Assembly (NCBI RefSeq): GCF_009789075.1
Contig: NZ_WNXQ01000004.1
Span: 186,001-250,000, forward strand
DNA: 64,000 nt
Source: Pseudooceanicola pacificus
GTDB lineage: Bacteria; Pseudomonadota; Alphaproteobacteria; Rhodobacterales; Rhodobacteraceae
Reading direction: 5' to 3'
Below are positions 1 through 64,000 of this stretch, in pieces. The position numbers and the translations under genes were made by a program. The notes beneath the pieces are model-generated. The model saw nothing but the letters and a program-made list of their open reading frames with translations, ran no database searches and was not told where the DNA came from. Position 1 is the stretch's first letter. Every line of letters starts with the position of its first letter.

Positions 1-469
1 CGTCGCCCTCGAAGTTGCAGCCGAACGCGGTGAAGACGTAGAGCGGCCCCGGCCCCAGACCCGCCGCGTCATAGAGGGCCCGCATCTCGCGCTGATCATG
101 CAGCCCGGCCTCGGGCGTGCGGTTGTTGTTGCGCAGCAGGAAGGTGTCCGACGCGCTGCCCGACACCACGGGCCGCAGGGCGAACGGCGTGGCCTGCGCT
201 CGCCGGAACCCCGAGGCGCTGAGCCAGAGCGCGCCGTATTCCACCCCCTCGCGCATCGCCAGCCGGGCGCCGATCTCCTCGGCATCCGCCATCTGGGGCA
301 GCACCTTGGGATTGACGAAGGACGCGCAGGTGACATGCCGCAGCCCGGTGTCGGCCAGCGCATCGATCAGGCGGATCTTGTCGGCCACCGCGATGCCGGG
401 CGGTTCGCTCTGAAAGCCCTCGCGGGGGCCTTCCTCCAGTATCTCGATGCGGGCGGGAAGGTCTGTCAT
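1..469 (-). CDS. HMG-CoA lyase-like protein, 3' end beyond the window
   Basis: Start ATG at 469 (complement) lies 15 bp after the crotonase stop, preceded by a GGGAG ribosome site, so it is the distal gene of the minus-strand operon. About 156 codons are visible. The N-terminus reads EEGPREGF, followed near residue 50 by SFVNPKVLPQMAD, both hallmarks of the HMG-CoA lyase/DRE-TIM fold, which cleaves 3-hydroxy-acyl-CoAs to acetyl-CoA plus a ketone. The usual Arg-Asp pair is Arg16-Glu17 here; that Asp is a metal ligand and catalytic residue in HMG-CoA lyase. The His-x-His and Cys-loop motifs lie off the edge, so activity cannot be judged. A relative with a different hydroxyacyl-CoA or oxo-acid substrate is possible. 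Confidence 0.8.
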   Translation of the reverse strand, partial: MTDLPARIEILEEGPREGFQSEPPGIAVADKIRLIDALADTGLRHVTCASFVNPKVLPQMADAEEIGARLAMREGVEYGALWLSASGFRRAQATPFALRPVVSGSASDTFLLRNNNRTPEAGLHDQREMRALYDAAGLGPGPLYVFTAFGCNFEGD

Positions 470-484
470 CGCGTCGCTCCCGCG

Positions 485-1264
485 TCACTTGCCGGGCCAG
501 TCCGGCTTGCGCTTCTCGTTGAAGGCGGCAAGGCCCTCCTTCGCGTCCTGGGTCATGCCGAAGATGCCAAGCTGCGCTTCCATGAAGGTCAGGGATTCCT
601 CGACCGTCATGTCCCGCGTCGCCCGCAGGGCGTACTTGCCGCGCCGGATCGCGGTCGGCGACTTGTCGATGATCCGCCCGACCAGCCAGTCGGTCTTGGC
701 GTCCAGCTCCTCGGCCGGGACGGCGTAGTTGATCAGCCCCATCTCCTGCGCCTCCTGCGCGGTGACGGGTTCGCCGGTGATCGCCATCTCGTCGAACTTC
801 CGCGGCGGGATCAGCCGTTCCAGCAGCGCGGCGACCTGCACGGGGAAGAGGCCGATCTTGACCTCGGGAAGGCCGAACAGCGCCTTGTCCGAAGCGACGG
901 CCATGTCGCACATCGCCAGCAGGCCCATGCCGCCGGCCAGGCAATGGCCGTTCACCCGCGCCACAATGGGCGCGTCACAGGCCCGCGCCACCCGCAGCAG
1001 GCGGGCAAAGGGCGTGCGCGGTTCGGAGGGGTCGAACCCGAAGGTGTCCGAGCTGGGCTTGAGGTCGCCCCCGGCGCAGAACGCCTTGTCGCCCGCGCCG
1101 GTCAGCACGATGGCGCGGATGGTGCGGTCGTGCATGTTCTCTTCCAGCGCGACACGCAGGGCGTCCATCACCTCTTCGTTCAGCGCGTTGCGTCGCGCCT
1201 CGCGATTGAGGGTCAGCTTCAGGACTGTGTCCTGCCGGTCCACCAGCAGATCGGTATAGCTCAT
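485..1264 (-). CDS. enoyl-CoA hydratase/isomerase (crotonase family)
   Basis: 259 residues, the usual crotonase length, starting MSYTDLL; longer in-frame starts would intrude into the upstream racemase gene. The oxyanion-hole segments are FCAGGDL (62-68) and LAGG (109-112). Glutamates at about 134 (LPEVKIG) and 159 (FDEM) match the two catalytic Glu of enoyl-CoA hydratase, so hydration of a 2-enoyl-CoA is plausible. It lies 1 bp downstream of the CoA racemase gene and 15 bp before the HMG-CoA lyase-like gene, in one operon with an acyl-CoA dehydrogenase. Together they would dehydrogenate, hydrate and cleave a methyl-branched acyl-CoA (inference). The precise substrate is unknown. Confidence 0.9.
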   Translation of the reverse strand: MSYTDLLVDRQDTVLKLTLNREARRNALNEEVMDALRVALEENMHDRTIRAIVLTGAGDKAFCAGGDLKPSSDTFGFDPSEPRTPFARLLRVARACDAPIVARVNGHCLAGGMGLLAMCDMAVASDKALFGLPEVKIGLFPVQVAALLERLIPPRKFDEMAITGEPVTAQEAQEMGLINYAVPAEELDAKTDWLVGRIIDKSPTAIRRGKYALRATRDMTVEESLTFMEAQLGIFGMTQDAKEGLAAFNEKRKPDWPGK

Positions 1265-1265
1265 C

Positions 1266-2399
1266 TCAGGTCCTTTCCCAGTCTTGGTCGGCCCGGCCCG
1301 CCGCCCAGTCGTCGAGCAGCGTGGCCAGGTCGGTCTCGGTGTTTCCTTCGGCCTGCATGCGCTGCCCGGCCATCGAGCCGAACCGGGGTGCCGCCAGCGG
1401 CAGCACCGCGCCGTCTGCCGCGCGGGCAAAGCTGGCGCGCGCCTGCGCCTGCGGATGGTCGATCGCCTCGTCCAGGGTCAGCACGGGGCTGAGACAGGCG
1501 TCGCGCCCTTCGGCCAGGGTGACCCATTCGTCGCGCGCGCGGGTCGCGAAGCGCGCCGCGAAGAGGCGCCGCCCCTCGGGCCAGCGGGCCTTGTCGTGCT
1601 GCGGTGGCAGATCCGCGGGCGCGAGGTCCAGCACCTCAAGCAGCGCGGCATAGAACTTGGGCTCGATCGCGCCGACGGCGACATGGCGGCCATCGGCGCA
1701 GGAGTAGGTGTCGTAGAAGAACGCCCCGCCATCCAGCAGGTTGGTGCCCGGCGCCCCGAGGTGCCCCTGCCCATGCCAGGCGTATTGCTTGGCCATCAGG
1801 GTGGCGGTGCCGTCGACCATCGCGGCGTCGATCACCTCACCCCGCCCGGTCGCCCTGGCCTGCCAGAGCGCCGTCATCAGCCCGAAAAGCAGCGGCATGG
1901 TCCCGCCGCCGTAATCGCCCACAAGGTTGATCGGCAGGCCGGGCCGCCCGCCCTCGCCCACGATACGCCCCAGGGCACCGGCCACGGCGATGTAGTTGAT
2001 GTCATGCCCGGCCTCCTGCGCCAGCGGACCGTCCTGACCCCAGCCGGTCATCCGGGCATAGACCAGCGCGGGGTTGGCCGCGTGGCAGTCGGCGGGGCCG
2101 AGGCCCAGCTTTTCCATCGTGCCGGGCCGGAACCCTTCCATCAGCGCATCCGCATGGGCCACGAGGTCCAGCAGCATCGCCCGGCCCGGCCCGGACTTGA
2201 GGTCAAGCGTCATGACCCGGCGCCCGCGTACCACCGGATCCGGGGTCGCCGCGGCGCCGGCCCGGGTGATCCGCACGACATCGGCCCCGAACCCGGCCAG
2301 CAGCGTACCGGCCAGCGGCAACGGGCCAAGCGCCTCCATCTCAAGGATGCGCAGCCCGGAAAGTGGGCCCGATGGCGGTATGCTCGTCTCCCCGGACAT
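1266..2399 (-). CDS. CaiB/BaiF family CoA racemase, AMACR-like
   Basis: 377 residues from MSGETS, 13 bp after the acyl-CoA dehydrogenase stop. It is a type III CoA-transferase fold with the alpha-methylacyl-CoA racemase signature: GWGQDGPLAQEAGHDINYI (119-137) with His132, Asp162 in VGDYGGG and Glu246 in GAIEP. The spacing is nearly that of the catalytic His/Asp/Glu of the mycobacterial racemase. AMACR inverts the 2-methyl stereocentre of 2R-methylacyl-CoAs so that an S-specific acyl-CoA dehydrogenase, encoded just upstream, can act. This points to a methyl-branched side chain (isoprenoid- or steroid-like) as substrate of the operon (inference). A plain CoA transferase is less likely given the His-Asp pair. 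Confidence 0.82.
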   Translation of the reverse strand: MSGETSIPPSGPLSGLRILEMEALGPLPLAGTLLAGFGADVVRITRAGAAATPDPVVRGRRVMTLDLKSGPGRAMLLDLVAHADALMEGFRPGTMEKLGLGPADCHAANPALVYARMTGWGQDGPLAQEAGHDINYIAVAGALGRIVGEGGRPGLPINLVGDYGGGTMPLLFGLMTALWQARATGRGEVIDAAMVDGTATLMAKQYAWHGQGHLGAPGTNLLDGGAFFYDTYSCADGRHVAVGAIEPKFYAALLEVLDLAPADLPPQHDKARWPEGRRLFAARFATRARDEWVTLAEGRDACLSPVLTLDEAIDHPQAQARASFARAADGAVLPLAAPRFGSMAGQRMQAEGNTETDLATLLDDWAAGRADQDWERT

Positions 2400-2412
2400 G
2401 GCCGCGCCGGGA

Positions 2413-3612
2413 TCAGTAGGAGCGCGGCAGGCCAAGCACATGCTCGGAGACGTAGTTCATGATCATCTCGCGGCTGACCGGCGCAATGCGGGGCAGCATG
2501 ATCTCGCGCAGGTAGCGTTCGACGTTGTACTCCTTGGCATAGCCAAAGCCGCCATGCGTCCGAACCACCTGGTCGCAGGTGGCAAAGGCGGCGTCGGCGG
2601 CAAGGTATTTGGCCGCATTGGCCTGCGCCCCGCAGGGTTGGCCGGAATCGTAGAGCTTGGCCGCCAGCCAGACCATCAGGTCCGCCGCTTCCAGCGACAT
2701 CCAGCTTTGCGCCAGCGGGTGCTGGATCGCCTGGTTCTGGCCGATGGGTCGGCCGAACACCGTGCGGTCATTCGCGTACTGGATGCCGTGCGCCAGCGAC
2801 CGGCGGCCAAGGCCGATGCATTCCGCCGCGATCAGCACCCGTTCGGGGTTGAGGCTGTCCAGCAGCATGCGGAAGCCCTTGCCCTCTTCGCCGATGCGGT
2901 CTTCCTCGGGGATGACGAGGTTGTCGATGAAGATCGCGTTCGAGTTGACGGCGTTGCGGCCCATCTTGTCGATCTCGCGCACCTCGATCCGGTCGCGGTT
3001 GAAATCGGTGTAGAACAGCGTCATGCCGTCGGTCCGCTTGGCGCAGTCCTCAAGCGGCGTGGTCCGGGTCAGCAGGAACAGCTTGGTCGCCTGTTGCGCC
3101 GTGGTGGTCCAGACCTTGCGCCCGTTCACCACGTAGTTGTCGCCCTGCCGGACCGCCCGGGTGGTGATCGCGGTGGTGTCGAGGCCGGCGTCGGGCTCGG
3201 TCACGCCAAAGGCCACCTTGTCCTCGCCCCGCACCAGCGGGGGGACGATCCGGGCCTTCTGTTCCTCGGTGCCGTAGATCAGCACGGGATGCGGGCCGAA
3301 GAGGTTGATGTGAAACGTCGAACAGCCCGAGATCGCGCCGGCCGAATTCGCCACCGTCTGCATCATCAGCGCAGCCTCGGCCACGCCCAGACCCGCCCCG
3401 CCGTATTCCTCGGGCATGGTCAGTCCCAGCCAGCCCTGGTCCGCCAGAGCCTTGTGGAATTCGTGGGGGAATTCGTGCTTTCTTTCCTTCTCGCGCCAGT
3501 ATTCGTCGTCGAACCCGTCGCAGAGCTTCTTGATCGCGCGCTGGATATCGGCGCGTTCTTCGGTCGGTTCCAGTCCGACGGGAAGCGCTTCGGACAGCAG
3601 ATTGACGTTCAT
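2413..3612 (-). CDS. acyl-CoA dehydrogenase
   Basis: 399 residues starting MNVNLLSE; an upstream in-frame ATG is not used because it would reach into the flavin reductase gene. Recognisable segments are MPEEYGGAG (about 66-74), FGVTEPDAGLDTT (FAD and substrate contact), WTTTAQQ, FGRPIGQNQAIQHPLA and RTHGGFGYAKEYNVER near the C-terminus. It oxidises an acyl-CoA to the 2-enoyl-CoA and passes electrons to ETF. It is single rather than paired, unlike the two dehydrogenase genes at 53-55 kb, so it probably forms a homotetramer. It is followed by AMACR-like, crotonase and HMG-CoA lyase-like genes, making a short branched-chain beta-oxidation operon. Confidence 0.92.
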   Translation of the reverse strand: MNVNLLSEALPVGLEPTEERADIQRAIKKLCDGFDDEYWREKERKHEFPHEFHKALADQGWLGLTMPEEYGGAGLGVAEAALMMQTVANSAGAISGCSTFHINLFGPHPVLIYGTEEQKARIVPPLVRGEDKVAFGVTEPDAGLDTTAITTRAVRQGDNYVVNGRKVWTTTAQQATKLFLLTRTTPLEDCAKRTDGMTLFYTDFNRDRIEVREIDKMGRNAVNSNAIFIDNLVIPEEDRIGEEGKGFRMLLDSLNPERVLIAAECIGLGRRSLAHGIQYANDRTVFGRPIGQNQAIQHPLAQSWMSLEAADLMVWLAAKLYDSGQPCGAQANAAKYLAADAAFATCDQVVRTHGGFGYAKEYNVERYLREIMLPRIAPVSREMIMNYVSEHVLGLPRSY

Positions 3613-3690
3613 GTTCAGGATACTCCCAATTGGCGCAGTCAGAACGCCGCGATGGCGGCGCGGAAAGTCGGTTCGGTCTTCGCCACGCAC

Positions 3691-4488
3691 TCAGGCCGTG
3701 GCGAAACGGCCCTTGCGGCCGTCGAGATAGACCATCGGGTCGAGTTCGGCGTCGGCGCGGACGGCCTCGACCTGTCCGACGAATATGGAATGGGTACCGT
3801 AGCGCCACCGCTCGGCCACACTGCAGAAGATATTGGCCTGGGCATCGGCCAGATAGGGCAGCCCGCCCTCCTCGCGCCAGTCGCCAAGGGAAAACCGCGC
3901 CTCGCCCTTCAGCTCTCCGCTGAAGGCGCCCAGCAGGTCGCTGTGCGCGCCGCCCATCAGGTTGGCGCAGAACCGTCCCTCGGCATCCAGGGGGTCATGG
4001 ATGCTGGCGCCGGTGTTCACGCAGACAAGGATGGACGGCGGCTCGAAGCAGAGAGAGGTGACCGATGTCGCGGCCATGCCGTGCCGCCGTCCATCGCGCA
4101 GCGTGGTGACCAGGCAAGGCGTTGCCGCCAGCCGGCGCATGGCCTTGCGGAAGGCATCGCCCACGGCGGGCGAGTCCCCGGCGGCCAGGGGCCATTCCAC
4201 ATGCGCCCTGATCGCCGCGCCGTCGGCACTGACCCAGCCCATCGGCCGGGCCTTGTCCAACATCAGTTCGAACCGGGCCAGCCAGTCGGGGTCGGCCGGC
4301 CCGGCGGCGCGCAGCCAGGTGCAGGACACCCAGGCGGTGTCCGCGTCATCGAAGGTCAGCGCGGAGCGAAGATCGGCTCCGAGCGACGCGAACCCCGCCG
4401 CAGGGCGGTCAGACATCACCACCTTGAACCGCTTGAAATCGTTCGCCTCCGCGAGGGCCGCGGCGTTTCCGGTCACGTGCACTTCCAT
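3691..4488 (-). CDS. flavin reductase domain protein with extra N-terminal region
   Basis: 265 residues. The C-terminal part (about 108-265) is a flavin reductase/HpaC-like FMN-binding split barrel: AFRKAMRRLAATPCLVTT, GMAATSVTSLCFEPPSILVCV, then SIHDPL and FCANLM. It would supply reduced FMN to the luciferase-like monooxygenase encoded 12 bp upstream. The first ~105 residues are not part of the usual ~160-residue reductase and I do not recognise them; they contain Trp and charged residues (DWLARFELMLDKARPMGW) and may be a small dimerisation or substrate domain. A 78-bp gap separates it from the acyl-CoA dehydrogenase gene. Confidence 0.85.
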   Translation of the reverse strand: MEVHVTGNAAALAEANDFKRFKVVMSDRPAAGFASLGADLRSALTFDDADTAWVSCTWLRAAGPADPDWLARFELMLDKARPMGWVSADGAAIRAHVEWPLAAGDSPAVGDAFRKAMRRLAATPCLVTTLRDGRRHGMAATSVTSLCFEPPSILVCVNTGASIHDPLDAEGRFCANLMGGAHSDLLGAFSGELKGEARFSLGDWREEGGLPYLADAQANIFCSVAERWRYGTHSIFVGQVEAVRADAELDPMVYLDGRKGRFATA

Positions 4489-4500
4489 GACGTCGTCCCT

Positions 4501-5679
4501 TTACTCCCCGGCCTTGCGATGCGCTTTCTTCTCGGACTGCTCGGCTTCGTGCTGGGCGAATGCCGCATCTGACGCGGTCTTGCGCCGATCCTGGAAGTTC
4601 GTGTTCTGCTCGATCATCCAGTCCTGGGTCGCGCGGCGGTTGGCGTTGGTCTTGGCGAAATGCGGCATCACGTACCGGGCGTAAAGCTCATAGGATTTCC
4701 GCGTCGCCGCGGGGTCGGCCCAGTCGACATGCTGCGCGAGGAAGACGCCGAATTCGCCTTGCTTGCCCTGCATCCGCTCGATCATCTCGATGGCGTCGTC
4801 GGGGGTTCCGATCACGGCGCGCTTGGACTCCACCAGCTTCTTGGGCAGTTCCTTGCCCTTCGCCTTGAACGGGTTGGGCGAGACCAGCTCGTAGTAGTCG
4901 CCCCATTCGTCGAGCCCCCATTCGACGTTCTTGAACGCCTGTTCGCGGGTTTCGGCAATGTGAATCGGCGCGACCAGCCGCAGGTTGCGGCGGTCCATCG
5001 TGTTGCCGTACTCGGCCGCCGTCTCGCAGGCGATCTGCCAGTTGGTATCCAGCACGTTGAACCCGCCGGAATCCGACGCGGCGACGCAGAGCATGGACGC
5101 CCCGTACTTGCCCGCCGCCTTGCCGCCCGAGGGCGTGCCGGCGCTTGCAACGGCGATTTCCGGCAGGGGCCGGGTATAGGGCAGCAGGTGCGCACGTGCG
5201 TTCTGCAACGTGTACCATTCAGATGTCTCGGTGACCTCCTCGCCCTTCAGCAGGCGGATGATCACGTCCAGCGCCTCCAGCATCCGGTTGCGAGTCAGCT
5301 TGGGTTCGATCGCCTGCATATGCGCGTCGCCCATCAGCAGACCCGGGCCAAAGCCGAAGCTGACCCGGCCCTGCGTCTGGTGATCCAGTTGCGCGATGCG
5401 GTTCGCGACCATCAGGGGATTGTGATAGGGCAACGAGATCACGCCGGTGCCGAACCGGATTCGCGTCGTGGCCTCGGCGGCCGCCGCGATGAAAAGCTCG
5501 GGCGAGGCGATGATCTCCATCCCGCCGGAGTGGTGCTCGCCCACCCAGACCTCGTTGTAGCCCAGGTCTTCCCAGAGCTTGCAGTACTCGATGTCCCTGC
5601 GGAGGAGCGTTGTCGGGCTTTCCCCGATTGGGTGATACGGTGCCAGAAAGATCCCGTGGCGCAGCTGAATATCCGACAT
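4501..5679 (-). CDS. luciferase-like (LLM) flavin-dependent monooxygenase
   Basis: 392 residues with the bacterial luciferase/F420-FMN TIM-barrel pattern: EVWVGEHHSGG (about 43-53), RIRFGTGVISLPYHNPL, RIAQLDHQTQGRVSFGFGPG, and IGTPDDAIEMIERM near 300. The C-terminus (about 355-392) is a charged, Gln/Lys-rich tail. It should insert oxygen into an organic substrate (epoxidation or Baeyer-Villiger type) using FMNH2 from the reductase encoded next. Proteins annotated as limonene 1,2-monooxygenase belong to this class, but sequence alone does not fix the substrate. It is the first gene of the minus operon, with a strong GGAGGAGAGG ribosome site. Confidence 0.88.
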   Translation of the reverse strand: MSDIQLRHGIFLAPYHPIGESPTTLLRRDIEYCKLWEDLGYNEVWVGEHHSGGMEIIASPELFIAAAAEATTRIRFGTGVISLPYHNPLMVANRIAQLDHQTQGRVSFGFGPGLLMGDAHMQAIEPKLTRNRMLEALDVIIRLLKGEEVTETSEWYTLQNARAHLLPYTRPLPEIAVASAGTPSGGKAAGKYGASMLCVAASDSGGFNVLDTNWQIACETAAEYGNTMDRRNLRLVAPIHIAETREQAFKNVEWGLDEWGDYYELVSPNPFKAKGKELPKKLVESKRAVIGTPDDAIEMIERMQGKQGEFGVFLAQHVDWADPAATRKSYELYARYVMPHFAKTNANRRATQDWMIEQNTNFQDRRKTASDAAFAQHEAEQSEKKAHRKAGE

Positions 5680-5736
5680 TTCCTCTCCTCCGGAAGCGTT
5701 TTGAACGCCATGCGCATCGCGGCATTCCCGGACGAT

Positions 5737-5764
5737 GGCTATGGTATGGCTAAGTGATGGTCAA
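5737..5764 (-). promoter_or_regulatory. possible promoter of the LLM-acyl-CoA dehydrogenase operon
   Basis: On the minus strand TTGACC (5764-5759) is followed, about 17 bp on, by a weak TAGCCA-like -10 region. The 146-bp gap 5680-5825 is otherwise featureless and has no TGTCCCC box. This is a weak call. Confidence 0.3.
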
Positions 5765-5825
5765 TAGTACTTTTCGGGAATCAGCCGGCACTTCGCGAAG
5801 AAGTTCCGGCAGGGTTCCCAGGGTC

Positions 5826-6458
5826 TCAGTGGCCCGAGTTGCGTTCGGCCCGTCGTTTGCGCGCCAGGTTGATCATCGCCTGGACGACGTCCTCGCCGTT
5901 TTCGCGCGCCTCGCGCTTGGCGGTGGTCCAGAGCTTGAAATCTTCCTCGGCCGTGTCGGTGTGATTGTTCCAGTCCGCATCGAGCGGCGTGGTGATCTCA
6001 AGGCGGACGCCGTTGGGATCATAGAAGTAAATCGACATGATGATGCCGTGATCCGTGGGACCCACGATGTCGATGTCGTTCGACTTCAGCCACTCGTACC
6101 ACTCCATCAGCTTCTCGGTGCTGTCGACTTCCAGCGCGATGTGCGTGAACACGTCATAGGCCGGGTGGGTCGACTTGGCCGGTGCCGGCAGGCCCGGCGC
6201 CTCGAAGAAGGCAAAGGTCGATCCGTCCTTCATCTTGAAGAAGACGTGAAAGTAGGGAAACGCGTCGCCGGTCGAGGGCACCGCGTCGTCGATCACCGTG
6301 CTTGCGATCTCCATCCCCATGATGCGGGTGTAGAAGTCGTACGTGGCCTCGACGTCGTGGGTGACCCAGGCCGCGTGGTTCAGCATCATCGGCGTCAGGC
6401 CGGGGTTGCGGGGCTGCAGGTCTGCAGGGCGGTCTGTCTGGAGTTCCGCATTTGCCAT
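5826..6458 (-). CDS. VOC superfamily protein (glyoxalase/extradiol dioxygenase fold)
   Basis: 210 residues. One paired betaalphabetabetabeta module starts at LNHAAWVTHDVEATYDFYTRIMG. His28, His106 (FTHIALEV) and Glu154 (VRLEITTP) form the His-His-Glu metal triad of VOC metalloenzymes. A charged C-terminal helix (about 168-210) follows. The family includes extradiol ring-cleavage dioxygenases, glyoxalases, epimerases and fosfomycin-resistance enzymes. Next to an alpha/beta hydrolase, a meta-cleavage or related C-C bond role is possible (inference). A TGTCCCC box lies about 75 bp upstream, so it probably starts its own transcript. Confidence 0.85.
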   Translation of the reverse strand: MANAELQTDRPADLQPRNPGLTPMMLNHAAWVTHDVEATYDFYTRIMGMEIASTVIDDAVPSTGDAFPYFHVFFKMKDGSTFAFFEAPGLPAPAKSTHPAYDVFTHIALEVDSTEKLMEWYEWLKSNDIDIVGPTDHGIIMSIYFYDPNGVRLEITTPLDADWNNHTDTAEEDFKLWTTAKREARENGEDVVQAMINLARKRRAERNSGH

Positions 6459-6533
6459 GACTTACCTCGTCTCCTTGATATCCGTATGGGTCCATCTCTG
6501 AAAATCAGGCTAGCATCGGGGCTTTCCGGCACT

Positions 6534-6552
6534 TGTCCCCCCTGATGGTACG
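6534..6552 (-). promoter_or_regulatory. TGTCCCC-type regulon box I
   Basis: Plus strand TGTCCCC-N5-TGGTACG, read towards the VOC gene as CGTACCA-N5-GGGGACA. A TAGCCT hexamer (complement of 6507-6512) begins 21 bp further on, suggesting the -10 element. Member of the recurring box family described in the findings. Confidence 0.55.
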
Positions 6553-6570
6553 CCGCCTGTGCGGCAGGCC

Positions 6571-7752
6571 TCAGCCGTCGAAAAGGCCCCGCTCGCGCAG
6601 CCACGACAGCTGCGTGTCGATCGCCTCTTTCAGGTGCTCGGGCTGGCCCGCGTAATAGTGCGAACCGCCCTTGATCACGTGGTAGGTCTTGTCGGCGCTG
6701 GCGGCGGCGGCGTGGATGGCCGGCGTGTGATAGGGCGGCACGGCATCGTCGGCGCTGTTCTCGATCGCCAGGAACGGCACCTTGATCCTGGCGGCATTGG
6801 CGACGCCATCGGCATTGCTGTCCGCGACCGACCACTGCGACAGCCAGGACCGCAGCGTCGCGAAGCGGCCAAGCGCCACAGGCCCCGAATTCACCGTCTC
6901 GGGATTGCCGAGGTAGCTGGTCCCGGGCGTGCGGTCGTTGGGATCGAGCGTGGGGTCGATGAACCGCGGGTCGGCAAAGGTGCGGTGCGTCAGGAACGGG
7001 CGCTCGACCTCGCCGGTGCCGCGCGATTTCAGGTCTTCCAGCGTCTCCAGAACGGTGGCCCGGATCCGGTCGACGCGGGCGCGCTGCGCGGTGCGGTAGC
7101 GCTCGATGTAGGCGGCGCTGAAGGGCGGCTTGTGCGGGTTGGCCGGGTCGTAGATGTCGAGCTCCGGGTCGCGCCTGTCGGGGTTCATCTCGTCCAGCAC
7201 CGAGGGGTCGATATTGTCCAGCAGCAGCCGCGCGCGCGAGATATGGGCGGCCTGGAACACCAGCGCATCGGCCGGGATCAGGCCGGCGCCCTTCACGTTC
7301 ACCGGATCGCCGGCGGGGGTATGGGTGATCGAGGGCGCCTCGGCCTCGGCCTGGTACATCAGCGTCAGCGAACCGCCGCCGCTCCACCCGACCAGGACGA
7401 CCTTGCTGTAGCCCAGCACCTCCTTGGCGTGGCGGATGTAGGCGCCGAGGTCCAGCAGCACCTTTTCCATGATCAGGGCGGTGTCGTTCTTGGCATAGCG
7501 GCTTGCGGCGCACAGCACGTGCAGCCCCTGCGCCACCAGGGCACGCGGCACCGGCAAAAGCTGCAGGGTCGAGGCCGGGTGCATCATCACGCAGAGCGTA
7601 TCCGACGGCCGCCCCTCGGGCGTGATCAGGATCCCTTCCAGGTTCACATTGCCCTGGTTTCCGGAAAATCCATAAGTTTCAACGAACTGGCTGTTGTCGG
7701 CATAGTGCAGGTGCAGCCATTGGAAATTGAGCTCATAGGGGGGGCTGGTCAT
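6571..7752 (-). CDS. alpha/beta hydrolase
   Basis: 393 residues from MTSPPYEL. The nucleophile elbow is GWSGGG with Ser124. MMHPAST (57-63) is in the oxyanion strand position, and the C-terminal GGSHYY supplies the catalytic His. A long inserted lid region (about 140-270) carries Asp/Arg-rich helices. It would hydrolyse an ester, lactone or C-C bond. The ATG at 7752 was chosen because the frame stays open further upstream only through the divergent flavoprotein gene. A box precedes it (7808-7827). Next to the LLM monooxygenase, lactone opening after a Baeyer-Villiger step is attractive but unproven. Confidence 0.85.
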   Translation of the reverse strand: MTSPPYELNFQWLHLHYADNSQFVETYGFSGNQGNVNLEGILITPEGRPSDTLCVMMHPASTLQLLPVPRALVAQGLHVLCAASRYAKNDTALIMEKVLLDLGAYIRHAKEVLGYSKVVLVGWSGGGSLTLMYQAEAEAPSITHTPAGDPVNVKGAGLIPADALVFQAAHISRARLLLDNIDPSVLDEMNPDRRDPELDIYDPANPHKPPFSAAYIERYRTAQRARVDRIRATVLETLEDLKSRGTGEVERPFLTHRTFADPRFIDPTLDPNDRTPGTSYLGNPETVNSGPVALGRFATLRSWLSQWSVADSNADGVANAARIKVPFLAIENSADDAVPPYHTPAIHAAAASADKTYHVIKGGSHYYAGQPEHLKEAIDTQLSWLRERGLFDG

Positions 7753-7807
7753 GGTCGCTCTCCGGAAATCATGGTGCGGGAACCTTAGCCGGGCACCCCT
7801 GCGGCGA

Positions 7808-7827
7808 TGTCCCCCGCGCGTGTTACA
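7808..7827. promoter_or_regulatory. TGTCCCC-type regulon box A
   Basis: TGTCCCC-N6-TGTTACA between the divergent hydrolase (start 7752) and flavoprotein (start 7912). Towards the hydrolase, TAAGGT (complement of 7782-7787) starts 20 bp after the box. Confidence 0.6.
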
Positions 7828-7911
7828 GGTGCCGGTCCCTGCGCGCGGGGGCAGCGCGCCCCCCTGCCCCCGGTAGTCTGGGCCGGTTGCAACAGGATCG
7901 GAGAGGGCCCC

Positions 7912-9597
7912 GTGCTGGACACCGTGCAAGACCCCGTGAAAGACTACGACGCCATCGTTATCGGATCGGGCGTGAGCGGCCTGACCGCGGCCATCGTCGC
8001 CGCGCAGGGCGGGCTGGACGTACTGGTGATCGAAAAGGCCAAGGTCTTCGGCGGAACCACGGCCTATTCCGGCGGGGTCGCCTGGATCCCCAACAATCAC
8101 CTGATGCACCGTGCCGGGCTGGAGGACAGCCGCGAGAAGGCCGAGACCTACCTGCGCGCGGTCCTCGGCAACTATTACGACGAGGCCAAGATCGACGCCT
8201 TCCTGGAATACGGCCCGAAGATGCTGGAGCACATGGAGGCGACGACGGAACTGGAGTTCCTGGTCGCCCCCACCCCGGATTACGAGCCCGACAAGCCCTG
8301 TGCCTATCACTCGCGCGGGGTTCTGGTACGCGAATTCGACGGGACCAAGCTGGGCGATCACCTCAAGCTGCTGCGCCAGCCGCTGGATACCCTGACGGTG
8401 CTGGGCGGCATGCAGGTGGCGGGCGCCGACATCACGCCGCTGCGCACCGCATTCCAGAGCGGGGCGAGCTTTGCCTACACGACGAAGACCGTCCTGCGCT
8501 ATGCCCGTCAGAAGGTCACGCACGGGCGGGCGACGCGGCTGGTCAGCGGCAACGCGCTGGCGGGGCGGCTGCTGAAATCGGCGCTGGATGCGGGCGTGAC
8601 GCTCTGGAACGACTGCCCGGCGCTGGAACTGCTGAAGTCCGGCGACCGGGTCACCGGCGTTCGGGTCCGCCGCGCGGGGCGGGAGCTGGCACTGACGGCC
8701 CGGCGCGCGGTCGTGCTGGCCTCGGGCGGGTTCGGCGCGAACGAGGAGCGGCGAAAGGAATTCATGCCGAACCCCGCGCATCACCGTTCGATCCAGCCGG
8801 CCGAGAACGTGGGCGACGGCGCCACGATGGGCGAGTCGGCGGGCGGCACGCTGGTGCGTGACAACCCGATGAACGCGATCTTCATCCCGATCTCGGAACA
8901 TCGGGGGGCGGATGGCAGGATGCAGCGCTTTCCGCACATCATGATCGACCGCTACATGCCCGGCTCCATCGCCGTGAACCAGGCGGGCGAACGCTTCGTG
9001 AACGAGGGGCTGTCGTACCAGCATTACGTCACCACCATGCATGCCGAAGGGATGGACCGGTCTTTCCTGATCGGCGACCGGACCTTCCTGCGCCGCTATG
9101 GCATGGGGCTGGTGCGCCCCTTCCCCTACCGCATCGGCAAGTGGCTGAAGAACGGCTACCTGACCGAGGGGCGCACGATCGAGGACCTGGCCGGCAAGCT
9201 GGGGATCGACCCGGCCCGGCTGAAGGCCACGGTCGAGCGGTTCAACGGCATGGCCCGCAAGGGGGCCGATGACGACTTCGGGCGCGGGGCGGATGCGCAT
9301 TCGCGTTTCCGGGGCGACCAGACGGTCAAGCCGAACCCCAGCCTCGCCCCGCTGGAAACCGGGCCGTTCTATTCCATCACGCTCTACCCCGGCGACCTGA
9401 GCTCCGTCGCGGGCCTGGACACGGATGCGCGGGCGCGTGTGCTGGGGCAGGACGGCAGGCCGATGCAGGGGCTTTATGCCGTCGGCCTCGACATGAACTC
9501 GATGACCAAGGGGATGTACCCGGCCGGCGGGTCCAGCCTCGGGCCGGGGCTGACCTTTGGCTATATCGCCGGTCTGGATATCGCCGCACTGCCCTGA
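7912..9597 (+). CDS. FAD-dependent 3-ketosteroid-Delta1-dehydrogenase-like flavoprotein
   Basis: 561 residues from GTG at 7912, preceded by GGAGAGG at 6-bp spacing. The Rossmann motif is GSGVSG (18-23), followed by EKAKVFGGTTAYSGGVAWIPNN, typical of the fumarate reductase/KstD flavoprotein family. The C-terminus has GMYPAGGSSLGPGLTFGY (about 535-552), where KstD enzymes carry the catalytic Tyr and a Gly of the Y-x-x-x-G motif. The family desaturates 3-ketosteroids or reduces enoates. It stands alone, divergent from the hydrolase across box A. A role in ring desaturation of an alicyclic ketone fits the island, but steroid specificity is not shown. Confidence 0.82.
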   Translation: MLDTVQDPVKDYDAIVIGSGVSGLTAAIVAAQGGLDVLVIEKAKVFGGTTAYSGGVAWIPNNHLMHRAGLEDSREKAETYLRAVLGNYYDEAKIDAFLEYGPKMLEHMEATTELEFLVAPTPDYEPDKPCAYHSRGVLVREFDGTKLGDHLKLLRQPLDTLTVLGGMQVAGADITPLRTAFQSGASFAYTTKTVLRYARQKVTHGRATRLVSGNALAGRLLKSALDAGVTLWNDCPALELLKSGDRVTGVRVRRAGRELALTARRAVVLASGGFGANEERRKEFMPNPAHHRSIQPAENVGDGATMGESAGGTLVRDNPMNAIFIPISEHRGADGRMQRFPHIMIDRYMPGSIAVNQAGERFVNEGLSYQHYVTTMHAEGMDRSFLIGDRTFLRRYGMGLVRPFPYRIGKWLKNGYLTEGRTIEDLAGKLGIDPARLKATVERFNGMARKGADDDFGRGADAHSRFRGDQTVKPNPSLAPLETGPFYSITLYPGDLSSVAGLDTDARARVLGQDGRPMQGLYAVGLDMNSMTKGMYPAGGSSLGPGLTFGYIAGLDIAALP

Positions 9598-9621
9598 CGG
9601 GACGGCACGCGCGACGGCCCG

Positions 9622-10548
9622 TCAGCCGCCGGTGACGCTGGTTTCCGGCATCGCGGCCATGCGGTCGCGATGCGCCAGGTAGATGCCGCTGGCCACGATG
9701 CAGCCGCTTCCGACGATCATCCACAGGTCCGGCAGGTCGCCGAACAGCACGAACCCGTACAGCAGGACCCACAGGATCTGGGTGTAGAAGTAGGGGGCCA
9801 GCCCCGAGGCCGTGCCCTGCCGGTAGGCGTGCACGGTCAGGATATGCGCGATGGCCCCCAGCATCCCGACGCTGCCCAGGTTGAACCAGGTCCAGAATCC
9901 CCCCTCGACCCGCAGGAGTTCCGGCGCAAAGGGGGTCAGCACCACGGTCAGCAGAACCGCCGGGATGAACATCAGCGTGTCGGTCCGTTCGGTCCGGGTC
10001 AGCACACGGGTGAGAATGGTGAAGACGCAGTAGGACAGCGTGGCGCAGAGCGCATAGAAATGCCCAGGGTTGATCTGCTGCGACCCGGGGCGGGTGATGA
10101 TCAGCACGCCCAGCATGCCGAGCGCCACCGCGAACCAGCGGCGCGGCTCGACCGTTTCGGCCAGGGCCAGGCGGCCGATCACCATGGTGAAGATCGGAAT
10201 GGTGAAGACGATCGAGACGAATTCGAACAGCTGCAGGTGCATCAGGGCGAGGTAGGCGAAGACGCCTGCGGTCAGGATCATCGCGCTGCGGACGACATGC
10301 AGGCCCCAGCGTCGGGTGCGGTAGCAGCTCGGGTTGCGCCAGGCGCGGAAGATCACCGTCACCGTCACAAGCTGCACCATGTAGCGCGCCCAGAGGATGA
10401 ACGGCACCGACGCCCCGGCCAGGACCAGTGTCTTGGCCATGGCGTCGGTTGTGGAGTTCAGGAAGGTCGCCGCAATCAGGCACAGGATCGCCGGTCCGGG
10501 CACGGCCGGCGAGACCGGGAAGGGCGTCGCTCCGCGTGTGTGGGTCAC
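9622..10548 (-). CDS. EamA/DMT family membrane transporter
   Basis: 308 residues with about ten hydrophobic helices in two EamA repeats, the usual size of drug/metabolite exporters. Start is GTG at 10548; its GTGA overlaps the TGA stop of the upstream SDR, indicating translational coupling, and no separate ribosome site is needed. Polar signatures include a WARYMVQL segment in helix 2 and ITRPGSQQ after the first repeat. It is the last gene of the TRAP-SDR operon. Export of a metabolite or inhibitor from the same pathway is the likely role; substrate unknown. Confidence 0.85.
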   Translation of the reverse strand: MTHTRGATPFPVSPAVPGPAILCLIAATFLNSTTDAMAKTLVLAGASVPFILWARYMVQLVTVTVIFRAWRNPSCYRTRRWGLHVVRSAMILTAGVFAYLALMHLQLFEFVSIVFTIPIFTMVIGRLALAETVEPRRWFAVALGMLGVLIITRPGSQQINPGHFYALCATLSYCVFTILTRVLTRTERTDTLMFIPAVLLTVVLTPFAPELLRVEGGFWTWFNLGSVGMLGAIAHILTVHAYRQGTASGLAPYFYTQILWVLLYGFVLFGDLPDLWMIVGSGCIVASGIYLAHRDRMAAMPETSVTGG

Positions 10549-11372
10549 GAGTCCGATTGCCACTTCTGGACCATCAGCGCCTGCGACAGCCCGCCGTCGC
10601 AGCAAATCTCCTGCGCGGTGATGTAAGAGGCCATGGGCGAGGCAAGGAAGACGGCAAGGTCCGCGATCTCGCGCGGGGCCCCCATCCGGCCCAGGGGGAT
10701 GCGCTCGGCCCGGGCGGCCTGCGTCTCTCTCGTCATGTTGGCCAGCAGCAGCGGGGTCAGGACGGATCCGGGGCTGATGACGTTGACCCGCACGCCGTGC
10801 TCGGCCCATTCCACGCCCATGGTCCGGGACAGATGGATCAGCGCGGCCTTGCTGGTGCCGTAGGACCCGCCGTTGGCATAGGCCCGCCCACCCGCCAGGG
10901 ACGAGATGTTCACGACCGAGGCGACGGGGCTGGCCTTCAGCAGCTGCAGGGCGCTGCGGGCGAGCATCAGCGCGCCTTCGACGTTGACCTCGAACGAGCT
11001 GCGCCATTTGCCCAGGTCCGCGTCCACCAGCGGCTGCGGTGCGATCACCCCGGCCGAATTCACCAGCATGTCCAGTCCGCCATAGGCGCTTTCGGCCTTG
11101 GCCAGTGCCTGGTCGATATCCTCCTGCTTGCAGACGTCCATGCCGACCGCGGTGGCCTCTCCGCCCTCGGCCTTGATCGCCCTGGCGACGCCGTCGGCCA
11201 TGTCAGGGCGCAGGTCGGCGACGATGACACGCACGCCGTTGGCAGCAAAGGCATGGGCGATGGCCTCTCCGATGCCGCTGCCGCCGCCGGCGACAAGGGC
11301 CACCCGCCCCTCCAGCGTCGAGGTTCTCATCCAGTCGCGGCGCAGGGCCTTCGGATCGCGGTCGTCCGTCAT
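10545..11372 (-). CDS. short-chain dehydrogenase/reductase (SDR)
   Basis: 275 residues. The cofactor motif is AGGGSGIG (Ala in place of the usual Thr), then DL at the end of beta2, NSAG, a Ser in NISSLAGG and the YGTSK active-site Tyr-Lys. This is a classical SDR of the FabG type that oxidises an alcohol or reduces a ketone with NAD(P)H. An N-terminal extension of about 20 residues precedes the first strand. It lies 60 bp after the TRAP permease gene and overlaps the DMT gene, so the alcohol or ketone is probably what the transporter imports (inference). Confidence 0.88.
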   Translation of the reverse strand: MTDDRDPKALRRDWMRTSTLEGRVALVAGGGSGIGEAIAHAFAANGVRVIVADLRPDMADGVARAIKAEGGEATAVGMDVCKQEDIDQALAKAESAYGGLDMLVNSAGVIAPQPLVDADLGKWRSSFEVNVEGALMLARSALQLLKASPVASVVNISSLAGGRAYANGGSYGTSKAALIHLSRTMGVEWAEHGVRVNVISPGSVLTPLLLANMTRETQAARAERIPLGRMGAPREIADLAVFLASPMASYITAQEICCDGGLSQALMVQKWQSDS

Positions 11373-11431
11373 CTATGGTCTCCGGTCATGGGAATGCGGC
11401 GCGGGCTGCCGGTGGTGGCGCCCGCGCAGGG

Positions 11432-12724
11432 TCAGAACAGCAGGTGTGGCAGGAAAAGCGCGATGGCCGGGAACAGCGCCACCAGCGCCACGCGGATCAG
11501 GTCCACCCCGATGAAGGGTATGATGCCACGGATGATGCGCGAGATCGGCACCTCCGGCGTCACGCTGCGCATCACGAAGAGGTTCACCCCGATGGGCGGC
11601 GTGATCAGGCCGAGCTCGCACAGGATGACCAGCAGGATGCCGAACCAGACCGGGTCGAACCCCAACCCGGTGACCACCGGAAAGAACAGCGGCACCGTCA
11701 GCAGCACCATCGAGATCGACTCCATCAGCATGCCGAGGATGATGTAGATCACGCAGATCACCAGGATCACCAGCGCCGGGGAGAAGCCCGAGTTGGTGAC
11801 GAAGTCCAGCAGCGCCCCGTGCGCGCCCGAGTAGTTCAGGAACTCGGTAAAGAGGCCGGCGCCGATGATAAGCGCGAACAGAACGGCCGTGGTTTCGGCG
11901 GTGTCGACCAGGATGTCCAGGAACTGCGCCATCCCCAGCTTGCGCCGCGCCAGCGCGATGACCAGCGCCCCGAAGGCGCCGAAGCCCGCCGCCTCGGTCG
12001 AGGTGAAGAAACCCGAATAGATGCCGCCGATCACCACTGCGAACAGCAGCACCGCAGCCCAGATGTGCGACAGGGACGCGATCCGTTCCGACCAGGGCGC
12101 GCGCTCTGCGGCGGGGGCGATGTCGGGATAGCGCCAAACCGTCCAGCGCACCGCGACGATGTAGAGCACGATACCCAGCAGCCCGGGGATCAGCCCCGCG
12201 GCATAAAGCATGCCGATGTGCGTTTCGGTGATGATGCCGTAGATCACCAGCAATACGCTGGGCGGGATCAGGATGCCCAGCGTCGCGCCCGCGGCGACCG
12301 AGGCCGTCGAGAGCCGGTCGTCGTAGCCGTACTGCCGCATAGATGGCATCGCGACCTTTCCCATGGTGACCACCGTGGCGACCGAAGATCCGCAGATCGA
12401 GGCAAAGCCGCCGCTGGCCACCACGGTGGCCACGGCCAGTCCGCCCTTGCGCGCCCCCAGGAACGACTGCGCCGCGCGATAGAGTTCGCGCGAGATGCCG
12501 GTGCCGGCGACGAGGTTGCCCATCAGGATGAACAGCGGGATGACGACCATCGAATAGGTCATCGTGCTGTCCTTGGACACCATCGCCAGCATCGACGACG
12601 CCGGACGCCAGCCCACGAGGTAGGCAAAGCCCAGGAACCCGATCACGCCCATGGCCAGGGCAATCGGGACACGCATGAATATCAGGGCGAAGGCCGCCCC
12701 GAATCCGACGAGTGCCACTTCCAT
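11432..12724 (-). CDS. dctM: TRAP transporter large permease (DctM)
   Basis: 430 residues, about twelve membrane helices, starting MEVALVGFG. Typical DctM segments are IPLFILMGNLVAGTGIS, ICGSSVATVVTMGKVAMPSM (helical hairpin), ATLGILIPPSVLLVIYG and LGLITPPIGVNLFVM. It forms the ion-driven translocation channel with the DctQ-type protein encoded 49 bp upstream. The receptor gene starts the operon, and an SDR and a DMT exporter follow. Confidence 0.93.
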   Translation of the reverse strand: MEVALVGFGAAFALIFMRVPIALAMGVIGFLGFAYLVGWRPASSMLAMVSKDSTMTYSMVVIPLFILMGNLVAGTGISRELYRAAQSFLGARKGGLAVATVVASGGFASICGSSVATVVTMGKVAMPSMRQYGYDDRLSTASVAAGATLGILIPPSVLLVIYGIITETHIGMLYAAGLIPGLLGIVLYIVAVRWTVWRYPDIAPAAERAPWSERIASLSHIWAAVLLFAVVIGGIYSGFFTSTEAAGFGAFGALVIALARRKLGMAQFLDILVDTAETTAVLFALIIGAGLFTEFLNYSGAHGALLDFVTNSGFSPALVILVICVIYIILGMLMESISMVLLTVPLFFPVVTGLGFDPVWFGILLVILCELGLITPPIGVNLFVMRSVTPEVPISRIIRGIIPFIGVDLIRVALVALFPAIALFLPHLLF

Positions 12725-12773
12725 ATTTCTACCCTCCGGGTCGTTTGTTGTCTTGGGCGCCGCGGCGACGGCC

Positions 12774-13301
12774 TCAGCCGTTGGTGCCGCCGGACGCCAG
12801 GTTCGCCGCGTCGACGTCGCGTTCGGCAGGACGCCGCGCGCTCGGTCGCCACAGGTGGCGCACACCGATCGCCAGAATGCAGACGGCCGTGATCGCGGCA
12901 AAGACCGCCATGCCGTAGACCAGCGGCGCGATCGGCAGCTTCAGCGTCGGGGTCAGGTCGTTGTACCGGGCGGTGCTGTCGCCCAGGTGCCACAGGCGCC
13001 AGGCCATCATGCCGAAGAAGAACACCCCGACGACGATGCCGGTTATCGCCTGCGCCGCCTTGAAGATACGGCTGGGCACGAAGTCGAAGAGGTCGACCAC
13101 GATGTGGCTCTGCCGGATCGCGATCAGCGGCAGCATCAGGAAGACGATGGCCCCCAGCGACAGCTCGGTCAGTTCGGCGGCGCCGTTGAGCGGGCGGTTG
13201 AAGAAGTTCCGCCCGATCACGTCGATGAAGGTCAGCATCATCAGAAGGAACAGAAGCACGGCCGCGACGAAACGTATGGCCTTCTCGATTTGGCGTAGCA
13301 C
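12774..13301 (-). CDS. dctQ: TRAP transporter small permease (DctQ)
   Basis: 175 residues with four hydrophobic helices. It has DVIGRNFFNRPLNGAAELTE in the first loop and the HIVVDLF motif typical of DctQ. It bridges receptor and DctM in the inner membrane. It sits 21 bp after the receptor stop. Confidence 0.9.
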   Translation of the reverse strand: MLRQIEKAIRFVAAVLLFLLMMLTFIDVIGRNFFNRPLNGAAELTELSLGAIVFLMLPLIAIRQSHIVVDLFDFVPSRIFKAAQAITGIVVGVFFFGMMAWRLWHLGDSTARYNDLTPTLKLPIAPLVYGMAVFAAITAVCILAIGVRHLWRPSARRPAERDVDAANLASGGTNG

Positions 13302-13322
13302 GGCGGTTCCTCCCGTCCCGGA

Positions 13323-14360
13323 TCAGTTCGAGGGTGCGGATTCGGCGTCGCTCACCCGGCGGCGGAACTCGGCGAGCACCTCCAGCGGGTTTTCCATCCC
13401 CTTCTCCCTGGCGCGGGCGGCCCATTCCTCTTCCAGCGGCCTGGTCGCTTCCTTGAGTTCGGCCAGGAAGTCGTCGCCGATGGTCTTGACCGTCATGCTT
13501 TCCTTGGCTTCCATCTGCTCCATCGCGATGGCACCCGCATTGGCAAAATCGTCGGCCAGTTCCTGGGCCAGTTCGTCACCCGAGATCGCCCAGATCGCCT
13601 TCTGGTCCTCGGGCGAGATGCGGGCCCAGCTGTCCTCGTTCATGATCATGCCAAGCGCGGCGCTGAACAGGCCGCCGGGGATGATCGTGTAGTGCTTGCC
13701 GAGGTCGAGCATGTTCATGTTGATGACCGTCTCGGGCTGGGCCAGGCTGCCGTCGATCACGCCGGTGGACATCATCTCGTAGGCCTCGTTCGAGGACTTG
13801 AGGATCGGCACCGCGCCAACCGCTTCCAGCATCGAGGTCGCATAGGGGCCCGAGCTGCGCAGCTTGACGCCCTTGAGATCCTCCATCGAGTTGATTTCTT
13901 TCCCGACGGTCACGATGTTGCCCGGTGCGTTCGAGATCATGGTCATCACCTTGACCCCGTCGAATTCGCCCAGCGGTTCGATATACTCCTTGTAGATGTC
14001 CCAGAAGATCGGGCCGAAGGTGCTGGGATCGTTGCCGACCCAGGACATCTCGCCCATCTCGGACAACACGAAGCGGCCGGGGGTGTAGCCGGTCACGATG
14101 AACGACACGTCGGCCAGGCCGTCGCGCACGACATCGAACTGCCCCGCTGCGGTACCGACCATCTTGGGCAGGGTCTGGACCTTCACGCGGCCCTCGGTGA
14201 CCTGCTCGATCTGCTCGAACCAGGGATACATCACCTCGGTGTTGACGTGGTGCTGCGCCGGCAGCCACGACGAATAGCGCAGGGTGACGTCTTCGGCATA
14301 GGATTGCCCCGCCGCCAGGCCGAACAGCGCGCCTGCTGCTGCAATTTGCGTGATCTTCAT
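13323..14360 (-). CDS. dctP: TRAP transporter substrate-binding protein (DctP family)
   Basis: 345 residues starting MKITQIAAAG, with a Sec signal peptide cleaved about AxA (QSYAED). Mature segments such as YSSWLPAQHH, FVLSEMGEMSWVG and LRSSGPYATSMLEAVGAVPI match DctP receptors, whose conserved Arg binds a carboxylate. The substrate is therefore probably an organic acid. First gene of the minus operon, with box M about 95 bp upstream and a GGAGGAG ribosome site. Confidence 0.92.
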   Translation of the reverse strand: MKITQIAAAGALFGLAAGQSYAEDVTLRYSSWLPAQHHVNTEVMYPWFEQIEQVTEGRVKVQTLPKMVGTAAGQFDVVRDGLADVSFIVTGYTPGRFVLSEMGEMSWVGNDPSTFGPIFWDIYKEYIEPLGEFDGVKVMTMISNAPGNIVTVGKEINSMEDLKGVKLRSSGPYATSMLEAVGAVPILKSSNEAYEMMSTGVIDGSLAQPETVINMNMLDLGKHYTIIPGGLFSAALGMIMNEDSWARISPEDQKAIWAISGDELAQELADDFANAGAIAMEQMEAKESMTVKTIGDDFLAELKEATRPLEEEWAARAREKGMENPLEVLAEFRRRVSDAESAPSN

Positions 14361-14454
14361 CGTGTTACTCCTCCTGTGCGGGTGGCCGTGTCGTTGAGTC
14401 TGGCCGACCCACCGAAAACCTGACCTCATTTGAGAAGACGGGGGCCGACGCGTC

Positions 14455-14473
14455 TGTCCCTATCTATGTGACA
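14455..14473 (-). promoter_or_regulatory. TGTCCC-type regulon box M
   Basis: TGTCCCT-N5-TGTGACA in the divergent 211-bp gap, on the side of the TRAP receptor gene. I see no clear -10 hexamer at the usual spacing, so this is a weaker member. Confidence 0.4.
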
Positions 14474-14490
14474 GCTTGCGACGGGGGCCT

Positions 14491-14510
14491 TGTCCCCGTG
14501 GGCGGGTGCA
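14491..14510 (+). promoter_or_regulatory. TGTCCCC-type regulon box L
   Basis: TGTCCCC-N6-GGGTGCA, with TAGGCT (14532-14537) 21 bp downstream, as at box N. It points to the operon starting at 14572. Confidence 0.5.
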
Positions 14511-14571
14511 TGGCCGGCCGCGGCGCACCCCTAGGCTCGCCACAGGTGAGGGAGCGGGACAGGAGGCCAGT

Positions 14572-14751
14572 GTGACCAGGATCGCGGTCGTCTATGACAG
14601 CAGCACGGGACATGATCACGCCATCGGACAGGCCGTCGCCGCCGGGGCGGACGGTGTCGGTGCCGAGGTCCTGGCCGCAGCCGGGGTGCAGGGCCAGCGC
14701 ATCGCCCGTTTCGCCGCCGCCCTTGCGGGCCTGCGCGGCGCGCCGGACTAG
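14572..14751 (+). pseudogene. mini-WrbA: flavodoxin/quinone-reductase remnant with internal deletion
   Basis: A 59-codon frame starting GTG, with a textbook AGGAGG 5 bp upstream. The first ~33 residues (RIAVVYDSSTGHDHAIGQAV) match the N-terminal strand, loop and helix of WrbA-type NAD(P)H:quinone oxidoreductases. The next stretch (GVQGQRIARFAAALAG) resembles the C-terminal helix of the same family. The middle ~130 residues with most of the FMN site are missing, in frame. It is probably a decayed gene whose translation now mainly leads into the MFS gene 7 bp downstream, though an expressed small protein is possible. Confidence 0.55.
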
Positions 14752-14758
14752 GCCCCAG

Positions 14759-16060
14759 ATGCGCGCCGGGACGGATCATCGCACCGCAGCGCACCGCCTA
14801 CCTCCGGGGTGGCAGTTCACGCTATCTGCGGTGGTTCTGTTCCTGGCGCTCTTCGGCAGCCACCTCGCCACGCCGCTCTACCCGATCTGGCAGGCGGATT
14901 TCGGGCTGTCGAACACCGACATCGCGATCATCTTCGCGGGCTACCCGGTCGGTGTCACCTTCGGACTGTTGCATGGCGGGCGGCTTGGCGACCAGCTGGG
15001 GCGCAAGCCGCTGACCCGGGCCGGGCTGCTGACCATCCTTGCGGCCAGCCTGTGCTACCTCTGGGCCGGCGGCTTCACCAGCCTGCTGGTGGCGCGCCTG
15101 CTCAACGGTTACGGCATCGGCCTGCTGAGCGGCCCGGCCGTGGCCGCCATCGTCGAACTGCACCCGACCCGCAACCGCGGCAGCGCCTCGCGCATCGGGG
15201 CCATCGCGACGCTCAGCGCCCCGGCCGCGGGCATGCTGACCGCGACGCTGATCGCCCATTACGCCACCGGACCCACCGCCGTGGCCGCGCCCTACATCAT
15301 CTTCGCCGTGCTGCTCACGCTGGGCCTGATTCTGACCGGGGGCTATCGCGAGACCATCCACCCAGAGGAAAAGCAGAGCCTGCGCAGCGCCTCTTTCCGG
15401 CCCCAGGCCCTGCGGGTTCCGCCCGGCATCGCGCTGCCCTTCGCCTATGCGGCCTGCGTCGCGGTCCTGACCTGGGCCAATACCGGGCTTTGGCTGTCGC
15501 TCGGCCCCAGCATCATCCCGGCGCTCATGCAGGGCGCGCATCCGATGACCGGCGGCCTGGCGGTCGTGGCCTTCCTGACCACCGCCGGGATCGTCCAGCT
15601 TGGCGGCGGCTGGCTGGGCTACCTGCGCGCGATCGTGGTCTCGCTGATCCTGGTGATCGCCGCGCTGACAACCGTGCTGGCATCGCTCCACGCAGGCGGC
15701 GTCGCGGGCGTGGCGCTCGGCATGCTGCTTGGCGGGACCTCCCAGGGCCTGGCCTGGATGGGCGTGGTCGAACTGACGAACCGGATCGCCCCGGACTGGA
15801 GCCGCGCGACCGTGCTCTCGGTGCTCTACATCTGCTGCTATTTCGGCTCAGTGGTGCCGGTCCTGCTGACGGGGCTGGCGGCAGATGTCTTCGGCCTGTC
15901 TCGGGCCTTCGGCGGCCTGTGCGTCCTGTCGATGAGTTCGGCCGTTGCGCTGCTGATCTGGACGGCACGCCTGCGCAGGGTCCTGCCGGACCGGCACGAG
16001 ATTTTGCCGGATGTCCCCAAAGGCGTGGACAGGACGGCATCGGCGGCTCCGCCAGACTGA
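14759..16060 (+). CDS. MFS transporter
   Basis: 433 residues with twelve predicted membrane helices. The loop 2-3 signature reads GGRLGDQLGRKPLTRAG, the classic MFS motif. Start ATG at 14759 lies 7 bp after the mini-WrbA stop; longer frames upstream overlap that gene. It is followed by a CoA transferase and an HMG-CoA lyase, so it may import (or export) the acid processed by them. Direction of transport cannot be told from sequence. Confidence 0.88.
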   Translation: MRAGTDHRTAAHRLPPGWQFTLSAVVLFLALFGSHLATPLYPIWQADFGLSNTDIAIIFAGYPVGVTFGLLHGGRLGDQLGRKPLTRAGLLTILAASLCYLWAGGFTSLLVARLLNGYGIGLLSGPAVAAIVELHPTRNRGSASRIGAIATLSAPAAGMLTATLIAHYATGPTAVAAPYIIFAVLLTLGLILTGGYRETIHPEEKQSLRSASFRPQALRVPPGIALPFAYAACVAVLTWANTGLWLSLGPSIIPALMQGAHPMTGGLAVVAFLTTAGIVQLGGGWLGYLRAIVVSLILVIAALTTVLASLHAGGVAGVALGMLLGGTSQGLAWMGVVELTNRIAPDWSRATVLSVLYICCYFGSVVPVLLTGLAADVFGLSRAFGGLCVLSMSSAVALLIWTARLRRVLPDRHEILPDVPKGVDRTASAAPPD

Positions 16061-16096
16061 CCGGAACCGACCCGCGTCCCGACCCGGAGAACCCAC

Positions 16097-17323
16097 ATGA
16101 CCGACAGGCCCTATTCCGGCCCCCTCAAGGGGCTGCGCATCCTCGAGATCGGCCACTTCATCGCCGCCCCCTTCTGCACCCGTGTCCTCGCCGATCTGGG
16201 CGCCGACGTGATCAAGATCGAACCCCCCGCGGGCGATCCCGTGCGCAAGTGGGGCGCGGCGGTCGAGGGCCGGTCGCTCTGGTGGTCGGTGCATGCCCGC
16301 AACAAGCGGTCCATCGCGCTGAACCTCAAGGCGTCCGGCGCGGTGGATGTGGTCCGCCGGATCGTCCGCGACTGCGACGCGGTGGTCGAGAACTTCCGCC
16401 CCGGGCAACTGGCCCGCATGGGTCTGGGCAATGACGTGCTGCGGGCCGACAACCCCGGTCTGGTCATCGGCCATGTCTCGGGCTTCGGCCAGGACGGCCC
16501 CTACCGCGACCGCGCCGCCTTCGGCGTGGTGGGAGAGGCGATCGGCGGCCTGCGTTACCTGTCGGACCACGCGCCGGGCACCTCCGACCTGCCCCCGGTG
16601 CGGGCGGGGGTCAGCATCGGGGATTCGCTGGCCGGGCTTTATGCCGCGCTCGGCATCGCGGCCTCGCTCTGGCAGCGCGACCGGACCGGGGGCGACGGGC
16701 GCGGGCGCACGCTGGACGTGGCGCTGACGGATTCGGTGCTGAGCATGATGGAGGGGATGCTGCCGGAATACGGAGAACTCGGCCGCATCCGCCAGCCCTC
16801 GGGCTCGCGCATTCCGACCGCCGCGCCGTCCAGCGCCTATCCCTCGCGCGATGGCAAATGGGTGGTGATCGCCGGCAATTCCGAGCCCCTGTTCCAGCGC
16901 CTGGCCGGGCTGATGTACCGGCGCGACCTGATCGACGATCCGCGTTTCGCCGACAACCCCGCGCGGGTCGCGAACGTGGCCGCGCTTGACGCCATCATCG
17001 AGGGCTGGACCCGCCAGCACGACGCGGCTGCGCTGCTGTCCCTGCTGGAACAGGCGGACGTGCCCTCGACCAAGATATACGACGCCGCCGATTGCGCCGC
17101 CGATCCGCAATACGCGCTGCGCGGCATGGTCCGGCAGGTCGAGGACCCGCACCTTGGCCGGACACTGACCCATCCCGGCATCGTGCCCTTGGTCACAGAC
17201 GACCCGGGCGACATCCGCTGGTGCGGCCCGGACATCGGCGAACACACCGACGAGGTGCTGACCGGCGCCGGCTACACCCCCGAGGCCATCGGCGCCCTGC
17301 GCGCGGACCGGGTGATCGCATGA
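16097..17323 (+). CDS. CaiB/BaiF family (type III) CoA-transferase
   Basis: 408 residues. GLRILEIGHFIAAPFCTRVLADLGADVIKIE is cut at the usual family positions (12-42), NKRSIALNLK follows, and the catalytic Asp176 is in SIGDSLAGLYA. Unlike the racemase at 1.3 kb it lacks the His-Asp-Ile-Asn motif (FGVVGEAIGG instead), so it should be a true CoA-transferase that forms an Asp-CoA thioester. Its stop overlaps the ATG of an HMG-CoA lyase gene. A succinyl-CoA:3-hydroxy-3-methylglutarate (or related dicarboxylate) CoA-transferase is the natural reading, by inference. Confidence 0.88.
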   Translation: MTDRPYSGPLKGLRILEIGHFIAAPFCTRVLADLGADVIKIEPPAGDPVRKWGAAVEGRSLWWSVHARNKRSIALNLKASGAVDVVRRIVRDCDAVVENFRPGQLARMGLGNDVLRADNPGLVIGHVSGFGQDGPYRDRAAFGVVGEAIGGLRYLSDHAPGTSDLPPVRAGVSIGDSLAGLYAALGIAASLWQRDRTGGDGRGRTLDVALTDSVLSMMEGMLPEYGELGRIRQPSGSRIPTAAPSSAYPSRDGKWVVIAGNSEPLFQRLAGLMYRRDLIDDPRFADNPARVANVAALDAIIEGWTRQHDAAALLSLLEQADVPSTKIYDAADCAADPQYALRGMVRQVEDPHLGRTLTHPGIVPLVTDDPGDIRWCGPDIGEHTDEVLTGAGYTPEAIGALRADRVIA

Positions 17324-18222
17324 CCGACAGCGTGACCATCGTCGAGGTCGGGCCCCGCGACGGGTTCCAGGGTATCGGCCCCTTCATCCCCACGGCGGAC
17401 AAGATCGCCTACCTGCAACGCCTCGCCGCCGCCGGGCTGCGCGAGGTCGAGATCGGGTCCTTCGTCAGCCCCCGCGCCCTGCCCCAGATGGCCGACACTC
17501 CCGAATTGCTGGCCGCCTGCGACGGTATCCCCGGCCTCTCCCCCCGCGTCCTGGTGCCCAGCGAAAAGCACATGCTCAGGGCGCTGGACAACGGCGCGCG
17601 GTTCCCGACCTTCGTCCTGTCGGTCTCGGAAAGCCACAACCGCAACAACGTCCGCCGCCACACCGACGAGTCGGTGGCCGAGTACCTGCGCCTCGTCGCG
17701 ACCCTGCCCCAAGGCACCGACATACGGCTGGATCTTTCCACCTGTTTCGACTGCCCGTTCGAGGGGCGCATCCCCGAAGAGGCGGTGATCGCCCTGCTCG
17801 GGAAACTGGTTCCCGCCCTGCCCGGCGCCGAGATCTGCCTCTGCGACACCACGGGCAAGGGCGAGCCGCAGCAGGTCGAGCGGCTGTTCGGCATGGCGCG
17901 CGAGGCCTTTCCCCAGGTGAAACGCTGGGCGATGCACGCGCATGACACCTATGGCCTGGGGCTTGCGAATGTCTTTGCCGCGTATCGCAGCGGGGTGCGG
18001 ATCGTCGACGCCTCCTTCGCGGGGCTGGGCGGCTGCCCCTTCGCGCCCGGTGCCACGGGCAACGTGGCGACGGAGGATGTCGTCTGGATGTTCCACCGCA
18101 TGGGCGTGGCCACCGGCATCGATCTCGACGCGCTGATCCCCGTGGCCTGCGACGGCACCGGAATCCCCGGCGGGCAAAGCGGCGGGCGGGTGCGCGCCGC
18201 CATGACCGCCGCCTGCGGCTGA
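17320..18222 (+). CDS. hydroxymethylglutaryl-CoA lyase
   Basis: 300 residues; the ATGA start overlaps the CoA-transferase stop. All catalytic marks are present: Arg13-Asp14 in GPRDGFQ, SFVSPRALPQMAD (47-59), His206 and His208 in HAHDTYG, the signature loop GGCPFAPGATGN with Cys239 and Asn248. It cleaves HMG-CoA to acetyl-CoA and acetoacetate. With the CoA-transferase just upstream it would allow growth on free 3-hydroxy-3-methylglutarate or a close analogue, a typical end product of methyl-branched chains (inference). It is last in its operon and convergent with the GST gene. Confidence 0.9.
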   Translation: MTDSVTIVEVGPRDGFQGIGPFIPTADKIAYLQRLAAAGLREVEIGSFVSPRALPQMADTPELLAACDGIPGLSPRVLVPSEKHMLRALDNGARFPTFVLSVSESHNRNNVRRHTDESVAEYLRLVATLPQGTDIRLDLSTCFDCPFEGRIPEEAVIALLGKLVPALPGAEICLCDTTGKGEPQQVERLFGMAREAFPQVKRWAMHAHDTYGLGLANVFAAYRSGVRIVDASFAGLGGCPFAPGATGNVATEDVVWMFHRMGVATGIDLDALIPVACDGTGIPGGQSGGRVRAAMTAACG

Positions 18223-18226
18223 AGGG

Positions 18227-18949
18227 TCAGCGGATGCGCGAGGCCGCGTGCATCCGGTCGCCGAACATGGCCGACCATTGTTCGGGCGTCAGCTCGGCCC
18301 GGACCCGGGTGTAGAGGCTCCGGTTCTCGTCCATCAGCGCCGCGCGGGCGGCGGCGACGGCGGGCCGCGCCGCGATCCGGTCGTGCCAGTCCGACACGGC
18401 GGGCAGGTCGTCGAGGCCCAGCCCGATCAGCCCAAGCCCGCCGATCCACGGAAAACAGGCGATGTCGGCAATGCCGTAGACACCGGCCAGGTACGGGGCT
18501 TCGGCCAAGCGATACTCCATCACGTGCAGCAGACGCTCGGCCTCGCGACGGTACCGCTCGATACCGTATGTCTGGCCCTCGGGCGCGTAGCGGACGAAGT
18601 GATGCGCCTGCCCGTGCATCGGCCCGAGGCCCGCGATCTGCCAGGCCAGCCACTGCTGGCACAGGCTCCGCCCGCGCAGATCGGCGGGCATGAACCGGCC
18701 GGATTTCTCGGCCAGGTAGGTCAGGATCGCGCCGCTTTCAAAGACGCTGAACGGCGGGCCGTGATCCACGGGCGCATGATCCACGATGGCGGGCAGCTTG
18801 CAGTTCGGGTTGATCCGCCGGAACGCCGGTTCCAGGTGGGTGCCCGCGAACATCTCGTACCGCACCAGCCGGTAGGGCAGTCCGGTTTCCTCCAGCATGA
18901 TGGCGATCTTGAGGTTGTTGCCCGTGGCGACGCAGTGCAGGTCGATCAC
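18227..18949 (-). CDS. glutathione S-transferase family protein (Ure2p/Nu-class like)
   Basis: 240 residues from GTG at 18949, 4 bp after the quinone reductase stop. The thioredoxin-like N-domain has TGNNLKIAIMLEETGLPY, the cis-Pro in KLPAIVD and ESGAILTYLAEKSG, the glutathione gamma-Glu contact. The all-helical C-domain contains GPMHGQAHHFVRYAPEG and YLAGVYGIADIACFPW. This resembles YfcG/YghU-type enzymes with disulfide reductase or peroxidase activity. It may detoxify an epoxide or quinone made by the monooxygenases. Last gene of the 23.5-18.2 kb minus run. Confidence 0.88.
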   Translation of the reverse strand: MIDLHCVATGNNLKIAIMLEETGLPYRLVRYEMFAGTHLEPAFRRINPNCKLPAIVDHAPVDHGPPFSVFESGAILTYLAEKSGRFMPADLRGRSLCQQWLAWQIAGLGPMHGQAHHFVRYAPEGQTYGIERYRREAERLLHVMEYRLAEAPYLAGVYGIADIACFPWIGGLGLIGLGLDDLPAVSDWHDRIAARPAVAAARAALMDENRSLYTRVRAELTPEQWSAMFGDRMHAASRIR

Positions 18950-18953
18950 CGGA

Positions 18954-19973
18954 TCAGTCCACCCTGACGACGATCTTGCCGAAATGCCCGGCCTTGCGCA
19001 GCAGGTCGTAGGCCGCCTGCACCTCGTCCATCGCAAAGACATGGCCGATGGCGGGCCGCAGCCCGTGCCGCGCCACCGCGCGGTTCATCGCGTGAAACTG
19101 CGCGCAGCTGCCGACGGTCATGCCCTGCAACCGGGCGGATTTCCCGATCAGCAATCGCGGCTGCACCCCGGCACCGTCCTGCGCGACAAAGCCGATGGCG
19201 ATCGCCGTGCCACCGATCCGCAGCGATTTCAGCGAACGCTCCAGCGTGCCCGGTCCGCCGACCTCGACCACCGCGTCGACCCCCTCGCCGCCGGTCAGGC
19301 GCAGGACCTCCTCGTGCCAGTCGGGCATGGCGCGGTAGTCGATGATCGTCTCGGCCCCGAGCTCTGCCAGCTTCGCGCGTTTTTCGGCGCTGCCCGACAG
19401 GATGATCGGCCGCGCCCCGGCCATGAGCGCGAACTGCAGCGCATAGACCGACACCCCGCCCGACCCGATGAGCAGGACCGTCTCTCCCGGCTGCAGGCCC
19501 GCGACCTCGAACAGCGCGTTCCACGCGGTCAGGCCGGCGCAGGGCAGCGTCGCGGCCTCTTCGTCGGTCAGATGATCGGGCACCGGGATCGCGGCATGGG
19601 CCGGCAGCAGGGCGTATTGAGCCAGCATCCCGTCCATGTTCGCCCCCAGCGAACGGGCCCGCGCCGCGGCCGTGATCGGCCCCGTGATCCAGTCGGGGTA
19701 GAAGGCACCCGCCACCCTCTGCCCGACCGACAACCCCGAGACACCGGGGCCAAGCGCCGCGATCTCTCCGGCGCCGTCCGACAGCGGGATCACCACATCG
19801 GGCAGCGTGCCGTAGATGTAATCCATCACCAGCAGGTCGCGGAAGTTGAGCGAGGTGGCCCGCACCCGCACCAGCACCTCGCCCGGACCCGGTTCGGGCA
19901 CCGGGCGCTCGGCCACCTGCAGCGTGCCGCCGCCGGTGGCGGTCAGCAGCTCGACCGCTTTCATCTGTTTCAT
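18954..19973 (-). CDS. medium-chain NAD(P)-dependent alcohol dehydrogenase/quinone reductase
   Basis: 339 residues. The MDR fold has SLNFRDLLVMD at the substrate lip and GSGGVSVYALQFALMAGA as nucleotide-binding motif. The catalytic-zinc Cys of alcohol dehydrogenases is replaced (NFRD) and the structural Cys cluster is absent, which fits the quinone/enoyl reductase branch. It would reduce an enone or quinone with NAD(P)H. The gene lies 24 bp downstream of an SDR gene and 4 bp before the GST gene. Confidence 0.85.
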   Translation of the reverse strand: MKQMKAVELLTATGGGTLQVAERPVPEPGPGEVLVRVRATSLNFRDLLVMDYIYGTLPDVVIPLSDGAGEIAALGPGVSGLSVGQRVAGAFYPDWITGPITAAARARSLGANMDGMLAQYALLPAHAAIPVPDHLTDEEAATLPCAGLTAWNALFEVAGLQPGETVLLIGSGGVSVYALQFALMAGARPIILSGSAEKRAKLAELGAETIIDYRAMPDWHEEVLRLTGGEGVDAVVEVGGPGTLERSLKSLRIGGTAIAIGFVAQDGAGVQPRLLIGKSARLQGMTVGSCAQFHAMNRAVARHGLRPAIGHVFAMDEVQAAYDLLRKAGHFGKIVVRVD

Positions 19974-19996
19974 ACCTGTGCCTCCGGCCCTGTGCT

Positions 19997-20770
19997 TCAG
20001 TCGATGAAGAGCCCGCCGTTCACCGCGATTGTGGTGCCCGTGATGAAACCGGCCAGCGGCGCGGCCAGGAACGAGGCCGCATGCGCGATCTCGTCCGGGT
20101 GTCCGACGCGGCCCATCGGGATCGCGTCCATCAAGGTGTACTTGGCGCCATCAGTTGTGGCGCCCGTCGCCTTGGCCAGCATCGGCGTGTCGATCGGCCC
20201 GGGGGCGATGGCGTTGACCGTGATGCCCTGTTTCGCCAGCGCCCGGGCGGCAAAGCGGGTCAGGCCCAGCACGGCGGCCTTGGAGGCAGAGTAGTTCACG
20301 CCCGACTGCAGACCGCCGGTCTGCCCGGCCATGGACGACACGGTGATCACCCGCCCGTGCTCCACCGGCGTCGTGCGGCGGCGGCGCGAGAATTCCCGCA
20401 CGCAAATCATTGTGCCGCGCGCATTCACGCCCATGGTGAAATCCCAGTCCGACAGCTCGGTATCGGCAAAGTCGGGCGCGGTCGCCATGCTGCCGTTGCC
20501 CAGCGTGCCGGCGAACTGCGCCAGCACGGAAACCGGCCCCATCTCGCCCTCGACCGTGTCGAATAGGGCGCCGACGGCGGCCTCGTCCGTCACGTCCAGC
20601 GCGAACCCGCGGTGGCCCGATCCGGGCAGCCCGGCGGCGGCGGCTTCGGCGGCGGGGCCGTTGAGGTCGGCAACCGCGACGGTCATCCCGTCCTCGGCAA
20701 AGCGGCGGGCGGTCGCGAGGCCAAGCCCGCTTGCGCCCCCGGTGACCAGGGCAAATCTCATCGTCGTCAT
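19997..20770 (-). CDS. SDR family oxidoreductase
   Basis: 257 residues, MTTMRFALVTG; a start at the internal Met (MRF) is equally possible. Cofactor motif TGGASGLG, catalytic Ser in TVSSMAG and YSASK. The FAGTLG segment replaces the usual NNAG. C-terminal GFITGTTIAVNGGLF is the normal FabG-like end. It works in an operon with a second SDR (32 bp upstream) and a quinone reductase. Confidence 0.88.
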   Translation of the reverse strand: MTTMRFALVTGGASGLGLATARRFAEDGMTVAVADLNGPAAEAAAAGLPGSGHRGFALDVTDEAAVGALFDTVEGEMGPVSVLAQFAGTLGNGSMATAPDFADTELSDWDFTMGVNARGTMICVREFSRRRRTTPVEHGRVITVSSMAGQTGGLQSGVNYSASKAAVLGLTRFAARALAKQGITVNAIAPGPIDTPMLAKATGATTDGAKYTLMDAIPMGRVGHPDEIAHAASFLAAPLAGFITGTTIAVNGGLFID

Positions 20771-20802
20771 CCTTATCCTGCGGTCCCGCGACGGGCCGCG
20801 CC

Positions 20803-21576
20803 TCAGGCCTGGGTCGCTTCCCAGGCCGCGATCATCTCTTCACTGACGTAGACCGAGGCGGTCTGCCCCCCGTCCACCGCCAGCACCTGCCCCGTCACGA
20901 TCCGCGCCTCGTCGCTGGCCAGGAAGGCCACGGCCGAGGCGACGTCGCCGGGGTCGCCGGTCAGTCCCATCGGCATGGTGCCAAGCACCAGCGCCTTGAA
21001 GCGTGCGGTTTCCAGCCGCTCCTCGGTGCCGGGCGTTCGGATCACCCCCGGCGCCACTGCGTTGACCCGCAGCCCGCGCGCGCCGTAGGTCGCGGCCATC
21101 TGGCGGGTCAGGCCGATCACCCCCGCCTTGGCCGCCGTGTAGGGGCCGAAGCCCATGTAGCCCGACAGCCCGATGGAGGAGGCGATGTTGACGATGTTCC
21201 CCCGGCTTTCGAGCAGCATCGGCAGCGCATCGCGCGACAGCCGGAACATCGCCCGCAGGTTCACGTCGAGGTAGAGGTCATAAAGGTCGTCGGTCGTGTC
21301 GTGGACCTGCGGCGCATTCCCGAGGCCTACGTTGTTCACCAGGATATCGAGACCACCAAACGCCGCCCGGCAGGCCTTGAGGATGCGCTGCGGCGCCTCG
21401 TCGGCCGTGGCGTCCTGTACCAGCGTCTCGGCCCCTGCCAGCCTGTCCAGACCGTCGGCATTGCGGTCGACGGCAAGCACGCGGCAGCCCTCGGCCAGCA
21501 GGCGCGTGGCGATGCCGTGGCCCAGCCCCCGCGCCGCACCGGTGACAATGACGGACCGTCCCGCGAGACCCCGCAT
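20803..21576 (-). CDS. SDR family oxidoreductase
   Basis: 257 residues. Start MRGLAGRSV at 21576 forms an ATGA overlap with the stop of the EthD gene, which excludes the longer open frame. TGAARGLG, NNVG, IASSIG and the YTAAK active site are present, ending GGQTASVYVSEEMIAAWEATQA-like with an unusual ~18-residue C-terminal tail after the standard VDGG strand (tail not recognised). Translational coupling with the EthD-domain protein suggests they act on the same intermediate. Confidence 0.88.
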   Translation of the reverse strand: MRGLAGRSVIVTGAARGLGHGIATRLLAEGCRVLAVDRNADGLDRLAGAETLVQDATADEAPQRILKACRAAFGGLDILVNNVGLGNAPQVHDTTDDLYDLYLDVNLRAMFRLSRDALPMLLESRGNIVNIASSIGLSGYMGFGPYTAAKAGVIGLTRQMAATYGARGLRVNAVAPGVIRTPGTEERLETARFKALVLGTMPMGLTGDPGDVASAVAFLASDEARIVTGQVLAVDGGQTASVYVSEEMIAAWEATQA

Positions 21577-21962
21577 CAGATGCGGCCCGCCATCCAGTCG
21601 TCGGCATAGTCCTTGCCGATCTGGACGGTCTGGTTGTCGAACATCAGGATGCGCGTCGCATCCATGTCGAGGAACGCGCGTTCGTCCGCCAGCATCTCGG
21701 TCTGGAAGTAGTCGAGCGCGTGCAACTCCTTGCGGGCGTCGAGGCTGGGAAACCAGACCTCGGAAAACCCGTCGTAGTCCAGCGGGCCGACACCCGGCCA
21801 GCCCTCGCCGGGAACCATACGGTGCTGGACGTAACGCTTGATGTATTTCCCGACGTCCGGAATGCCGGCGATCAGCGGGCCGTGCACGTCGCGCCAGTGG
21901 GCGTGGAACTGGTCCAGCGTCAGCCCCGGCTTCCGCTTGTAGAACCCCAGTGTGATGATCAT
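21576..21962 (-). CDS. EthD domain protein (dimeric alpha-beta barrel)
   Basis: 128 residues: MIITLGFYKRKPGLTLDQF, HWRDVHGPLI (about 23-32) and a second half DYDGFSEVWF. This is the EthD/DABB fold, found beside P450 and monooxygenase genes; family members include a protein required for ETBE degradation and polyketide cyclase-like enzymes. Close paralogue of the gene at 22065-22448 (shared FYKRKPGLTLD, RYVQH, LDYDGFSE, LDMDATR). Box K lies about 65 bp upstream, so a transcript can start here. Confidence 0.85.
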   Translation of the reverse strand: MIITLGFYKRKPGLTLDQFHAHWRDVHGPLIAGIPDVGKYIKRYVQHRMVPGEGWPGVGPLDYDGFSEVWFPSLDARKELHALDYFQTEMLADERAFLDMDATRILMFDNQTVQIGKDYADDWMAGRI

Positions 21963-22026
21963 GTCGCCTCCGCCGGATGCCGTCAGTATGCTGACGCGAG
22001 TCCTGCCATGTTCCGCACCGCGCCAA

Positions 22027-22046
22027 GGCCCCTCGGCGCGGGGACA
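22027..22046 (-). promoter_or_regulatory. TGTCCCC-type regulon box K
   Basis: Minus strand TGTCCCC-N6-AGGGGCC in the 102-bp gap between the two EthD genes. I see no convincing -10 at the usual spacing. Confidence 0.4.
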
Positions 22047-22064
22047 AGACCTTGGACAGGATCG

Positions 22065-22448
22065 TCAGCTCCCGGCCATCCACTCGAAAGCGTAGTCGGT
22101 GCCGATCTGCACGACCTGCCTGTCCATCATCAGCAGCCGGGTTGCGTCCATGTCGAGGAACTCCGCCTCGTCGGGCAGCATGATCTCTGTCTGGTAGGGC
22201 TGGGCGTGCATCTCCTTGCGCGCCTCTTCCGAGACGAACCACGCTTCGGAAAACCCGTCGTAGTCCAGCGTGCCGACCCCGGCAAAGCCGGTGCTGGGCT
22301 TGATGTGGTGCTGCACGTAGCGCTTCAGGTAGGTTTCGACATTCGGGGTCGCGGCGACCAGTGGGCCATGTACCTCGCCCCAGTGCCTGTGGAATTCGTC
22401 CAGCGTCAGGCCGGGCTTGCGCTTGTAGAAACCCAGAAGAATGAGCAT
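22065..22448 (-). CDS. EthD domain protein, paralogue of the next gene downstream
   Basis: 127 residues, MLILLGFYKRKPGLTLDEF with HWGEVHGPLV, LDYDGFSEAWF and DMDATRLLMMDRQVVQIG. It is the second copy of the dimeric alpha-beta barrel protein at 21576-21962, so the pair could form a heterodimer. It lies 18 bp after the epoxide-hydrolase-like gene, apparently in the same transcript. Function is unknown; members often sit in aromatic, ether or terpenoid catabolic operons. Confidence 0.85.
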   Translation of the reverse strand: MLILLGFYKRKPGLTLDEFHRHWGEVHGPLVAATPNVETYLKRYVQHHIKPSTGFAGVGTLDYDGFSEAWFVSEEARKEMHAQPYQTEIMLPDEAEFLDMDATRLLMMDRQVVQIGTDYAFEWMAGS

Positions 22449-22466
22449 GTGCAGGTCCTTGTGTGG

Positions 22467-23507
22467 TCAGGGCGCGGAGTCGTCGGAGACGACATCGGGA
22501 AGGTCTGTGAAAATCCAGCGCGACAGTTCCAGATTGACCCGGTCCGGCCGCTCCTGCGCCATCCAGTGGCCAGAATGTACGATCCGCTCGGTCAAACGGG
22601 TGCAGCTGTCCCGCATCGGTTCGGCCAGGCGCGAGTCGACCGCCTCGCAGGTGACATCGTAACGCCCGGCCAGGAACAGCACGGGCATGTCCAGCCGACC
22701 GTTATTCACTGCTTCCAGCGTGTAGGCCTTGTTGGCATCGTCGTTGCGGTAGTAGGCATTCGGGCCGAAGAACCCGTTGCGCGACAGTGCCTCGACATAG
22801 ATCGCGCGGTCCAGATCGCTGATCACCGCCGCGTCCCGTTCGACATCCGGCGCCACATCGGCACCACCGAACCAGCCGCCGTTGGCGAAGATGTCCGCAT
22901 GCGGACTGCGCTGGCCCAGCCCTTCGGGTTTGCCTCTGCGGAAGAGCGCCCGGACGGTCCGGTCCGGATCCGCCTCCATCACCGACGTCGCGCGGTCGAA
23001 CTGTTCGACGTAGAAGCGCTGGTAGGCCCACTGGCCGTAGCGATCGCGATCCTCCGGATAGATCGTGCGGTCGACCAGCGGCAGCAGGTGCTCCATCCCG
23101 AATTCCAGCGTCCGGTAGGGTACGCAAAGACCCGCGACGGCGTGGCATCTGTCGGGATGATGGCTGGCGACGGACCACACAGCGGGCGCGCCCCAGTCAT
23201 GTCCCACCCAGATCGCCCGGTCGATGCCCAGTGCATCGGCAAGACCGACGAGGTCCCCGACCTGGTGGCGCAGGCTGTAGGCGCCGAATTCGGCATAGAC
23301 GCCAGAGCGGCCATACCCGCGCATGTCCGGTGCGATCGCCCGGAAACCCATTGCGCCAAAGTGGGTCAGGATGTGACGCCAGCTCCATGACAGTTCCGGC
23401 CAGCCGTGCACGAAGACGATCGGGACGCCATCCTCTGGCCCGCATGCCAGAAAGAAGACCCGGTGATCGCCGATGAGGTGCGTGCCGGGCAGGATTTCTT
23501 GCGACAT
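22467..23507 (-). CDS. alpha/beta hydrolase, epoxide hydrolase-like
   Basis: 346 residues from MSQEILPG. Oxyanion HGWPE (34-38), nucleophile Asp104 in GHDWGAP, and C-terminal His in VHSGHWMAQERPDRVN give the Asp-His pair of soluble epoxide hydrolases and haloalkane dehalogenases. The cap domain contains PYRTLEFGMEHLLP and WFGGADV. The HGWPE and HDWG pattern favours epoxide hydrolase. The likely substrate is an epoxide made by one of the monooxygenases in the window (inference). Box O precedes it. Confidence 0.87.
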   Translation of the reverse strand: MSQEILPGTHLIGDHRVFFLACGPEDGVPIVFVHGWPELSWSWRHILTHFGAMGFRAIAPDMRGYGRSGVYAEFGAYSLRHQVGDLVGLADALGIDRAIWVGHDWGAPAVWSVASHHPDRCHAVAGLCVPYRTLEFGMEHLLPLVDRTIYPEDRDRYGQWAYQRFYVEQFDRATSVMEADPDRTVRALFRRGKPEGLGQRSPHADIFANGGWFGGADVAPDVERDAAVISDLDRAIYVEALSRNGFFGPNAYYRNDDANKAYTLEAVNNGRLDMPVLFLAGRYDVTCEAVDSRLAEPMRDSCTRLTERIVHSGHWMAQERPDRVNLELSRWIFTDLPDVVSDDSAP

Positions 23508-23599
23508 GGTTTCGCGCCCTTTCGTCTGGCCTGCTGCGGCCCCTGCGGCCGGCGATCCGACCTGTTGGCGAAAACCTCTCACCCGTTTCATTGCTTCCC

Positions 23600-23619
23600 T
23601 GCCCCCTCCCGCGGGGACA
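23600..23619. promoter_or_regulatory. TGTCCCC-type regulon box O
   Basis: TGCCCCC-N6-GGGGACA in the divergent gap between the epoxide-hydrolase-like gene (start 23507) and the DUF1330-like gene. The -10 is unclear on either side. Confidence 0.45.
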
Positions 23620-23663
23620 GCTGGGCCCGGTGGTCGGCGTCAGGGATCGAAGACAGGCGAGAC

Positions 23664-24128
23664 ATGGCGGAGAGGTGCGCACGGATGTACCGGGATGTGG
23701 TTTCCATGGATGAACCGGGCTTCAGGCAGCTGCTCGAATTGGAGCCGGACAGACCGTTCGGCATGCTGAACATGTTGGCCTTCCGGCCAATCGCGCTCTA
23801 CACGCCGGACGATCCGGAATACGGTGCGCCCGAAATCACCGGAGAGGCGGCGTTTCGCCGGTACGTCCGGGAAAACGCCCGCAACCCCGTCCGCGCCCCG
23901 GGCGGTATGGCCTGGCAAGGTCAGCCGCTGGCCAGTCTCATCGCTCCGCCCGCAGAACGATGGGATCTGGTCTTCGTGAGGACCTACGACACGGTGTCTT
24001 CCTTCGTGGAGATGATCTCGTCGCCCGACTACCGCAAAGCCTGGCGACACCGCGCGGCGGCAGTGGCGGCGTCCCGGTTGATCGTCTGCGCGCAGGACGA
24101 TCTGCTGTCGATATGGGCCGGCGGATAG
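23664..24128 (+). CDS. DUF1330-like dimeric alpha-beta barrel protein
   Basis: 154 residues if started at 23664; the ATG at 23685 with GGAGAGG nine bases upstream is an alternative. The sequence RPFGMLNMLAFRPIALY, then GEAAFRRYVRENARNP, WDLVFVRTYDTVSSFVEMISSPDYRKAWRHRAAAV, cut here into its parts, follows the DUF1330 ferredoxin-like fold. No catalytic residue can be assigned. It is single-gene, convergent with the SDR that follows, and shares a promoter region with the epoxide-hydrolase-like operon. Confidence 0.75.
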   Translation: MAERCARMYRDVVSMDEPGFRQLLELEPDRPFGMLNMLAFRPIALYTPDDPEYGAPEITGEAAFRRYVRENARNPVRAPGGMAWQGQPLASLIAPPAERWDLVFVRTYDTVSSFVEMISSPDYRKAWRHRAAAVAASRLIVCAQDDLLSIWAGG

Positions 24129-24131
24129 CGG

Positions 24132-24881
24132 TCAGGAGAAATGCAACCCGCCGTTGATGTCGAGCACCGCGCCGGTGGTATAGCCGGCGGCGGCCGAGCA
24201 CAGGAAGGCCATCGGCCCGCCGACCTCGGACGGGTCGCCCATCCGCCCCATGGGCAGGCGCGACAGGTCGAAGGGCTGGCCCGAGGCGCGCAGCATCGGC
24301 GTCAGGATCGGCCCGGGCGCCACGGCGTTGACCGTCACGCCATGCGGTGCCGCCTGACGGGCGAAGTAGCGCACCAGCGACTGCACCGCGCCCTTCGAGG
24401 CGACATAGGCCGGTTCCACGTCCAGCGTGGTGCCGGCGTTGCGCCCGGCCTGCGAGGCGATGATGGCGACGCGGCCCCTGCCCCGCGCCATCATGGCGGG
24501 CAGCACGGCGCGCAGCATGTTGATGGGCCCCCGGACGTTGGCCTGCATGATCCGGGCGTAAAGCGCGTCCCATGCGCCATCGTCCAGCCAGTCGCCCTTG
24601 GCATAGACGCCGCTGCATTCCGCATAGGCGTCGAGCGGGCCGAGTGCGGGGATCAGGCTCGACACCCTGTCCCGGTCGGTGGTGTCGATGCGGACCGCCC
24701 GGACCTCCACCCCGGCGTCCCGCAGGTCGGCGGCCAGGTCCGACGGCGTTTCGATATCCGCCAGGATCAGCCGGGCGCCAAGGGCGGCACAGGCCCGTGC
24801 CGTGGCCGAGCCGAGCGCGCCCGCCGCGCCCGACACCAGCACGGTCTGCCCGTCGAGGGCGAAGGGATGTGCCAGGCTCAT
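24132..24881 (-). CDS. SDR family oxidoreductase
   Basis: 249 residues. The nucleotide motif is SGAAGALG (Ser in place of Thr), with CSGVYAKG for NNAG, a Ser in IIASQAGRN and YVASK. LILADIETP at the end of beta2 has an acidic residue, favouring NAD(H). It is 25 bp downstream of the PheA/TfdB-type hydroxylase and probably acts on its product, for example oxidising a hydroxyl to a ketone (inference). Confidence 0.87.
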   Translation of the reverse strand: MSLAHPFALDGQTVLVSGAAGALGSATARACAALGARLILADIETPSDLAADLRDAGVEVRAVRIDTTDRDRVSSLIPALGPLDAYAECSGVYAKGDWLDDGAWDALYARIMQANVRGPINMLRAVLPAMMARGRGRVAIIASQAGRNAGTTLDVEPAYVASKGAVQSLVRYFARQAAPHGVTVNAVAPGPILTPMLRASGQPFDLSRLPMGRMGDPSEVGGPMAFLCSAAAGYTTGAVLDINGGLHFS

Positions 24882-24906
24882 GCCGGTGCCCCGATGCGGT
24901 TCCGGA

Positions 24907-26703
24907 TCATTGCGCCGCCACCTCTGCCGCCCCGGGCGCCGCCTTGGGCGCCTGCCGCAGCAGCGCGGTCAGGACCTGGTCCAGCACCGCCCCGGGATCG
25001 GCCACCGGCCCGACCGAGCGCCAGGCGACATGGGTGTCGGGCCGCACCAGCAGGGCACCGCCCGCGCCGATCTGGGACTGGATGGACCAGTCCCTGTCCA
25101 CGTCGGTGAAATCCCTGCCCGCGACGACCGCCCGGAACGGAATGCCGCAGCGCGCGGCGACGGCACGCCCGGCCTCGGCCCAGGCGTCACCGTTCGGACC
25201 CGCGATCAGCACGAAATCCCCCCGCCCCGCCAGGTCGAGGGTCGAGAGCACCTTGCCGTCGCGCTCGATCCAGCAATGCGGCAGGCGGTGTCCGGGGCGT
25301 GTCGTGGGCACATAGGTCCGACCCAGCGGATCCGGCACCGGCGGCTGCGTGCCGTCGGCCACGACGGCGCCCTGATCGTAGCGGAAGCCGAGCTCCAGGT
25401 CATGCGCCTGCCACTCCATCTCCTGCACCTTCAGCACCTGCTTCAGCCGGGCGCGGCGGGTGCGGCCCTCGTCGTCCTCGGCAAAGAACCTGGCAAAGTT
25501 CCGGCGGCTGGTCTCGCCATCCCCGCGCACGAGGCCGATGGCGCCATCCGTCAACGGATGGTTCTCGAAGGTCATCAGCGCCCAGCTCACGTTGCGGGCG
25601 GCGACGGGGCGGCGCTCGGCCTCGTAGCTGTCCAGCAGCGCGGGATCGGCGCGGCCCGCCAGGACCTCGCGCAGCTTCCACGCGATGTTGTGGGCATCCT
25701 GGATGGCCGAGTTCAGGCCCAGCCCGGTGGTCGGCGGATGCCGGTGCGCGGCATCGCCCGCCAGAAAGACGCGGTCAAAACGGTAGCGGTCCGCCAGCAC
25801 GCCCTCGACCTCCCAGTGACCGATGCCGATGATGTCGGGATCGAGGTCGGGCAGCTTCATCAGCTCGCGCATGCGCGGCAGCAGCGAGGCCTCGTCGAAC
25901 CGCGCGGGATCGTCGGGACGGAACGAGAAGTGGAACATCCATTCCTCGGAATGCCGGTCGAACCGTGTCGGGCCCAGCTTGCCCAGCACACCGCTGGTCC
26001 AGGACCCGCCGTCGGGGTTCACGAACCATGTCGTCATGGCATGGTCATCGTCCCACCACTGCGACAGGTCCGCCCGGAAATAGACCGTGACCATGTCCAC
26101 CATCTTGCGCCGACCCTCCAGCCGGCTGCCCACGATGGGCCCGACCGTGCGACCGCCGTCGGCGGCGATCAGGTACTGCGCGCGCACGGTCTTGTCCTGC
26201 CCGGTGGCGAGGTCGCGGATCACGGCGGTGACGCCGTCGCGGTCCTGTTCCAGCGACTGCAGCTCGTGCGAGAACAGCAGCCCCCCGGGATTGCGGCGTC
26301 CGGCCTCGTCGTTCAGCAGAGGTTCCAGCCGGACCTGGGGATAGAGGCAGCTTTCGCAGGGGCTGTGCCGCCGGTAATCGGTCAGCGACCCGCCCCCGAA
26401 GGAATCCACGCTGTGGAAGGTCCGCCGGTCCAGCGGCCCGTCGCCGCCCAGGGTCGTGCACCAGCGGATGCGCTGGATGCTGTCGAGCGGCATCGCCCGC
26501 TGGTAGACCGCGCCATCCAGGCCGAACTGGCGAAAGACCTCCATCGTGCGCTGGTTGATGTAGCGCGCCTTGGGCAGCGTTCCGGTCACGCCGCGCCGTT
26601 CAACCAGCAACGACCGGACCCCAAGTTCGGACAGCGCGATCGAGGCGGTCAGGCCGCAGCCACCGGCCCCGACGATGAGAACGGGAATTTCGATGTCGGG
26701 CAA
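24907..26703 (-). CDS. FAD-dependent aromatic hydroxylase (PheA/TfdB family)
   Basis: 598 residues. It has all three flavin monooxygenase fingerprints: GAGGCG (12-17) with Glu35, the DGGRTVGPIVG segment near 185 and RVFLAGDAAHRHPPTTGLGL near 310. The ~200-residue C-terminal region matches the thioredoxin-like domain of phenol hydroxylase-type enzymes. It uses NAD(P)H and O2 to hydroxylate a phenolic or enolic ring. First gene of a two-gene unit with an SDR, divergent from MarR across box B; ATTAAT (26778-26783) fits a -10. The substrate is not assigned. Confidence 0.9.
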   Translation of the reverse strand: MPDIEIPVLIVGAGGCGLTASIALSELGVRSLLVERRGVTGTLPKARYINQRTMEVFRQFGLDGAVYQRAMPLDSIQRIRWCTTLGGDGPLDRRTFHSVDSFGGGSLTDYRRHSPCESCLYPQVRLEPLLNDEAGRRNPGGLLFSHELQSLEQDRDGVTAVIRDLATGQDKTVRAQYLIAADGGRTVGPIVGSRLEGRRKMVDMVTVYFRADLSQWWDDDHAMTTWFVNPDGGSWTSGVLGKLGPTRFDRHSEEWMFHFSFRPDDPARFDEASLLPRMRELMKLPDLDPDIIGIGHWEVEGVLADRYRFDRVFLAGDAAHRHPPTTGLGLNSAIQDAHNIAWKLREVLAGRADPALLDSYEAERRPVAARNVSWALMTFENHPLTDGAIGLVRGDGETSRRNFARFFAEDDEGRTRRARLKQVLKVQEMEWQAHDLELGFRYDQGAVVADGTQPPVPDPLGRTYVPTTRPGHRLPHCWIERDGKVLSTLDLAGRGDFVLIAGPNGDAWAEAGRAVAARCGIPFRAVVAGRDFTDVDRDWSIQSQIGAGGALLVRPDTHVAWRSVGPVADPGAVLDQVLTALLRQAPKAAPGAAEVAAQ

Positions 26704-26802
26704 TTCGACCTCCGGGTATAGCAGCCGGGCCTTGTCGTTCAGGGCCGCCCGGACCGGTTCGGCGACCTGCCACGTCGATTAATTGTGCCCGCTCGTCTAG
26801 AC

Positions 26803-26822
26803 TGTCCCCCAAATGCGTTACA
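26803..26822. promoter_or_regulatory. TGTCCCC-type regulon box B
   Basis: TGTCCCC-N6-CGTTACA between the FAD hydroxylase (start 26703) and MarR (start 26888). Towards the hydroxylase, ATTAAT (complement of 26778-26783) begins 19 bp after the box. Confidence 0.6.
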
Positions 26823-26853
26823 CCGGGCGGGTCCTGACAGGGAATGATGCAAG

Positions 26854-26866
26854 GTGTCAAAGACAC
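26854..26866 (+). promoter_or_regulatory. GTGTC-AAA-GACAC palindrome, possible MarR operator
   Basis: A perfect 5-bp inverted repeat with 3-bp centre, 22 bp before the MarR start codon. Its position would allow autorepression. It abuts an ACATACTTT element (26865-26873) that also occurs twice upstream of the LuxR-family gene. Confidence 0.4.
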
Positions 26867-26887
26867 ATACTTTCCAATGAGCGGCGG

Positions 26888-27463
26888 ATGAATTCGAACG
26901 ATCAAACCTGGGACAAGGACGAGGCCGACGCTCTGATCGAGCGGATGAAGCTGGCCGAGGATCACGTTTTCCGGTCGGAAGAGAACATTGCGCGGCTGTG
27001 CTCTGTCATCGCCAACCGGACAAGCTGGATCATGCAGTCGATGTATGGTGAACGCTTCGGGCTGACCGTGCTGGGCTGGCGGATCCTGGCCATCCTCGGC
27101 TCGCAAGCGCCGCTGCCCGCCAAGACGATCGCCGAGATGGTCGCGACGGACCAGGTGACCATCAGTCGGGCGATCGACCAGCTGTCGATCAAGAAGCTGA
27201 TCCGCCGCCGCGTCGACCCGAGCGACCGGCGCCGCCAGCTGATCCGGCTGAGTGACCGGGGCGTGGAGGCCTATCGCCAGATCATCCCGCTGTTCATCGC
27301 GGCCGAGGATGCCCTTCTCAGCCCGCTGTCCGCTTCGGAGGCGGCGGAACTGCGGCGCCTGCTGACCATCGTGACCAAGCGGGCCGAGGCCCGCCTGTCG
27401 GAAAACACGCCCTGGCAGGAGGTCCTGACCGAGTTCGGATCGCCCGCCAAAAACGCCGACTGA
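26888..27463 (+). CDS. MarR family transcriptional regulator
   Basis: 191 residues starting MNSNDQTW; an ATG at 26813 is in frame but lies inside box B and lacks a ribosome site, so the later start is preferred. The winged helix has LPAKTIAEMVATDQVTISRA, RAIDQLSIKKLIRRR and the DPSDRRRQ wing tip. MarR proteins usually repress and are released by aromatic or CoA-ligated effectors. It lies beside the aromatic hydroxylase gene, its likely target, and upstream of an SDR. A long N-terminal helix (about 1-50) supports the dimer. Confidence 0.88.
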   Translation: MNSNDQTWDKDEADALIERMKLAEDHVFRSEENIARLCSVIANRTSWIMQSMYGERFGLTVLGWRILAILGSQAPLPAKTIAEMVATDQVTISRAIDQLSIKKLIRRRVDPSDRRRQLIRLSDRGVEAYRQIIPLFIAAEDALLSPLSASEAAELRRLLTIVTKRAEARLSENTPWQEVLTEFGSPAKNAD

Positions 27464-27481
27464 GTCCCGCCCTCAGGGACA
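27462..27481 (+). promoter_or_regulatory. TGTCCC-type regulon box N
   Basis: GAGTCCC-N6-AGGGACA starting at the MarR stop. TAGGCT (27502-27507) follows after 20 bp and the SDR starts at 27562, so the SDR probably has its own promoter. Confidence 0.45.
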
Positions 27482-27561
27482 GCACGGCCCGGCACAGCGC
27501 CTAGGCTGGCCGCAGTCCGCCTGGGCGGCACATCAAACGCAATCGCAAGAGGAACAGCATC

Positions 27562-28371
27562 ATGCAAACCGACTGGTTGGGCCTGGGCGGCAGGGTTGCC
27601 GTCGTCACCGGCGGCAGCGGCGGGATCGGCAAGACGATTGCCGCGTCGCTGGTCGGGGCCGGCTGCAAGGTCGCCATCCTGGACATCAACGCGGACGCAG
27701 CCGCGGCCACGGCCAGCGACCTGTCCGCGAATGGCGCAACGGTGATCCCGGCGGCAGCCGATATCTCGGACCGCGACAGCGTGCAGACCGCCGCCGACAA
27801 GATCGCGGCCGAGTTGGGCGCCTGCGACATCCTGGTGAACAACGCGGCGCTGGTGCGGAACGGGCCGCTGTCGTCCCTGTCGGTTGCCGACTGGAAGGCC
27901 TGCATCGACGTCAACCTGACCGGTTTCTTCATCTGCTCGCAGGTCTTCGGCCAGCAGATGATGGCCGGATCGGGCGGCGCGATCGTGCATGTCTCGTCGA
28001 TGGCCGGGCTTCACCCGCAGCCCACCAGCGGCGCCTACAGCGTCAGCAAGGCCGGCGTGATGATGCTGTCGCGGAACATCGCGCAGGAATGGGGGCCAAA
28101 GGGGATCCGCTCGAACGTGGTGAGCCCGGCGATGGTCATGACCCCGATGTCCGAGGTGATCTACCGCGATCCTGCCGTACGCAAGAAGCGCGAAGAGATC
28201 GTGCCCGTCGGCCGCATCGGTGCGCCGCAGGATATCGCGGATTCCATCCTGTTCCTCGCCAGCGACCGCGCCGGTTACGTCAGCGGGCAGGACATCCTCT
28301 GCGATGGCGGCTGGAGCACGGTGCTGCTGAAGACCGTGCCGCGCCCCGGCTTCGACCAGCCCGACGACTGA
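27562..28371 (+). CDS. SDR family oxidoreductase
   Basis: 269 residues, MQTDWLGLGGRVAVVTGGSGGIG. The cofactor motif is TGGSGGIG with an acidic residue at the end of beta2 (ILDINAD), NNAAL, catalytic Ser in VSSMAG and YSVSK. The C-terminus YVSGQDILCDGGWSTVLL is standard. Single-gene unit behind box N and closed by hairpins. It probably oxidises a secondary alcohol intermediate with NAD. Confidence 0.9.
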   Translation: MQTDWLGLGGRVAVVTGGSGGIGKTIAASLVGAGCKVAILDINADAAAATASDLSANGATVIPAAADISDRDSVQTAADKIAAELGACDILVNNAALVRNGPLSSLSVADWKACIDVNLTGFFICSQVFGQQMMAGSGGAIVHVSSMAGLHPQPTSGAYSVSKAGVMMLSRNIAQEWGPKGIRSNVVSPAMVMTPMSEVIYRDPAVRKKREEIVPVGRIGAPQDIADSILFLASDRAGYVSGQDILCDGGWSTVLLKTVPRPGFDQPDD

Positions 28372-28388
28372 GAGCTGCCTGCAGGTCC

Positions 28389-28417
28389 CCCGGTGGCACG
28401 ACAGGGCCGCCACCGGG
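28389..28417 (+). repeat. inverted repeat after the SDR gene
   Basis: CCCGGTGGC (28389-28397) pairs with GCCACCGGG (28409-28417) around an 11-nt loop. There is no T run; it may protect the 3' end of the SDR mRNA. Confidence 0.4.
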
Positions 28418-28484
28418 TGAAACGGGCCGAACCGGCAGGCGGCATGTCCGCCCCCGGGCACGCGGACCTGGCCCCGATACAGCG

Positions 28485-28519
28485 AAAAGGGCGCGTGCAT
28501 CGCGGCACGCGCCCTTTTT
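28485..28519. terminator. bidirectional rho-independent terminator
   Basis: AAAAGGGCGCGTGC (28485-28498), loop ATCGCG, then GCACGCGCCCTTTTT. A 14-bp perfect stem flanked by A and T runs lies between the convergent SDR and LuxR-family genes and serves both. Confidence 0.9.
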
Positions 28520-28566
28520 CTTGATCCGGCTCCGCAGTGGCCGCGAACCCGCCGCGCGTGGCGGTG

Positions 28567-29391
28567 TCAGGCCGCCTCGGCCTCGGCCTCGCCCGACCTC
28601 ATGCCGGTGTTCACCCAGGCGTTCCAGGCATCCAGGTACCACATCAGCAGTTCGCGCTGGCTGGCGATGCCAAGGCGGCTGTAGGCGCGCTTGCGGTAGG
28701 TCATGACGCTTTCCTTGCCGATGCCCAGGTCGTCGGCGATGGCACAGGACGACAACCCGTGCAGGATGCGCGAGCAGACCTCGCGTTCGCGGCGCGACAG
28801 CTTGGACATGTTGACGACGCAGTCCTCGATCATCTCGCGCGAGGCCAGGGCGGGCGTCAGATCGGACTTCTGCTCAAACAGTTCGGTATGGCGCGAGATG
28901 ATCGTCAGCAGCAGGGCCGCCACGCGTTCCAGCTCCGGCATGCGGTCGGCGTCGAGCGCCTCGCGGCCGGCACGGCGCAGCAGCTTCATGCAGATACCAG
29001 CGGTGTTGAGCCGGGCATAGACCAGGACGGTTTCGCAGTCGTCCTCGGCGCTGGACGGACGTCCGGCACCGGCCACTGAAGTGATAGGCTGGATCACGCG
29101 GATGCGCACCGAATCCCCTGCCGTGGCGAGGTGCCGCTTCACCTCGTGCACATTGGCGCGCATGGCGCGGGACAGGCGGCATTCGGGCGAGGCCGCGCTT
29201 GCGACCTCCAGCAGGCGGTAGTCGCTCAGCCGGTAGCAGGCAACGAAGTCCACACCCACCAGGCGATGCACGACCTCCAGAAGGGAGTCAGGGAAGTTTA
29301 AAGTTCCAATGTTGGATATAATATCAATCAGATCGACCGGAACCGCGAACGTGGCCGCGGAATCGAAATCGGATGTGGTCTGCTTGTTCAT
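28567..29391 (-). CDS. LuxR-family (GerE HTH) transcriptional regulator
   Basis: 274 residues. The C-terminus (about 195-255) is a GerE helix-turn-helix: LSRREREVCSRILHGLSS, CAIADDLGIGKESVMTYRKR, AYSRLGI. The N-terminal ~180 residues hold no receiver Asp motif and no evident acyl-homoserine-lactone signature; they could be a GAF-like effector domain (VDFVACYRLSDYRLLEV, VLVYARLNTAGICMKLL). It is an orphan regulator in the middle of the island. The lux-box-like TGTCCCC-N5/6-GGGGACA elements, centred about 42 bp before the predicted start sites, make it the best candidate activator of the regulon. Start has GGGAGG eight bases upstream. The leader is AT-rich with two GTATGT repeats. Confidence 0.88.
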   Translation of the reverse strand: MNKQTTSDFDSAATFAVPVDLIDIISNIGTLNFPDSLLEVVHRLVGVDFVACYRLSDYRLLEVASAASPECRLSRAMRANVHEVKRHLATAGDSVRIRVIQPITSVAGAGRPSSAEDDCETVLVYARLNTAGICMKLLRRAGREALDADRMPELERVAALLLTIISRHTELFEQKSDLTPALASREMIEDCVVNMSKLSRREREVCSRILHGLSSCAIADDLGIGKESVMTYRKRAYSRLGIASQRELLMWYLDAWNAWVNTGMRSGEAEAEAA

Positions 29392-29441
29392 CTTTGTCCT
29401 CCCTGCTTACAGCTCTCGTGAGCCGTTCTCCCTGACCAAAT

Positions 29442-29450
29442 ACATACTTT
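29442..29450 (-). repeat. AAAGTATGT direct repeat, proximal copy
   Basis: Minus-strand AAAGTATGT(A), about 50 bp upstream of the LuxR-family start; the second copy is 73 bp further upstream. An activator or repressor site is possible. Confidence 0.4.
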
Positions 29451-29514
29451 CACTCAGAAATCATTGCAATCCTCAACTAATTTGCGACGCCAAGTAAACG
29501 TAAAGTCTTATATT

Positions 29515-29523
29515 ACATACTTT
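29515..29523 (-). repeat. AAAGTATGT direct repeat, distal copy
   Basis: Second copy of AAAGTATGTA in the AT-rich stretch 29400-29530, 73 bp (about seven helical turns) from the first. A third copy lies at 26865-26873 before marR. Confidence 0.4.
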
Positions 29524-29627
29524 TTTGGCATTCCAGACTAAATCCCTTGGGAAGCTGCCGGGCGGACCTGCGCGAATCGGGGCCTCCGTCACCCCCTGCG
29601 CAGGCCGACTCGCCCCCCTCCATGCAA

Positions 29628-29655
29628 AAAGGCCGCCAGCAATGCGGCGGCCTTT
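29628..29655 (-). terminator. rho-independent terminator of the P450-ferredoxin operon
   Basis: On the minus strand AAAGGCCGCC, 8-nt loop, GGCGGCCTTTTT. It lies 31 bp after the ferredoxin stop and insulates the LuxR-family promoter region. Confidence 0.85.
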
Positions 29656-29685
29656 CACGGCATCTGTCCCTGTCGCGTCAGGCAG

Positions 29686-30012
29686 TCAGAGTTGCGGATC
29701 CGCGACCCGGACGACCATGCCGTCCATCTCCTCGCTCATGACAAGCTGACAGCTGAGACGACTGTTCGGCTCGCGCTCCATCGCGGTGAAATCCAGCATC
29801 TGGTCCTCGGTCAAGGACATCTCGGGCGTCTTGGCAAGATAGGCGTCATCCAGCACGACGACATGGCAGGTGGCGCAGGACATGCCACCGCCGCAGTCGC
29901 CGACGATCCCCTCGATCCCGGCGGCGGTGGCCGCCCGCATGATGCTGTCACCGACCTCGACGTCGAGGTCGATCCGCGAGTCGTCCGGATTGATCAGGGT
30001 AACCTTTGGCAT
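29686..30012 (-). CDS. [2Fe-2S] ferredoxin for P450 (adrenodoxin/putidaredoxin type)
   Basis: 108 residues. Cysteines at 40, 46, 49 and 88 give the C-x5-C-x2-C...C pattern of adrenodoxin-type ferredoxins (GDCGGGMSCATCH). It should carry electrons to the two P450s encoded just upstream; size and context match the palustrisredoxin that serves CYP199A. No ferredoxin reductase is encoded in the window, so a reductase elsewhere must serve it. Last gene before a strong terminator. Confidence 0.92.
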   Translation of the reverse strand: MPKVTLINPDDSRIDLDVEVGDSIMRAATAAGIEGIVGDCGGGMSCATCHVVVLDDAYLAKTPEMSLTEDQMLDFTAMEREPNSRLSCQLVMSEEMDGMVVRVADPQL

Positions 30013-30036
30013 TCATTCTCCTTCTGGGGTTGGATG

Positions 30037-31239
30037 TCAGGCGACCAGCCGCAGCGGCAGCCGGTCCAACGTCCTGAGCGTGTTGATCGGTCTGTAGGTG
30101 GCCTCGCCGTCCAGCTCGATCCGGGACAGCCGCGACACCAGCGCCTGCAGCAGGATCTCGGCCTCGAGCCGGGCGATGTTCTGGCCGATACAGATGTGCG
30201 ACCCGGCCCCGAGCGCGAGGTGCACGCCGGTGCTGCCCCGGTCTATGTCATAGGCGGTCGGGTCGGGGAACCTGCGCGGGTCCAGGTTGGCGGCCCCGAT
30301 GAAGCAGCCGACCTTGACGTCGCCCTTCAGGGCCAGCCCTTCGACCTCGATGTCCGCGACCGTGGTGCGGTGGATCAGCTGCGAGGGGCTGTCGAGGCGG
30401 ATCGCTTCGTCAAAGGCCGCCTTGGCCTTGGCGGGGTTCTCCTTCAGCTTCGCCCATTGCTCGGGGTTCTGCGCCAGGCGGTAGAGCGTGTGCCCGATCC
30501 CCGCGATGGTGGTATCGGTCCCGGCCCTGAGGAACGAGCGCACCTGCACACCGGCGGTGCCCTCGGGGAACCCGCCGTCGTCCTCGGCGGCATAGATCTT
30601 TTCTCCGAACCCGCCCTTCACCATGCTCTCGCGCGAGAAATACTGTTCGTAGTTCTCAAGGTGCGGACCAGCGGCCTCGACGGACTTGCGCGTCAGATCG
30701 TTGTAGGGGCCGATCTGGTTGAAGTTCATCTCGCCGATCAGCGGAAAGGCTTCGCGCGGCATGTCGATGCCGAGCGCGTCGGGAAAGACCTTCAATATGA
30801 AGGGCTCCACGATGTCCTTCATCGCCTCGACCGAGCCACTGGCAATGATCGCGTCCGCCTGCGCCTCGGCAACCCGGGTGAAATCCTCGCGCCACTGGCG
30901 GATGATGATCGGCGACAGGACCTTCTGGAGCGTCTTGCGCACGTTGCGGTGCTCGGGCGGGTCGATCTCGGCGATGGGGCTCGGGGTGCGCCAGGCGCCG
31001 GGCTTGCGGATGTCCGACATGCCGATCCCACCCGTGCTGGTGAACCGGGCATAATCCGACAGCGCGGTCTGGACGAGGTCGTAGCGCCCGACCGCGTACA
31101 TCTCGTAGCGGGTCAGGTAGACCACCGGCGCGGTTTCGCGGATCGCCTCCTGTACCGCCTCGGGGGCGCAGAGGTTCCCGGGCGTGAACGGGTCGATGTC
31201 CAGCGCCGGCGGGGCTGTCATGGTCGAACCGGATGTCAT
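30037..31239 (-). CDS. cytochrome P450, CYP199-like (second of tandem pair)
   Basis: 400 residues. Heme loop LALGAGSHICIGQN with Cys350 (the usual Phe seven before Cys is Leu), I-helix RAGTDTT near 240 and ExxR in DEAIRLDSP. The N-terminus LDIDPFTPGNL and the PTAYDIDRGSTGVHLALG region recall the CYP199A group, which O-demethylates or hydroxylates para-substituted aromatic acids. It is 24 bp before the ferredoxin gene and 42 bp after the other P450. The substrate assignment is family-based inference. Confidence 0.87.
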   Translation of the reverse strand: MTSGSTMTAPPALDIDPFTPGNLCAPEAVQEAIRETAPVVYLTRYEMYAVGRYDLVQTALSDYARFTSTGGIGMSDIRKPGAWRTPSPIAEIDPPEHRNVRKTLQKVLSPIIIRQWREDFTRVAEAQADAIIASGSVEAMKDIVEPFILKVFPDALGIDMPREAFPLIGEMNFNQIGPYNDLTRKSVEAAGPHLENYEQYFSRESMVKGGFGEKIYAAEDDGGFPEGTAGVQVRSFLRAGTDTTIAGIGHTLYRLAQNPEQWAKLKENPAKAKAAFDEAIRLDSPSQLIHRTTVADIEVEGLALKGDVKVGCFIGAANLDPRRFPDPTAYDIDRGSTGVHLALGAGSHICIGQNIARLEAEILLQALVSRLSRIELDGEATYRPINTLRTLDRLPLRLVA

Positions 31240-31254
31240 TGGCTTGGCCTCCCT

Positions 31255-31276
31255 CCCCGGGCGGATGATCCCGGGG
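31255..31276 (-). repeat. short hairpin between the two P450 genes
   Basis: CCCCGGG, 8-nt loop, CCCGGGG between the stop of the first and the start of the second P450. It may affect relative expression. Confidence 0.3.
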
Positions 31277-31281
31277 TCAAT

Positions 31282-32499
31282 TCATGCCGCGACAAGACGG
31301 AGCGGCAGGTTCTGCAACATACGCATCTGGTTGATCGGCTTGTAAACGGGTTCTCCGGCCAGCTCGATCCGCTTCACCCGCCGGGCAAGCGCGCCCAGGA
31401 TGGCGGCGGCCTCGGCCCGGGCGATCATCTGGCCGATGCAGATATGCGCCCCGATGCCAAAGCCCAGGTGGGTCCCGGCCGAGCGGCGCTCGATGATGAA
31501 ATCGTCCGGGTTCTCGAACTTGCGGGGGTCGCGGTTGGCGGCGCCGAAGTAGACGCCGACCTTGGTGTCGGGGCGCAGCTTGACGCCGGACAGCTCGACC
31601 TCGCCATAGGTCGTCCGGTAGGAGACGTGGAACGACGGTTCGAGCCGCAGCGCCTCTTCGAAGGCGAGGCCCGCCTTTTTCGGGTCGGCGTGGATCAGGT
31701 CGTACTGCCCGGGGTTTTCGGCCAGCTTGCAGAGCGAATGCCCGACACCGGCCATGGTGGAATCCGCGCCGCCGCCGACCAGGGAACGGGTCATGTTCGA
31801 CGCCAGCCCCGCCTCGGGGAATTCGCCGCGATCCTCGGCCTCGAACAGGGCGTGGGCAATGGACTCCGGCCGGACCCCTTCGCGCTGGCAACTGTGCTCG
31901 AACCAGTCGAGGTAGGGCTGCGCCTTCTGCATCGCCTGTTCGTACAGTTCGTTCTGTGGACCGGACTGGTTGAACCGCATCTCGCCGATGGCCAGGATGT
32001 TCGGCCGCGGAAGATCGATGCCGACCGCGTCGGGGAAGACATCGAGGATATAGGTTTCGGCGATATCCGCGACCCCGTCGACCTCGCCCTTTTCGACCAG
32101 CTCGTCCGCCAGCACGGCGGCGCGTTCCTCGAACTTTTCCTTCATCTTGCGGATGGCAATCGGCGAGAGATAGCGGTTCAGCACGCTGCGGATTTCGGTA
32201 TGACCCGGGGGATCGTTTTCCAGCATCCGGTTCGGCACGCGGAAATCGCCGGGCTGGCGGATGTCCTGGATGCCGATGCCGCCCTTGGCGGTGAAGGCCT
32301 CGTGATCCTTCAGCACCGTGGCGCATTCCTCGTACCGGCCGACGGCATAGACGTCGTACTTGGGGATCAGCGCGATCGGACCGGCCTCGCGCAGGCGTTC
32401 CTGAAAGGCGTAGGGGCTGCGCAGAACCTCGGTGTCGTAAGGGTCGATATCCAGAACCGGCGCCTGGTTCCGATCGCTTTCCATGACGGCTTGTGACAT
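31282..32499 (-). CDS. cytochrome P450, CYP199-like (first of tandem pair)
   Basis: 405 residues. Heme loop LGFGIGAHICIGQ with Cys354, ExxR in EEALRLEPSF, and N-terminal LDIDPYDTEVLRSPYAFQER as in CYP199 proteins. The I-helix reads SLVGGGADSTMAG rather than the common AGxDTT, with Gly-Gly-Ala-Asp-Ser-Thr at the oxygen-activating kink. It is a clear paralogue of the next gene (shared LRxLxRxxSP, PINxMR...LPLRLVA). First gene of the P450-P450-ferredoxin operon. Box D is 83 bp upstream with GATACC (complement of 32557-32562) as -10. Confidence 0.88.
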   Translation of the reverse strand: MSQAVMESDRNQAPVLDIDPYDTEVLRSPYAFQERLREAGPIALIPKYDVYAVGRYEECATVLKDHEAFTAKGGIGIQDIRQPGDFRVPNRMLENDPPGHTEIRSVLNRYLSPIAIRKMKEKFEERAAVLADELVEKGEVDGVADIAETYILDVFPDAVGIDLPRPNILAIGEMRFNQSGPQNELYEQAMQKAQPYLDWFEHSCQREGVRPESIAHALFEAEDRGEFPEAGLASNMTRSLVGGGADSTMAGVGHSLCKLAENPGQYDLIHADPKKAGLAFEEALRLEPSFHVSYRTTYGEVELSGVKLRPDTKVGVYFGAANRDPRKFENPDDFIIERRSAGTHLGFGIGAHICIGQMIARAEAAAILGALARRVKRIELAGEPVYKPINQMRMLQNLPLRLVAA

Positions 32500-32581
32500 G
32501 CCGGGCCTACCTCGCTGCTACCTGCGCGCCGTGGCACGCGTGGGATTTGCACCAGCGGTATCACCCGGAGCCTTGGCCCGG

Positions 32582-32601
32582 TGTCCCCCTGTCTGGGGAA
32601 T
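32582..32601. promoter_or_regulatory. TGTCCCC-type regulon box D
   Basis: TGTCCCC-N6-GGGGAAT between the divergent P450 operon (start 32499) and the NIPSNAP pair (start 32659). Possible -10 elements occur on both sides about 19-20 bp away (GATACC on the minus strand, GATGGT on the plus strand). Confidence 0.6.
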
Positions 32602-32658
32602 ACCCGGACGCCTGTCCGGGTGATGGTCCGGGAAACCGCCAGCCGGGGATCCCGCCGC

Positions 32659-33396
32659 ATGTACTATGAATTCCGTTTCTACGCCGTCGCCCCCGGCCGC
32701 CTGCCCGACGAGATGGCGCTGGTGCGCAGCGTCGCGGTCGACGGCGCGCCGGACGGTGCGGCGCACAGCCTGTGGGATCGCTACGGCGTGCCGCGCCCGG
32801 TCGGGTCCTGGATCACGCTGACCGGGCGCAACCGGCCCGGGTTCCTCTACGTGGTGCCCTGGGACAGCCTCGATCAGCGCGACGCGCACCTGCCCCGGTT
32901 CTGGACCGATCCGCTCTGGTCCGCGCGGCGGGCCGAGCTGACGGGCGGGCACACGCTGGTCAACGATATCGAGACGACGATCTATACCGCACTGCCCGAA
33001 TGGGCCGCACTGCGCGACCCGGCCCCCGCGGCGCCGGTGCCGGGGGTGCACGAACTGCGGGTCTACGACCTGGACACCGGCACCCAGCCCGAGGCGCAGC
33101 GCGTGCTGGGCGCTGTCGATCTGCCCGCCGCCATGTCGCTGGGCGCCCGGGTCCTGGGCCTGTTCGGCATGGTGCTGGGCGCAGACCGCCCGCGCCTGGC
33201 GTGTCTGCTGGCCTGGCCGGACATCCGGACGCAGATGCAGGCCGCCGAGGCGCTGGACCGGCACCCGGATGTGGTGGCGCAGCGCGCGGCCGAGATCGCG
33301 GCGCGCGGCGGCGTCATCTACGACCGGATGGACCAGTACCTGTTGCAACCGATGGCATGGAACATGCCGCACACCAACCTGGGGGCCACGACATGA
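32659..33396 (+). CDS. NIPSNAP family protein (two-domain)
   Basis: 245 residues from MYYEFRFYAVAPGRLPDEM. Two NIPSNAP-like ferredoxin folds are visible, the second starting at VHELRVYDLDTGTQPE (about 130); each has a Tyr-rich first strand and a Trp-containing third strand (YVVPWDS, LLAWPD). The function of bacterial NIPSNAP proteins is unclear; they are common in monooxygenase clusters. The stop overlaps the ATG of a second NIPSNAP gene, so a heteromeric assembly is likely. Confidence 0.82.
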   Translation: MYYEFRFYAVAPGRLPDEMALVRSVAVDGAPDGAAHSLWDRYGVPRPVGSWITLTGRNRPGFLYVVPWDSLDQRDAHLPRFWTDPLWSARRAELTGGHTLVNDIETTIYTALPEWAALRDPAPAAPVPGVHELRVYDLDTGTQPEAQRVLGAVDLPAAMSLGARVLGLFGMVLGADRPRLACLLAWPDIRTQMQAAEALDRHPDVVAQRAAEIAARGGVIYDRMDQYLLQPMAWNMPHTNLGATT

Positions 33397-34136
33397 CCGC
33401 CGATCTCGCCCCGCCCGTCACCATCGATGCCTATTACGAGCTGCGGCTCTACGAGATGCTGCCGGGCCGCATGGACGGGTTCCTGCCGCTGATGGAGGAA
33501 ACGGCGATCCCGCAGTTCCGCCTGCATGGCATCCCGCGCCCTCTGGCCATCTGGCAAAGCCACACCGGCCCCATGGCCCCGCTCTATGCCTACCTGATCC
33601 CGTGGCGCTCGCTGGACGAGCGGATGCGCTGCTGGACCGCCTTCTACGGCGACCGGCTCTGGTCCGAGCGCACCGCCGCGAATTTCGCCGACGGCCCCCG
33701 GCTCAGACGGACGCATGTGCTGATCCTGCGGCCCGGGCCGGGCTGGGACGGGCTGGCCGATCCCGACCGCACCGGCCCGCAGGGCGGGGTGCACGAACTT
33801 GCGCTGCACGACCTCGACAACGACAATCCCGGGCTCGGGCACGCGGCGCTGACCGGGACCGACCTGCCCTACCTGCAGGCGCGGGGCGGGCACGTGCTGG
33901 GCAGTTTCGCCACCTGGTACGGATCGCGCATGAACCAGGCGGTCACCCTGACGGCCTGGCCCGACGCGGAAAGCTGGCGGGCGGCCACTGTCGCGCTGCA
34001 GAGCGATCCGGATGTCGCCCGGCGCCACGACGCCGGACGCCGGGCACGCGGCACGACGCTGCTGCGCGGCAGCGCGGTGCACCTGATGCGCCCCCTGCCG
34101 GGATGGGAGCCCGAGGCGAACCTCGGGCGGATCTGA
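33393..34136 (+). CDS. NIPSNAP family protein (two-domain)
   Basis: 247 residues, ATGA-coupled to the preceding paralogue. YYELRLYEMLPGRMDGFLPL begins the first domain and VHELALHDLDNDNPG (about 132) the second, with AYLIPWRSLDERM between. Same architecture as the neighbour but clearly diverged. No catalytic residues can be named. Convergent with the SnoaL-like gene, 9 bp apart. Confidence 0.82.
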   Translation: MTADLAPPVTIDAYYELRLYEMLPGRMDGFLPLMEETAIPQFRLHGIPRPLAIWQSHTGPMAPLYAYLIPWRSLDERMRCWTAFYGDRLWSERTAANFADGPRLRRTHVLILRPGPGWDGLADPDRTGPQGGVHELALHDLDNDNPGLGHAALTGTDLPYLQARGGHVLGSFATWYGSRMNQAVTLTAWPDAESWRAATVALQSDPDVARRHDAGRRARGTTLLRGSAVHLMRPLPGWEPEANLGRI

Positions 34137-34145
34137 CCCCGGCGC

Positions 34146-34616
34146 CTAATCCGGCAGGACGCGGACACTGGCACTGGCGATACGCCAGTCGCCCGCCACC
34201 CGGCGGAAGCCCCAGGTATAATGTCCCATCATCGCCACCCGGCCGGCGCCTTCGCGCCAGTCGGTGATCAGCGCACGGCTGATCCCGTGGGCCGTTTCGT
34301 CATCCGCCCCGGCGGTGATCACGATATCCGTCATCTGGTGCCGGAACCGCCGGTTGAAGCTGTCGATGATCGAGGACTGGATCATCTGGCGCAGCGCCTC
34401 GGGCCCGCGCTTGGTCTCCTGCGGCAGGCCCGACCCGCCCTGGCTGGCGGGTGGAGAGTTCTCGCGCGTCCAGCTTCCGTCTTCGGTGAAGAGCGCGACA
34501 AACCGGTCGAGCTCTCCGGCATCGGCGGCATGGGCGTAGCGCGCGATCAGGGTGCGCAGCGCGATGTCGTCCTCTGCCGGAACGCGCGGGCCGTCCAGGA
34601 TCCCGTCCCGCGTCAT
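34146..34616 (-). CDS. SnoaL/NTF2-like protein
   Basis: 156 residues from MTRDGILDGP; the start overlaps the SDR stop (ATGA). The cone-shaped NTF2 fold is shown by ALRTLIARYAHAADAGELD, FVALFTEDGSW, RRFRHQMTDIVIT and HYTWGFRRVAGDWRIASASV. Family members include ketosteroid isomerase, scytalone dehydratase, ring-hydroxylating dioxygenase small subunits and polyketide cyclases. Tyr, His and Asp residues in the pocket allow an isomerase or dehydratase role. Coupled to an SDR, it may act on the ketone that enzyme makes (inference). Confidence 0.83.
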   Translation of the reverse strand: MTRDGILDGPRVPAEDDIALRTLIARYAHAADAGELDRFVALFTEDGSWTRENSPPASQGGSGLPQETKRGPEALRQMIQSSIIDSFNRRFRHQMTDIVITAGADDETAHGISRALITDWREGAGRVAMMGHYTWGFRRVAGDWRIASASVRVLPD

Positions 34617-35440
34617 TCGGTATAGACGCCCTGCGACAGCAGGGTCTTGCTGGCATAGTCCCCGCCCTGCCCGCGCGTCAGGAAGCCGGCTGTCATACCG
34701 CCGTCGACCGGCACGATGGCCCCGCTCATGTAGCTGGCGGCATCGCTCATCAGCATCAGCGCCACGGCCCCGATCTCGTCCGACTGGGCCATCCGGCCCA
34801 ATGGCGTGCGGTCGAAGACCACGCGGTCGATGTACTTCTGGGGCATGTTGGCGCGCAGCAGCGGCGTGTCGACGAAACCCGGCATGATGGCGTTCACGCG
34901 GATGCCGTAGCGGCCCCACTCCAGCGCCAGCGACTTGGTCATGCCCGCGACCGCATGCTTGGACGACACATAGTGCAGCCGCCCCGGATGCCCGCCCAGC
35001 CCGTCGATCGAGCCGACATTGACGATGCTGCCGGCGCCCCGCGCGATCATGTGACGCGCGAATTCCCGTGCCGCCAGGAAGACCCCGTTCACGTTGATGT
35101 CGAGCACATCGTCCAGGTCAGCCACCGCCAGCGTCTCGGCCGGCGAGGTGCGCGAGATGCCCGCCGAGCTGAAGAGCCCGTGCACCGGGCCCAGGTCGGC
35201 CTCGACCGCGTCGGCGGTGCGGGCCATCGCGGCCTCGTCCCGCACATCGAGCGCATAGCCCTGCGCCGCGACGCCAAAGCCCTTCAGCTCTTCGACCGTC
35301 TTGTCGATATTGTCCTGGTTGATGTCCAGCACGGCGACCTTTGCGCCGTCCTTGGCCGCTGCCAGCGCGGCCGACCGGCCGATCCCCGACGCGCCGCCGG
35401 TGATGGCGATGACCCGGTCCTTCAATCCATAGTTCTGCAT
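34613..35440 (-). CDS. SDR family oxidoreductase
   Basis: 275 residues, MQNYGLKDRVIAITGGASGIG. Cofactor motif TGGASGIG, acidic VLDIN favouring NAD, FSSAGIS, Ser in VGSIDG and YVSSK. C-terminal extension of about 20 residues after VDGGMTAGF. First gene of a two-gene unit with the SnoaL-like protein, divergent from the DUF3237 gene across box E. Confidence 0.9.
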   Translation of the reverse strand: MQNYGLKDRVIAITGGASGIGRSAALAAAKDGAKVAVLDINQDNIDKTVEELKGFGVAAQGYALDVRDEAAMARTADAVEADLGPVHGLFSSAGISRTSPAETLAVADLDDVLDINVNGVFLAAREFARHMIARGAGSIVNVGSIDGLGGHPGRLHYVSSKHAVAGMTKSLALEWGRYGIRVNAIMPGFVDTPLLRANMPQKYIDRVVFDRTPLGRMAQSDEIGAVALMLMSDAASYMSGAIVPVDGGMTAGFLTRGQGGDYASKTLLSQGVYTE

Positions 35441-35509
35441 TCTCGGGCGTCCTTCCGCTGATGATCTGAGCCTTTGGCCAGGACGCTACGGCGATCCGGG
35501 TGCTTGCCC

Positions 35510-35529
35510 TGTCCCCGGCCTCGGGGACC
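35510..35529. promoter_or_regulatory. TGTCCCC-type regulon box E
   Basis: TGTCCCC-N6-GGGGACC, nearly perfect dyad, between the divergent SDR (start 35440) and DUF3237 (start 35586) genes. GATGAT (35551-35556) fits a -10 for the plus strand, 21 bp after the box; TAGCGT sits similarly on the minus strand. Confidence 0.65.
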
Positions 35530-35585
35530 CGGTGCGCGGCGGTCCGGGCGGATGATCGGCCAGGAGAATGCGGAGGAACACCATC

Positions 35586-36047
35586 ATGGCCCGGATCGAC
35601 ACGCGGCACCTGCTGACGATGCGCTGCGACGTGGACAGCACCAGCCACCTGGGCGCCGTGCCACAGGGATATGAGCGGCGGATCGTGACCGTCAGCGGCG
35701 GCACCTTCGAGGGGCACGACCTGCGCGGCCGCATCAGGCCCGGCGGCGGGGATTTCCTGACCATCCGGTCCGACGGGGCCTATCACCTGGACGTGCGGCT
35801 GGTGCTGGAAACCGACGGCGGAGAGCTGATCTACATGACCTATATCGGTCGCCGCAACGGCCCGCCCGAGGTCATGGCGCGCTACAAGCGGAACGAGGCG
35901 GTCGGCGCGGACGAGGATTATTTCCGTACCATCGTCCAGTTCGAGACCGCCGCCCCGCGCCTGCTCCGGCTGAACGACCTGCTGGCCGTCGGCACCGGCA
36001 GCCGTACCGCCCAAGGGCCGATCTACGAGATATTCGAGGTGCTCTGA
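35586..36047 (+). CDS. DUF3237 family protein
   Basis: 153 residues from MARIDTRH with GGAGGAA ten bases upstream. The family pattern shows in RRIVTVSGGTFEGHDLRG, GGGDFLTIRSDGAYHLDVR and LIYMTYIGRR. DUF3237 (UPF0311) proteins are small beta-barrels of unknown activity that recur in catabolic clusters with SDR and flavoprotein genes. It shares the divergent promoter region with the SDR-SnoaL unit and is convergent with the maleylacetate-reductase-like gene (4 bp apart). Confidence 0.85.
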   Translation: MARIDTRHLLTMRCDVDSTSHLGAVPQGYERRIVTVSGGTFEGHDLRGRIRPGGGDFLTIRSDGAYHLDVRLVLETDGGELIYMTYIGRRNGPPEVMARYKRNEAVGADEDYFRTIVQFETAAPRLLRLNDLLAVGTGSRTAQGPIYEIFEVL

Positions 36048-36051
36048 CCCC

Positions 36052-37194
36052 TCAGGCCGCCGCGCGCAGCACCGCCAGCACCGACGCGGCGTCGGGAAAG
36101 GCCCGCCCGCCGGTCTGCAGTTCGGGCGCGGTCATGACCTCCCGCGCGGCGGCCTCCAGCGCCGAGGTATCGGCCCCGGCGGCGCCAAGCGTCGCGGGCA
36201 GGCCCAGGTCCTGCGCCAGCGCGGCCACGGCATCGCCCAGCGATCCGCCCGGCGCGCCCATGGCATCGGCCAGCGGCGCGTGCAAGGCGGCGGCCTCGGC
36301 CCCGGTATGGCGCAGCACATGCGGCAGCAGGATGGCCGAGACGACGCCCTGCGGCAGCCCGCTGTCGCGGATCACCGGCCGCCCGATGGCATGGCTGGGC
36401 CCGTGCGGCACGCCCATGGCCGCCCCCCGGATCGCCAGCCACGCGCCAAGCTGGCAGGCCTGCCGCGCCTCCAGATCCGTGCGGTCGCGCCGGACGGCAC
36501 GCAGCCCCGCGGTCAGCAGGCGCAGCCCCTGCAGCGCATCGGCATCGGCCAGCGGCATCGCCCCGGCCGAGGCGCACCATGTCTCGATCGCGTGATCCAC
36601 CGCGCGCAGCCCCGAGGCGAACCACAGCGCGTCGGGCGTTTCCAGCGTCGCCGTCGGGTCGAGGCAGACGATATCCGCCGCCAGGTCGCTGTGCCGCACG
36701 ATCTGCCGCCCGCCGCCCGGCAGGGCAAAGCCGGCGGCGGGGGTGTATTCCGCCCCCGAAAGCGTTGTCGGGACCGAGATCATGTAGGGCCGCGGAGAGG
36801 CGGTGGTGGTCGAGGTCTCGAGCCGCGGCAGGTCGTCCTGCCCGGCGACGTTGTTGGTCAGCAGGATGCGGGCGGCCTTGGCGGCCTCGGCCACCGAGCC
36901 GCCGCCGACGGCGACCATCGCCTCGGTCCCCTTGTGACGCAGGGCGGTGGCGATGCGCAGCACGTCGGCGGCGGGGGCATCGCGGCGGATGTCCATCAGC
37001 CGGTCGGTGCAGCCATCGCCTAGGATCGCGCTGCAGCGTCCACCCGCCGCCCCCTCGCCCGCGACCGAGGCGGCCGAGACCAGCACGGTCTGCCGGGCCC
37101 AGAGCTCGCTCAGCGCGCGGGGCAGCATCTCTTCCAGCGGATCGCCGTAAAGGACGATCTGGCGTTGCGGGGGACTGTATCGCCCTTTGAACAT
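36052..37194 (-). CDS. iron-containing alcohol dehydrogenase/maleylacetate reductase-like
   Basis: 380 residues. NAD-binding GGGSVAEAAKAA (about 98-109) and SVPTTLSGAEYTP belong to the Fe-ADH superfamily. The metal segment that usually reads G-x-D-A-x-x-H-A-x-E is GLRAVDHAIE, so the first ligand Asp is Arg; HGPSHAIG retains two His. Maleylacetate reductases, which need no metal, have similar replacements, so reduction of a 4-oxo-2-enoate or related ketone is plausible. Last gene of the liv-P450 operon, which is unusual company for it. Confidence 0.8.
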   Translation of the reverse strand: MFKGRYSPPQRQIVLYGDPLEEMLPRALSELWARQTVLVSAASVAGEGAAGGRCSAILGDGCTDRLMDIRRDAPAADVLRIATALRHKGTEAMVAVGGGSVAEAAKAARILLTNNVAGQDDLPRLETSTTTASPRPYMISVPTTLSGAEYTPAAGFALPGGGRQIVRHSDLAADIVCLDPTATLETPDALWFASGLRAVDHAIETWCASAGAMPLADADALQGLRLLTAGLRAVRRDRTDLEARQACQLGAWLAIRGAAMGVPHGPSHAIGRPVIRDSGLPQGVVSAILLPHVLRHTGAEAAALHAPLADAMGAPGGSLGDAVAALAQDLGLPATLGAAGADTSALEAAAREVMTAPELQTGGRAFPDAASVLAVLRAAA

Positions 37195-37221
37195 CGGGTA
37201 CTCCGTCGGGTGTCGGTTGGG

Positions 37222-38490
37222 TCAGCCCTGCGGCCTGACGCGCAGCCCGGTCGGGGCGCGAAAGGCAAAGGCGGGGTGGAAAGTCATCGGCCCCGGCGCG
37301 GCCAGCCGCATGGCGGGGAATGCGGCGGTCAGCTCTTCCAGCATGACCCGCACCTCCAGCCGCGCGAGAGACGCGCCCAGGCAGACGTGGATGCCATTGC
37401 CGAACGTCAGGTGCCTGCGCCCGTTGCGCCGGTCCAGGCGGAAGGCATCGGGGTCGTCGAAGACCTCGGGATCGCGGTTGGCGGCGGCAAAACTGACGAC
37501 GATCTGCGAACCGGCAGGGATGTCGATCCCGCCAGGTTTCACGTCGCGCAGCACCCGCCGGCGCCAGTTGGCCACCGCGCCGTACATCCGCAATCCTTCC
37601 TCGACCGCCGCCGGGATCAGCGCGGGATCCGCCACCAGCGCCTGCCAGAGGCCGGGCTCCGACAGGAGCGCGTGAACCGTGCTGGTCGACTGGCTGGTCG
37701 TCGTCTCGTGCCCGGCGAAGAGCAGCCCGAAGGTGGCCGAATTGATCTCGTTCATCGTCAGGCGGCTGTCGTCGCCATCGCGCAGCTGCAGCAGGGCGCT
37801 GATGAAATCGTCGCCCGGGCGGTCGACGCGGGCCTGCACCAGCGCCACCACGTAGTGCCAGAATTCCAGCAGGTTGCGCGCGGCGGCCATCTGGGCCGCG
37901 GCCCCGGTTCTGGAAAAGCCGAGCATCAGCCGGTCGGTGGCCCAGCCCTTGACCCGCGCGGCATCGGCGTCGGGAATGTCGAGCAGGCGAAAGATCACCC
38001 GCGCGGGCAGTTCCCAGGTCATCGCGCGCAGCAGGTCGACCTCTGCCTGGCCGCAGATTCCGTCGATTGCGGCGCGGGCCAGCCTGCGCACCTCGGGCTC
38101 CAACGCCATCAGGCGGTGCATGTTCATCGCCTGCGCGGCGTAGGTGCGGATCCGCGTATGCCGGGGCGGGTCGCAGTTGACCTGGATGCCCTCAAGCGCA
38201 TAGCCGCCCCCGGACAGGAGGTCGAGCGCCTCGGGCGGCAGCGGGGTGATCGGTGTGTTGGCGTTGCCGGCCGAAAAGGTCGCGGGGTCCTGCAGGATCG
38301 ACAGGACGTCGGCATGCCGGGTGACGACCCAGGCGTCGATCGCGGGGGCGTAGAACACCGGCTCGGTCGCCCGGGCCCTGCCCAGCACCTCGTGCATGCG
38401 CAGGCTGTCGAACGGGTCCCAGTCGTGACCGATGCTGCCCGCCGGGCATTCCGCTGGCGGCAGGTCCCAGACCCTGGCGAGATCGCTCAT
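37222..38490 (-). CDS. cytochrome P450
   Basis: 422 residues. Heme loop FGNGIHVCLGASLARLE with Cys370, I-helix LLFAGHETTTSQ near 235 and ExxR in EEGLRMYGAV. It differs from the tandem CYP199-like pair and is closer to soluble P450s of the hydroxylase type with an AGHETT helix. It has no ferredoxin gene of its own and may share the one at 29.7 kb. It follows the periplasmic binding protein gene in the liv operon, so its substrate is likely the imported compound (inference). Confidence 0.88.
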   Translation of the reverse strand: MSDLARVWDLPPAECPAGSIGHDWDPFDSLRMHEVLGRARATEPVFYAPAIDAWVVTRHADVLSILQDPATFSAGNANTPITPLPPEALDLLSGGGYALEGIQVNCDPPRHTRIRTYAAQAMNMHRLMALEPEVRRLARAAIDGICGQAEVDLLRAMTWELPARVIFRLLDIPDADAARVKGWATDRLMLGFSRTGAAAQMAAARNLLEFWHYVVALVQARVDRPGDDFISALLQLRDGDDSRLTMNEINSATFGLLFAGHETTTSQSTSTVHALLSEPGLWQALVADPALIPAAVEEGLRMYGAVANWRRRVLRDVKPGGIDIPAGSQIVVSFAAANRDPEVFDDPDAFRLDRRNGRRHLTFGNGIHVCLGASLARLEVRVMLEELTAAFPAMRLAAPGPMTFHPAFAFRAPTGLRVRPQG

Positions 38491-38517
38491 GACGTGATGC
38501 CTCCTGCGCGGCAGAGG

Positions 38518-38545
38518 ATGCGCGCCCGCCGGGGCGGACGCGCAT
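38518..38545 (-). repeat. intergenic hairpin after the ABC binding-protein gene
   Basis: ATGCGCGCCCGCC (38518-38530) pairs with GGCGGACGCGCAT (38533-38545) with one mismatch. There is no T run. It probably protects the abundant binding-protein mRNA and lowers downstream P450 expression. Confidence 0.5.
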
Positions 38546-38560
38546 GGGACAGTGTCCGGA

Positions 38561-39694
38561 TCATTCCGGCGCGAGCATCAGGTCGCCATCCTTCACCACC
38601 AGGATTGCGGCGCCGTAATGCGGGTCGAAGTCGTCGTCGTCCATTGTCCAGGTTCCGTTGCCCAGGATGGTCGGCACGTCGCGCAGACCGGCCAGCGCCT
38701 CGCGCACCTTCGCGCGCGTGGGCTCCGGCCCGGCCCGCTTGATGGCTTCGACCGCCAGGTCGGCCAGCGCATAGCCCATGGCCGCCCAGTTGTCCGGCAA
38801 CTCGCCATAGGCCTCTTGATATGCGGTGACGAAGTCTGCGTTGCCCTCTGTCTCGGCCTTCAGGAAATAGTCCGCGATCACGATAGAGCCCTCGGCCGCG
38901 CCGCCGGCAGTGTCGATGAAGGCGGGCGTGGCAAAGGACGACGGGCCGACCAGCGGCACGTTCATCGGCAGGCCCGCCTGACGCAGCTGAACAACCACGT
39001 TGCCGCCGACCTCGGCCGGGGCGGCGACGAAGAAGGCGTCGATGTCCGAGCTGGCCAGACGGGTCGCGATCGCCAGGAAGTCGGTGTCCGACGACAGGAT
39101 CCCGTCCTCGGACACGACGTCCACATCGGTGCCGTCGAGCCCCTTGATGAAGGCGTTCTTCTGGCTGACGAAGCCATCGTTCGACCGGTCGAAGATCACC
39201 GCGACCTTCTTGATGTCGGTCTTGCCTGCCACATAGGCGGACAGCTCGCCCAGCATGTCGTCGCCGACCTGCTGCACCTTGAACGACCACGGCCCGGCCT
39301 CGACGATGCCGCGCGACGAGCCGATGCCGAACAACGCGACCTTTTGCTCGTTCGCGACCGGCGCGCCGGCCGTACCTTCCAGGCTGGTGGTCGGCCCGAG
39401 GATGATCAGCAGGTCGTCATTCTGTGCCAGCCGGCTGACCAGCGTGATGGTCTGGCCCTTGTCGCTGGCCGAGTCTCCTTCGACCACCTCCAGCGTGACG
39501 TCACCCAGCTCGCCGCTTTCGTTGGCGTGCTGGATGGCCAGTTTCATGGCGTTCTGGATCGGCACCCCGCCAAAGGCGTAGGTGCCGGTCAGCGCGTTGA
39601 TGACGCCGACCTTGTAGGTTTCGGCCTGGGACATGGTGGCCCCGGCCAGAAGGATCGCCACCGAGGCGAACTTGAGGGTCTTGAGGGGTTTCAT
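38561..39694 (-). CDS. ABC transporter substrate-binding protein (LivK/Peripla_BP_6 type)
   Basis: 377 residues with a signal peptide cleaved near MSQA-ET. Mature start YKVGVINALTGTYAFGGVPI and GPTTSLEGTAGAPVANEQKV are typical of branched-chain amino acid receptors, many of which in fact bind aromatic or alicyclic acids. In operon after livHMGF and followed by P450 and maleylacetate-reductase-like genes, so an aromatic or cyclic acid is more likely than leucine. GGGAGG lies just before the ATG. Confidence 0.92.
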   Translation of the reverse strand: MKPLKTLKFASVAILLAGATMSQAETYKVGVINALTGTYAFGGVPIQNAMKLAIQHANESGELGDVTLEVVEGDSASDKGQTITLVSRLAQNDDLLIILGPTTSLEGTAGAPVANEQKVALFGIGSSRGIVEAGPWSFKVQQVGDDMLGELSAYVAGKTDIKKVAVIFDRSNDGFVSQKNAFIKGLDGTDVDVVSEDGILSSDTDFLAIATRLASSDIDAFFVAAPAEVGGNVVVQLRQAGLPMNVPLVGPSSFATPAFIDTAGGAAEGSIVIADYFLKAETEGNADFVTAYQEAYGELPDNWAAMGYALADLAVEAIKRAGPEPTRAKVREALAGLRDVPTILGNGTWTMDDDDFDPHYGAAILVVKDGDLMLAPE

Positions 39695-39755
39695 TCTTTC
39701 CTCCCTTTTGTCCGGATTTCGCGTGGTTCGCCGGTGTCCGGTTGAACCGATTGCA

Positions 39756-40469
39756 TCAGACCGGGTCTTCGGCCCGGCCCAGGTAATGGTCGACGACCAG
39801 CGGATCGTGGGCGAGATCGGCCGCCACGCCCCGCATCACGACGCGCCCCTGTTCCAGGATCGCCGCGTGCCGCGCCGTCTCGAGCGCCAGTTTCGCGTTC
39901 TGTTCGATCAGCAGGATGGTCAGCCCCTCGCGGTTCAGGCGCAGGAGGGCGTCAAAGACCTCGCGCACAATGACCGGGGCCAGGCCCAGGCTCGGCTCGT
40001 CCAGCACCAGGATACGGGGGGCGCCCATCAACGCCCGGCCGATGGCCAGCATCTGCTGCTGCCCGCCCGAAAGCGACCCGGCCAGCTGGTTCCGCCGCTC
40101 GGCAAGCACTGGGAACAGGTCGTGCACGTGGTCCAGTTCGGACCCGCCCCGCCCGCTGCTGGCGATGCGGCCGAGCTCGAGGTTTTCGCGCACGGTCAGC
40201 GGCGCGATGACCTGACGCCCCTCGGGCACCTGGATCAGCCCGGCCCTGGCGATCCGGTGCGCGGGCATGCCCAGCAGGTTCTGCCCCTCGAAGGTCGCCT
40301 GTCCGGCCTGGGCCGGGACGATCCCGCTGAGGGTGTTCAGCAGGGTGGACTTGCCCGCGCCATTTGGTCCGATCAGAGCAAAGATCTCGCCCTGGCCCAC
40401 GGTCAGCGACACGTCCTGCAAGGCGCGGATCCCGCTGTAGGAAACGTTCAGGCCCGAGACATCCAGCAT
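39756..40469 (-). CDS. livF: ABC transporter ATP-binding protein LivF
   Basis: 237 residues. Walker A GPNGAGKST, Q-loop QVPEGRQVI, signature SLSGGQQQM and Walker B ILVLDEPSLGLAP are intact. It pairs with LivG, encoded 3 bp upstream, as the heterodimeric ATPase of the importer. Confidence 0.95.
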   Translation of the reverse strand: MLDVSGLNVSYSGIRALQDVSLTVGQGEIFALIGPNGAGKSTLLNTLSGIVPAQAGQATFEGQNLLGMPAHRIARAGLIQVPEGRQVIAPLTVRENLELGRIASSGRGGSELDHVHDLFPVLAERRNQLAGSLSGGQQQMLAIGRALMGAPRILVLDEPSLGLAPVIVREVFDALLRLNREGLTILLIEQNAKLALETARHAAILEQGRVVMRGVAADLAHDPLVVDHYLGRAEDPV

Positions 40470-40472
40470 GCT

Positions 40473-41228
40473 TCAGCTCCCGAGGTAGGATTCGATGACG
40501 CGTGGATCGTTGATCACGCTTTCCGCGTCGCCCTCGGCGATCAGCCGGCCCGAAGCCAGCACGCAGACATGATCGCAGAGCCGCCGCACGAACCGCATGT
40601 TGTGCTCGATCAGCAGGATGGCCACGCCGTCGTCGGCCACCTCGCGGAAGATGGCCGCCAGCTTGTAGGCCTCGGCGTCGTTCATGCCCGCGACCGGCTC
40701 GTCCAGCAGCAGCAGCCTGGGTTCCGTCGCCAGCGCGCGCATCATCTCGATCCGCCGCTGGTGGCCGTAGGACAGTGACCCGGCGGGCCAGTCGGCCATC
40801 GCGGTCATGCCGAACCTGTCCAGCAGCTCGTCCGTCCGTGCCAGCAGGGCGCGGCGTTCGCGAAAGGCCGAAGGCAGGCCCAGCAGGTTCGCCAGCGTCG
40901 AGGTCTTCTCGTGCAGGTGGAACCCGGCCAGCACGTTGTCGCGGACGCTGGCATCGCGCACCAGCCGGATGTTCTGGAAGGTCCGCGCGATGCCCATGCG
41001 CGACAGCTCCTGCGCCTCGCGGGTGCTCACGTCCTCGCCATCCAGCAGGACCTGCCCGCGCGACAGCTTCAGCAGGCCGGCGATCATGTTGACGACCGTG
41101 GTCTTGCCCGCGCCGTTCGGTCCGATCAGCCCGGTGATCCGGCCGCGTTCGGCGCTCATGTTCAGGCTGTCGACCGCCGGAAGGCCGCCGAAATCCCGGC
41201 CGACACCCTGTAGCGCCAGCATGCTCAT
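40473..41228 (-). CDS. livG: ABC transporter ATP-binding protein LivG
   Basis: 251 residues. Walker A GPNGAGKTT, the family-specific long insert before the signature, LSYGHQRR in the signature position and Walker B LLLLDEPVAGMN. The ATG overlaps the livM stop. Confidence 0.95.
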   Translation of the reverse strand: MSMLALQGVGRDFGGLPAVDSLNMSAERGRITGLIGPNGAGKTTVVNMIAGLLKLSRGQVLLDGEDVSTREAQELSRMGIARTFQNIRLVRDASVRDNVLAGFHLHEKTSTLANLLGLPSAFRERRALLARTDELLDRFGMTAMADWPAGSLSYGHQRRIEMMRALATEPRLLLLDEPVAGMNDAEAYKLAAIFREVADDGVAILLIEHNMRFVRRLCDHVCVLASGRLIAEGDAESVINDPRVIESYLGS

Positions 41229-42106
41229 GACGTGACCTCCGCCGCATCGGCCCCGGCCTGCCCGCGCGTCAGGGCGCGGCGGCGCAGCCAGCCCCGCGTC
41301 GTGTCCACCACGCCGCTCGGCAGGAAGGTGATCGAGGCCATCAGCAGCGCCCCCTGCACCACCGAGCGGTAGTCCTGGAACCCGCGCAGCAGCTCGGGCA
41401 GGCCGGTCAGGATGATCGCCCCGACGACCGGGCCAAAGACCGACACGCGCCCGCCCAGAACCACCATGGCCAGCAGCATCACCACCATGTGGAAGCCGAA
41501 TTCGTTCGGCGTGATCGAATAGCTGGAAAACGCGTGCATCGCCCCGCCCAGCCCCGCGATGGCCCCTGACAGCACAAATGCGATCATGTGGTGCTTGCGG
41601 ACCGAATAGCCCAGGGACACCGCCACCGTCTCGTCCTCGCGGATGATGTCGAAGCCGCGCCCGATGGCCGACAGGCCGATCACGTGCAGGACATAACCCA
41701 CGAAGACCACGGCGATGGCCGCCTCGGTCAGGTGCACCGCCTTGGGGATCGAGTTGATGCCAAGCGCCCCGTCGGTCAGGGCGGTCCAGTTCAGCGCCGT
41801 CGACAGCACGATCTGCACCAGCGCCAGCGTCGCCAGCGCCTGGAACACGCCACGCAGGCGGGCCAGCGGCACGGCGGCCAACGCGCCGAAGATGCCGCCC
41901 GCCACCACGGCGATGACCACGCAGACCACCGGCGGTACGCCGTACCGGGTCGCCAGGATCGCCGCAGCATAGGCGCCGACGGCGGCGAAGGCCGCACTGC
42001 CAAGCGAAAAGACCCCCGCGCGCAGCGGAATGTACTGGCTGAAGGCAAGAACCATGTTCAGCAACGCCAGCTCGAAGAGCGGTTCATATCCGGCGAGACT
42101 GCTCAT
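41225..42106 (-). CDS. livM: ABC transporter permease LivM
   Basis: 293 residues starting MSSLAGYEPLF, coupled to livH by an ATGA overlap. Hydrophobic throughout, with the GRGFDIIREDETVAVSLGY coupling-helix motif and GGRVSVFGPVVGA. Inner-membrane half of the translocation pore. Confidence 0.94.
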   Translation of the reverse strand: MSSLAGYEPLFELALLNMVLAFSQYIPLRAGVFSLGSAAFAAVGAYAAAILATRYGVPPVVCVVIAVVAGGIFGALAAVPLARLRGVFQALATLALVQIVLSTALNWTALTDGALGINSIPKAVHLTEAAIAVVFVGYVLHVIGLSAIGRGFDIIREDETVAVSLGYSVRKHHMIAFVLSGAIAGLGGAMHAFSSYSITPNEFGFHMVVMLLAMVVLGGRVSVFGPVVGAIILTGLPELLRGFQDYRSVVQGALLMASITFLPSGVVDTTRGWLRRRALTRGQAGADAAEVTS

Positions 42107-42999
42107 TGCCGTGCCACCCGCGCCGCGCCGCCATGCACGCTGCCGAAGAGTCCGGTCGGCCGGGCCAGCAACACCAGGAACAGCAGCGAAAAGACCACCA
42201 CATCGGCCAATCCGGCCGAGAGGTAGGACACCGTCAGAACCTGCACGATGCCGATCAGCAGCCCCGCGACCAGAGCGCCGGGTATGCTGCCCAGCCCGCC
42301 CAGGATGATGACCACGAAGGCCCTGAGCAAGAGCGGCTCGCCCATCATGAAATGCACCGAGTTGAAGACCAGGCCGATCAGCACCCCGGCGACGCCCGCC
42401 AGCGCTCCCGACAGGAAGAAGACCTGGAAGTTGACGGAAAACGGATTGATCCCCAGCAGGCGCGACGTGCTTTCGGAATAGGCCACTGTGCGGATCTGCC
42501 GCCCGGCGCTGGTGCGCTGCAGGTACCAGACCAGCCCCACGACCATCAGGATGACGATCCCGATGATGACCAGTTGCAGAAGCTGCACCCTGAGGCCGAA
42601 GACCTCGTAGATGCGGATGGGGAAGGTGTCGAAGGGAAAGCGCATGACCCGTGTCGCGGTCATCTGCTGCGCCAGCGACAGCAGGATCAGGTTCGCCCCG
42701 ATCGACGACACGATGGCCGAGAATTCGGGCGCCTTGCGTTTTCGCAGGGGCCGGAAGGCGACCCAGTCCAGCAGCACCGACAACAGCCCGCCCGCCAGCG
42801 CGCCGATGGCCAGCGCGGCGATGAAGGGCAGGTCGAGCATGGTGGCCGCGAAGAGACCGGCAAAGGCCCCCCACATGAAGACCGCCCCATGCGCCATGTT
42901 CATGATGTGATTGACCCCGAACAGGAGCGTGAAGCCGAGCGCGAAAAGCCCGTAGACACTTCCCACCACCACTCCGTTCAGCAATTGCTGAGCCAGCAT
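42103..42999 (-). CDS. livH: ABC transporter permease LivH
   Basis: 298 residues: GSVYGLFALGFTLLFGVNHIMNMAHGA begins (cut) at residue 13, a LivH hallmark, and GGLGSIPGALVAGL lies near 235. First gene of the seven-gene minus operon livH-M-G-F-SBP-P450-Fe-ADH. Box J is 76 bp upstream. Confidence 0.94.
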   Translation of the reverse strand: MLAQQLLNGVVVGSVYGLFALGFTLLFGVNHIMNMAHGAVFMWGAFAGLFAATMLDLPFIAALAIGALAGGLLSVLLDWVAFRPLRKRKAPEFSAIVSSIGANLILLSLAQQMTATRVMRFPFDTFPIRIYEVFGLRVQLLQLVIIGIVILMVVGLVWYLQRTSAGRQIRTVAYSESTSRLLGINPFSVNFQVFFLSGALAGVAGVLIGLVFNSVHFMMGEPLLLRAFVVIILGGLGSIPGALVAGLLIGIVQVLTVSYLSAGLADVVVFSLLFLVLLARPTGLFGSVHGGAARVARQ

Positions 43000-43074
43000 A
43001 CGTTCCTCCCCGGGTCAGTCCTGCCCTCGCGCTCTGGGCCTGTCCGACCCTATCTCATGGCCGGCACGGGCAGG

Positions 43075-43094
43075 CGTAACCGCTCCGGGGGACA
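43075..43094 (-). promoter_or_regulatory. TGTCCCC-type regulon box J
   Basis: Minus strand TGTCCCC-N6-GGTTACG; GATAGG (complement of 43049-43054) begins 20 bp on. The orientation of half-sites is the same as at box C. The rest of the gap, 43095-43281, shows nothing I can assign. Confidence 0.6.
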
Positions 43095-43281
43095 AGTGTC
43101 CGAATGAGCGGCGCGTGACACAAAATGGCTTTGCGGACGTGGCCACTGGCCGGTCGGTCGGCAGGTGCCGCAGCCTGCCCGACGCCGGGAACGGGCGTCG
43201 GGTCGCAGGCGGCTCGTCGGCACCCGTGGTCGGAAGATGGCGCGATGCGGACAGCCGCGGGCCGGCGATACCGTCGCGCCG

Positions 43282-43482
43282 TCAGCCCTGCGAAAGCCGT
43301 GCCAGCCGCGCCGGAAGCTCGGCCATCAGACGGGCGCGGTCGGCATCGGACATGGCGTTCCAGGTGAAGACCTCGCGCACCGTGCGACCGCAGCCCTCGC
43401 AGAACCCGGCCTCGGGGTTCTGCCGGCAGATGCGGCGGCAGGGGGATGGCGGCAGGCCCGCGCGGTCGCGCATCTCGCCCAT
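43282..43482 (-). CDS. DUF1289 small cysteine protein
   Basis: 66 residues. Cysteines at 15, 19, 28 and 31 in SPCRRICRQNPEAGFCEGCG, followed by RTVREVFTWNAMSD, match DUF1289, a probable Fe-S or zinc-binding module. The start ATG overlaps the TGA of the MFS gene (TGATG), a sign of coupling. Function unknown; it is widespread in proteobacteria and may be unrelated to the pathway. Confidence 0.82.
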   Translation of the reverse strand: MGEMRDRAGLPPSPCRRICRQNPEAGFCEGCGRTVREVFTWNAMSDADRARLMAELPARLARLSQG

Positions 43483-44720
43483 CACGCGGCCTTTCCGGCA
43501 GTGCCGGCCCGGGTTCTCAGTTGCCGGGGCATCGCGACCAGCAACAGCGCGCCAAGCGCCACCAGCAATACCGCCGCCACCGCGAACAGCAGGCCAAAGC
43601 CCGCCCGGTCGATCATCTGGCCACCAACCTGCACGCCGATGGCCTGGGCCAGGAAATAGCAGGTGGCAAAGATCGCCATGGCCGAACCGCGCATGTCGGG
43701 CGCCATCTCGGTCGCCATGGTCTGCATCGTGTTGTGCAGCATGTAGAACCCCAGCCCCAGCAACGCGATCAGCGGCGCCGTGACCCATCCGACGGTATTC
43801 ACCGCCAGCCCCAGGTAACAGGCGGCCACGATCAGGGTTCCGACGAATGGCAGCCTGCGGTTGCCCAGCAACGCGTAGAGCCGCCGCGACTGGCTGACAT
43901 AGACCAGCCCGCCGATGCAGAACGTGGCGAGATAGGCGCCCACCGTGGCGAAATCGAACCCGAACCGGACGTTCAGCGCGGCGCCCACATAGGTGAATGC
44001 GCCGAACATCGCCAGGGCCTCGAGCGAGACGGCGAACAGCACGAAACGGACCACCGGATCGCCCAGAAGCCGGCGATAGCTGCGCAATGCCCGGCGCACC
44101 GCGCGGTCGCCGCCCGGGCCGCTGCCCATGTCGGCCGCACCGCGCCGGCGCGCGGTCATCAGCCCGGCAATGGCGATGACATAGACGGCCGCCAGCAGCA
44201 GAAAGGTGCTGCGCCAGCCGAACATCTCTCCCATCACGCCGCCACCGATCTGCCCGGCCAGAAGGCCCAGGATCTGGCTGGACATGAAGCGGGCCAGCAC
44301 CGGCTGGCGGTCCTCGTGGGGGATGGCGTGGCCGACCCAGGCCAGCGACAGCGGCACGATGGCGGCCGCCGAGACCCCGGACAGGAACCGCGCCACCGCG
44401 ATGCCGTGGAGCGTTCCGCTCAGCGCACAGGCCAGCGTCGCGACGCTCGACGCCATGCAGGCCCAGAGGATCACGCGGAAGGCCCCGAACCGGTCGCCCA
44501 GCGGGCCAAAGACGACCTGGAACGCGCCGTAGGCCACCGCATAGGCCGTGGCGACAAAGGCGACCGATCCGATGGTCGTGCCGAATTCCAGCGCCATCTG
44601 CGGCAGGATCGCGTCCATCACGCGGTTGGTCGCCGCCGCCGCAAAGGCCGCCATCGCCAGGAACACGATGACATGGCCGGCCTGTGGCGGCGCGCCTGCT
44701 TCGGCTTCGGGCAATGCCAT
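43482..44720 (-). CDS. MFS transporter
   Basis: 412 residues with twelve predicted helices from MALPEAEAG. FGPLGDRFGAFRVIL is the loop 2-3 motif of the drug-efflux (DHA1-like) branch and VARFLSGVSAAAIVPLSLAW is helix 4. Efflux of a pathway intermediate or uptake is possible. Divergent from the third NIPSNAP gene across box C. Confidence 0.88.
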   Translation of the reverse strand: MALPEAEAGAPPQAGHVIVFLAMAAFAAAATNRVMDAILPQMALEFGTTIGSVAFVATAYAVAYGAFQVVFGPLGDRFGAFRVILWACMASSVATLACALSGTLHGIAVARFLSGVSAAAIVPLSLAWVGHAIPHEDRQPVLARFMSSQILGLLAGQIGGGVMGEMFGWRSTFLLLAAVYVIAIAGLMTARRRGAADMGSGPGGDRAVRRALRSYRRLLGDPVVRFVLFAVSLEALAMFGAFTYVGAALNVRFGFDFATVGAYLATFCIGGLVYVSQSRRLYALLGNRRLPFVGTLIVAACYLGLAVNTVGWVTAPLIALLGLGFYMLHNTMQTMATEMAPDMRGSAMAIFATCYFLAQAIGVQVGGQMIDRAGFGLLFAVAAVLLVALGALLLVAMPRQLRTRAGTAGKAA

Positions 44721-44786
44721 GCCGTCACCTGCTCCTTGCTCCGGGATCGCTTGGATATCAGTCTGGTGACGTGGCCCGGCACGGTA

Positions 44787-44805
44787 TGTCCCCAGACGGG
44801 TTACG
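44787..44805. promoter_or_regulatory. TGTCCCC-type regulon box C
   Basis: TGTCCCC-N5-GGTTACG between the divergent MFS (start 44720) and NIPSNAP (start 44862) genes. GATAAC (44827-44832) follows 21 bp after the box on the plus strand. Confidence 0.65.
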
Positions 44806-44861
44806 CCGGTCCGGCCCCCGGCAGAGGATAACGGCCAGGTCACGGAAGGAAAGGCCGCCCG

Positions 44862-45566
44862 ATGCTTTACGAACTGCGCCAGTACCTGGTGGACCGGGGT
44901 CGCACGATTCACAATCACCGCCGCATGCACGATCACCTGCCGCCCCTGCTGGCCCGGCACGGAGTCACCGTGGCCGGACGGTGGGATGCGCTGGCGGGGC
45001 CGCGCTATCCGATGTTCTGCTACATCATGGAATGGACGGACCACGCCGAGCGGGACGCCGCCTGGGGATCCTTTTACGCCGATCCGGAATGGGCGCGCAT
45101 CCGGTCCGAGACCAACGACGGATTCGAGATGATCCAGGAGAACCGGCTGCAGTTCCTCAAGCCGAACGCGGCGCTGTGCCCCGACGGGCCGTCGTTCACC
45201 GGGCCGGAAAGCCTGCACCAACTCGTCGTGCACAAGACGGCCATCGGCCGGACCGGAGAGGTCAACGCCTTTCTCGCCGACACCTGGCTGCCGCACGTGC
45301 AGGCGGCCGGCGCCGGCGTGATGGGGGTCTGCGACCTGCTGAGCGGGCCGGACATGCCCGCCGTCGTGATGTTCCTGAACTGGGAGAACGAGGCCGCCTG
45401 GCGGCGCGGCTGGCGCGACTTCACCCTGGGCGCGCCGATGGTCACAGCCTATGACGCGCAGCGGGCCGAACTGGGGATGACCCTGCTCGACCGGGGCGAG
45501 GTCGTTCTGATGGAGCCCCTGCCCGGCCTGCCACCCCAGGCGAAACTGCGCACCGCGCCGGCCTGA
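44862..45566 (+). CDS. NIPSNAP family protein (two-domain)
   Basis: 234 residues. MLYELRQYLVDRGRTIHNH opens the first domain with FCYIMEWTDHAERDAAW on the third strand; the second domain begins about LHQLVVHKTAIGRTGEV (118). It is the third protein of this architecture in the window, the others being at 32.7 and 33.4 kb, but it shows only distant similarity to them. Single gene with GGAAGGA upstream. Function unknown. Confidence 0.8.
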   Translation: MLYELRQYLVDRGRTIHNHRRMHDHLPPLLARHGVTVAGRWDALAGPRYPMFCYIMEWTDHAERDAAWGSFYADPEWARIRSETNDGFEMIQENRLQFLKPNAALCPDGPSFTGPESLHQLVVHKTAIGRTGEVNAFLADTWLPHVQAAGAGVMGVCDLLSGPDMPAVVMFLNWENEAAWRRGWRDFTLGAPMVTAYDAQRAELGMTLLDRGEVVLMEPLPGLPPQAKLRTAPA

Positions 45567-45581
45567 GCCGCCGTGCGGGGC

Positions 45582-45600
45582 TGTCCCTCATCGGGGGACA
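45582..45600 (+). promoter_or_regulatory. TGTCCC-type regulon box F with promoter
   Basis: TGTCCCT-N5-GGGGACA, a clean dyad, followed after 20 bp by GAATAAA (45621-45627). The first TRAP receptor starts at 45711. The layout is the clearest of the set and is shared base for base in spacing with box H. Confidence 0.75.
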
Positions 45601-45710
45601 GGGATATTTAAACGCGCGGTGAATAAATCCTCCTGCGGCCTTTGACGCTGGGTCACCGTGCCGCCAGTCATGCAGGCGGCCCGCGACGGCCGCTTCAACG
45701 GGAGGACCAG

Positions 45711-46847
45711 ATGCTTTCACACACCTACAGGGCCATCGCCCTCGGCGGCGCGCTGCTTGCCGGCGGCGCGGCCCATGCGACCGACCTGCGCTATGCCACC
45801 GGCTTCACCCCCGGTTCGACCGGGGCCGAGAATGCCGTGCGCACCGCCGAATACCTGAACGAGGTCTCGGGCGGCGCCATGACCATGGTGCCCTATGTCC
45901 AGTCGCTGCTGAGCTTTGGCGAGATGTCGGCGGGCGTGCGTGACGGGGTGGCGGATGCGGGCTTTGTGCTCGTGCCCTACAGCCCGGCCGAGTTCCGCAA
46001 CACCGCCATGATCGCCGACCTGACGATGCTGTTCACGCTGATGGGCACCGGCGACCGGGGCGGGCTGGCCTGGACCGGCGCGCTGACGGAATACGTGATG
46101 CTCGCCTGCCCCGCCTGCCAGGCCGAGATGAAGGCGCAGAACCAGGTCTATACCTCGACCTCGGGCACCGAATACGCGCTGATCTGCGATGCCACGATCG
46201 ACGGCAAGGCCGATCTGCAGGGCCTGAAAATCCGCGCCCCCGGCGGCAACTGGAGTCGCTGGGCCGAGGCCTTCGGCGCCGTGCCGGTGCAGCTGAACAT
46301 GGCCGAGACATTCGAGGCGATGAGCCAGGGGATCATCGACTGCACCATCTCGGGCATGACCGAGATCACCGACATGGGCCTGACCGAGGTCACCAAGACG
46401 GTGCTGACCGACGTGCCCGGCGGCGGCTTCGGCGGATCGGCGATGTTCAACATCAATCTCGACGTCTGGTCGGCGATGTCCGAGGACGAACGCAGACATT
46501 TCGTGCGGGCCGCGAACTTCGGCGGCGCGGACCTGTCCTGGGGCTATCACGAGAACAACCTGAAGGGCCGCGCGGCGGCCGAGGCCGCCGGCATCACCGT
46601 CAAGGAGGCCGACAGCGACCTGGCGGACGAAACCGCCGCCTGGGTGCAGCAGGACATCGACGGCATCGCCACCCTCTACGCCGAGAAATACGGGCTTGCG
46701 AACACGTCGGGCTCGATCGAGACCTTTCTCGGCATCTTCGAGAAATGGACCGGCCTGGTCCAGGATGTCGACAGCGCGATGGCCCTGTCGGATCTGATCT
46801 GGGACGAGGTCGGCAGCAAGGTCGACTATTCCACCTACGGCATGTGA
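45711..46847 (+). CDS. TRAP transporter substrate-binding protein, copy 1
   Basis: 378 residues, signal peptide cleaved near AHA-TD. The receptor fold (DctP family) shows in YATGFTPGSTGAEN, GVRDGVADAGFVLVPY, the ligand region KIRAPGGNWSRWAEAFGAVPV and QGIIDCTISGMTE. A Cys pair in ACPACQAE is shared with copy 2. GGGAGG lies before the ATG. It is a clear paralogue of the next gene, and the single permease pair downstream must serve both. Confidence 0.92.
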   Translation: MLSHTYRAIALGGALLAGGAAHATDLRYATGFTPGSTGAENAVRTAEYLNEVSGGAMTMVPYVQSLLSFGEMSAGVRDGVADAGFVLVPYSPAEFRNTAMIADLTMLFTLMGTGDRGGLAWTGALTEYVMLACPACQAEMKAQNQVYTSTSGTEYALICDATIDGKADLQGLKIRAPGGNWSRWAEAFGAVPVQLNMAETFEAMSQGIIDCTISGMTEITDMGLTEVTKTVLTDVPGGGFGGSAMFNINLDVWSAMSEDERRHFVRAANFGGADLSWGYHENNLKGRAAAEAAGITVKEADSDLADETAAWVQQDIDGIATLYAEKYGLANTSGSIETFLGIFEKWTGLVQDVDSAMALSDLIWDEVGSKVDYSTYGM

Positions 46848-46852
46848 TCGCG

Positions 46853-46880
46853 CGGGCGCCCGGAGCCATCCCGGCGCCCG
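46853..46880 (+). repeat. hairpin after TRAP receptor 1
   Basis: CGGGCGCCCGG, loop AGCCAT, CCCGGCGCCCG (one mismatch), 6 bp after the stop. No T run; likely an mRNA 3'-end stabiliser or weak terminator before box G. Confidence 0.45.
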
Positions 46881-46903
46881 ACCTGTGCCTCCCTGCGCAG
46901 CCC

Positions 46904-46923
46904 TGTGCCCCGGCGGGGGGACA
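46904..46923 (+). promoter_or_regulatory. TGTCCC-type regulon box G with promoter
   Basis: TGTGCCC-N6-GGGGACA followed after 20 bp by AATAAT (46944-46949), five of six matches to the -10 consensus. An extra GGGGACA half-site lies at 46994-47000. The second TRAP receptor starts at 47026. Confidence 0.65.
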
Positions 46924-47025
46924 CAAAAATTATCCGCTCATTCAATAATTGATCCGACAGCCGTCGCAAACACAGCGATTGCGCGCGGCGGTCGGGGACA
47001 GACCACACCGGTCAGGGAGGAAAAC

Positions 47026-48171
47026 ATGAACACTATCAAGTTGCGACTGGCAGCGGCGACGGCCCTAGGGCTGGTGCTTGCGGCCGGGTCGACGGCCCAG
47101 GCGGCCGAGCTGCGCTATGCCACGGGATTCGGCCCGAACAGCACCGGGGCCAATGCCTCGAACGCGGCGGCGGACTACCTGTCCCAGATCACCAACGGCG
47201 AGATGACGATGCAGGTCTTCCCGCAGTCGCTGCTGGGTTTTGCCGAAATGAGCAGCGGCGTGCGCGACGGGATCGCGGATGCGGGCTTTGTTCTGTTCCC
47301 CTACTTCCCGGCCGAATATCGCAATTCCAGCCTGATCGCCGACCTGAACATGGTGCTGACGCTGGAACAGACCGGCGACCGGGGCGGGCTGGCCTGGACC
47401 GGCGCGCTGACCGAATACATCGTGATGCATTGCGACGCCTGCCGCGCCGAGATCGCCGAGCAGAACCAGGTCTACACCTCGACTTCGGCCACGGAATACA
47501 ATCTGCTCTGCAAGCCCGAGGTGAACACCGAAGCCGACCTGAAGGGCCTGAAGATCCGCGCCCCGGGCGGCAACTGGAACCGCTGGGTCGAAGCCTTCGG
47601 CGCGGTGCCCGTCTCCCTTCCCTTCGCCGAGATGTACGAGGGCATGAGCCAGGGCATCATCGACTGCTCTATCGCCAGTTTCACCGAACTGGTGGACCAG
47701 GGCCTGATGGACGAGGTCACCTCGATCGTGACCGACGTGCCGGGCGGCGCCTTCGGCGGGTCGGCCATGTTCAACATCAACCGCGACGTCTGGCAGTCGA
47801 TGACGGCGGGCGAACGCGAAAGCTACATGAAGGCCGCCAACTATGGCGGGGCGATCACCTCGTGGGAGTACCGCGCCAACAACGCGGCCGCACGCGAGAA
47901 GGCCATCGCCGCCGGGATCGACGTGCACGAGGCCGACCAGGCGCTGCATGACAAGACGATGGATTGGATCCGCAACGACATCGCCACGGTGACCCAGCTC
48001 TATTCCGAAAAATACGGCGTCGAGAACACCCAGGAATCCGCCGACGCCTTCCTGGAGATCTTCGGCAAGTGGGCTGGCCTGGTCGACGGCATCGACAGCG
48101 GCGAGGCGCTGGCCGACCTGATCTGGCAGGAGGTCGGCTCGAAGGTCGACTTCGAGACCTACGGCATGTGA
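47026..48171 (+). CDS. TRAP transporter substrate-binding protein, copy 2
   Basis: 381 residues, signal peptide to AQA-AE, ribosome site GGGAGG. Same family as copy 1 with matching RYATGFGPNSTGAN, GVRDGIADAGFVLFPY, KIRAPGGNWNRWVEAFGAVPV and QGIIDCSIASFTE. The Cys pair reads HCDACRAE. Having its own box suggests higher or separate expression. A small GC hairpin follows the stop before the DctQ gene. Confidence 0.92.
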   Translation: MNTIKLRLAAATALGLVLAAGSTAQAAELRYATGFGPNSTGANASNAAADYLSQITNGEMTMQVFPQSLLGFAEMSSGVRDGIADAGFVLFPYFPAEYRNSSLIADLNMVLTLEQTGDRGGLAWTGALTEYIVMHCDACRAEIAEQNQVYTSTSATEYNLLCKPEVNTEADLKGLKIRAPGGNWNRWVEAFGAVPVSLPFAEMYEGMSQGIIDCSIASFTELVDQGLMDEVTSIVTDVPGGAFGGSAMFNINRDVWQSMTAGERESYMKAANYGGAITSWEYRANNAAAREKAIAAGIDVHEADQALHDKTMDWIRNDIATVTQLYSEKYGVENTQESADAFLEIFGKWAGLVDGIDSGEALADLIWQEVGSKVDFETYGM

Positions 48172-48237
48172 GCCGCGGCCCCCGCCGCCGTCGCGGCGAC
48201 GGGAGCCCCTTTCGAACGACAATATTGGATAGGCTAA

Positions 48238-48789
48238 ATGACCAGGCTCGGCCGGATAATCTCTCGCGTGATCTCGGTGCTGTCGATGGTGGGCACGCTG
48301 CTGCTGCTGGCCATGGTGCTGCACATCACCTGCGACGTCGCTGCCCGCTACCTGCTGAACAAGCCGCTCCCGGGCACGATCGAGATCATCATCAACTACC
48401 ACATGATCATCATCGGCTTCCTCTCTCTGGCCTTCACCGAAGAGAAGAACCGCAACATCTCGGTCGAGCTTGTCGCCGACCTGCTGCCGCAGGGCGTGCA
48501 GAAACGGCTGGACGTGCTGGCCAGCTTCGCGGCGGTGGTGGTCTTCGGCTTCCTGACCTACCGCAACTGGATCGAGGCCATGAAGAAGTTCGACATCAAG
48601 GCCTACGTCACCCAGGGCAGCACCGACATCCCGATCTGGCCCGCCTATTTCGTGGTTCCGCTCGGCTGTGCGCTGGTGACGATCGTCGCGCTTTACAAGC
48701 TGGCCTGCGGCGTCACCGGCGCGACCTCGGGGCTGGATACCAGCCTGGACGAGGTGGATGAGGTCACCGCCCCAGGAGAAGCGGCATGA
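48238..48789 (+). CDS. dctQ: TRAP transporter small permease (DctQ)
   Basis: 183 residues, four hydrophobic helices, with CDVAARYLLNKPLPGTIEI and the EEKNRNISVELV loop of DctQ proteins. The stop overlaps the dctM start. Works with the receptors upstream and the large permease downstream. Confidence 0.91.
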   Translation: MTRLGRIISRVISVLSMVGTLLLLAMVLHITCDVAARYLLNKPLPGTIEIIINYHMIIIGFLSLAFTEEKNRNISVELVADLLPQGVQKRLDVLASFAAVVVFGFLTYRNWIEAMKKFDIKAYVTQGSTDIPIWPAYFVVPLGCALVTIVALYKLACGVTGATSGLDTSLDEVDEVTAPGEAA

Positions 48790-50096
48790 GCAACGTCGAA
48801 ATCGGCTTTTCGGCGCTCGGGATCCTGTTCGTCCTGCTGGCGATGCGCATTCCCATCGGGCTGTCGCTCATCATCGTGTCGTTCGGCGGCCTCTGGGTGC
48901 TGATCGGCTGGCGCGGGGCCTACGGCTCCATCGGGATCGTGCCCTACAAGTTCACGGCGAACTGGGTGCTCAGTTCCATCCCGATGTTCCTGCTGATGGG
49001 ATACGTCGCCTACCACGCCCAGCTGACCAAGGGACTGTTCCAGGCGGCCAGGGTCTGGATGGGCGCGCTGCCCGGGGGGCTTGCGATCTCGGCGGTCATG
49101 GGATCGTCGGTCTTTGCCGCCGTCACCGGGTCCTCGCTGGCCTGTACCGCCGCCATGGGCCGGATCGCCGTGCCCGAGATGCTGCGCAGCAACTACCACC
49201 CCGAACTGGCAACCGGCACCGTCGCCATCGCCGGCACGATCGGGGCGCTGATCCCGCCGTCGATCCTGCTGATCCTCTACGGTGTGATCGCCAGCCAGCC
49301 GGTGCCGGACCTCTTCCTTGCCGGCCTCGGCGTCGGGATCATCAGCGCCATCGGCTACGTGTTGGTCGTGCTGCTGCGCGTGGCCATCGACCCGACGGTC
49401 GCGCCCCCGGTGCACAGCGATTATTCCTGGCGTGACCGCTTTGCCGCGCTCGGGGACACCTGGCCGATCCTGCTGGTGATGATCTGCGTCTTCGCGGGCC
49501 TGTTCGGCGGCGTCTTCACCGCGACCGAGGCCGGGGCGCTTGGCGCTTTCTTCGCCTGCCTGGTCGGGCTGGCCAAACGCACCCTGACCTGGCCCAGGTT
49601 CAAGGCCGCCGCGCTGGAATGCCTGCTGACCACCAGCGCGCTGATCGTCATCGGCATCGGCGCCAGCCTGTTCACCCGGTTCCTCGCCATCTCGGGCGTG
49701 GGCACGGTGATCTCGGCCACCATCCTGGGCGTGTCGGACCAGGCCATCGTGATCCTGCTGCTGATCGTGGTGCTCTATCTGCTGATCGGCTGCTTTCTGG
49801 AACCCGTCGGGGCGCTTCTGCTGACCCTGCCCATCGTCCTGCCGATCGTGACCAACGGCGGCTACGACATGATCTGGTTCGGCCTGCTGCTGGTGAAGCT
49901 GCTGGAAATCGGCATGGTCACGCCCCCCATCGGGATGAACGTCTTCGTCATGAAGGGCGTGGTCGGCGACCAGGTGAAGCTGACCGCGATCTTCAAGGGC
50001 GTGGGCTGGTTCATCGTCATGGACCTGGTCGTGGTCGCCGCGATGATCGCCTTTCCGCAGGCGGTGCTGTGGCTGCCCAACCTGTTTCTCAACTGA
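48786..50096 (+). CDS. dctM: TRAP transporter large permease (DctM)
   Basis: 436 residues. SIPMFLLMGYVAYHAQLT, AVTGSSLACTAAMGRIAVPEM, AGTIGALIPPSILLILYGV and MVTPPIGMNVFVMKG are DctM landmarks. ATGA overlap with dctQ. Second complete TRAP system in the window. It is followed by MaoC, acyl-CoA synthetase and crotonase genes, so the imported acid is probably activated to CoA at once. Confidence 0.94.
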   Translation: MSNVEIGFSALGILFVLLAMRIPIGLSLIIVSFGGLWVLIGWRGAYGSIGIVPYKFTANWVLSSIPMFLLMGYVAYHAQLTKGLFQAARVWMGALPGGLAISAVMGSSVFAAVTGSSLACTAAMGRIAVPEMLRSNYHPELATGTVAIAGTIGALIPPSILLILYGVIASQPVPDLFLAGLGVGIISAIGYVLVVLLRVAIDPTVAPPVHSDYSWRDRFAALGDTWPILLVMICVFAGLFGGVFTATEAGALGAFFACLVGLAKRTLTWPRFKAAALECLLTTSALIVIGIGASLFTRFLAISGVGTVISATILGVSDQAIVILLLIVVLYLLIGCFLEPVGALLLTLPIVLPIVTNGGYDMIWFGLLLVKLLEIGMVTPPIGMNVFVMKGVVGDQVKLTAIFKGVGWFIVMDLVVVAAMIAFPQAVLWLPNLFLN

Positions 50097-50142
50097 TCCC
50101 GCCACCGTGTGAAACCACCGCGCGAAATCTAGGACACAAGAC

Positions 50143-50595
50143 ATGATCACAGTGAATACCCTGCAGGACCTGCTCGACCTGAAGGACAAGACCATAGGCC
50201 CGTCGGACTGGCTGACCGTCACGCAGGAGATGATCGACGGCTTCGCCGAGGTCACGGGCGACACGCAGTGGATCCACGTCGACGTGGAGCGGGCGAAACG
50301 CGAAAGCCCGGCGGGCACGACCATCGCGCACGGGTTCCTGCTGCTGTCCCTGCTGGGAAAGCTGCAGCCGATGATCTTCACCGCGAACGCCAGGCAGATC
50401 CTGAACTACGGGATCGAAAAGCTGCGCTTTCTCAACATGGTCCGCTCGGGCACGCGCATCCGCCTGTCGCAGCAGATCGTGGGCATCGAAGAGGCCGGCA
50501 AGGGCCACAAGACCACCACCCGCGTCACCATCGAGGTCGAGGGCGAGGAGCGCCCGGCCATCGTGGCGGATCTGGTGTTTCTCTACTTCTTCTGA
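50143..50595 (+). CDS. MaoC-like enoyl-CoA hydratase
   Basis: 150 residues. The hotdog-fold hydratase motif is EVTGDTQWIHVD with Asp40 and His45, followed by AHGFLLLSLLGKL. R-specific hydration of a 2-enoyl-CoA is the usual role. In steroid and other bulky-side-chain pathways such MaoC proteins replace crotonases. 46 bp after dctM and 42 bp before the CoA ligase gene, so one transcript is likely. Confidence 0.88.
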   Translation: MITVNTLQDLLDLKDKTIGPSDWLTVTQEMIDGFAEVTGDTQWIHVDVERAKRESPAGTTIAHGFLLLSLLGKLQPMIFTANARQILNYGIEKLRFLNMVRSGTRIRLSQQIVGIEEAGKGHKTTTRVTIEVEGEERPAIVADLVFLYFF

Positions 50596-50637
50596 CGCGG
50601 CGCGCCGCGATTCAAGAGCATCGGGAGGGATGACGAC

Positions 50638-52236
50638 GTGACAGCAGCAACCGACAGCACCACCTTGGCGCGCAACCGGACCTATCCGACCTATGCGGCG
50701 ATGCTGGCCGCCCATGCGGACACCCTGGGCGAGCGCACGGCCTTCTGGTTCGAGGACGAGACCTGGAGCTTTGCCCAGTCCCTGCGCCGGGCGAACCGGG
50801 TGGCGCAGGGCTTGATGGCCGAGGGGCTGGAGCCCGGCGCGCGGATCAGCTTCATCGGCAAGAACGACTCGCGCTACTTCGACATCCTGGGCGGCTGCGC
50901 GATCTCGCGCCACGTGCTGGCACCGATCAACTGGCGTCTTGCCCCGCCCGAGATCGTGGACCTGCTGATGGATTTCGACATCCGCATGATCTTCCTCACC
51001 GCCGAGATGGCCCCGCTGGCCGAGGTCATCCGCCGCGAATGCCCCGGCGTGCGGCGGATCATCGGCATCGGTACTGAGATCGAGGGCGGCCCGGCTTTCG
51101 ACGACTGGATGGCAGACCAGCCCGATCAGGCGCTGGCCTCCTGCCCCGAACCGGACGATATCCTGCTGCAGATCCATACCTCGGGCACGACGGGCCGGCC
51201 CAAGGGCGCGATGCTGACCAATCGCAACGTCATGGCGCTTGGCGCCCATGTCGATGCGGGGGACGTGGGCGAATGGGGACATGACGACATCAGCCTGGTG
51301 CCGCTGCCCCTCTTCCATTCCGGGGGCACCTGCTATGCGCTCTACAGCATCTACTCGGGCGGCGGCACCTACATCACGCGCGAACCGCATCCCGACCTGA
51401 TCTTCGAGGCCTGCCGCCGGCAGAGGATCACCAAGGCCGGTTTCGTGCCCGCCGTGATCCAGATGATCCTGAACCATCCCGATTTCGACAGGACACATTT
51501 CACCTCGCTGCGGTGCGTCTACTACGGCGGCGCCCCGATCACCGCCGCCCTGCTGGAACAGGCGATGGACGAGATGGGGTGCGGCTTTCACCAGCTTTTC
51601 GGCATGACGGAAAGCTCGACCGCCGGCACCTCGCTCTTTCCCGAGGATCACGACGCAAGCCGGCCCGAGCTGCTGAAGTCCTGCGGCCGGCCGCAATCGG
51701 ACACGCAGATCCGCATCGTCGACGGCGACCGAAAGGAACTGCCGCAGGGCGAAACCGGAGAGATCGCACTGAGGACGCCCTGCATCATGGCGGGTTATCA
51801 CAACCGGCCCGAAGCCTCGGCCGAGGCGATCGTCGACGGGTGGTACTATACCGGCGACATGGGTTACCTGAGTGCCGAAGGGTATCTTTATATCCGCGAC
51901 CGGCTGAAGGACATGATCATCTCGGGCGGAGAGAACATCTATCCCGCCGAGATCGAGCAGGCGCTGGCCAAGCATCCCGACATCCTGGAATCCGGCGCCA
52001 TCGGCGTCCCGTCCGAGAAATGGGGCGAGGAGGTCAAGGCCTGCGTCACCCTGCGCCCGGGCGCGACCCTGACCGAGGCCGAGGTGATCGCGCATTGCCG
52101 CACCCTGCTGGCCGGCTACAAGTGCCCCAAGTCGGTCGATTTCCACGACGCCCTGCCCCGCAACGCCAACGGCAAGATCCTCAAGCGCGTGCTGCGCGAG
52201 CCCTACTGGGCCGGCGCCGCCCGGCAGGTCGGCTGA
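50638..52236 (+). CDS. acyl-CoA synthetase (AMP-forming)
   Basis: 532 residues from GTG with GGGAGGGA upstream. P-loop HTSGTTGRPKGAML (about 180-193), FGMTESS, YYTGDMGYLSAEG (about 404-416), DRLKDMIISGGENIYPAEIE and C-terminal Lys in PRNANGKILKR complete the ANL adenylation fold. It activates a carboxylic acid, presumably the one imported by the TRAP system, to its CoA thioester. The family cannot be narrowed to fatty, aromatic or steroid acids by eye. Confidence 0.92.
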   Translation: MTAATDSTTLARNRTYPTYAAMLAAHADTLGERTAFWFEDETWSFAQSLRRANRVAQGLMAEGLEPGARISFIGKNDSRYFDILGGCAISRHVLAPINWRLAPPEIVDLLMDFDIRMIFLTAEMAPLAEVIRRECPGVRRIIGIGTEIEGGPAFDDWMADQPDQALASCPEPDDILLQIHTSGTTGRPKGAMLTNRNVMALGAHVDAGDVGEWGHDDISLVPLPLFHSGGTCYALYSIYSGGGTYITREPHPDLIFEACRRQRITKAGFVPAVIQMILNHPDFDRTHFTSLRCVYYGGAPITAALLEQAMDEMGCGFHQLFGMTESSTAGTSLFPEDHDASRPELLKSCGRPQSDTQIRIVDGDRKELPQGETGEIALRTPCIMAGYHNRPEASAEAIVDGWYYTGDMGYLSAEGYLYIRDRLKDMIISGGENIYPAEIEQALAKHPDILESGAIGVPSEKWGEEVKACVTLRPGATLTEAEVIAHCRTLLAGYKCPKSVDFHDALPRNANGKILKRVLREPYWAGAARQVG

Positions 52237-52283
52237 ACGGGAGTCCATACCTGGTCGGGACCTCCCGCCCGGCCGGGAACCTT

Positions 52284-52312
52284 GCGGGGGTTCGGATCTT
52301 CCGGACCCCCGC
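52284..52312 (+). repeat. hairpin before the crotonase gene
   Basis: GCGGGGGTTCGGA, loop TCT, TCCGGACCCCCGC (one mismatch), in the 106-bp gap between ligase and crotonase genes. There is no T run; it could be an attenuating or mRNA-protecting stem. Confidence 0.45.
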
Positions 52313-52342
52313 CATGTCAACCCAGCCCGCGCGGAGCCCGTC

Positions 52343-53233
52343 ATGACCTTTTCCACCATCGCCTACGAGATCGAGGACGGCATCGCCCGCATCTGCCTGA
52401 ACCGTCCCGACAAGATGAACGCGATGAACAACGCCATGCGCGACGACATCCTGGCCGCGCTGGACCGGGCCATCGGCGACGACGCGGTGCGGGTGATCCT
52501 GTTCCACGGCGCGGGGCGGATGTACTGCGCCGGGGCCGACCTGTCCGCCGGGGCGGCCACCTTCGACTACGACGGCGCGGGCGGCACCGGCCCGGTGCGC
52601 CAGGACGGAACCATCGACTACGCCCACCCCGAGGTGCGGGACGGCGCCGGGCTGATCACGCTGAAGATTTTCGACGCACCCAAGCCGGTGATCGCCGCCG
52701 TGCACGGCGCGGCGGTCGGGGTCGGTTCCACCATGCTGGCCGCGATGGACGCCCGTTTCGCGGCCGACGACACGCGCTTCGGCTTCGTCTTCACCCGGCG
52801 CGGCATCGTGCCCGAGGGCGCCTCGACCTGGTTCCTGACACGGATCGTGGGCCTGCCGACCGCGCTCGACTGGTGCCTGAGCGGGCGCGTCTTCCCGGCC
52901 TCCGAGGCGCTGGAACGCGGGTTCGTCCGCTCGCTCCACCCGGCGGACGAGGTGCTGGACGCCGCCCTGGACTATGCCCGCGACCTTGCGGCACAGACGG
53001 CCCCGGTGTCGGTCGCGCTGACCCGGCAGATGCTGTGGAAGATGGCCGGCGCCGCCCACCCGATGGAGGCGCACAAGCTGGACAGCCGGGGCGTCTATGC
53101 CCGGGGCCGCATGGCCGACGCCCGCGAAGGGGTATCGAGTTTCCTGGAAAAGCGCGACGCGGCGTTCACCGACCGGGTGTCAGCCGACATGCCCGACTAC
53201 TACCCCTGGTGGGACGAACCGCCCTACGACTGA
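52343..53233 (+). CDS. enoyl-CoA hydratase/isomerase family protein
   Basis: 296 residues, slightly longer than a typical crotonase. Oxyanion segments YCAGADLSAG (about 56-65) and GAAVGVGSTM (about 123-132) are present. The second catalytic Glu is in RRGIVPEGASTWFL, while the first Glu position reads FGFVFTRRG, a pattern seen in isomerase/hydratase variants. End gene of the TRAP-MaoC-ligase run and convergent with the dehydrogenase pair. Likely acts on a bulky enoyl-CoA. Confidence 0.88.
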   Translation: MTFSTIAYEIEDGIARICLNRPDKMNAMNNAMRDDILAALDRAIGDDAVRVILFHGAGRMYCAGADLSAGAATFDYDGAGGTGPVRQDGTIDYAHPEVRDGAGLITLKIFDAPKPVIAAVHGAAVGVGSTMLAAMDARFAADDTRFGFVFTRRGIVPEGASTWFLTRIVGLPTALDWCLSGRVFPASEALERGFVRSLHPADEVLDAALDYARDLAAQTAPVSVALTRQMLWKMAGAAHPMEAHKLDSRGVYARGRMADAREGVSSFLEKRDAAFTDRVSADMPDYYPWWDEPPYD

Positions 53234-53253
53234 TCGCGGGCGGCCCGGGGGTT

Positions 53254-54375
53254 TCAGGCGGCGCGCAGGTCCGACAGGCGCGCAAAGCGGGTCTGGTGAT
53301 ATCCCAGGTCGCCGAACATCGGCTCGAAGGCCAGCAGGCGCTTGAAATACTGGCCGACGGCGGATTCCTGGCTCATGCCCATCCCGCCCTGCAGCTGGAC
53401 CGCGTTGCGCCCGACGTAGCGCGCCGACTGGATGCACTGCACCTTGGCGGCAGAGACCATGCGCATCCGGACCTCAGGCGCCTCGTCCAGCGCGGCGGCC
53501 GCGCCCAGCGACATCGCCTCGGCGGCGGACAGTTCGCCTTTCATCTCGGCGATGCGGTGGCGCAGGGCCTGGAAATTGCCGATCTCGGTGCCGAACTGGC
53601 GGCGGGTCTTGACGTGCTCCACCGTCAGGCGCAGCGCGGTGCGCATGGCGCCGACCGCCTCGGCGCAGGCATAGACGGTGGCCAGATCGAAGGCGGCCCC
53701 GACCGCCGCGCGACAGCTCTCGCCCGCGTCCCCGACACGCTGCGCCGGGGTGTCGTCGAAACCGACATCCGCGCCGCTGCGCTCGTCCACCAGCCGGTAG
53801 GCATTGACCGACATCCCGGGCGCGTCACGTGCGACCAGGGCCAGCACGGGCGCTCCGTCTTCCGAGGCCAGCACCAGCAGGCGATCGGCCAGCGGCGCGT
53901 CGATGACGACGATCTTGCCGCCGGTCAGGCGCAGGCCCGTACCGTCCGCCACGGCACGCGTCCGGCCGCCGAAGGGATCGAACCGCGCGGCGTGTTCGGC
54001 ATGGGCCACGGCCAGCCGCAGCTCTCCGCCCGCGATTGCGGGCAGCAGGGCCGCCTTCTGCTCGGCATCGGCCAGCCGTCGCACCAGGTCCGCGCCCAGC
54101 ACGGCGGTCGACAGGTAGGGATCGACGACAAGGAACTGCCCCAGCGTATCGGCCACGATGTGCAGATCCAGGGGCCCCATGCCGATCCCGCCGTCATCCT
54201 CGGGGATCAGCAGGCCGTGAAGACCCAGCCCCGCCAGCCCCTGCCAGCTTGCCTCCGACCCCGGCGGCCAGGCGGCCGTCAGGCGCTTCCATGCGGCGGC
54301 ATCGTGATGGGTGGCCAGCCAGGATTGCAGGCTGTCGCGCAGCATCGCCTGTTCCATGCTCAGGGAGAAATCCAT
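53254..54375 (-). CDS. acyl-CoA dehydrogenase, smaller partner of a pair
   Basis: 373 residues. The fold is clear (PEDDGGIGMG, KTRRQFGTEIGNFQALRHR, AVQLQGGMGMSQE), but the central flavin segment is diverged: LAVAHAEHAARFDPFG stands where TEPxAGSD is usual. Only 3 bp separate it from the larger dehydrogenase gene. Adjacent unequal dehydrogenases in steroid side-chain pathways (FadE26/27, FadE28/29) form alpha2beta2 complexes that share FAD sites; by analogy this is the beta-like subunit. Confidence 0.87.
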   Translation of the reverse strand: MDFSLSMEQAMLRDSLQSWLATHHDAAAWKRLTAAWPPGSEASWQGLAGLGLHGLLIPEDDGGIGMGPLDLHIVADTLGQFLVVDPYLSTAVLGADLVRRLADAEQKAALLPAIAGGELRLAVAHAEHAARFDPFGGRTRAVADGTGLRLTGGKIVVIDAPLADRLLVLASEDGAPVLALVARDAPGMSVNAYRLVDERSGADVGFDDTPAQRVGDAGESCRAAVGAAFDLATVYACAEAVGAMRTALRLTVEHVKTRRQFGTEIGNFQALRHRIAEMKGELSAAEAMSLGAAAALDEAPEVRMRMVSAAKVQCIQSARYVGRNAVQLQGGMGMSQESAVGQYFKRLLAFEPMFGDLGYHQTRFARLSDLRAA

Positions 54376-54378
54376 CGG

Positions 54379-55578
54379 TCACACCTCGGCGTAGATCAGG
54401 TTGGCAAGGATGTTGAGCTGGGTCTCGGAGGACCCGCCGTAGATCGTGGCGGCACGCAGGAACAGCATCTCCTCCATCTTGCCCTGCGCCACTTCCGGCG
54501 CGGGGGGAGAGATCTGCGACCCGTCCTGCTGTGGATGGTAGGCCAGGCCCGCATAGCCCATGGCCTCGACGCTCAACTCGGTCACCGCCTGGATCAGGCG
54601 GCTGCCGCGCAGCTTGAGGATGCTGGCGGACTGCATGTTCTGGACACCGCTGTCCATTTCCCACGCGACCCGCAGGCCAAGCTGTTCCAGCGTCGCCATG
54701 TCGATTTCCAGCGCCGTCATCCGGGACCGGAACCCGGCGTCGTCGGCCAGCGTCCCCTCGCCCGCCGGCATCGCGCGCGCGATCTGCCAGAGGCGGCGGA
54801 TACGTTGCTTGGACCGGGCGATCTCGGCGATGTTGAAACGCTCGTGGCCCAGCAGGAACTTGGCATAGGTCCAGCCCTGCCCCTCCTCGCCGATCAGGCT
54901 GTCGGCCGGGATGCGGACGTTGTCGTAGAAGCTCTCGTTCAGGCTGTGGCCCCGGTCGATCGAGATGATCGGACGCACGGTGACCCCCGGCGTGTCGGTC
55001 GGGAAGACGAAGAAGGAAATGCCCTTCTGCGGCTTCACCTCCGGATCGGTCCGCGCCAGCAGGAACAGCATGTTCGAATGATGCGCCATGCTGGTCCAGA
55101 TCTTGTGACCGTCGATGACATAGTCGTCCCCGTCCCGCACCGCCCGGGTGCGCAGCGAAGCAAGGTCCGACCCCGCGCCCGGCTCGGAAAAGCCCTGGGC
55201 CCAGAAGTCTTCGCCCTTCAGGATGCGCGGCAGGTACTGCGCCTTCTGCGCCTCGGTGCCGTAGGTGTAGAGCACCGGCCCGATGATCTGCACCCCGTGC
55301 CCCATCATCAGCGGCAGCGGCCCGTCGAGCGCGCAATATTCCTCGTCGAAGATGAAGCGCTGGATCGCGGACCAGCCGGTGCCGCCGTATTCCACCGGCC
55401 AGCCCGGCGCGGCCCAGCCCTTGTCATAGAGGATGCGTTGCCAGCGGCGCATCGGTTCGGGGTCGATGTGGAACATCCGGCGCGCGGTGTCGCGGATGTC
55501 TTCGGGCAGGTTGTCCCGCAGGAATTCGCGCACTTCCATGCGGAAATCCTGGTGTTCCTGCTTCAGCTTCAGATCCAT
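54379..55578 (-). CDS. acyl-CoA dehydrogenase, larger partner of a pair
   Basis: 399 residues. PGWPVEYGGTGWSAIQ (about 54-69), QGFSEPGAGSDLASLRT (flavin site), WTSMAHHSN and RAATIYGGSSETQLNILAN at the C-terminus. The usual YEGTSE is YGGSSE, so the C-terminal catalytic Glu of MCAD-type enzymes is Gly and the base must lie elsewhere, as in FadE-type heteromers. It carries the intact FAD motif. Together with the downstream gene it would desaturate a CoA-linked side chain or ring. Confidence 0.9.
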   Translation of the reverse strand: MDLKLKQEHQDFRMEVREFLRDNLPEDIRDTARRMFHIDPEPMRRWQRILYDKGWAAPGWPVEYGGTGWSAIQRFIFDEEYCALDGPLPLMMGHGVQIIGPVLYTYGTEAQKAQYLPRILKGEDFWAQGFSEPGAGSDLASLRTRAVRDGDDYVIDGHKIWTSMAHHSNMLFLLARTDPEVKPQKGISFFVFPTDTPGVTVRPIISIDRGHSLNESFYDNVRIPADSLIGEEGQGWTYAKFLLGHERFNIAEIARSKQRIRRLWQIARAMPAGEGTLADDAGFRSRMTALEIDMATLEQLGLRVAWEMDSGVQNMQSASILKLRGSRLIQAVTELSVEAMGYAGLAYHPQQDGSQISPPAPEVAQGKMEEMLFLRAATIYGGSSETQLNILANLIYAEV

Positions 55579-55635
55579 GGCGCGCCTCCTCTGCCGGGCC
55601 TGGGACGGCGGGCGCCGGAACGCCCGCCGGATCGC

Positions 55636-56544
55636 TCACGATGCCAGCTTGTCCAGCCGCTCCTGGATCTTGCCCTCGGCCCCCGGGGTGCAGGGATCGG
55701 CCTTGGACAGGTCGCTGATCTCGGCGAAGTTCTCGGCGAACTGCTCGATCGTGACGCCCGCCTTGGGGTCGAGCTGCACGCCGCGCGTCTCGAACATGTG
55801 CACCCGGCCATAGCCTCCGGCTGCGGCGGTGATGGTGGCGCCTGTCGCCTCGCATTCCTCCGAGCACAGATAGGCCACGGCGGGCGAGACCAGCTCGGGG
55901 CGCAGCTTGGCCATGAAATCCTCGTCCATCCCGAGGTTGCCGGTCATCCGCGTCAGCGCCCCGGGCGAGATGCAGTTCACCTTGACGTTCTTCTTGAACC
56001 CCTCGATGGCCAGCGTGTTCATCAGGCCGATCATGCCCATCTTGGCCGAGCCGTAGTTCGACTGGCCGAAGTTGCCGCTGGTCCCGGCGATGGAGGTGGT
56101 GAAGACCATCCGCCCGAAGCCCTGTTCGATCATGTGCTTCCACGCGGCATGGGCGCAGTAGAGCGTGCCGAAGTAGTGCACGCCGAAGACGAATTCGAAA
56201 TCGTCCAGCTCGGCCTTGGCGAAGCTCTTGTCGCGCAGGACACCGGCGTTGCAGATCAGGATGTCGATCCGGCCCCAGGTGTCGATGGCGGTCTGGACGA
56301 TCGCGGCCCCGCCCTCGCGGCTGGCCACGCTGTCGTAGTTGGCGACCGCCTCGCCGCCCGCCGCCTTGATCTCGTCCACCACCTGGTCGGCGGGGGACTT
56401 GTCGCCGCCCTCGCCGTTCACGGCGCCGCCCAGGTCGTTCACCACCACCTTGGCCCCGCGCGAGGCCAGCAGCAGCGCGTGTTCCCGGCCCAGCCCGGCG
56501 CCGGCGCCGGTGACAACGGCCACCTTGCCATCAAATCGGATCAT
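55636..56544 (-). CDS. MFE2-like SDR, 3-hydroxyacyl-CoA dehydrogenase
   Basis: 302 residues starting MIRFDGKVAVVTG. TGAGAGLGREHALLLASRGA, NDLGGAVNGEG (the long MFE-2 beta2 loop), CNAGVLRD, Ser in FTTSIAG and YGSAK mirror the dehydrogenase domain of peroxisomal multifunctional enzyme 2. It oxidises a 3R-hydroxyacyl-CoA and so partners MaoC-type hydration. The C-terminal ~50 residues after the SDR core are helical. Fourth gene of the minus beta-oxidation operon. Confidence 0.92.
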   Translation of the reverse strand: MIRFDGKVAVVTGAGAGLGREHALLLASRGAKVVVNDLGGAVNGEGGDKSPADQVVDEIKAAGGEAVANYDSVASREGGAAIVQTAIDTWGRIDILICNAGVLRDKSFAKAELDDFEFVFGVHYFGTLYCAHAAWKHMIEQGFGRMVFTTSIAGTSGNFGQSNYGSAKMGMIGLMNTLAIEGFKKNVKVNCISPGALTRMTGNLGMDEDFMAKLRPELVSPAVAYLCSEECEATGATITAAAGGYGRVHMFETRGVQLDPKAGVTIEQFAENFAEISDLSKADPCTPGAEGKIQERLDKLAS

Positions 56545-56587
56545 CCTGTCGTCTCCTTGTTGTCTCGTGAAAGCGTCGCCCGGCACG

Positions 56588-56968
56588 TCAGGGTGCGGCG
56601 GGGGTGAACATGGGGGTCGGAATGCCGTCCCGGTCGGCAAAGAGCACGGTCACCGCATCGTCGATGGCGATGGCGTCCAGGTCGCAATCCACGATATTGG
56701 TCATCATGCGCGGGCCCTCTTCCAGCTCGACATAGGCCAGCGCATAGGGTGGATCGGCCCGGCGGAAGACGCTGACCGCATAGATGCGGCCCCGGCCCGA
56801 ACAGGCCTTGAACGCGACATTCTCGCTGCCGCAGAACGGGCAGAGCACGCGAGGGTAGTAATGCGGTTCGCCGCAGTCGCGGCATTCCGCGATCATCAGC
56901 GCACCGTCTTCGGTCTGCCACTGGGGCGCCGCGTCACGGGCGGGGCGGGTGGTGTCGCCGTCTTTCAT
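56588..56968 (-). CDS. DUF35/OB-fold zinc-ribbon protein, thiolase partner
   Basis: 126 residues. The N-terminal rubredoxin-like ribbon has Cys29, Cys32, Cys43 and Cys46 (ECRDCGEPHYYPRVLCPFCG), then a short OB fold (GRGRIYAVSVFRRADPPYALAYV). Its start lies 5 bp after the thiolase-like stop. DUF35 proteins bind thiolase-superfamily enzymes; in steroid side-chain breakdown ChsH2-DUF35 with Ltp2 makes a retro-aldolase. Equally, other DUF35 proteins support acetyl-CoA acetyltransferase/HMG-CoA synthase complexes. The context with a Cys-less thiolase favours the first reading. Confidence 0.88.
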   Translation of the reverse strand: MKDGDTTRPARDAAPQWQTEDGALMIAECRDCGEPHYYPRVLCPFCGSENVAFKACSGRGRIYAVSVFRRADPPYALAYVELEEGPRMMTNIVDCDLDAIAIDDAVTVLFADRDGIPTPMFTPAAP

Positions 56969-56973
56969 CTTGC

Positions 56974-58143
56974 TCACTCCCTTTCCAGGATCAGCGTGGC
57001 CGAGCCGTGGCGCGAGCCGAGGTAGCCCCCCGTCCCGTGCGCCAACGCAAGGTCGCAACCGGGCACCTGCACTGCCGGATGCGCCTCGCCGCGCAACTGG
57101 CGGACGGCCTCGATCACCTTGGTCATGCCGCCGCGGTTGCCCGGGTGGTTGCTGCACAGCCCCCCGCCGTCGGTGTTGAACGGCAGCTTGCCCTGCCCCG
57201 AGATCAGGTTGCCGTCCTGCACAAAGCGGCCCCCCTGCCCCTTGTCGCAGAAGCCGAGATCCTCCAGCGTCATCAGCACGGTGATGGTGAAACTGTCGTA
57301 GATCGAGACGTACTTGATGTCCGCCGGCGTCACCCCCGCCTGGCCAAAGGCGATCGGGCCCGAACGCACGGCGCCGGAATAGGTCAGGTCGGTCTTGCCG
57401 CCGTTGAGGTGCTTTACCGCCTCTCCCGATCCGCGCACCTTGACCAGCGGACGGTTCAGCGACTTCGCCACTTCGGGCGAGACCACGACCAGCGCCCCGC
57501 CGCCGTCGCTGATCACGCAGCAATCGAGCTTGTGCAGCGGTTCCGAGATCATGGGGGAATTCACCACCTCCTCGACCGTGACCACCTGCGGCAGCATGGC
57601 GTTGGGATTGTGCTGGGCGTGGTGCGAGGCCGCGACCTTGATCCAGGCGAGCTGTTCCGAGGTCGTGCCGAATTCGTGCATGTGGCGGGCCGCGCACATG
57701 CCGTAGAGGTTCGGGATGACATGGCCAAAGGGCAGCTCGTAGGGCACGTCGGGGCAGTTCGGGTCATCGTAGAACGCCCCCTCGCCCTTGTTCGGCTTGC
57801 CGGTGCGCGGCTTGCCCGCCAGCGTGATCACGGCGACCGAACATTTCCCCTCGGCGATCGCCTGCGCGACATGGCCGACGGCCAGCACGTAGGACGACCC
57901 GCCGGTGTCGGTGTTGTCGACATAGGTCGGATGGATCCCGAGGTATTCGGTGATGCTGAGCGGGCCCAGCCCCGGCGCGTCGCTGGCGCAGAAGAAGCCG
58001 TCGACATCCTGCAGCGTCAGGCCCGCGTCGTTCAGCGCGCCCTTCACGTTCTCGGCGTGCAGCTGGATCAGCGTCTTGTCCACGGCCTTGCGCGTCGGGT
58101 GTTCCCACGCGCCGGCGATATAGGCCTTGCCTGTCGTACTCAC
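56974..58143 (-). CDS. thiolase-superfamily protein lacking the nucleophilic Cys (Ltp2-like aldolase candidate)
   Basis: 389 residues of SCP2-thiolase type. Where thiolases carry the nucleophile in a C-x-S-G loop, residues 76-84 read DNTDTGGSS with no Cys. The HDAF-type motif near 282 is IYDSFTITVL, so His is Tyr282. NHPGNRGG (332-339) and AHGTGG (368-373) keep the C-terminal catalytic His positions. These changes match steroid side-chain retro-aldolases (Ltp2 group) rather than acetyl-transfer. It is encoded next to its probable DUF35 partner. Exact alignment is needed to confirm. Confidence 0.83.
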   Translation of the reverse strand: MSTTGKAYIAGAWEHPTRKAVDKTLIQLHAENVKGALNDAGLTLQDVDGFFCASDAPGLGPLSITEYLGIHPTYVDNTDTGGSSYVLAVGHVAQAIAEGKCSVAVITLAGKPRTGKPNKGEGAFYDDPNCPDVPYELPFGHVIPNLYGMCAARHMHEFGTTSEQLAWIKVAASHHAQHNPNAMLPQVVTVEEVVNSPMISEPLHKLDCCVISDGGGALVVVSPEVAKSLNRPLVKVRGSGEAVKHLNGGKTDLTYSGAVRSGPIAFGQAGVTPADIKYVSIYDSFTITVLMTLEDLGFCDKGQGGRFVQDGNLISGQGKLPFNTDGGGLCSNHPGNRGGMTKVIEAVRQLRGEAHPAVQVPGCDLALAHGTGGYLGSRHGSATLILERE

Positions 58144-58173
58144 GTGTCGGTCTCCTTGATCATGTCGCCCGGA

Positions 58174-58980
58174 TCATTTCGCCTGCGCCGCCGCCTTGCG
58201 GAAATCGGGCGCGCGTTTCTCGGTGAAGGCGCGGACGCCCTCGGCGAACTCCGGCCCCAGGCTGGCGGCAAGCTGCAACTCGTCCTCGAGGTTCAGCTGA
58301 TCCTCAAAGCTGTTGCGGTCGGCGTCCCAGTAGAGCTTGCGGATCCGCGACAGCCCCCCGACCGGGCCGTCGGCCAGCGTCTGCGCGATCTTCATCGTCT
58401 CGGGCATCAGCTGATCCGCGTCGAAGACCCGGTTCACCATGCCCCAGTCGAGCGCCGTTTCTGCCGGCAGCTTCTCGGCCAGCATCGACAGTTCGCGCGC
58501 CCGCGCCATGCCGACGAGGCGCGGCAGGAGCCAGCTTGACCCGCTGTCGGGCACCAGCCCGATCCGGGCGAAGGCCTGCAGGAAATAGGCCTGACGCGAG
58601 GCGGTGATGATGTCGCCCATCAGCGCGATGCTCATCCCCGCGCCGACCGCAGGCCCGTTCACCGCCGTCACAAGCGGCACGGGGCAGTCCCGCAGGGTGC
58701 GCAGCATGGGGTGGTAATATTTCTGCAGCACCGCCTCGGCCCGGTTCGGGGTGGCGGCGTTGCCATCATCGCCGCCCGACAGATCCGCGCCCGAGGAAAA
58801 CGCACGCCCCGTTCCGGTCAGCACGATGCAGCGCGCGCCCTGCCTGCCGGTCAGGTCGAGCACCCCCGCGCCGATGGCGGTAACGGTTGCGGGGTTCAGC
58901 GCGTTCAGCACATCGGGCCGGTTGATCCTGAGGATTCCGACCGCGCCGTCCATTTCCGCGGTGACAACTTCCGGTTTCAT
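58174..58980 (-). CDS. enoyl-CoA hydratase/isomerase family protein
   Basis: 268 residues from MKPEVV. Oxyanion pieces AFSSGADLSGG (about 57-67) and GPAVGAGMS (about 104-112); the second-Glu position reads VPDSGSSWLLPRLVG, with Asp in place of Glu, as in PaaG/isomerase-like members. First gene of the minus beta-oxidation operon, divergent from nitronate monooxygenase across box H. Hydratase versus isomerase activity is open. Confidence 0.88.
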   Translation of the reverse strand: MKPEVVTAEMDGAVGILRINRPDVLNALNPATVTAIGAGVLDLTGRQGARCIVLTGTGRAFSSGADLSGGDDGNAATPNRAEAVLQKYYHPMLRTLRDCPVPLVTAVNGPAVGAGMSIALMGDIITASRQAYFLQAFARIGLVPDSGSSWLLPRLVGMARARELSMLAEKLPAETALDWGMVNRVFDADQLMPETMKIAQTLADGPVGGLSRIRKLYWDADRNSFEDQLNLEDELQLAASLGPEFAEGVRAFTEKRAPDFRKAAAQAK

Positions 58981-59058
58981 GCCCGCACCTTTCCTGTCGC
59001 GCCACCGGCGAAACGGCCGTGGCTCGATTGGACAAGACCCCGCCGGGCTGCATCCGGT

Positions 59059-59078
59059 CGCCCCCTGACGAGGGGACA
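59059..59078. promoter_or_regulatory. TGTCCCC-type regulon box H with promoter
   Basis: CGCCCCC-N6-GGGGACA followed after exactly 20 bp by GAATTA (59099-59104) within an AT-rich stretch; nitronate monooxygenase starts at 59166. The same gap must serve the divergent crotonase-thiolase operon (start 58980). Confidence 0.6.
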
Positions 59079-59165
59079 TTCCAAATAAATTGAATGGTGA
59101 ATTAATTTATACGACCCAGCCCCGGGCGCAGCATCGCGGCCCGGTCAGCCCCACAAGGAGACAGC

Positions 59166-60125
59166 ATGCCCAAGCCCTTCTGGACCCCGCACGACAGCGA
59201 CCTCAGGCTGCCCCTGATCGGATCGCCCATGTTCCTGGTGTCCGGCAAGGAGCTGCTGATCGCCCAGTGCCGGGCCGGGATCGTCGGCACGATGCCCGCC
59301 CTGAACGCCCGTACGCCCGAAATCCTGGACGGCTGGCTGAGCGAAATCCGCGATGCCCTGGCCACGCCGCATCAGGGCCGGACCCCCGCGCCCTGGGGCA
59401 TCAACCTGATCGTGCACCGCACGAACCCGATCCTGGACCAGCACCTGGAGCTCTGCGTCAAGCACGAGGTGCCGGTCGTGATCACATCGCTGGGATGCCG
59501 CCCCGAGGTGAACGAGGCGATCCGCGCCTACGGCGGGATCGTCCTGCATGACGTCACCAACATGGAACACGCCCGCAAGGCCATCGACCGGGGCGCCTCG
59601 GGCCTGATCGCGGTGGCGGCTGGCGCCGGAGGGCATGCCGGCACGGTGTCCCCGATCGCCATGATCGAGGACATCCGCCGCATCTGGGACGGACCGCTGG
59701 TGCTGTCGGGGGCCATGTCCAGCGGGCGCGGGATCCTGGCGGCACAGGCCTTGGGGGCCGACATGGGCTACATGGGGACCGCGTTCGTGGTGGCCAGCGA
59801 GTCGCTGGCCAAGCAGGCCTATCGCGACATGATCGTCGGCGCCGAGGCGGCCGACATCTTCTACACCGACCGGGTGTCGGGCACCTACGCGAACTTCCTG
59901 GCCGAAAGCCTCGTGCGGGCGGGCATTCCGCTGGACAGCGCCCCGGTCGAGCGCGAGATCGGCGTGATGGATGAGTTCAAGGCCTGGCGCGACGTCTGGA
60001 GCGCGGGCCACGGCGTCGGCCCGATCCGGCGCACCGAACCGACCGAAGCCATCGTTGCCCGGCTGGAACGGGAGTACCGCGAAGCCGCCGCCCGCATCGG
60101 CGCCATGCAGCCTGAACCCGCCTGA
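59166..60125 (+). CDS. nitronate monooxygenase family flavoprotein
   Basis: 319 residues, FMN TIM barrel: PLIGSPMFLVSG near the N-terminus, AVAAGAGGHAGTVSP with the family His, and LSGAMSSGRGILAAQALGADMGYMGTAF cut here as the FMN phosphate site. The family (2-nitropropane dioxygenase-like) oxidises propionate-3-nitronate and related compounds, but many members in catabolic clusters have other unknown oxidase or reductase roles. Single gene under box H with a GGAG ribosome site. Confidence 0.87.
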   Translation: MPKPFWTPHDSDLRLPLIGSPMFLVSGKELLIAQCRAGIVGTMPALNARTPEILDGWLSEIRDALATPHQGRTPAPWGINLIVHRTNPILDQHLELCVKHEVPVVITSLGCRPEVNEAIRAYGGIVLHDVTNMEHARKAIDRGASGLIAVAAGAGGHAGTVSPIAMIEDIRRIWDGPLVLSGAMSSGRGILAAQALGADMGYMGTAFVVASESLAKQAYRDMIVGAEAADIFYTDRVSGTYANFLAESLVRAGIPLDSAPVEREIGVMDEFKAWRDVWSAGHGVGPIRRTEPTEAIVARLEREYREAAARIGAMQPEPA

Positions 60126-60189
60126 GCGGGTCGCACGATTGCCAGGACAAACGGACGGCGGGCCAGGAGGCCCGGACGAGCGAGCGACC

Positions 60190-60390
60190 GCGACCGCCCG
60201 ACGAAGGGGACGTCCTGCAACGACGCGCAGAAGCGGCGCGGCACGCGGCTGATCTGGCTGGACATGGTGTGGCCCGCACCCCGGGCCGGTCGCAACGGCC
60301 GCCCTGCCGTCTTCCCGGATGCGGCGATCCGGTTTGTTTGATGCTGAACCTGCTGTTCGTCCTGCCGGCGAGGCAGACGACCGGGGTCTG
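60190..60390 (+). pseudogene. IS5-family transposase N-terminal remnant, frameshifted
   Basis: In the frame of 60205, KRRGTRLIWLDMVW and GRNGRPAVFPDAAIRF match the N-terminal part of IS5-type DDE transposases; one missing base near 60332 shifts the frame and the match continues as CLMLNLLFVLPARQTTG up to about 60387. The two-residue gap before MVW, the frameshift and the lost C-terminal two thirds show decay. The rest of the 343-bp gap 60126-60468 (60126-60189 and 60391-60468) shows nothing I can assign; no clear terminal repeats are seen. Confidence 0.65.
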
Positions 60391-60468
60391 CACCAACGCC
60401 CGCCGGGTCCGGAAACCGGCGTGGCCCCGAAGTCCGGTCAAGCCTGTCGGCCCCCAGCCTTCCCCTGC

Positions 60469-61857
60469 TCAGACCATCTTGCCCGGGTTCATGATCCCGT
60501 CAGGGTCAATCGCCGCCTTGAGGCGCTGCATCAGCGCGTAGGCCGCTCCGTGCTCGGCTTCCATGTATTTGCGCTTGCCGGTGCCGACCCCGTGTTCCCC
60601 GGTCACCGTACCGCCCAGGGACAGCGCGATCCGATTGATTGTCCCGGCCAGATCCTGCGCGGCCCTGAGGTCCGCGGCATCGTCGGGATCTACCAGGATG
60701 ACGAGGTGGAAATTCCCGTCGCCCACATGCCCGGTCAGGGGCGCGACAAGGCCGGAGATCCCGATTGCCTGCTTGGTGCGATGGATGCAGCGCGCCAGCT
60801 CCGAGATCGGGACGCAGCAATCGGTGACAAGACCGCTGGCGCCGGGACGCAGGGCTTTGGCGGCGAAATAGGCCTGATGGCGCGCCGCCCAGAGCCGGTT
60901 GCGGTCTTCCATGCGCGCGGCGAACTGGAAATCCGTCGCCTCGAAGCCGTCGGCGATTTCGCGAAAGGTCTCGACCTGCTCTTTCACGCCGGTTTCGCTG
61001 CCGTGGAATTCGAGGAAGAGGTAGGGTGTTTCCTGCAGTCCAAGGTCGGAGTGGAGCAGGTTCATCCCCCTCATCTGCACTTCGTCCAGCAGCTCGATCC
61101 GCGCCATCGGGAGGCCGCACTGGATGGCCATGATCACCGTGTCGACGGCGGCTGAAATGGTCGGAAAGGCGCAGGTCGCGGCGAGGATGCTTTCCGGCAG
61201 GCCATGCAGGCGCACGGTCAGTTCGGTGATGATGCCGAGCGTACCTTCGGAGCCGATGAAGAGATGGGTAAGGTCATAGCCGGAGGCGGATTTTCGGGCC
61301 CGGCTGCCGGTGCGGATGATCTCTCCGTCCGGGAGGACAACTTCGAGCGCCAGGATATTCTCGCGGATCGTCCCGTAGCGCACCGTGTTCGTCCCCGAGG
61401 CGCGGGTCGAGGCCATGCCGCCCATGCTGGCATCCGCGCCGGGATCGACGGTGAACATCAGCCCGGAGGAGCGCAGCGCATCATTCAGCTGTGTCCGCGT
61501 CACGCCGGGCTGCACCACCGCGTCCAGGTCCTTTTCGTGAATGTCGATGACCCGGTTCATCCGGCTGAGGTCAAGGCTGATGCCACCGCTGACCGGGATC
61601 ACCTGCCCCTCCAGCGAGGTGCCCGTGCCGTAGGGGATGACGGGACAGCCGTGACGGGCGCAAATCTTCACGATCTGCGACACCTCCTGCGTCGAGCCCG
61701 GAAAGACGACGGCGTCCGGCAGGTGTTGCTCGGCATATCCTTGGTCGCGACCGTGGGCGTCCAGGATCGACGGGCCGGTCGACAGGTGTTCACCGAGCAG
61801 TGCCCGCAACTCCTCGATCGCCGCGCTGTTTCCGGGTCTGAGAGGCTTGTTCATCAT
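60469..61857 (-). CDS. FAD-linked oxidase (GlcD/D-lactate dehydrogenase type)
   Basis: 462 residues. The p-cresol methylhydroxylase-type FAD fold shows in VIPYGTGTSLEGQVIPVSGG (about 95-114), ADASMGGMASTRASGTN and the C-terminal GTVTGEHGVGTGKRKYM. Such enzymes oxidise D-2-hydroxy acids (lactate, glycolate, 2-hydroxyglutarate) with a quinone or cytochrome acceptor. It is 5 bp downstream of the sulfatase gene and probably acts on the acid released from the sulfate ester (inference). Confidence 0.9.
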   Translation of the reverse strand: MMNKPLRPGNSAAIEELRALLGEHLSTGPSILDAHGRDQGYAEQHLPDAVVFPGSTQEVSQIVKICARHGCPVIPYGTGTSLEGQVIPVSGGISLDLSRMNRVIDIHEKDLDAVVQPGVTRTQLNDALRSSGLMFTVDPGADASMGGMASTRASGTNTVRYGTIRENILALEVVLPDGEIIRTGSRARKSASGYDLTHLFIGSEGTLGIITELTVRLHGLPESILAATCAFPTISAAVDTVIMAIQCGLPMARIELLDEVQMRGMNLLHSDLGLQETPYLFLEFHGSETGVKEQVETFREIADGFEATDFQFAARMEDRNRLWAARHQAYFAAKALRPGASGLVTDCCVPISELARCIHRTKQAIGISGLVAPLTGHVGDGNFHLVILVDPDDAADLRAAQDLAGTINRIALSLGGTVTGEHGVGTGKRKYMEAEHGAAYALMQRLKAAIDPDGIMNPGKMV

Positions 61858-61862
61858 GCGCC

Positions 61863-63296
61863 TCAGACTTCGGGGGGCGGTGTCGCCGAGGGCGCGCCCA
61901 TGTTCATGGCGACGGCTTTCCCGCCGTAGGCTTCAATCATCGCGTCCTGATCCGCGAAGGCGAGATCGTTCATCGCCGCCGGATCGCAGATCTTGCGCAG
62001 CTCGTTTTCCATCTCGGCAAGGATCGCCGCGCAGTCCGGGTCCTCCGCCCGGTTCCGCGTCTCTTCGCGGTCTTCCGCCAGGTTGAACAGCTCTGGCCGG
62101 AATGTGTGATAGTGGATCAGTTTCCAGTCGCCCTTGCGGATCATATAGGCAGCCGAAACGGCGCCCACGGCGTGGTATTCGCTGAAGATCACCCGGTCGC
62201 GGTCCTCCGATTCGCTGGCGATGTCATAGAGCGACCGCCCGGGCCGGTCGCCCTCAAGCGACGCGCCGAAGTGGTCGATGATGGTCTGGGAGACGTCGAG
62301 CAGGCTGACCGGCGTGTCGCAGATACCTGCGGCCTTGCCCGGTTCGGCCACGATAAGCGGGACGGCGACCGACTCCTCGTACATGTTCGACTTGCCCCAC
62401 AGCCCGCGCGCCCCGACGTTGTCGCCGTGATCCGAGGTGTAGATGATCGTGGTGTTGTCGAGCTGGCCGTTCTCCTCCAGCGCCGCGACAAGTTGGCCGA
62501 TATTGTCGTCAAGGAAGGTGCAGAGCGCGAAATAGCAGGCCGCCGCCAGCTTGCGTTCGTCGTGATCCTTGAAGCCTTCATCACCGGCGAGCGCGTGATT
62601 CTGCTTCTGGACCCACGGGTGGTTCACGAAGCCGTCCATGGTGTGCAGCTTGAAGGGCGGCAGGCTGTCCGGCGGATACATGTCGAGGTACTCCTGCGGC
62701 ACGATCAGCGGGAAGTGCGGCGCGACAAGCCCAACATAGAGGCACCAGGGATCAAGCGGGCGCCTGGCGGCATCGGCGAACCAGTCCCGCGCCCGGTCCA
62801 CGACGGCGCAATCGTATTTGGTATAGGCGCTCTCGCCCGGCCCGATGTAGGGGCCCAGCATGCGCCCTTCCTTGCGGACCCGCTCATCCTCGCGGCGGAT
62901 GGAGCCCCAGACCATGCCGTGCCCGCCGACCACCTGCATCGGGATGTGTTCCACGTCGAACCCCGCCGGGTCTTCTTCGGCCCGGTAATGCAGCTTGCCG
63001 ATGGATTCGACCCGGGTGCCGCTGTCCTGAAGCGCATGGCCCCAGCCCCGCGGCTTGCCGGTGTAGGGCATCGCGTTGTCCCAAAGGCGGATGTCGTGGA
63101 CGTAGCGGCCAGAGGCAAAGGCAGCCCGGGCGGGAACGCAGATCGGCGAGGGCGTATAGGCATTGGTGAACCGGATGCCCCGCGCGGCAAGCTTGTCGAG
63201 GTTCGGTGTCTTGACCAGCGGATGACCCGCACAGGACAGGGCCCGCGACTGGTGCTCATCCGACATGATGACGAGTAGGTTCTGGGAACGTGCCAC
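61863..63296 (-). CDS. sulfatase family hydrolase
   Basis: 477 residues. The formylglycine motif C-x-P-x-R is Cys53-Val-Pro-Ala-Arg57 (PICVPAR) and metal ligands appear in MSDEH (11-15) and YTSDHGDN (about 293-300). No signal peptide, so it is cytoplasmic, like choline sulfatase and phosphonate monoester hydrolases. It would cleave an imported sulfate (or phosphonate) ester. The maturase for formylglycine is not in this window. Order: MarR, sulfatase, FAD oxidase. Confidence 0.9.
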   Translation of the reverse strand: MARSQNLLVIMSDEHQSRALSCAGHPLVKTPNLDKLAARGIRFTNAYTPSPICVPARAAFASGRYVHDIRLWDNAMPYTGKPRGWGHALQDSGTRVESIGKLHYRAEEDPAGFDVEHIPMQVVGGHGMVWGSIRREDERVRKEGRMLGPYIGPGESAYTKYDCAVVDRARDWFADAARRPLDPWCLYVGLVAPHFPLIVPQEYLDMYPPDSLPPFKLHTMDGFVNHPWVQKQNHALAGDEGFKDHDERKLAAACYFALCTFLDDNIGQLVAALEENGQLDNTTIIYTSDHGDNVGARGLWGKSNMYEESVAVPLIVAEPGKAAGICDTPVSLLDVSQTIIDHFGASLEGDRPGRSLYDIASESEDRDRVIFSEYHAVGAVSAAYMIRKGDWKLIHYHTFRPELFNLAEDREETRNRAEDPDCAAILAEMENELRKICDPAAMNDLAFADQDAMIEAYGGKAVAMNMGAPSATPPPEV

Positions 63297-63300
63297 GGGG

Positions 63301-63795
63301 TCAGTCCTTGTCTTTATTCAGAAAGTCGATGGTTTCGGCAGCCTTGGCGAGCGCGTGGATCGCGGGCAGGATCATCTCGCGCTGCGCGTCGGTCAGTGCG
63401 GCCAGCAGATGCGCCTGCCGGGCGTCCAGTTCCGGAGCCAGCCGGGCATGGGCCGCGATCGCCTTGTCGGTCAGGATGACCTCGAACTGGCGATGGTCGA
63501 AGGGGCAGGGCCGGGTGGTGACATAGCCTTCGTCGATCAGCACGTTCACCGTCTTGCTGAACTGGCCCTTGTCGATCCCCGAGCTTTTGCGGACGGCGGT
63601 GGACTGGGGCGGCAGGCCCATGGCCACGATCCGGATGATCCGCCACTGCGCCAATGACAGCGTCCCGTGCCGCGACAGAATGGCCCGGGCCTGGGCGGCC
63701 AGCTTGCCGCTCAACTGGGTGATCTGGAACGGCAGGAGCAACGCCAGGTCCAAACCGCCTGTTGTCTGCTCCAGCGTCTCGCTTTGATCGTTCAC
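63301..63795 (-). CDS. MarR family transcriptional regulator
   Basis: 164 residues from GTG at 63795, with GGGAGG eight bases upstream; a TTG seven codons earlier lacks spacing. Winged helix STAVRKSSGIDKGQFSKTVNVL, then LIDEGYVTTRPCPFDHRQFEVIL, a wing that lacks the usual DxRDRR. It is 5 bp before the sulfatase gene. The perfect inverted repeat 30 bp upstream is its probable operator, controlling both this operon and the divergent transporter gene. Confidence 0.88.
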   Translation of the reverse strand: MNDQSETLEQTTGGLDLALLLPFQITQLSGKLAAQARAILSRHGTLSLAQWRIIRIVAMGLPPQSTAVRKSSGIDKGQFSKTVNVLIDEGYVTTRPCPFDHRQFEVILTDKAIAAHARLAPELDARQAHLLAALTDAQREMILPAIHALAKAAETIDFLNKDKD

Positions 63796-63824
63796 CGCCA
63801 AGTCCTCCCGCCCCAAGTTCAGTT

Positions 63825-63872
63825 CAAGAAAGTGGACATGTCAACCTTTTCGTTGACATGTCCACTTTCTTG
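63825..63872. promoter_or_regulatory. perfect 20-bp inverted repeat with two GACATGTC operators
   Basis: CAAGAAAGTGGACATGTCAA, 8-bp spacer, then its exact complement inverted. Each arm holds the palindrome GACATGTC (63835-63842 and 63855-63862), centres 20 bp apart, two helical turns on one face of DNA. A TTGACA -35 hexamer falls in each arm: 63844-63839 towards MarR (TGAACT -10 at 63821-63816) and 63853-63858 towards the receptor gene. Binding would block both promoters. Confidence 0.8.
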
Positions 63873-63907
63873 GGTGACCCTCCCGCCAATTCACCAGGGA
63901 GGAGAAG

Positions 63908-64000
63908 ATGAAAGACATATTCAAGCCGCTCGCAGTTGCGGCTGCTGTTCTTGCCATGCCCGCCGCTGCCGTCGCAGAGGGCTGGACCCCGCCCGGACCG
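63908..64000 (+). CDS. exported protein, probable TctC-type receptor, 3' end beyond the window
   Basis: 31 codons seen, with GGGAGGAG before ATG. A signal peptide (MKDIFKPLAVAAAVLAMPAA, cleaved near AVA-EG) is followed by GWTPPGP, which resembles the mature start of tripartite tricarboxylate transporter receptors in this bacterial group. Divergent from the MarR-sulfatase operon across the inverted repeat, so it would import the sulfatase substrate. Function is tentative because most of the gene is missing. Confidence 0.5.
   Translation, partial: MKDIFKPLAVAAAVLAMPAAAVAEGWTPPGP

Follow-up and report, generated by a model that had tools for sequence, protein, structure and literature searches.

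A palindromic box of 19 to 20 bp, TGTCCC(C/T)-N5/6-(G/A)GGGACA, stands ahead of many operons of a catabolic island in the window (the whole 64,000-nucleotide stretch of Pseudooceanicola pacificus DNA that was analysed). The box is real, and it marks one island of roughly 90 kb, not a genome-wide regulon. Judged from the DNA and its encoded proteins, we propose, with a probability of roughly 0.7, that the box serves as operator for a single activator, the island's LuxR-type protein, which would switch the island on. For a large and rare catabolic island, whose contents include a CYP199-like P450, a ring hydroxylase, a ketosteroid-dehydrogenase-like flavoprotein and several small barrel proteins, this supplies a candidate activator together with a defined operator and promoter geometry.

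The first-pass annotation had counted about 15 copies by eye, and a box was present at all 15 positions; one of them, 27462, is better written 27463, where the box begins on the final base of marR. Two further boxes were found at 7834-7853 and 16012-16031. Both 20-bp and 19-bp spacings are present. The boxes are listed here with their weight-matrix ranks; numbers with a plus sign are bases from the box edge.

6534-6552, minus strand: 19-bp box, VOC/luciferase-like/flavin-reductase genes (6389 downwards); rank 7; TAGCCT at +22; Seohaeicola counterpart
7808-7827, minus strand: 20-bp box, hydrolase gene 6571-7752; rank 5; AAGGTT at +22
7834-7853, plus strand: box, FAD dehydrogenase gene 7912-9597; rank 11; TAGTCT at +21; Seohaeicola counterpart
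14455-14473, minus strand: 19-bp box, DctP gene 13323-14360; rank 3; TCAAAT at +22
14491-14510, plus strand: 20-bp box, MFS gene 14594/14831-16060; rank 10; TAGGCT at +22
16012-16031, plus strand: 20-bp box inside the MFS 3' end, before CoA-transferase gene 16097-17323; rank 6; CAGACT at +22; Seohaeicola counterpart intergenic
22027-22046, minus strand: 20-bp box, EthD gene 21576-21962 and subsequent genes; rank 12
23600-23619, minus strand: 20-bp box, hydrolase gene 22467-23507; rank 4; GAGGTT at +22
26803-26822, no strand: 20-bp box between FAD hydroxylase gene (24907-26703, minus) and marR; rank 9
27463-27481, plus strand: 19-bp box, SDR gene 27562-28371; rank 14; TAGGCT at +21
32582-32601, no strand: box between P450 (minus) and NIPSNAP (plus); rank 19; TACCGC at +22 on the P450 side; Seohaeicola counterpart
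35510-35529, no strand: 20-bp box between SDR (minus) and DUF3237 (plus); rank 2; TAGCGT at +22 on the SDR side
43075-43094, minus strand: 20-bp box, branched-chain-type ABC transporter genes; rank 8; Seohaeicola counterpart
44787-44805, no strand: 19-bp box between MFS (minus) and NIPSNAP (plus); rank 16; CAGACT at +22 on the MFS side
45582-45600, plus strand: 19-bp box, DctP gene 45711-46847; rank 1; exact TGTCCC-N7-GGGACA
46904-46923, plus strand: 20-bp box, DctP gene 47074-48171; rank 15
59059-59078, no strand: 20-bp box between enoyl-CoA hydratase (minus) and NMO (plus); rank 13; rightmost box

Gaps had been put at roughly a tenth of the window, in agreement with the 5,988 of 64,000 bases that are noncoding by our own gene calls, to which the ORF 23640-24050 was added for the window gene set. 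In an unbiased scan of 4096 hexamer half-sites at 17 gaps (69,632 inverted-repeat patterns, ≤2 mismatches), the two most noncoding-biased patterns in the window were GTCCCC-N6-GGGGAC (11 noncoding, 3 coding) and TGTCCC-N8-GGGACA (10 noncoding, 3 coding). These two represent the same 20-bp frame, shifted by one base. When 300 dinucleotide shuffles were used for comparison (gap 7 or 8, ≤2 mismatches), the intergenic enrichment was upheld, with 13 noncoding boxes against a shuffle mean of 0.64 and maximum of 4. Moreover, TGTCCC-N8-GGGACA likewise led the promoter-bias ranking for Seohaeicola zhoushanensis and for a pool of four Rhizobiales genomes, in scans that were independent of the window consensus. 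A weight matrix trained on 75 sites from five other genomes placed all 15 earlier-listed sites within the top 19 window matches; the top 16 were 15 intergenic sites and 16012, which falls in the MFS gene at its 3' end; next came two intragenic matches, 5619 (rank 17) and 48985 (rank 18), and then 32582 (rank 19). This matrix is partly dependent on the window, because its training sites were chosen by mismatch to the consensus first seen there. The window is 67.6% GC and its own genome has no overall excess of the pattern, as might be expected if the boxes were chance palindromes of GC-rich spacers, but the shuffles, the unbiased scans in three sets, the conservation and the fixed -10 distance described below make that explanation extremely improbable.

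Three more boxes lie within 33 kb to the left of the window, and no intergenic box was found within the next 40 kb to its right. Across the own whole genome, the pattern was not in excess of a reversed-pattern control at ≤2 mismatches (353 vs 502) or at ≤1 mismatch (14 vs 14), and a genome-wide regulon in this genome was therefore rejected. At ≤1 mismatch, 6 of the 25 genome sites of GTCCCCN6GGGGAC fall inside the window, a stretch amounting to 1.6% of the assembly. In five other genomes, pattern and control counts (≤1 mismatch) were 11/4, 17/4, 13/3, 13/3 and 12/7; for the four genomes other than Seohaeicola, 7 of 11, 6 of 17, 6 of 13 and 5 of 13 pattern places were in or beside the island. 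Conservation in orthologous promoters also held, since gaps in Seohaeicola, another genus, contain a box for 14 of 15 earlier-listed sites, and boxes occur as well in rearranged island versions in Rhizobiales. A box lies between orthologs of the SDR/DUF3237 pair (35510 in the window) in all five other genomes. The six compared genomes are related, the M. ephedrae and P. soli islands being very close, and gene calls for L040 were poor (66% noncoding). The gene adjoining box 46904 has no counterpart in Seohaeicola. It had been claimed that the box joins P450s, transporters, beta-oxidation and barrel proteins into one regulon; boxes do stand ahead of P450, transporter, beta-oxidation and NIPSNAP/EthD/DUF3237 genes, and this arrangement suggests that they may form a single regulon.

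The promoter set comprised 112 boxes and three that gene calls had placed inside genes and that were added by hand (window 16012, M. zhangyense 36204 and ECS31B3 38799); boxes 43075 and 44787, with 3 mismatches, were outside the 112. New here is a -10-like hexamer at a fixed distance from the box in six genomes, starting 21-22 bases past the box edge. An AT peak spanned +22 to +27, and the -10 signal reached a z of 12.1 at +22. After 3 of 160 promoters had been dropped, TA was found at +21 or +22 in 56 of 157, with 6 to 12 cases in each of the six genomes. The -10 distance was the same for 19-bp and 20-bp boxes, and no -35 element was evident at box promoters in the six genomes. The -10 distance and the lack of an evident -35 would together place the box near -53 to -34, the position of a class II activator, and the fixed distance itself points to activation.

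The favoured activator is the following protein, which carries the C-terminal HTH of a LuxR/GerE-type factor.

28567-29391, minus strand: LuxR-type regulator, candidate activator; GerE HTH PF00196, E 4.7e-11; GAF-like N-domain by model

This protein was found in 7 of 7 island-carrier genomes. Matches at E ≤ 1e-25 occurred in 6 of 394 Rhizobiales-family genomes, five being carriers and the sixth a partial match. With domain borders set by hand, its HTH showed 80-92% identity to the window protein in six orthologs versus 27-54% elsewhere; in a parallel comparison, likewise with hand-set borders, the MarR protein described below gave 57-78% versus 29-52%. In the proposed mechanism, the GAF-like N-domain would sense some pathway compound, a dimer would bind the box at about -53 to -34, and the bound dimer would recruit RNA polymerase as a class II activator; a single palindrome may serve two divergent promoters. 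The weight-matrix scan found no box ahead of luxR in the window.

Distant LuxR loci were examined in 9 of the 38 plasmid records that matched LuxR, and an HTH alignment was obtained for 7 of the 9 loci. Plasmid clusters of Sphingobium sp. MI1205 and TKS, whose LuxR relatives are 31% and 29% identical, carry four intergenic boxes each; none of 59 permuted control half-sites reached this number, and all eight boxes have TA at +22 on the side of the gene. The two clusters are orthologous and thus count nearly as a single case. Elsewhere the distant loci are weaker or negative for the box: the other seven held 9 intergenic boxes in all, compared with a control mean of about 5.7. Three of these were at the V. 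paradoxus locus (reached by 7 of 59 controls), and the remaining six loci had 0, 0, 2, 1, 2 and 1 (reached by 6 to 59 of 59 controls). In Burkholderia arboris the HTH is similar (62% over 58 residues), and no box was found at the LuxR locus.

A second regulator within the island must also be considered as the binder.

26813-27463, plus strand: MarR-family regulator MarR1, MarR wHTH domain; rival candidate binder

The true start of marR is probably near 26888. If MarR1 bound the box, it would repress the island until released by a pathway compound, and the -10 spacing would reflect a repressor over the -35 region. Its orthologs occur in 7 of 7 carriers, equal to LuxR in co-occurrence, and boxes flank the gene: in all six genomes one, of the TGTCCC(C/T)-N6 type with a GTTACA half, separates marR from the divergent gene, and a second one follows marR, again in all six. 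At box 26803 in the window, moreover, the better TATAAT match at +21 is on the marR side (4/6 vs 2/6). Against this, TA at +22 of the marR-adjacent box faces the catabolic gene in 6 of 6 genomes and marR in 0 of 6, and no -35 is evident for a repressor to cover. Five MarR1-relative loci, from 5 of 13 plasmid records with a MarR match, held 1 intergenic box in total versus a control mean of about 4.1, although these matches are partial and their function is possibly unlike. No MarR1 match was found on the box-bearing Sphingobium MI1205 and TKS plasmids, the search covering plasmids only. We thus consider repression by MarR1 unlikely, and favour the LuxR-type protein because of the activator geometry, its strongly conserved DNA-binding domain and the Sphingobium clusters lacking a plasmid MarR match. 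MarR1 may instead provide a second, separate control.

Binding by a regulator from outside the island, or by both regulators together at one site, appears quite improbable. At 66.9% completeness, the own assembly may lack further regulators, and the occurrence of 20- and 19-bp spacings might point to two binders; however, both spacings have the same -10 distance, the box accompanies the island across several orders, and LuxR and MarR1 are the only recognised regulator genes common to all six regions. Other candidates were rejected. MarR2 (63301-63816) lies beyond the Seohaeicola-shared block and has a different palindrome ahead of it (63839-63858). TetR- and GntR-like genes left of the window, recognised by sequence reading, had matches only in Seohaeicola, and an AsnC gene (Pfam) is present in five regions and absent from the window's region. 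Two Rhizobiales gene families first suspected as regulators look WrbA-like and SnoaL-like when their sequences are read.

Among known systems, lux boxes are palindromes near -42 with outer bases CTGT...ACAG, both features resembling the island box. The island box, with its palindrome of about 20 bp apparently over the -35 region plus a -10, would fit the class II lux arrangement; its half-site spacing is not the canonical one, the half-sites of lux boxes being closer together than the N8/N7 between hexamers here. The RpaR site is CTGTCC-N4-GGACAG, and the halves of the island box are about six bases further apart. The solved folds nearest to the modelled LuxR-type protein are the AHL receptors RhlR, TraR and RpaR, at a TM of only about 0.37. 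Unlike these receptors, the island protein lacks an autoinducer-domain match: pfam03472 gave none at E values as high as 10 when five proteins were scanned with HMMER, whose filters drop most weak matches. Among the window proteins that went through a general Pfam scan, none gave a hit of the luxI-synthase type. A literature search found no bacterial regulon with this site, which does not prove its absence from print; in one hit, GGGGAC stood in cloning primers.

CrbR of Pseudomonas, a LuxR-family activator, depends on an imperfect inverted repeat spanning -52 to -36, before an RpoD promoter (PMC5715377), and its ACTU motif thus resembles the island box as an inverted repeat just upstream of a promoter. 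As described in the same text, however, CrbR is a two-component response regulator of acetate-use genes, and its printed motif letters differ. For the LuxR-type RamA of Corynebacterium glutamicum, the commonest motifs are A/T/C-GGGG-N and A/T/C-CCCC-N (PMC4847777), which suggests that such HTHs can read CCCC/GGGG halves. RamA differs in being a global acetate/carbon regulator and also a repressor, and the consulted text of PMC4847777 gives no fixed palindrome; the NCBIfam RamA model matched the island protein in the HTH only, far below cut-off. By description alone, DfdR of Rhodococcus, a LuxR-type sensor of aromatic compounds with a GAF-like domain (PMC6099782), resembles the island protein. 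So do, in their placement within catabolic clusters, the LuxR-type regulators TesR/TeiR and that of the pdc cluster in steroid degraders, for which the consulted portions of PMC6678751 and PMC12239570 give no operator.

We regard it as an even chance that these proteins belong to an undescribed subfamily of GAF-like LuxR-type activators that share a single operator code whose half-sites are set unusually far apart, and that activator and operator travel as one module alongside rare catabolic islands in Rhodobacterales-like bacteria, Rhizobiales, Sphingomonadales and perhaps Betaproteobacteria. If so, membership of an unknown pathway could be read from promoters alone. From the box one can tell which genes group together and locate plasmid clusters elsewhere that share this control; it also gives a direct route to a ligand search and to reporter tests. 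At some divergent gene pairs, each gene has a box of its own.

The box, a 19-20-bp palindrome TGTCCC(C/T)-N5/6-(G/A)GGGACA, was read at all 15 coordinates proposed in the first-pass annotation, exactly as written there (by start coordinate, 6534, 7808, 14455, 14491, 22027, 23600, 26803, 27462, 32582, 35510, 43075, 44787, 45582, 46904, and 59059). Window genes were called by codon usage and then named with Pfam; by these calls, 5,988 of 64,000 bases were noncoding. To avoid fitting the proposed motif, an unbiased scan was carried out with 4096 hexamer half-sites and 17 gaps (inverted repeats, at most two mismatches; 69,632 patterns). The two most noncoding-biased patterns in the window were GTCCCC-N6-GGGGAC (11 noncoding, 3 coding) and TGTCCC-N8-GGGACA (10 noncoding, 3 coding), which represent the identical 20-bp frame; GTCCCC-N7-GGGGAC came next (6 noncoding, 1 coding). 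When compared with 300 dinucleotide shuffles (mean 0.64, maximum 4), the window contained 13 noncoding boxes, and the intergenic enrichment claimed earlier was thus upheld. Moreover, a matrix built from five other genomes placed all 15 sites inside the top 19 window matches.

As a genome-wide pattern, the box did not hold: in the organism's own assembly (3.89 Mb, 66.9% complete), counts were 353 versus 502 for the reversed control, and 14 versus 14, with no overall excess. GTCCCCN6GGGGAC with at most one mismatch had 25 sites in this assembly, 6 of them inside the window. All three boxes found in the 40-kb left flank were intergenic, and all three matches in the 40-kb right flank were intragenic. 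On these sequence grounds, the box is the predicted operator of a single island, which spans about 92 kb between its outermost boxes and ends at 59078.

The regulator genes considered here are:
28567-29391, minus strand: LuxR-type protein
26813-27463, plus strand: MarR1
63301-63816: MarR2, the second MarR gene

Among 394 family genomes, MarR1 was matched at E <= 1e-20 in two, its own genome and Seohaeicola zhoushanensis; in 21 genomes of the same genus, no close ortholog was found, the best match having E 1.1e-17 and 35% identity. In Seohaeicola, the window block 485-60125 was present with its order kept and with protein identities of 64-93%; that block lacked counterparts of window genes 9622-10503, 23640-24050, and 47074-48171 and contained one extra hydrolase gene. 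The expected conservation in orthologous promoters was borne out, with a box in the matching Seohaeicola gap for 14 of the 15 sites, and also for two further boxes, 7834 and 16012. A P450 alignment scan yielded seven loci: one in Seohaeicola, five in Rhizobiales, and a match of 24%, which was left out of further comparison. The five Rhizobiales contained rearranged versions of the island, in which 20/21 boxes were intergenic (20-bp type, at most two mismatches, own gene calls). The top-ranked pattern of the unbiased scans was TGTCCC-N8-GGGACA both in Seohaeicola, with 15 noncoding and 2 coding sites (log10 p -13.6), and in the pool of four Rhizobiales, with 58 noncoding and 8 coding sites (log10 p -45.8).

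Local differences were also seen. In the gap matching 42985-43481, Seohaeicola has an additional box and an additional alpha/beta hydrolase-like gene, both absent from the window; at 45711-48171, the window has two consecutive DctP genes with one box each, and Seohaeicola a single DctP gene. The weak ORF at 23640-24050 (136 aa, no Pfam match), in a 0.6-kb gap adjoining box 23600, is possibly no gene. The Mesorhizobium ephedrae island version includes a gene for a HigB-like toxin, accompanied by an HTH partner (L059:3482-4120).

For promoter geometry, 112 boxes from six genomes, of which 86 measured 20 bp and 26 measured 19 bp, were aligned from the box edge towards the gene start, giving 160 box-to-gene directions. 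AT content was 0.48-0.61 at +22 to +27 and about 0.3 before, and the TATAAT-like score was maximal at +22 (z 12.1 versus 200 mononucleotide shuffles; 157 promoters). TA began at +21 or +22 in 56 of these 157 promoters (7/21 in the window; 12/26, 10/30, 11/31, 10/26, and 6/23 in the other genomes); no TTGACA-like element was seen in the +1 to +20 logo. Because the AT peak was present with both 20-bp and 19-bp boxes, the predicted -10 distance is fixed relative to the near half-site. With the transcription start taken as seven bases past the -10, the box would span roughly -53 to -34, the location expected for a class II activator. At a threshold that carries no control (-10 match of at least 3/6 at +21 to +23), divergent boxes showed a match on both sides in 19/51, on one side in 28/51, and on neither in 4/51. 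In the two divergent gene pairs of the window with two boxes (7808 and 7834; 14455 and 14491), each box faces one gene with its -10.

Parallels are found in portions of published accounts: CrbR works through an inverted repeat spanning -52 to -36 (PMC5715377), RamA uses GGGG/CCCC motifs (PMC4847777), DfdR, as cited in PMC6099782, is an aromatic sensor of the GAF-like LuxR type, and LuxR-type regulators located in steroid clusters include TesR/TeiR and a pdc-cluster protein (PMC6678751, PMC12239570); the box sequence is absent from these portions. The predicted structure of the LuxR-type protein (mean pLDDT 74, pTM 0.53) has an alpha/beta N-domain, read as GAF-like, plus a GerE domain. Because its best PDB matches were AHL receptors at low TM-scores (~0.37), followed by the VqsR ligand domain, and Pfam detected no autoinducer domain (nor a GAF domain), it may act in a LuxR-type receptor-activator mode, though not necessarily as an AHL receptor. 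Island enzymes include a CYP199-like P450, a ketosteroid-dehydrogenase-like flavoprotein, a 2,4-dichlorophenol/2-hydroxybiphenyl-hydroxylase-like protein, and a pimeloyl-CoA-dehydrogenase-like subunit, which suggest an aromatic or hydroaromatic polycyclic candidate substrate. No substrate is claimed, since no NCBIfam equivalog at cut-off was among the matches listed for the ten proteins scanned.

Of the regulator genes recognised, only the LuxR-type and MarR1 genes, each present in 7/7 carrier genomes, occurred in all six regions. In 6/6 genomes, one half of the variant box adjoining marR was GTTACA, and TA at +22 was found on the divergent catabolic gene side of this box in 6/6 versus 0/6 on the marR side; by TATAAT match, the window scored 4/6 on the marR side versus 2/6 on the other, and the Seohaeicola sides were equal. 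HTH identity to the window protein was 80-92% in six LuxR orthologs and 27-54% in the remainder, and for MarR1 57-78% and 29-52%, respectively. The two candidates were separated best by distant plasmid relatives of the LuxR-type protein. Clusters in Sphingobium sp. MI1205 and TKS had four intergenic boxes each (reached by 0/59 permuted control half-sites), with TA at +22 gene-ward in 8/8, and no MarR1 match was found on these plasmids; being orthologous, the two clusters count nearly as one case. The Variovorax paradoxus LuxR locus had three boxes (reached by 7/59 controls), and the remaining six LuxR loci 0, 0, 2, 1, 2, and 1, counts that between 6 and 59 of the 59 controls also reached; the Burkholderia arboris locus has a similar HTH, yet the box was not found. 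Five MarR-relative loci had 0, 0, 0, 1, and 0 boxes. We favour the LuxR-type protein as the regulator at the box, with a probability of roughly 70%.

A P450/CoA-transferase/leuCD-like cluster is common to Sphingobium plasmids pMI1 and pTK2 (L091, L096); it carries the same box along with a LuxR relative. A second LuxR-type protein (L056 / L078:15341; 37% identical) is encoded in Seohaeicola to the left of the block, and a box lies close to it. The 20-base palindrome immediately ahead of the MarR2 gene, TGTCAACCTTTTCGTTGACA (63839-63858), differs from the box and may be the operator of MarR2 itself.
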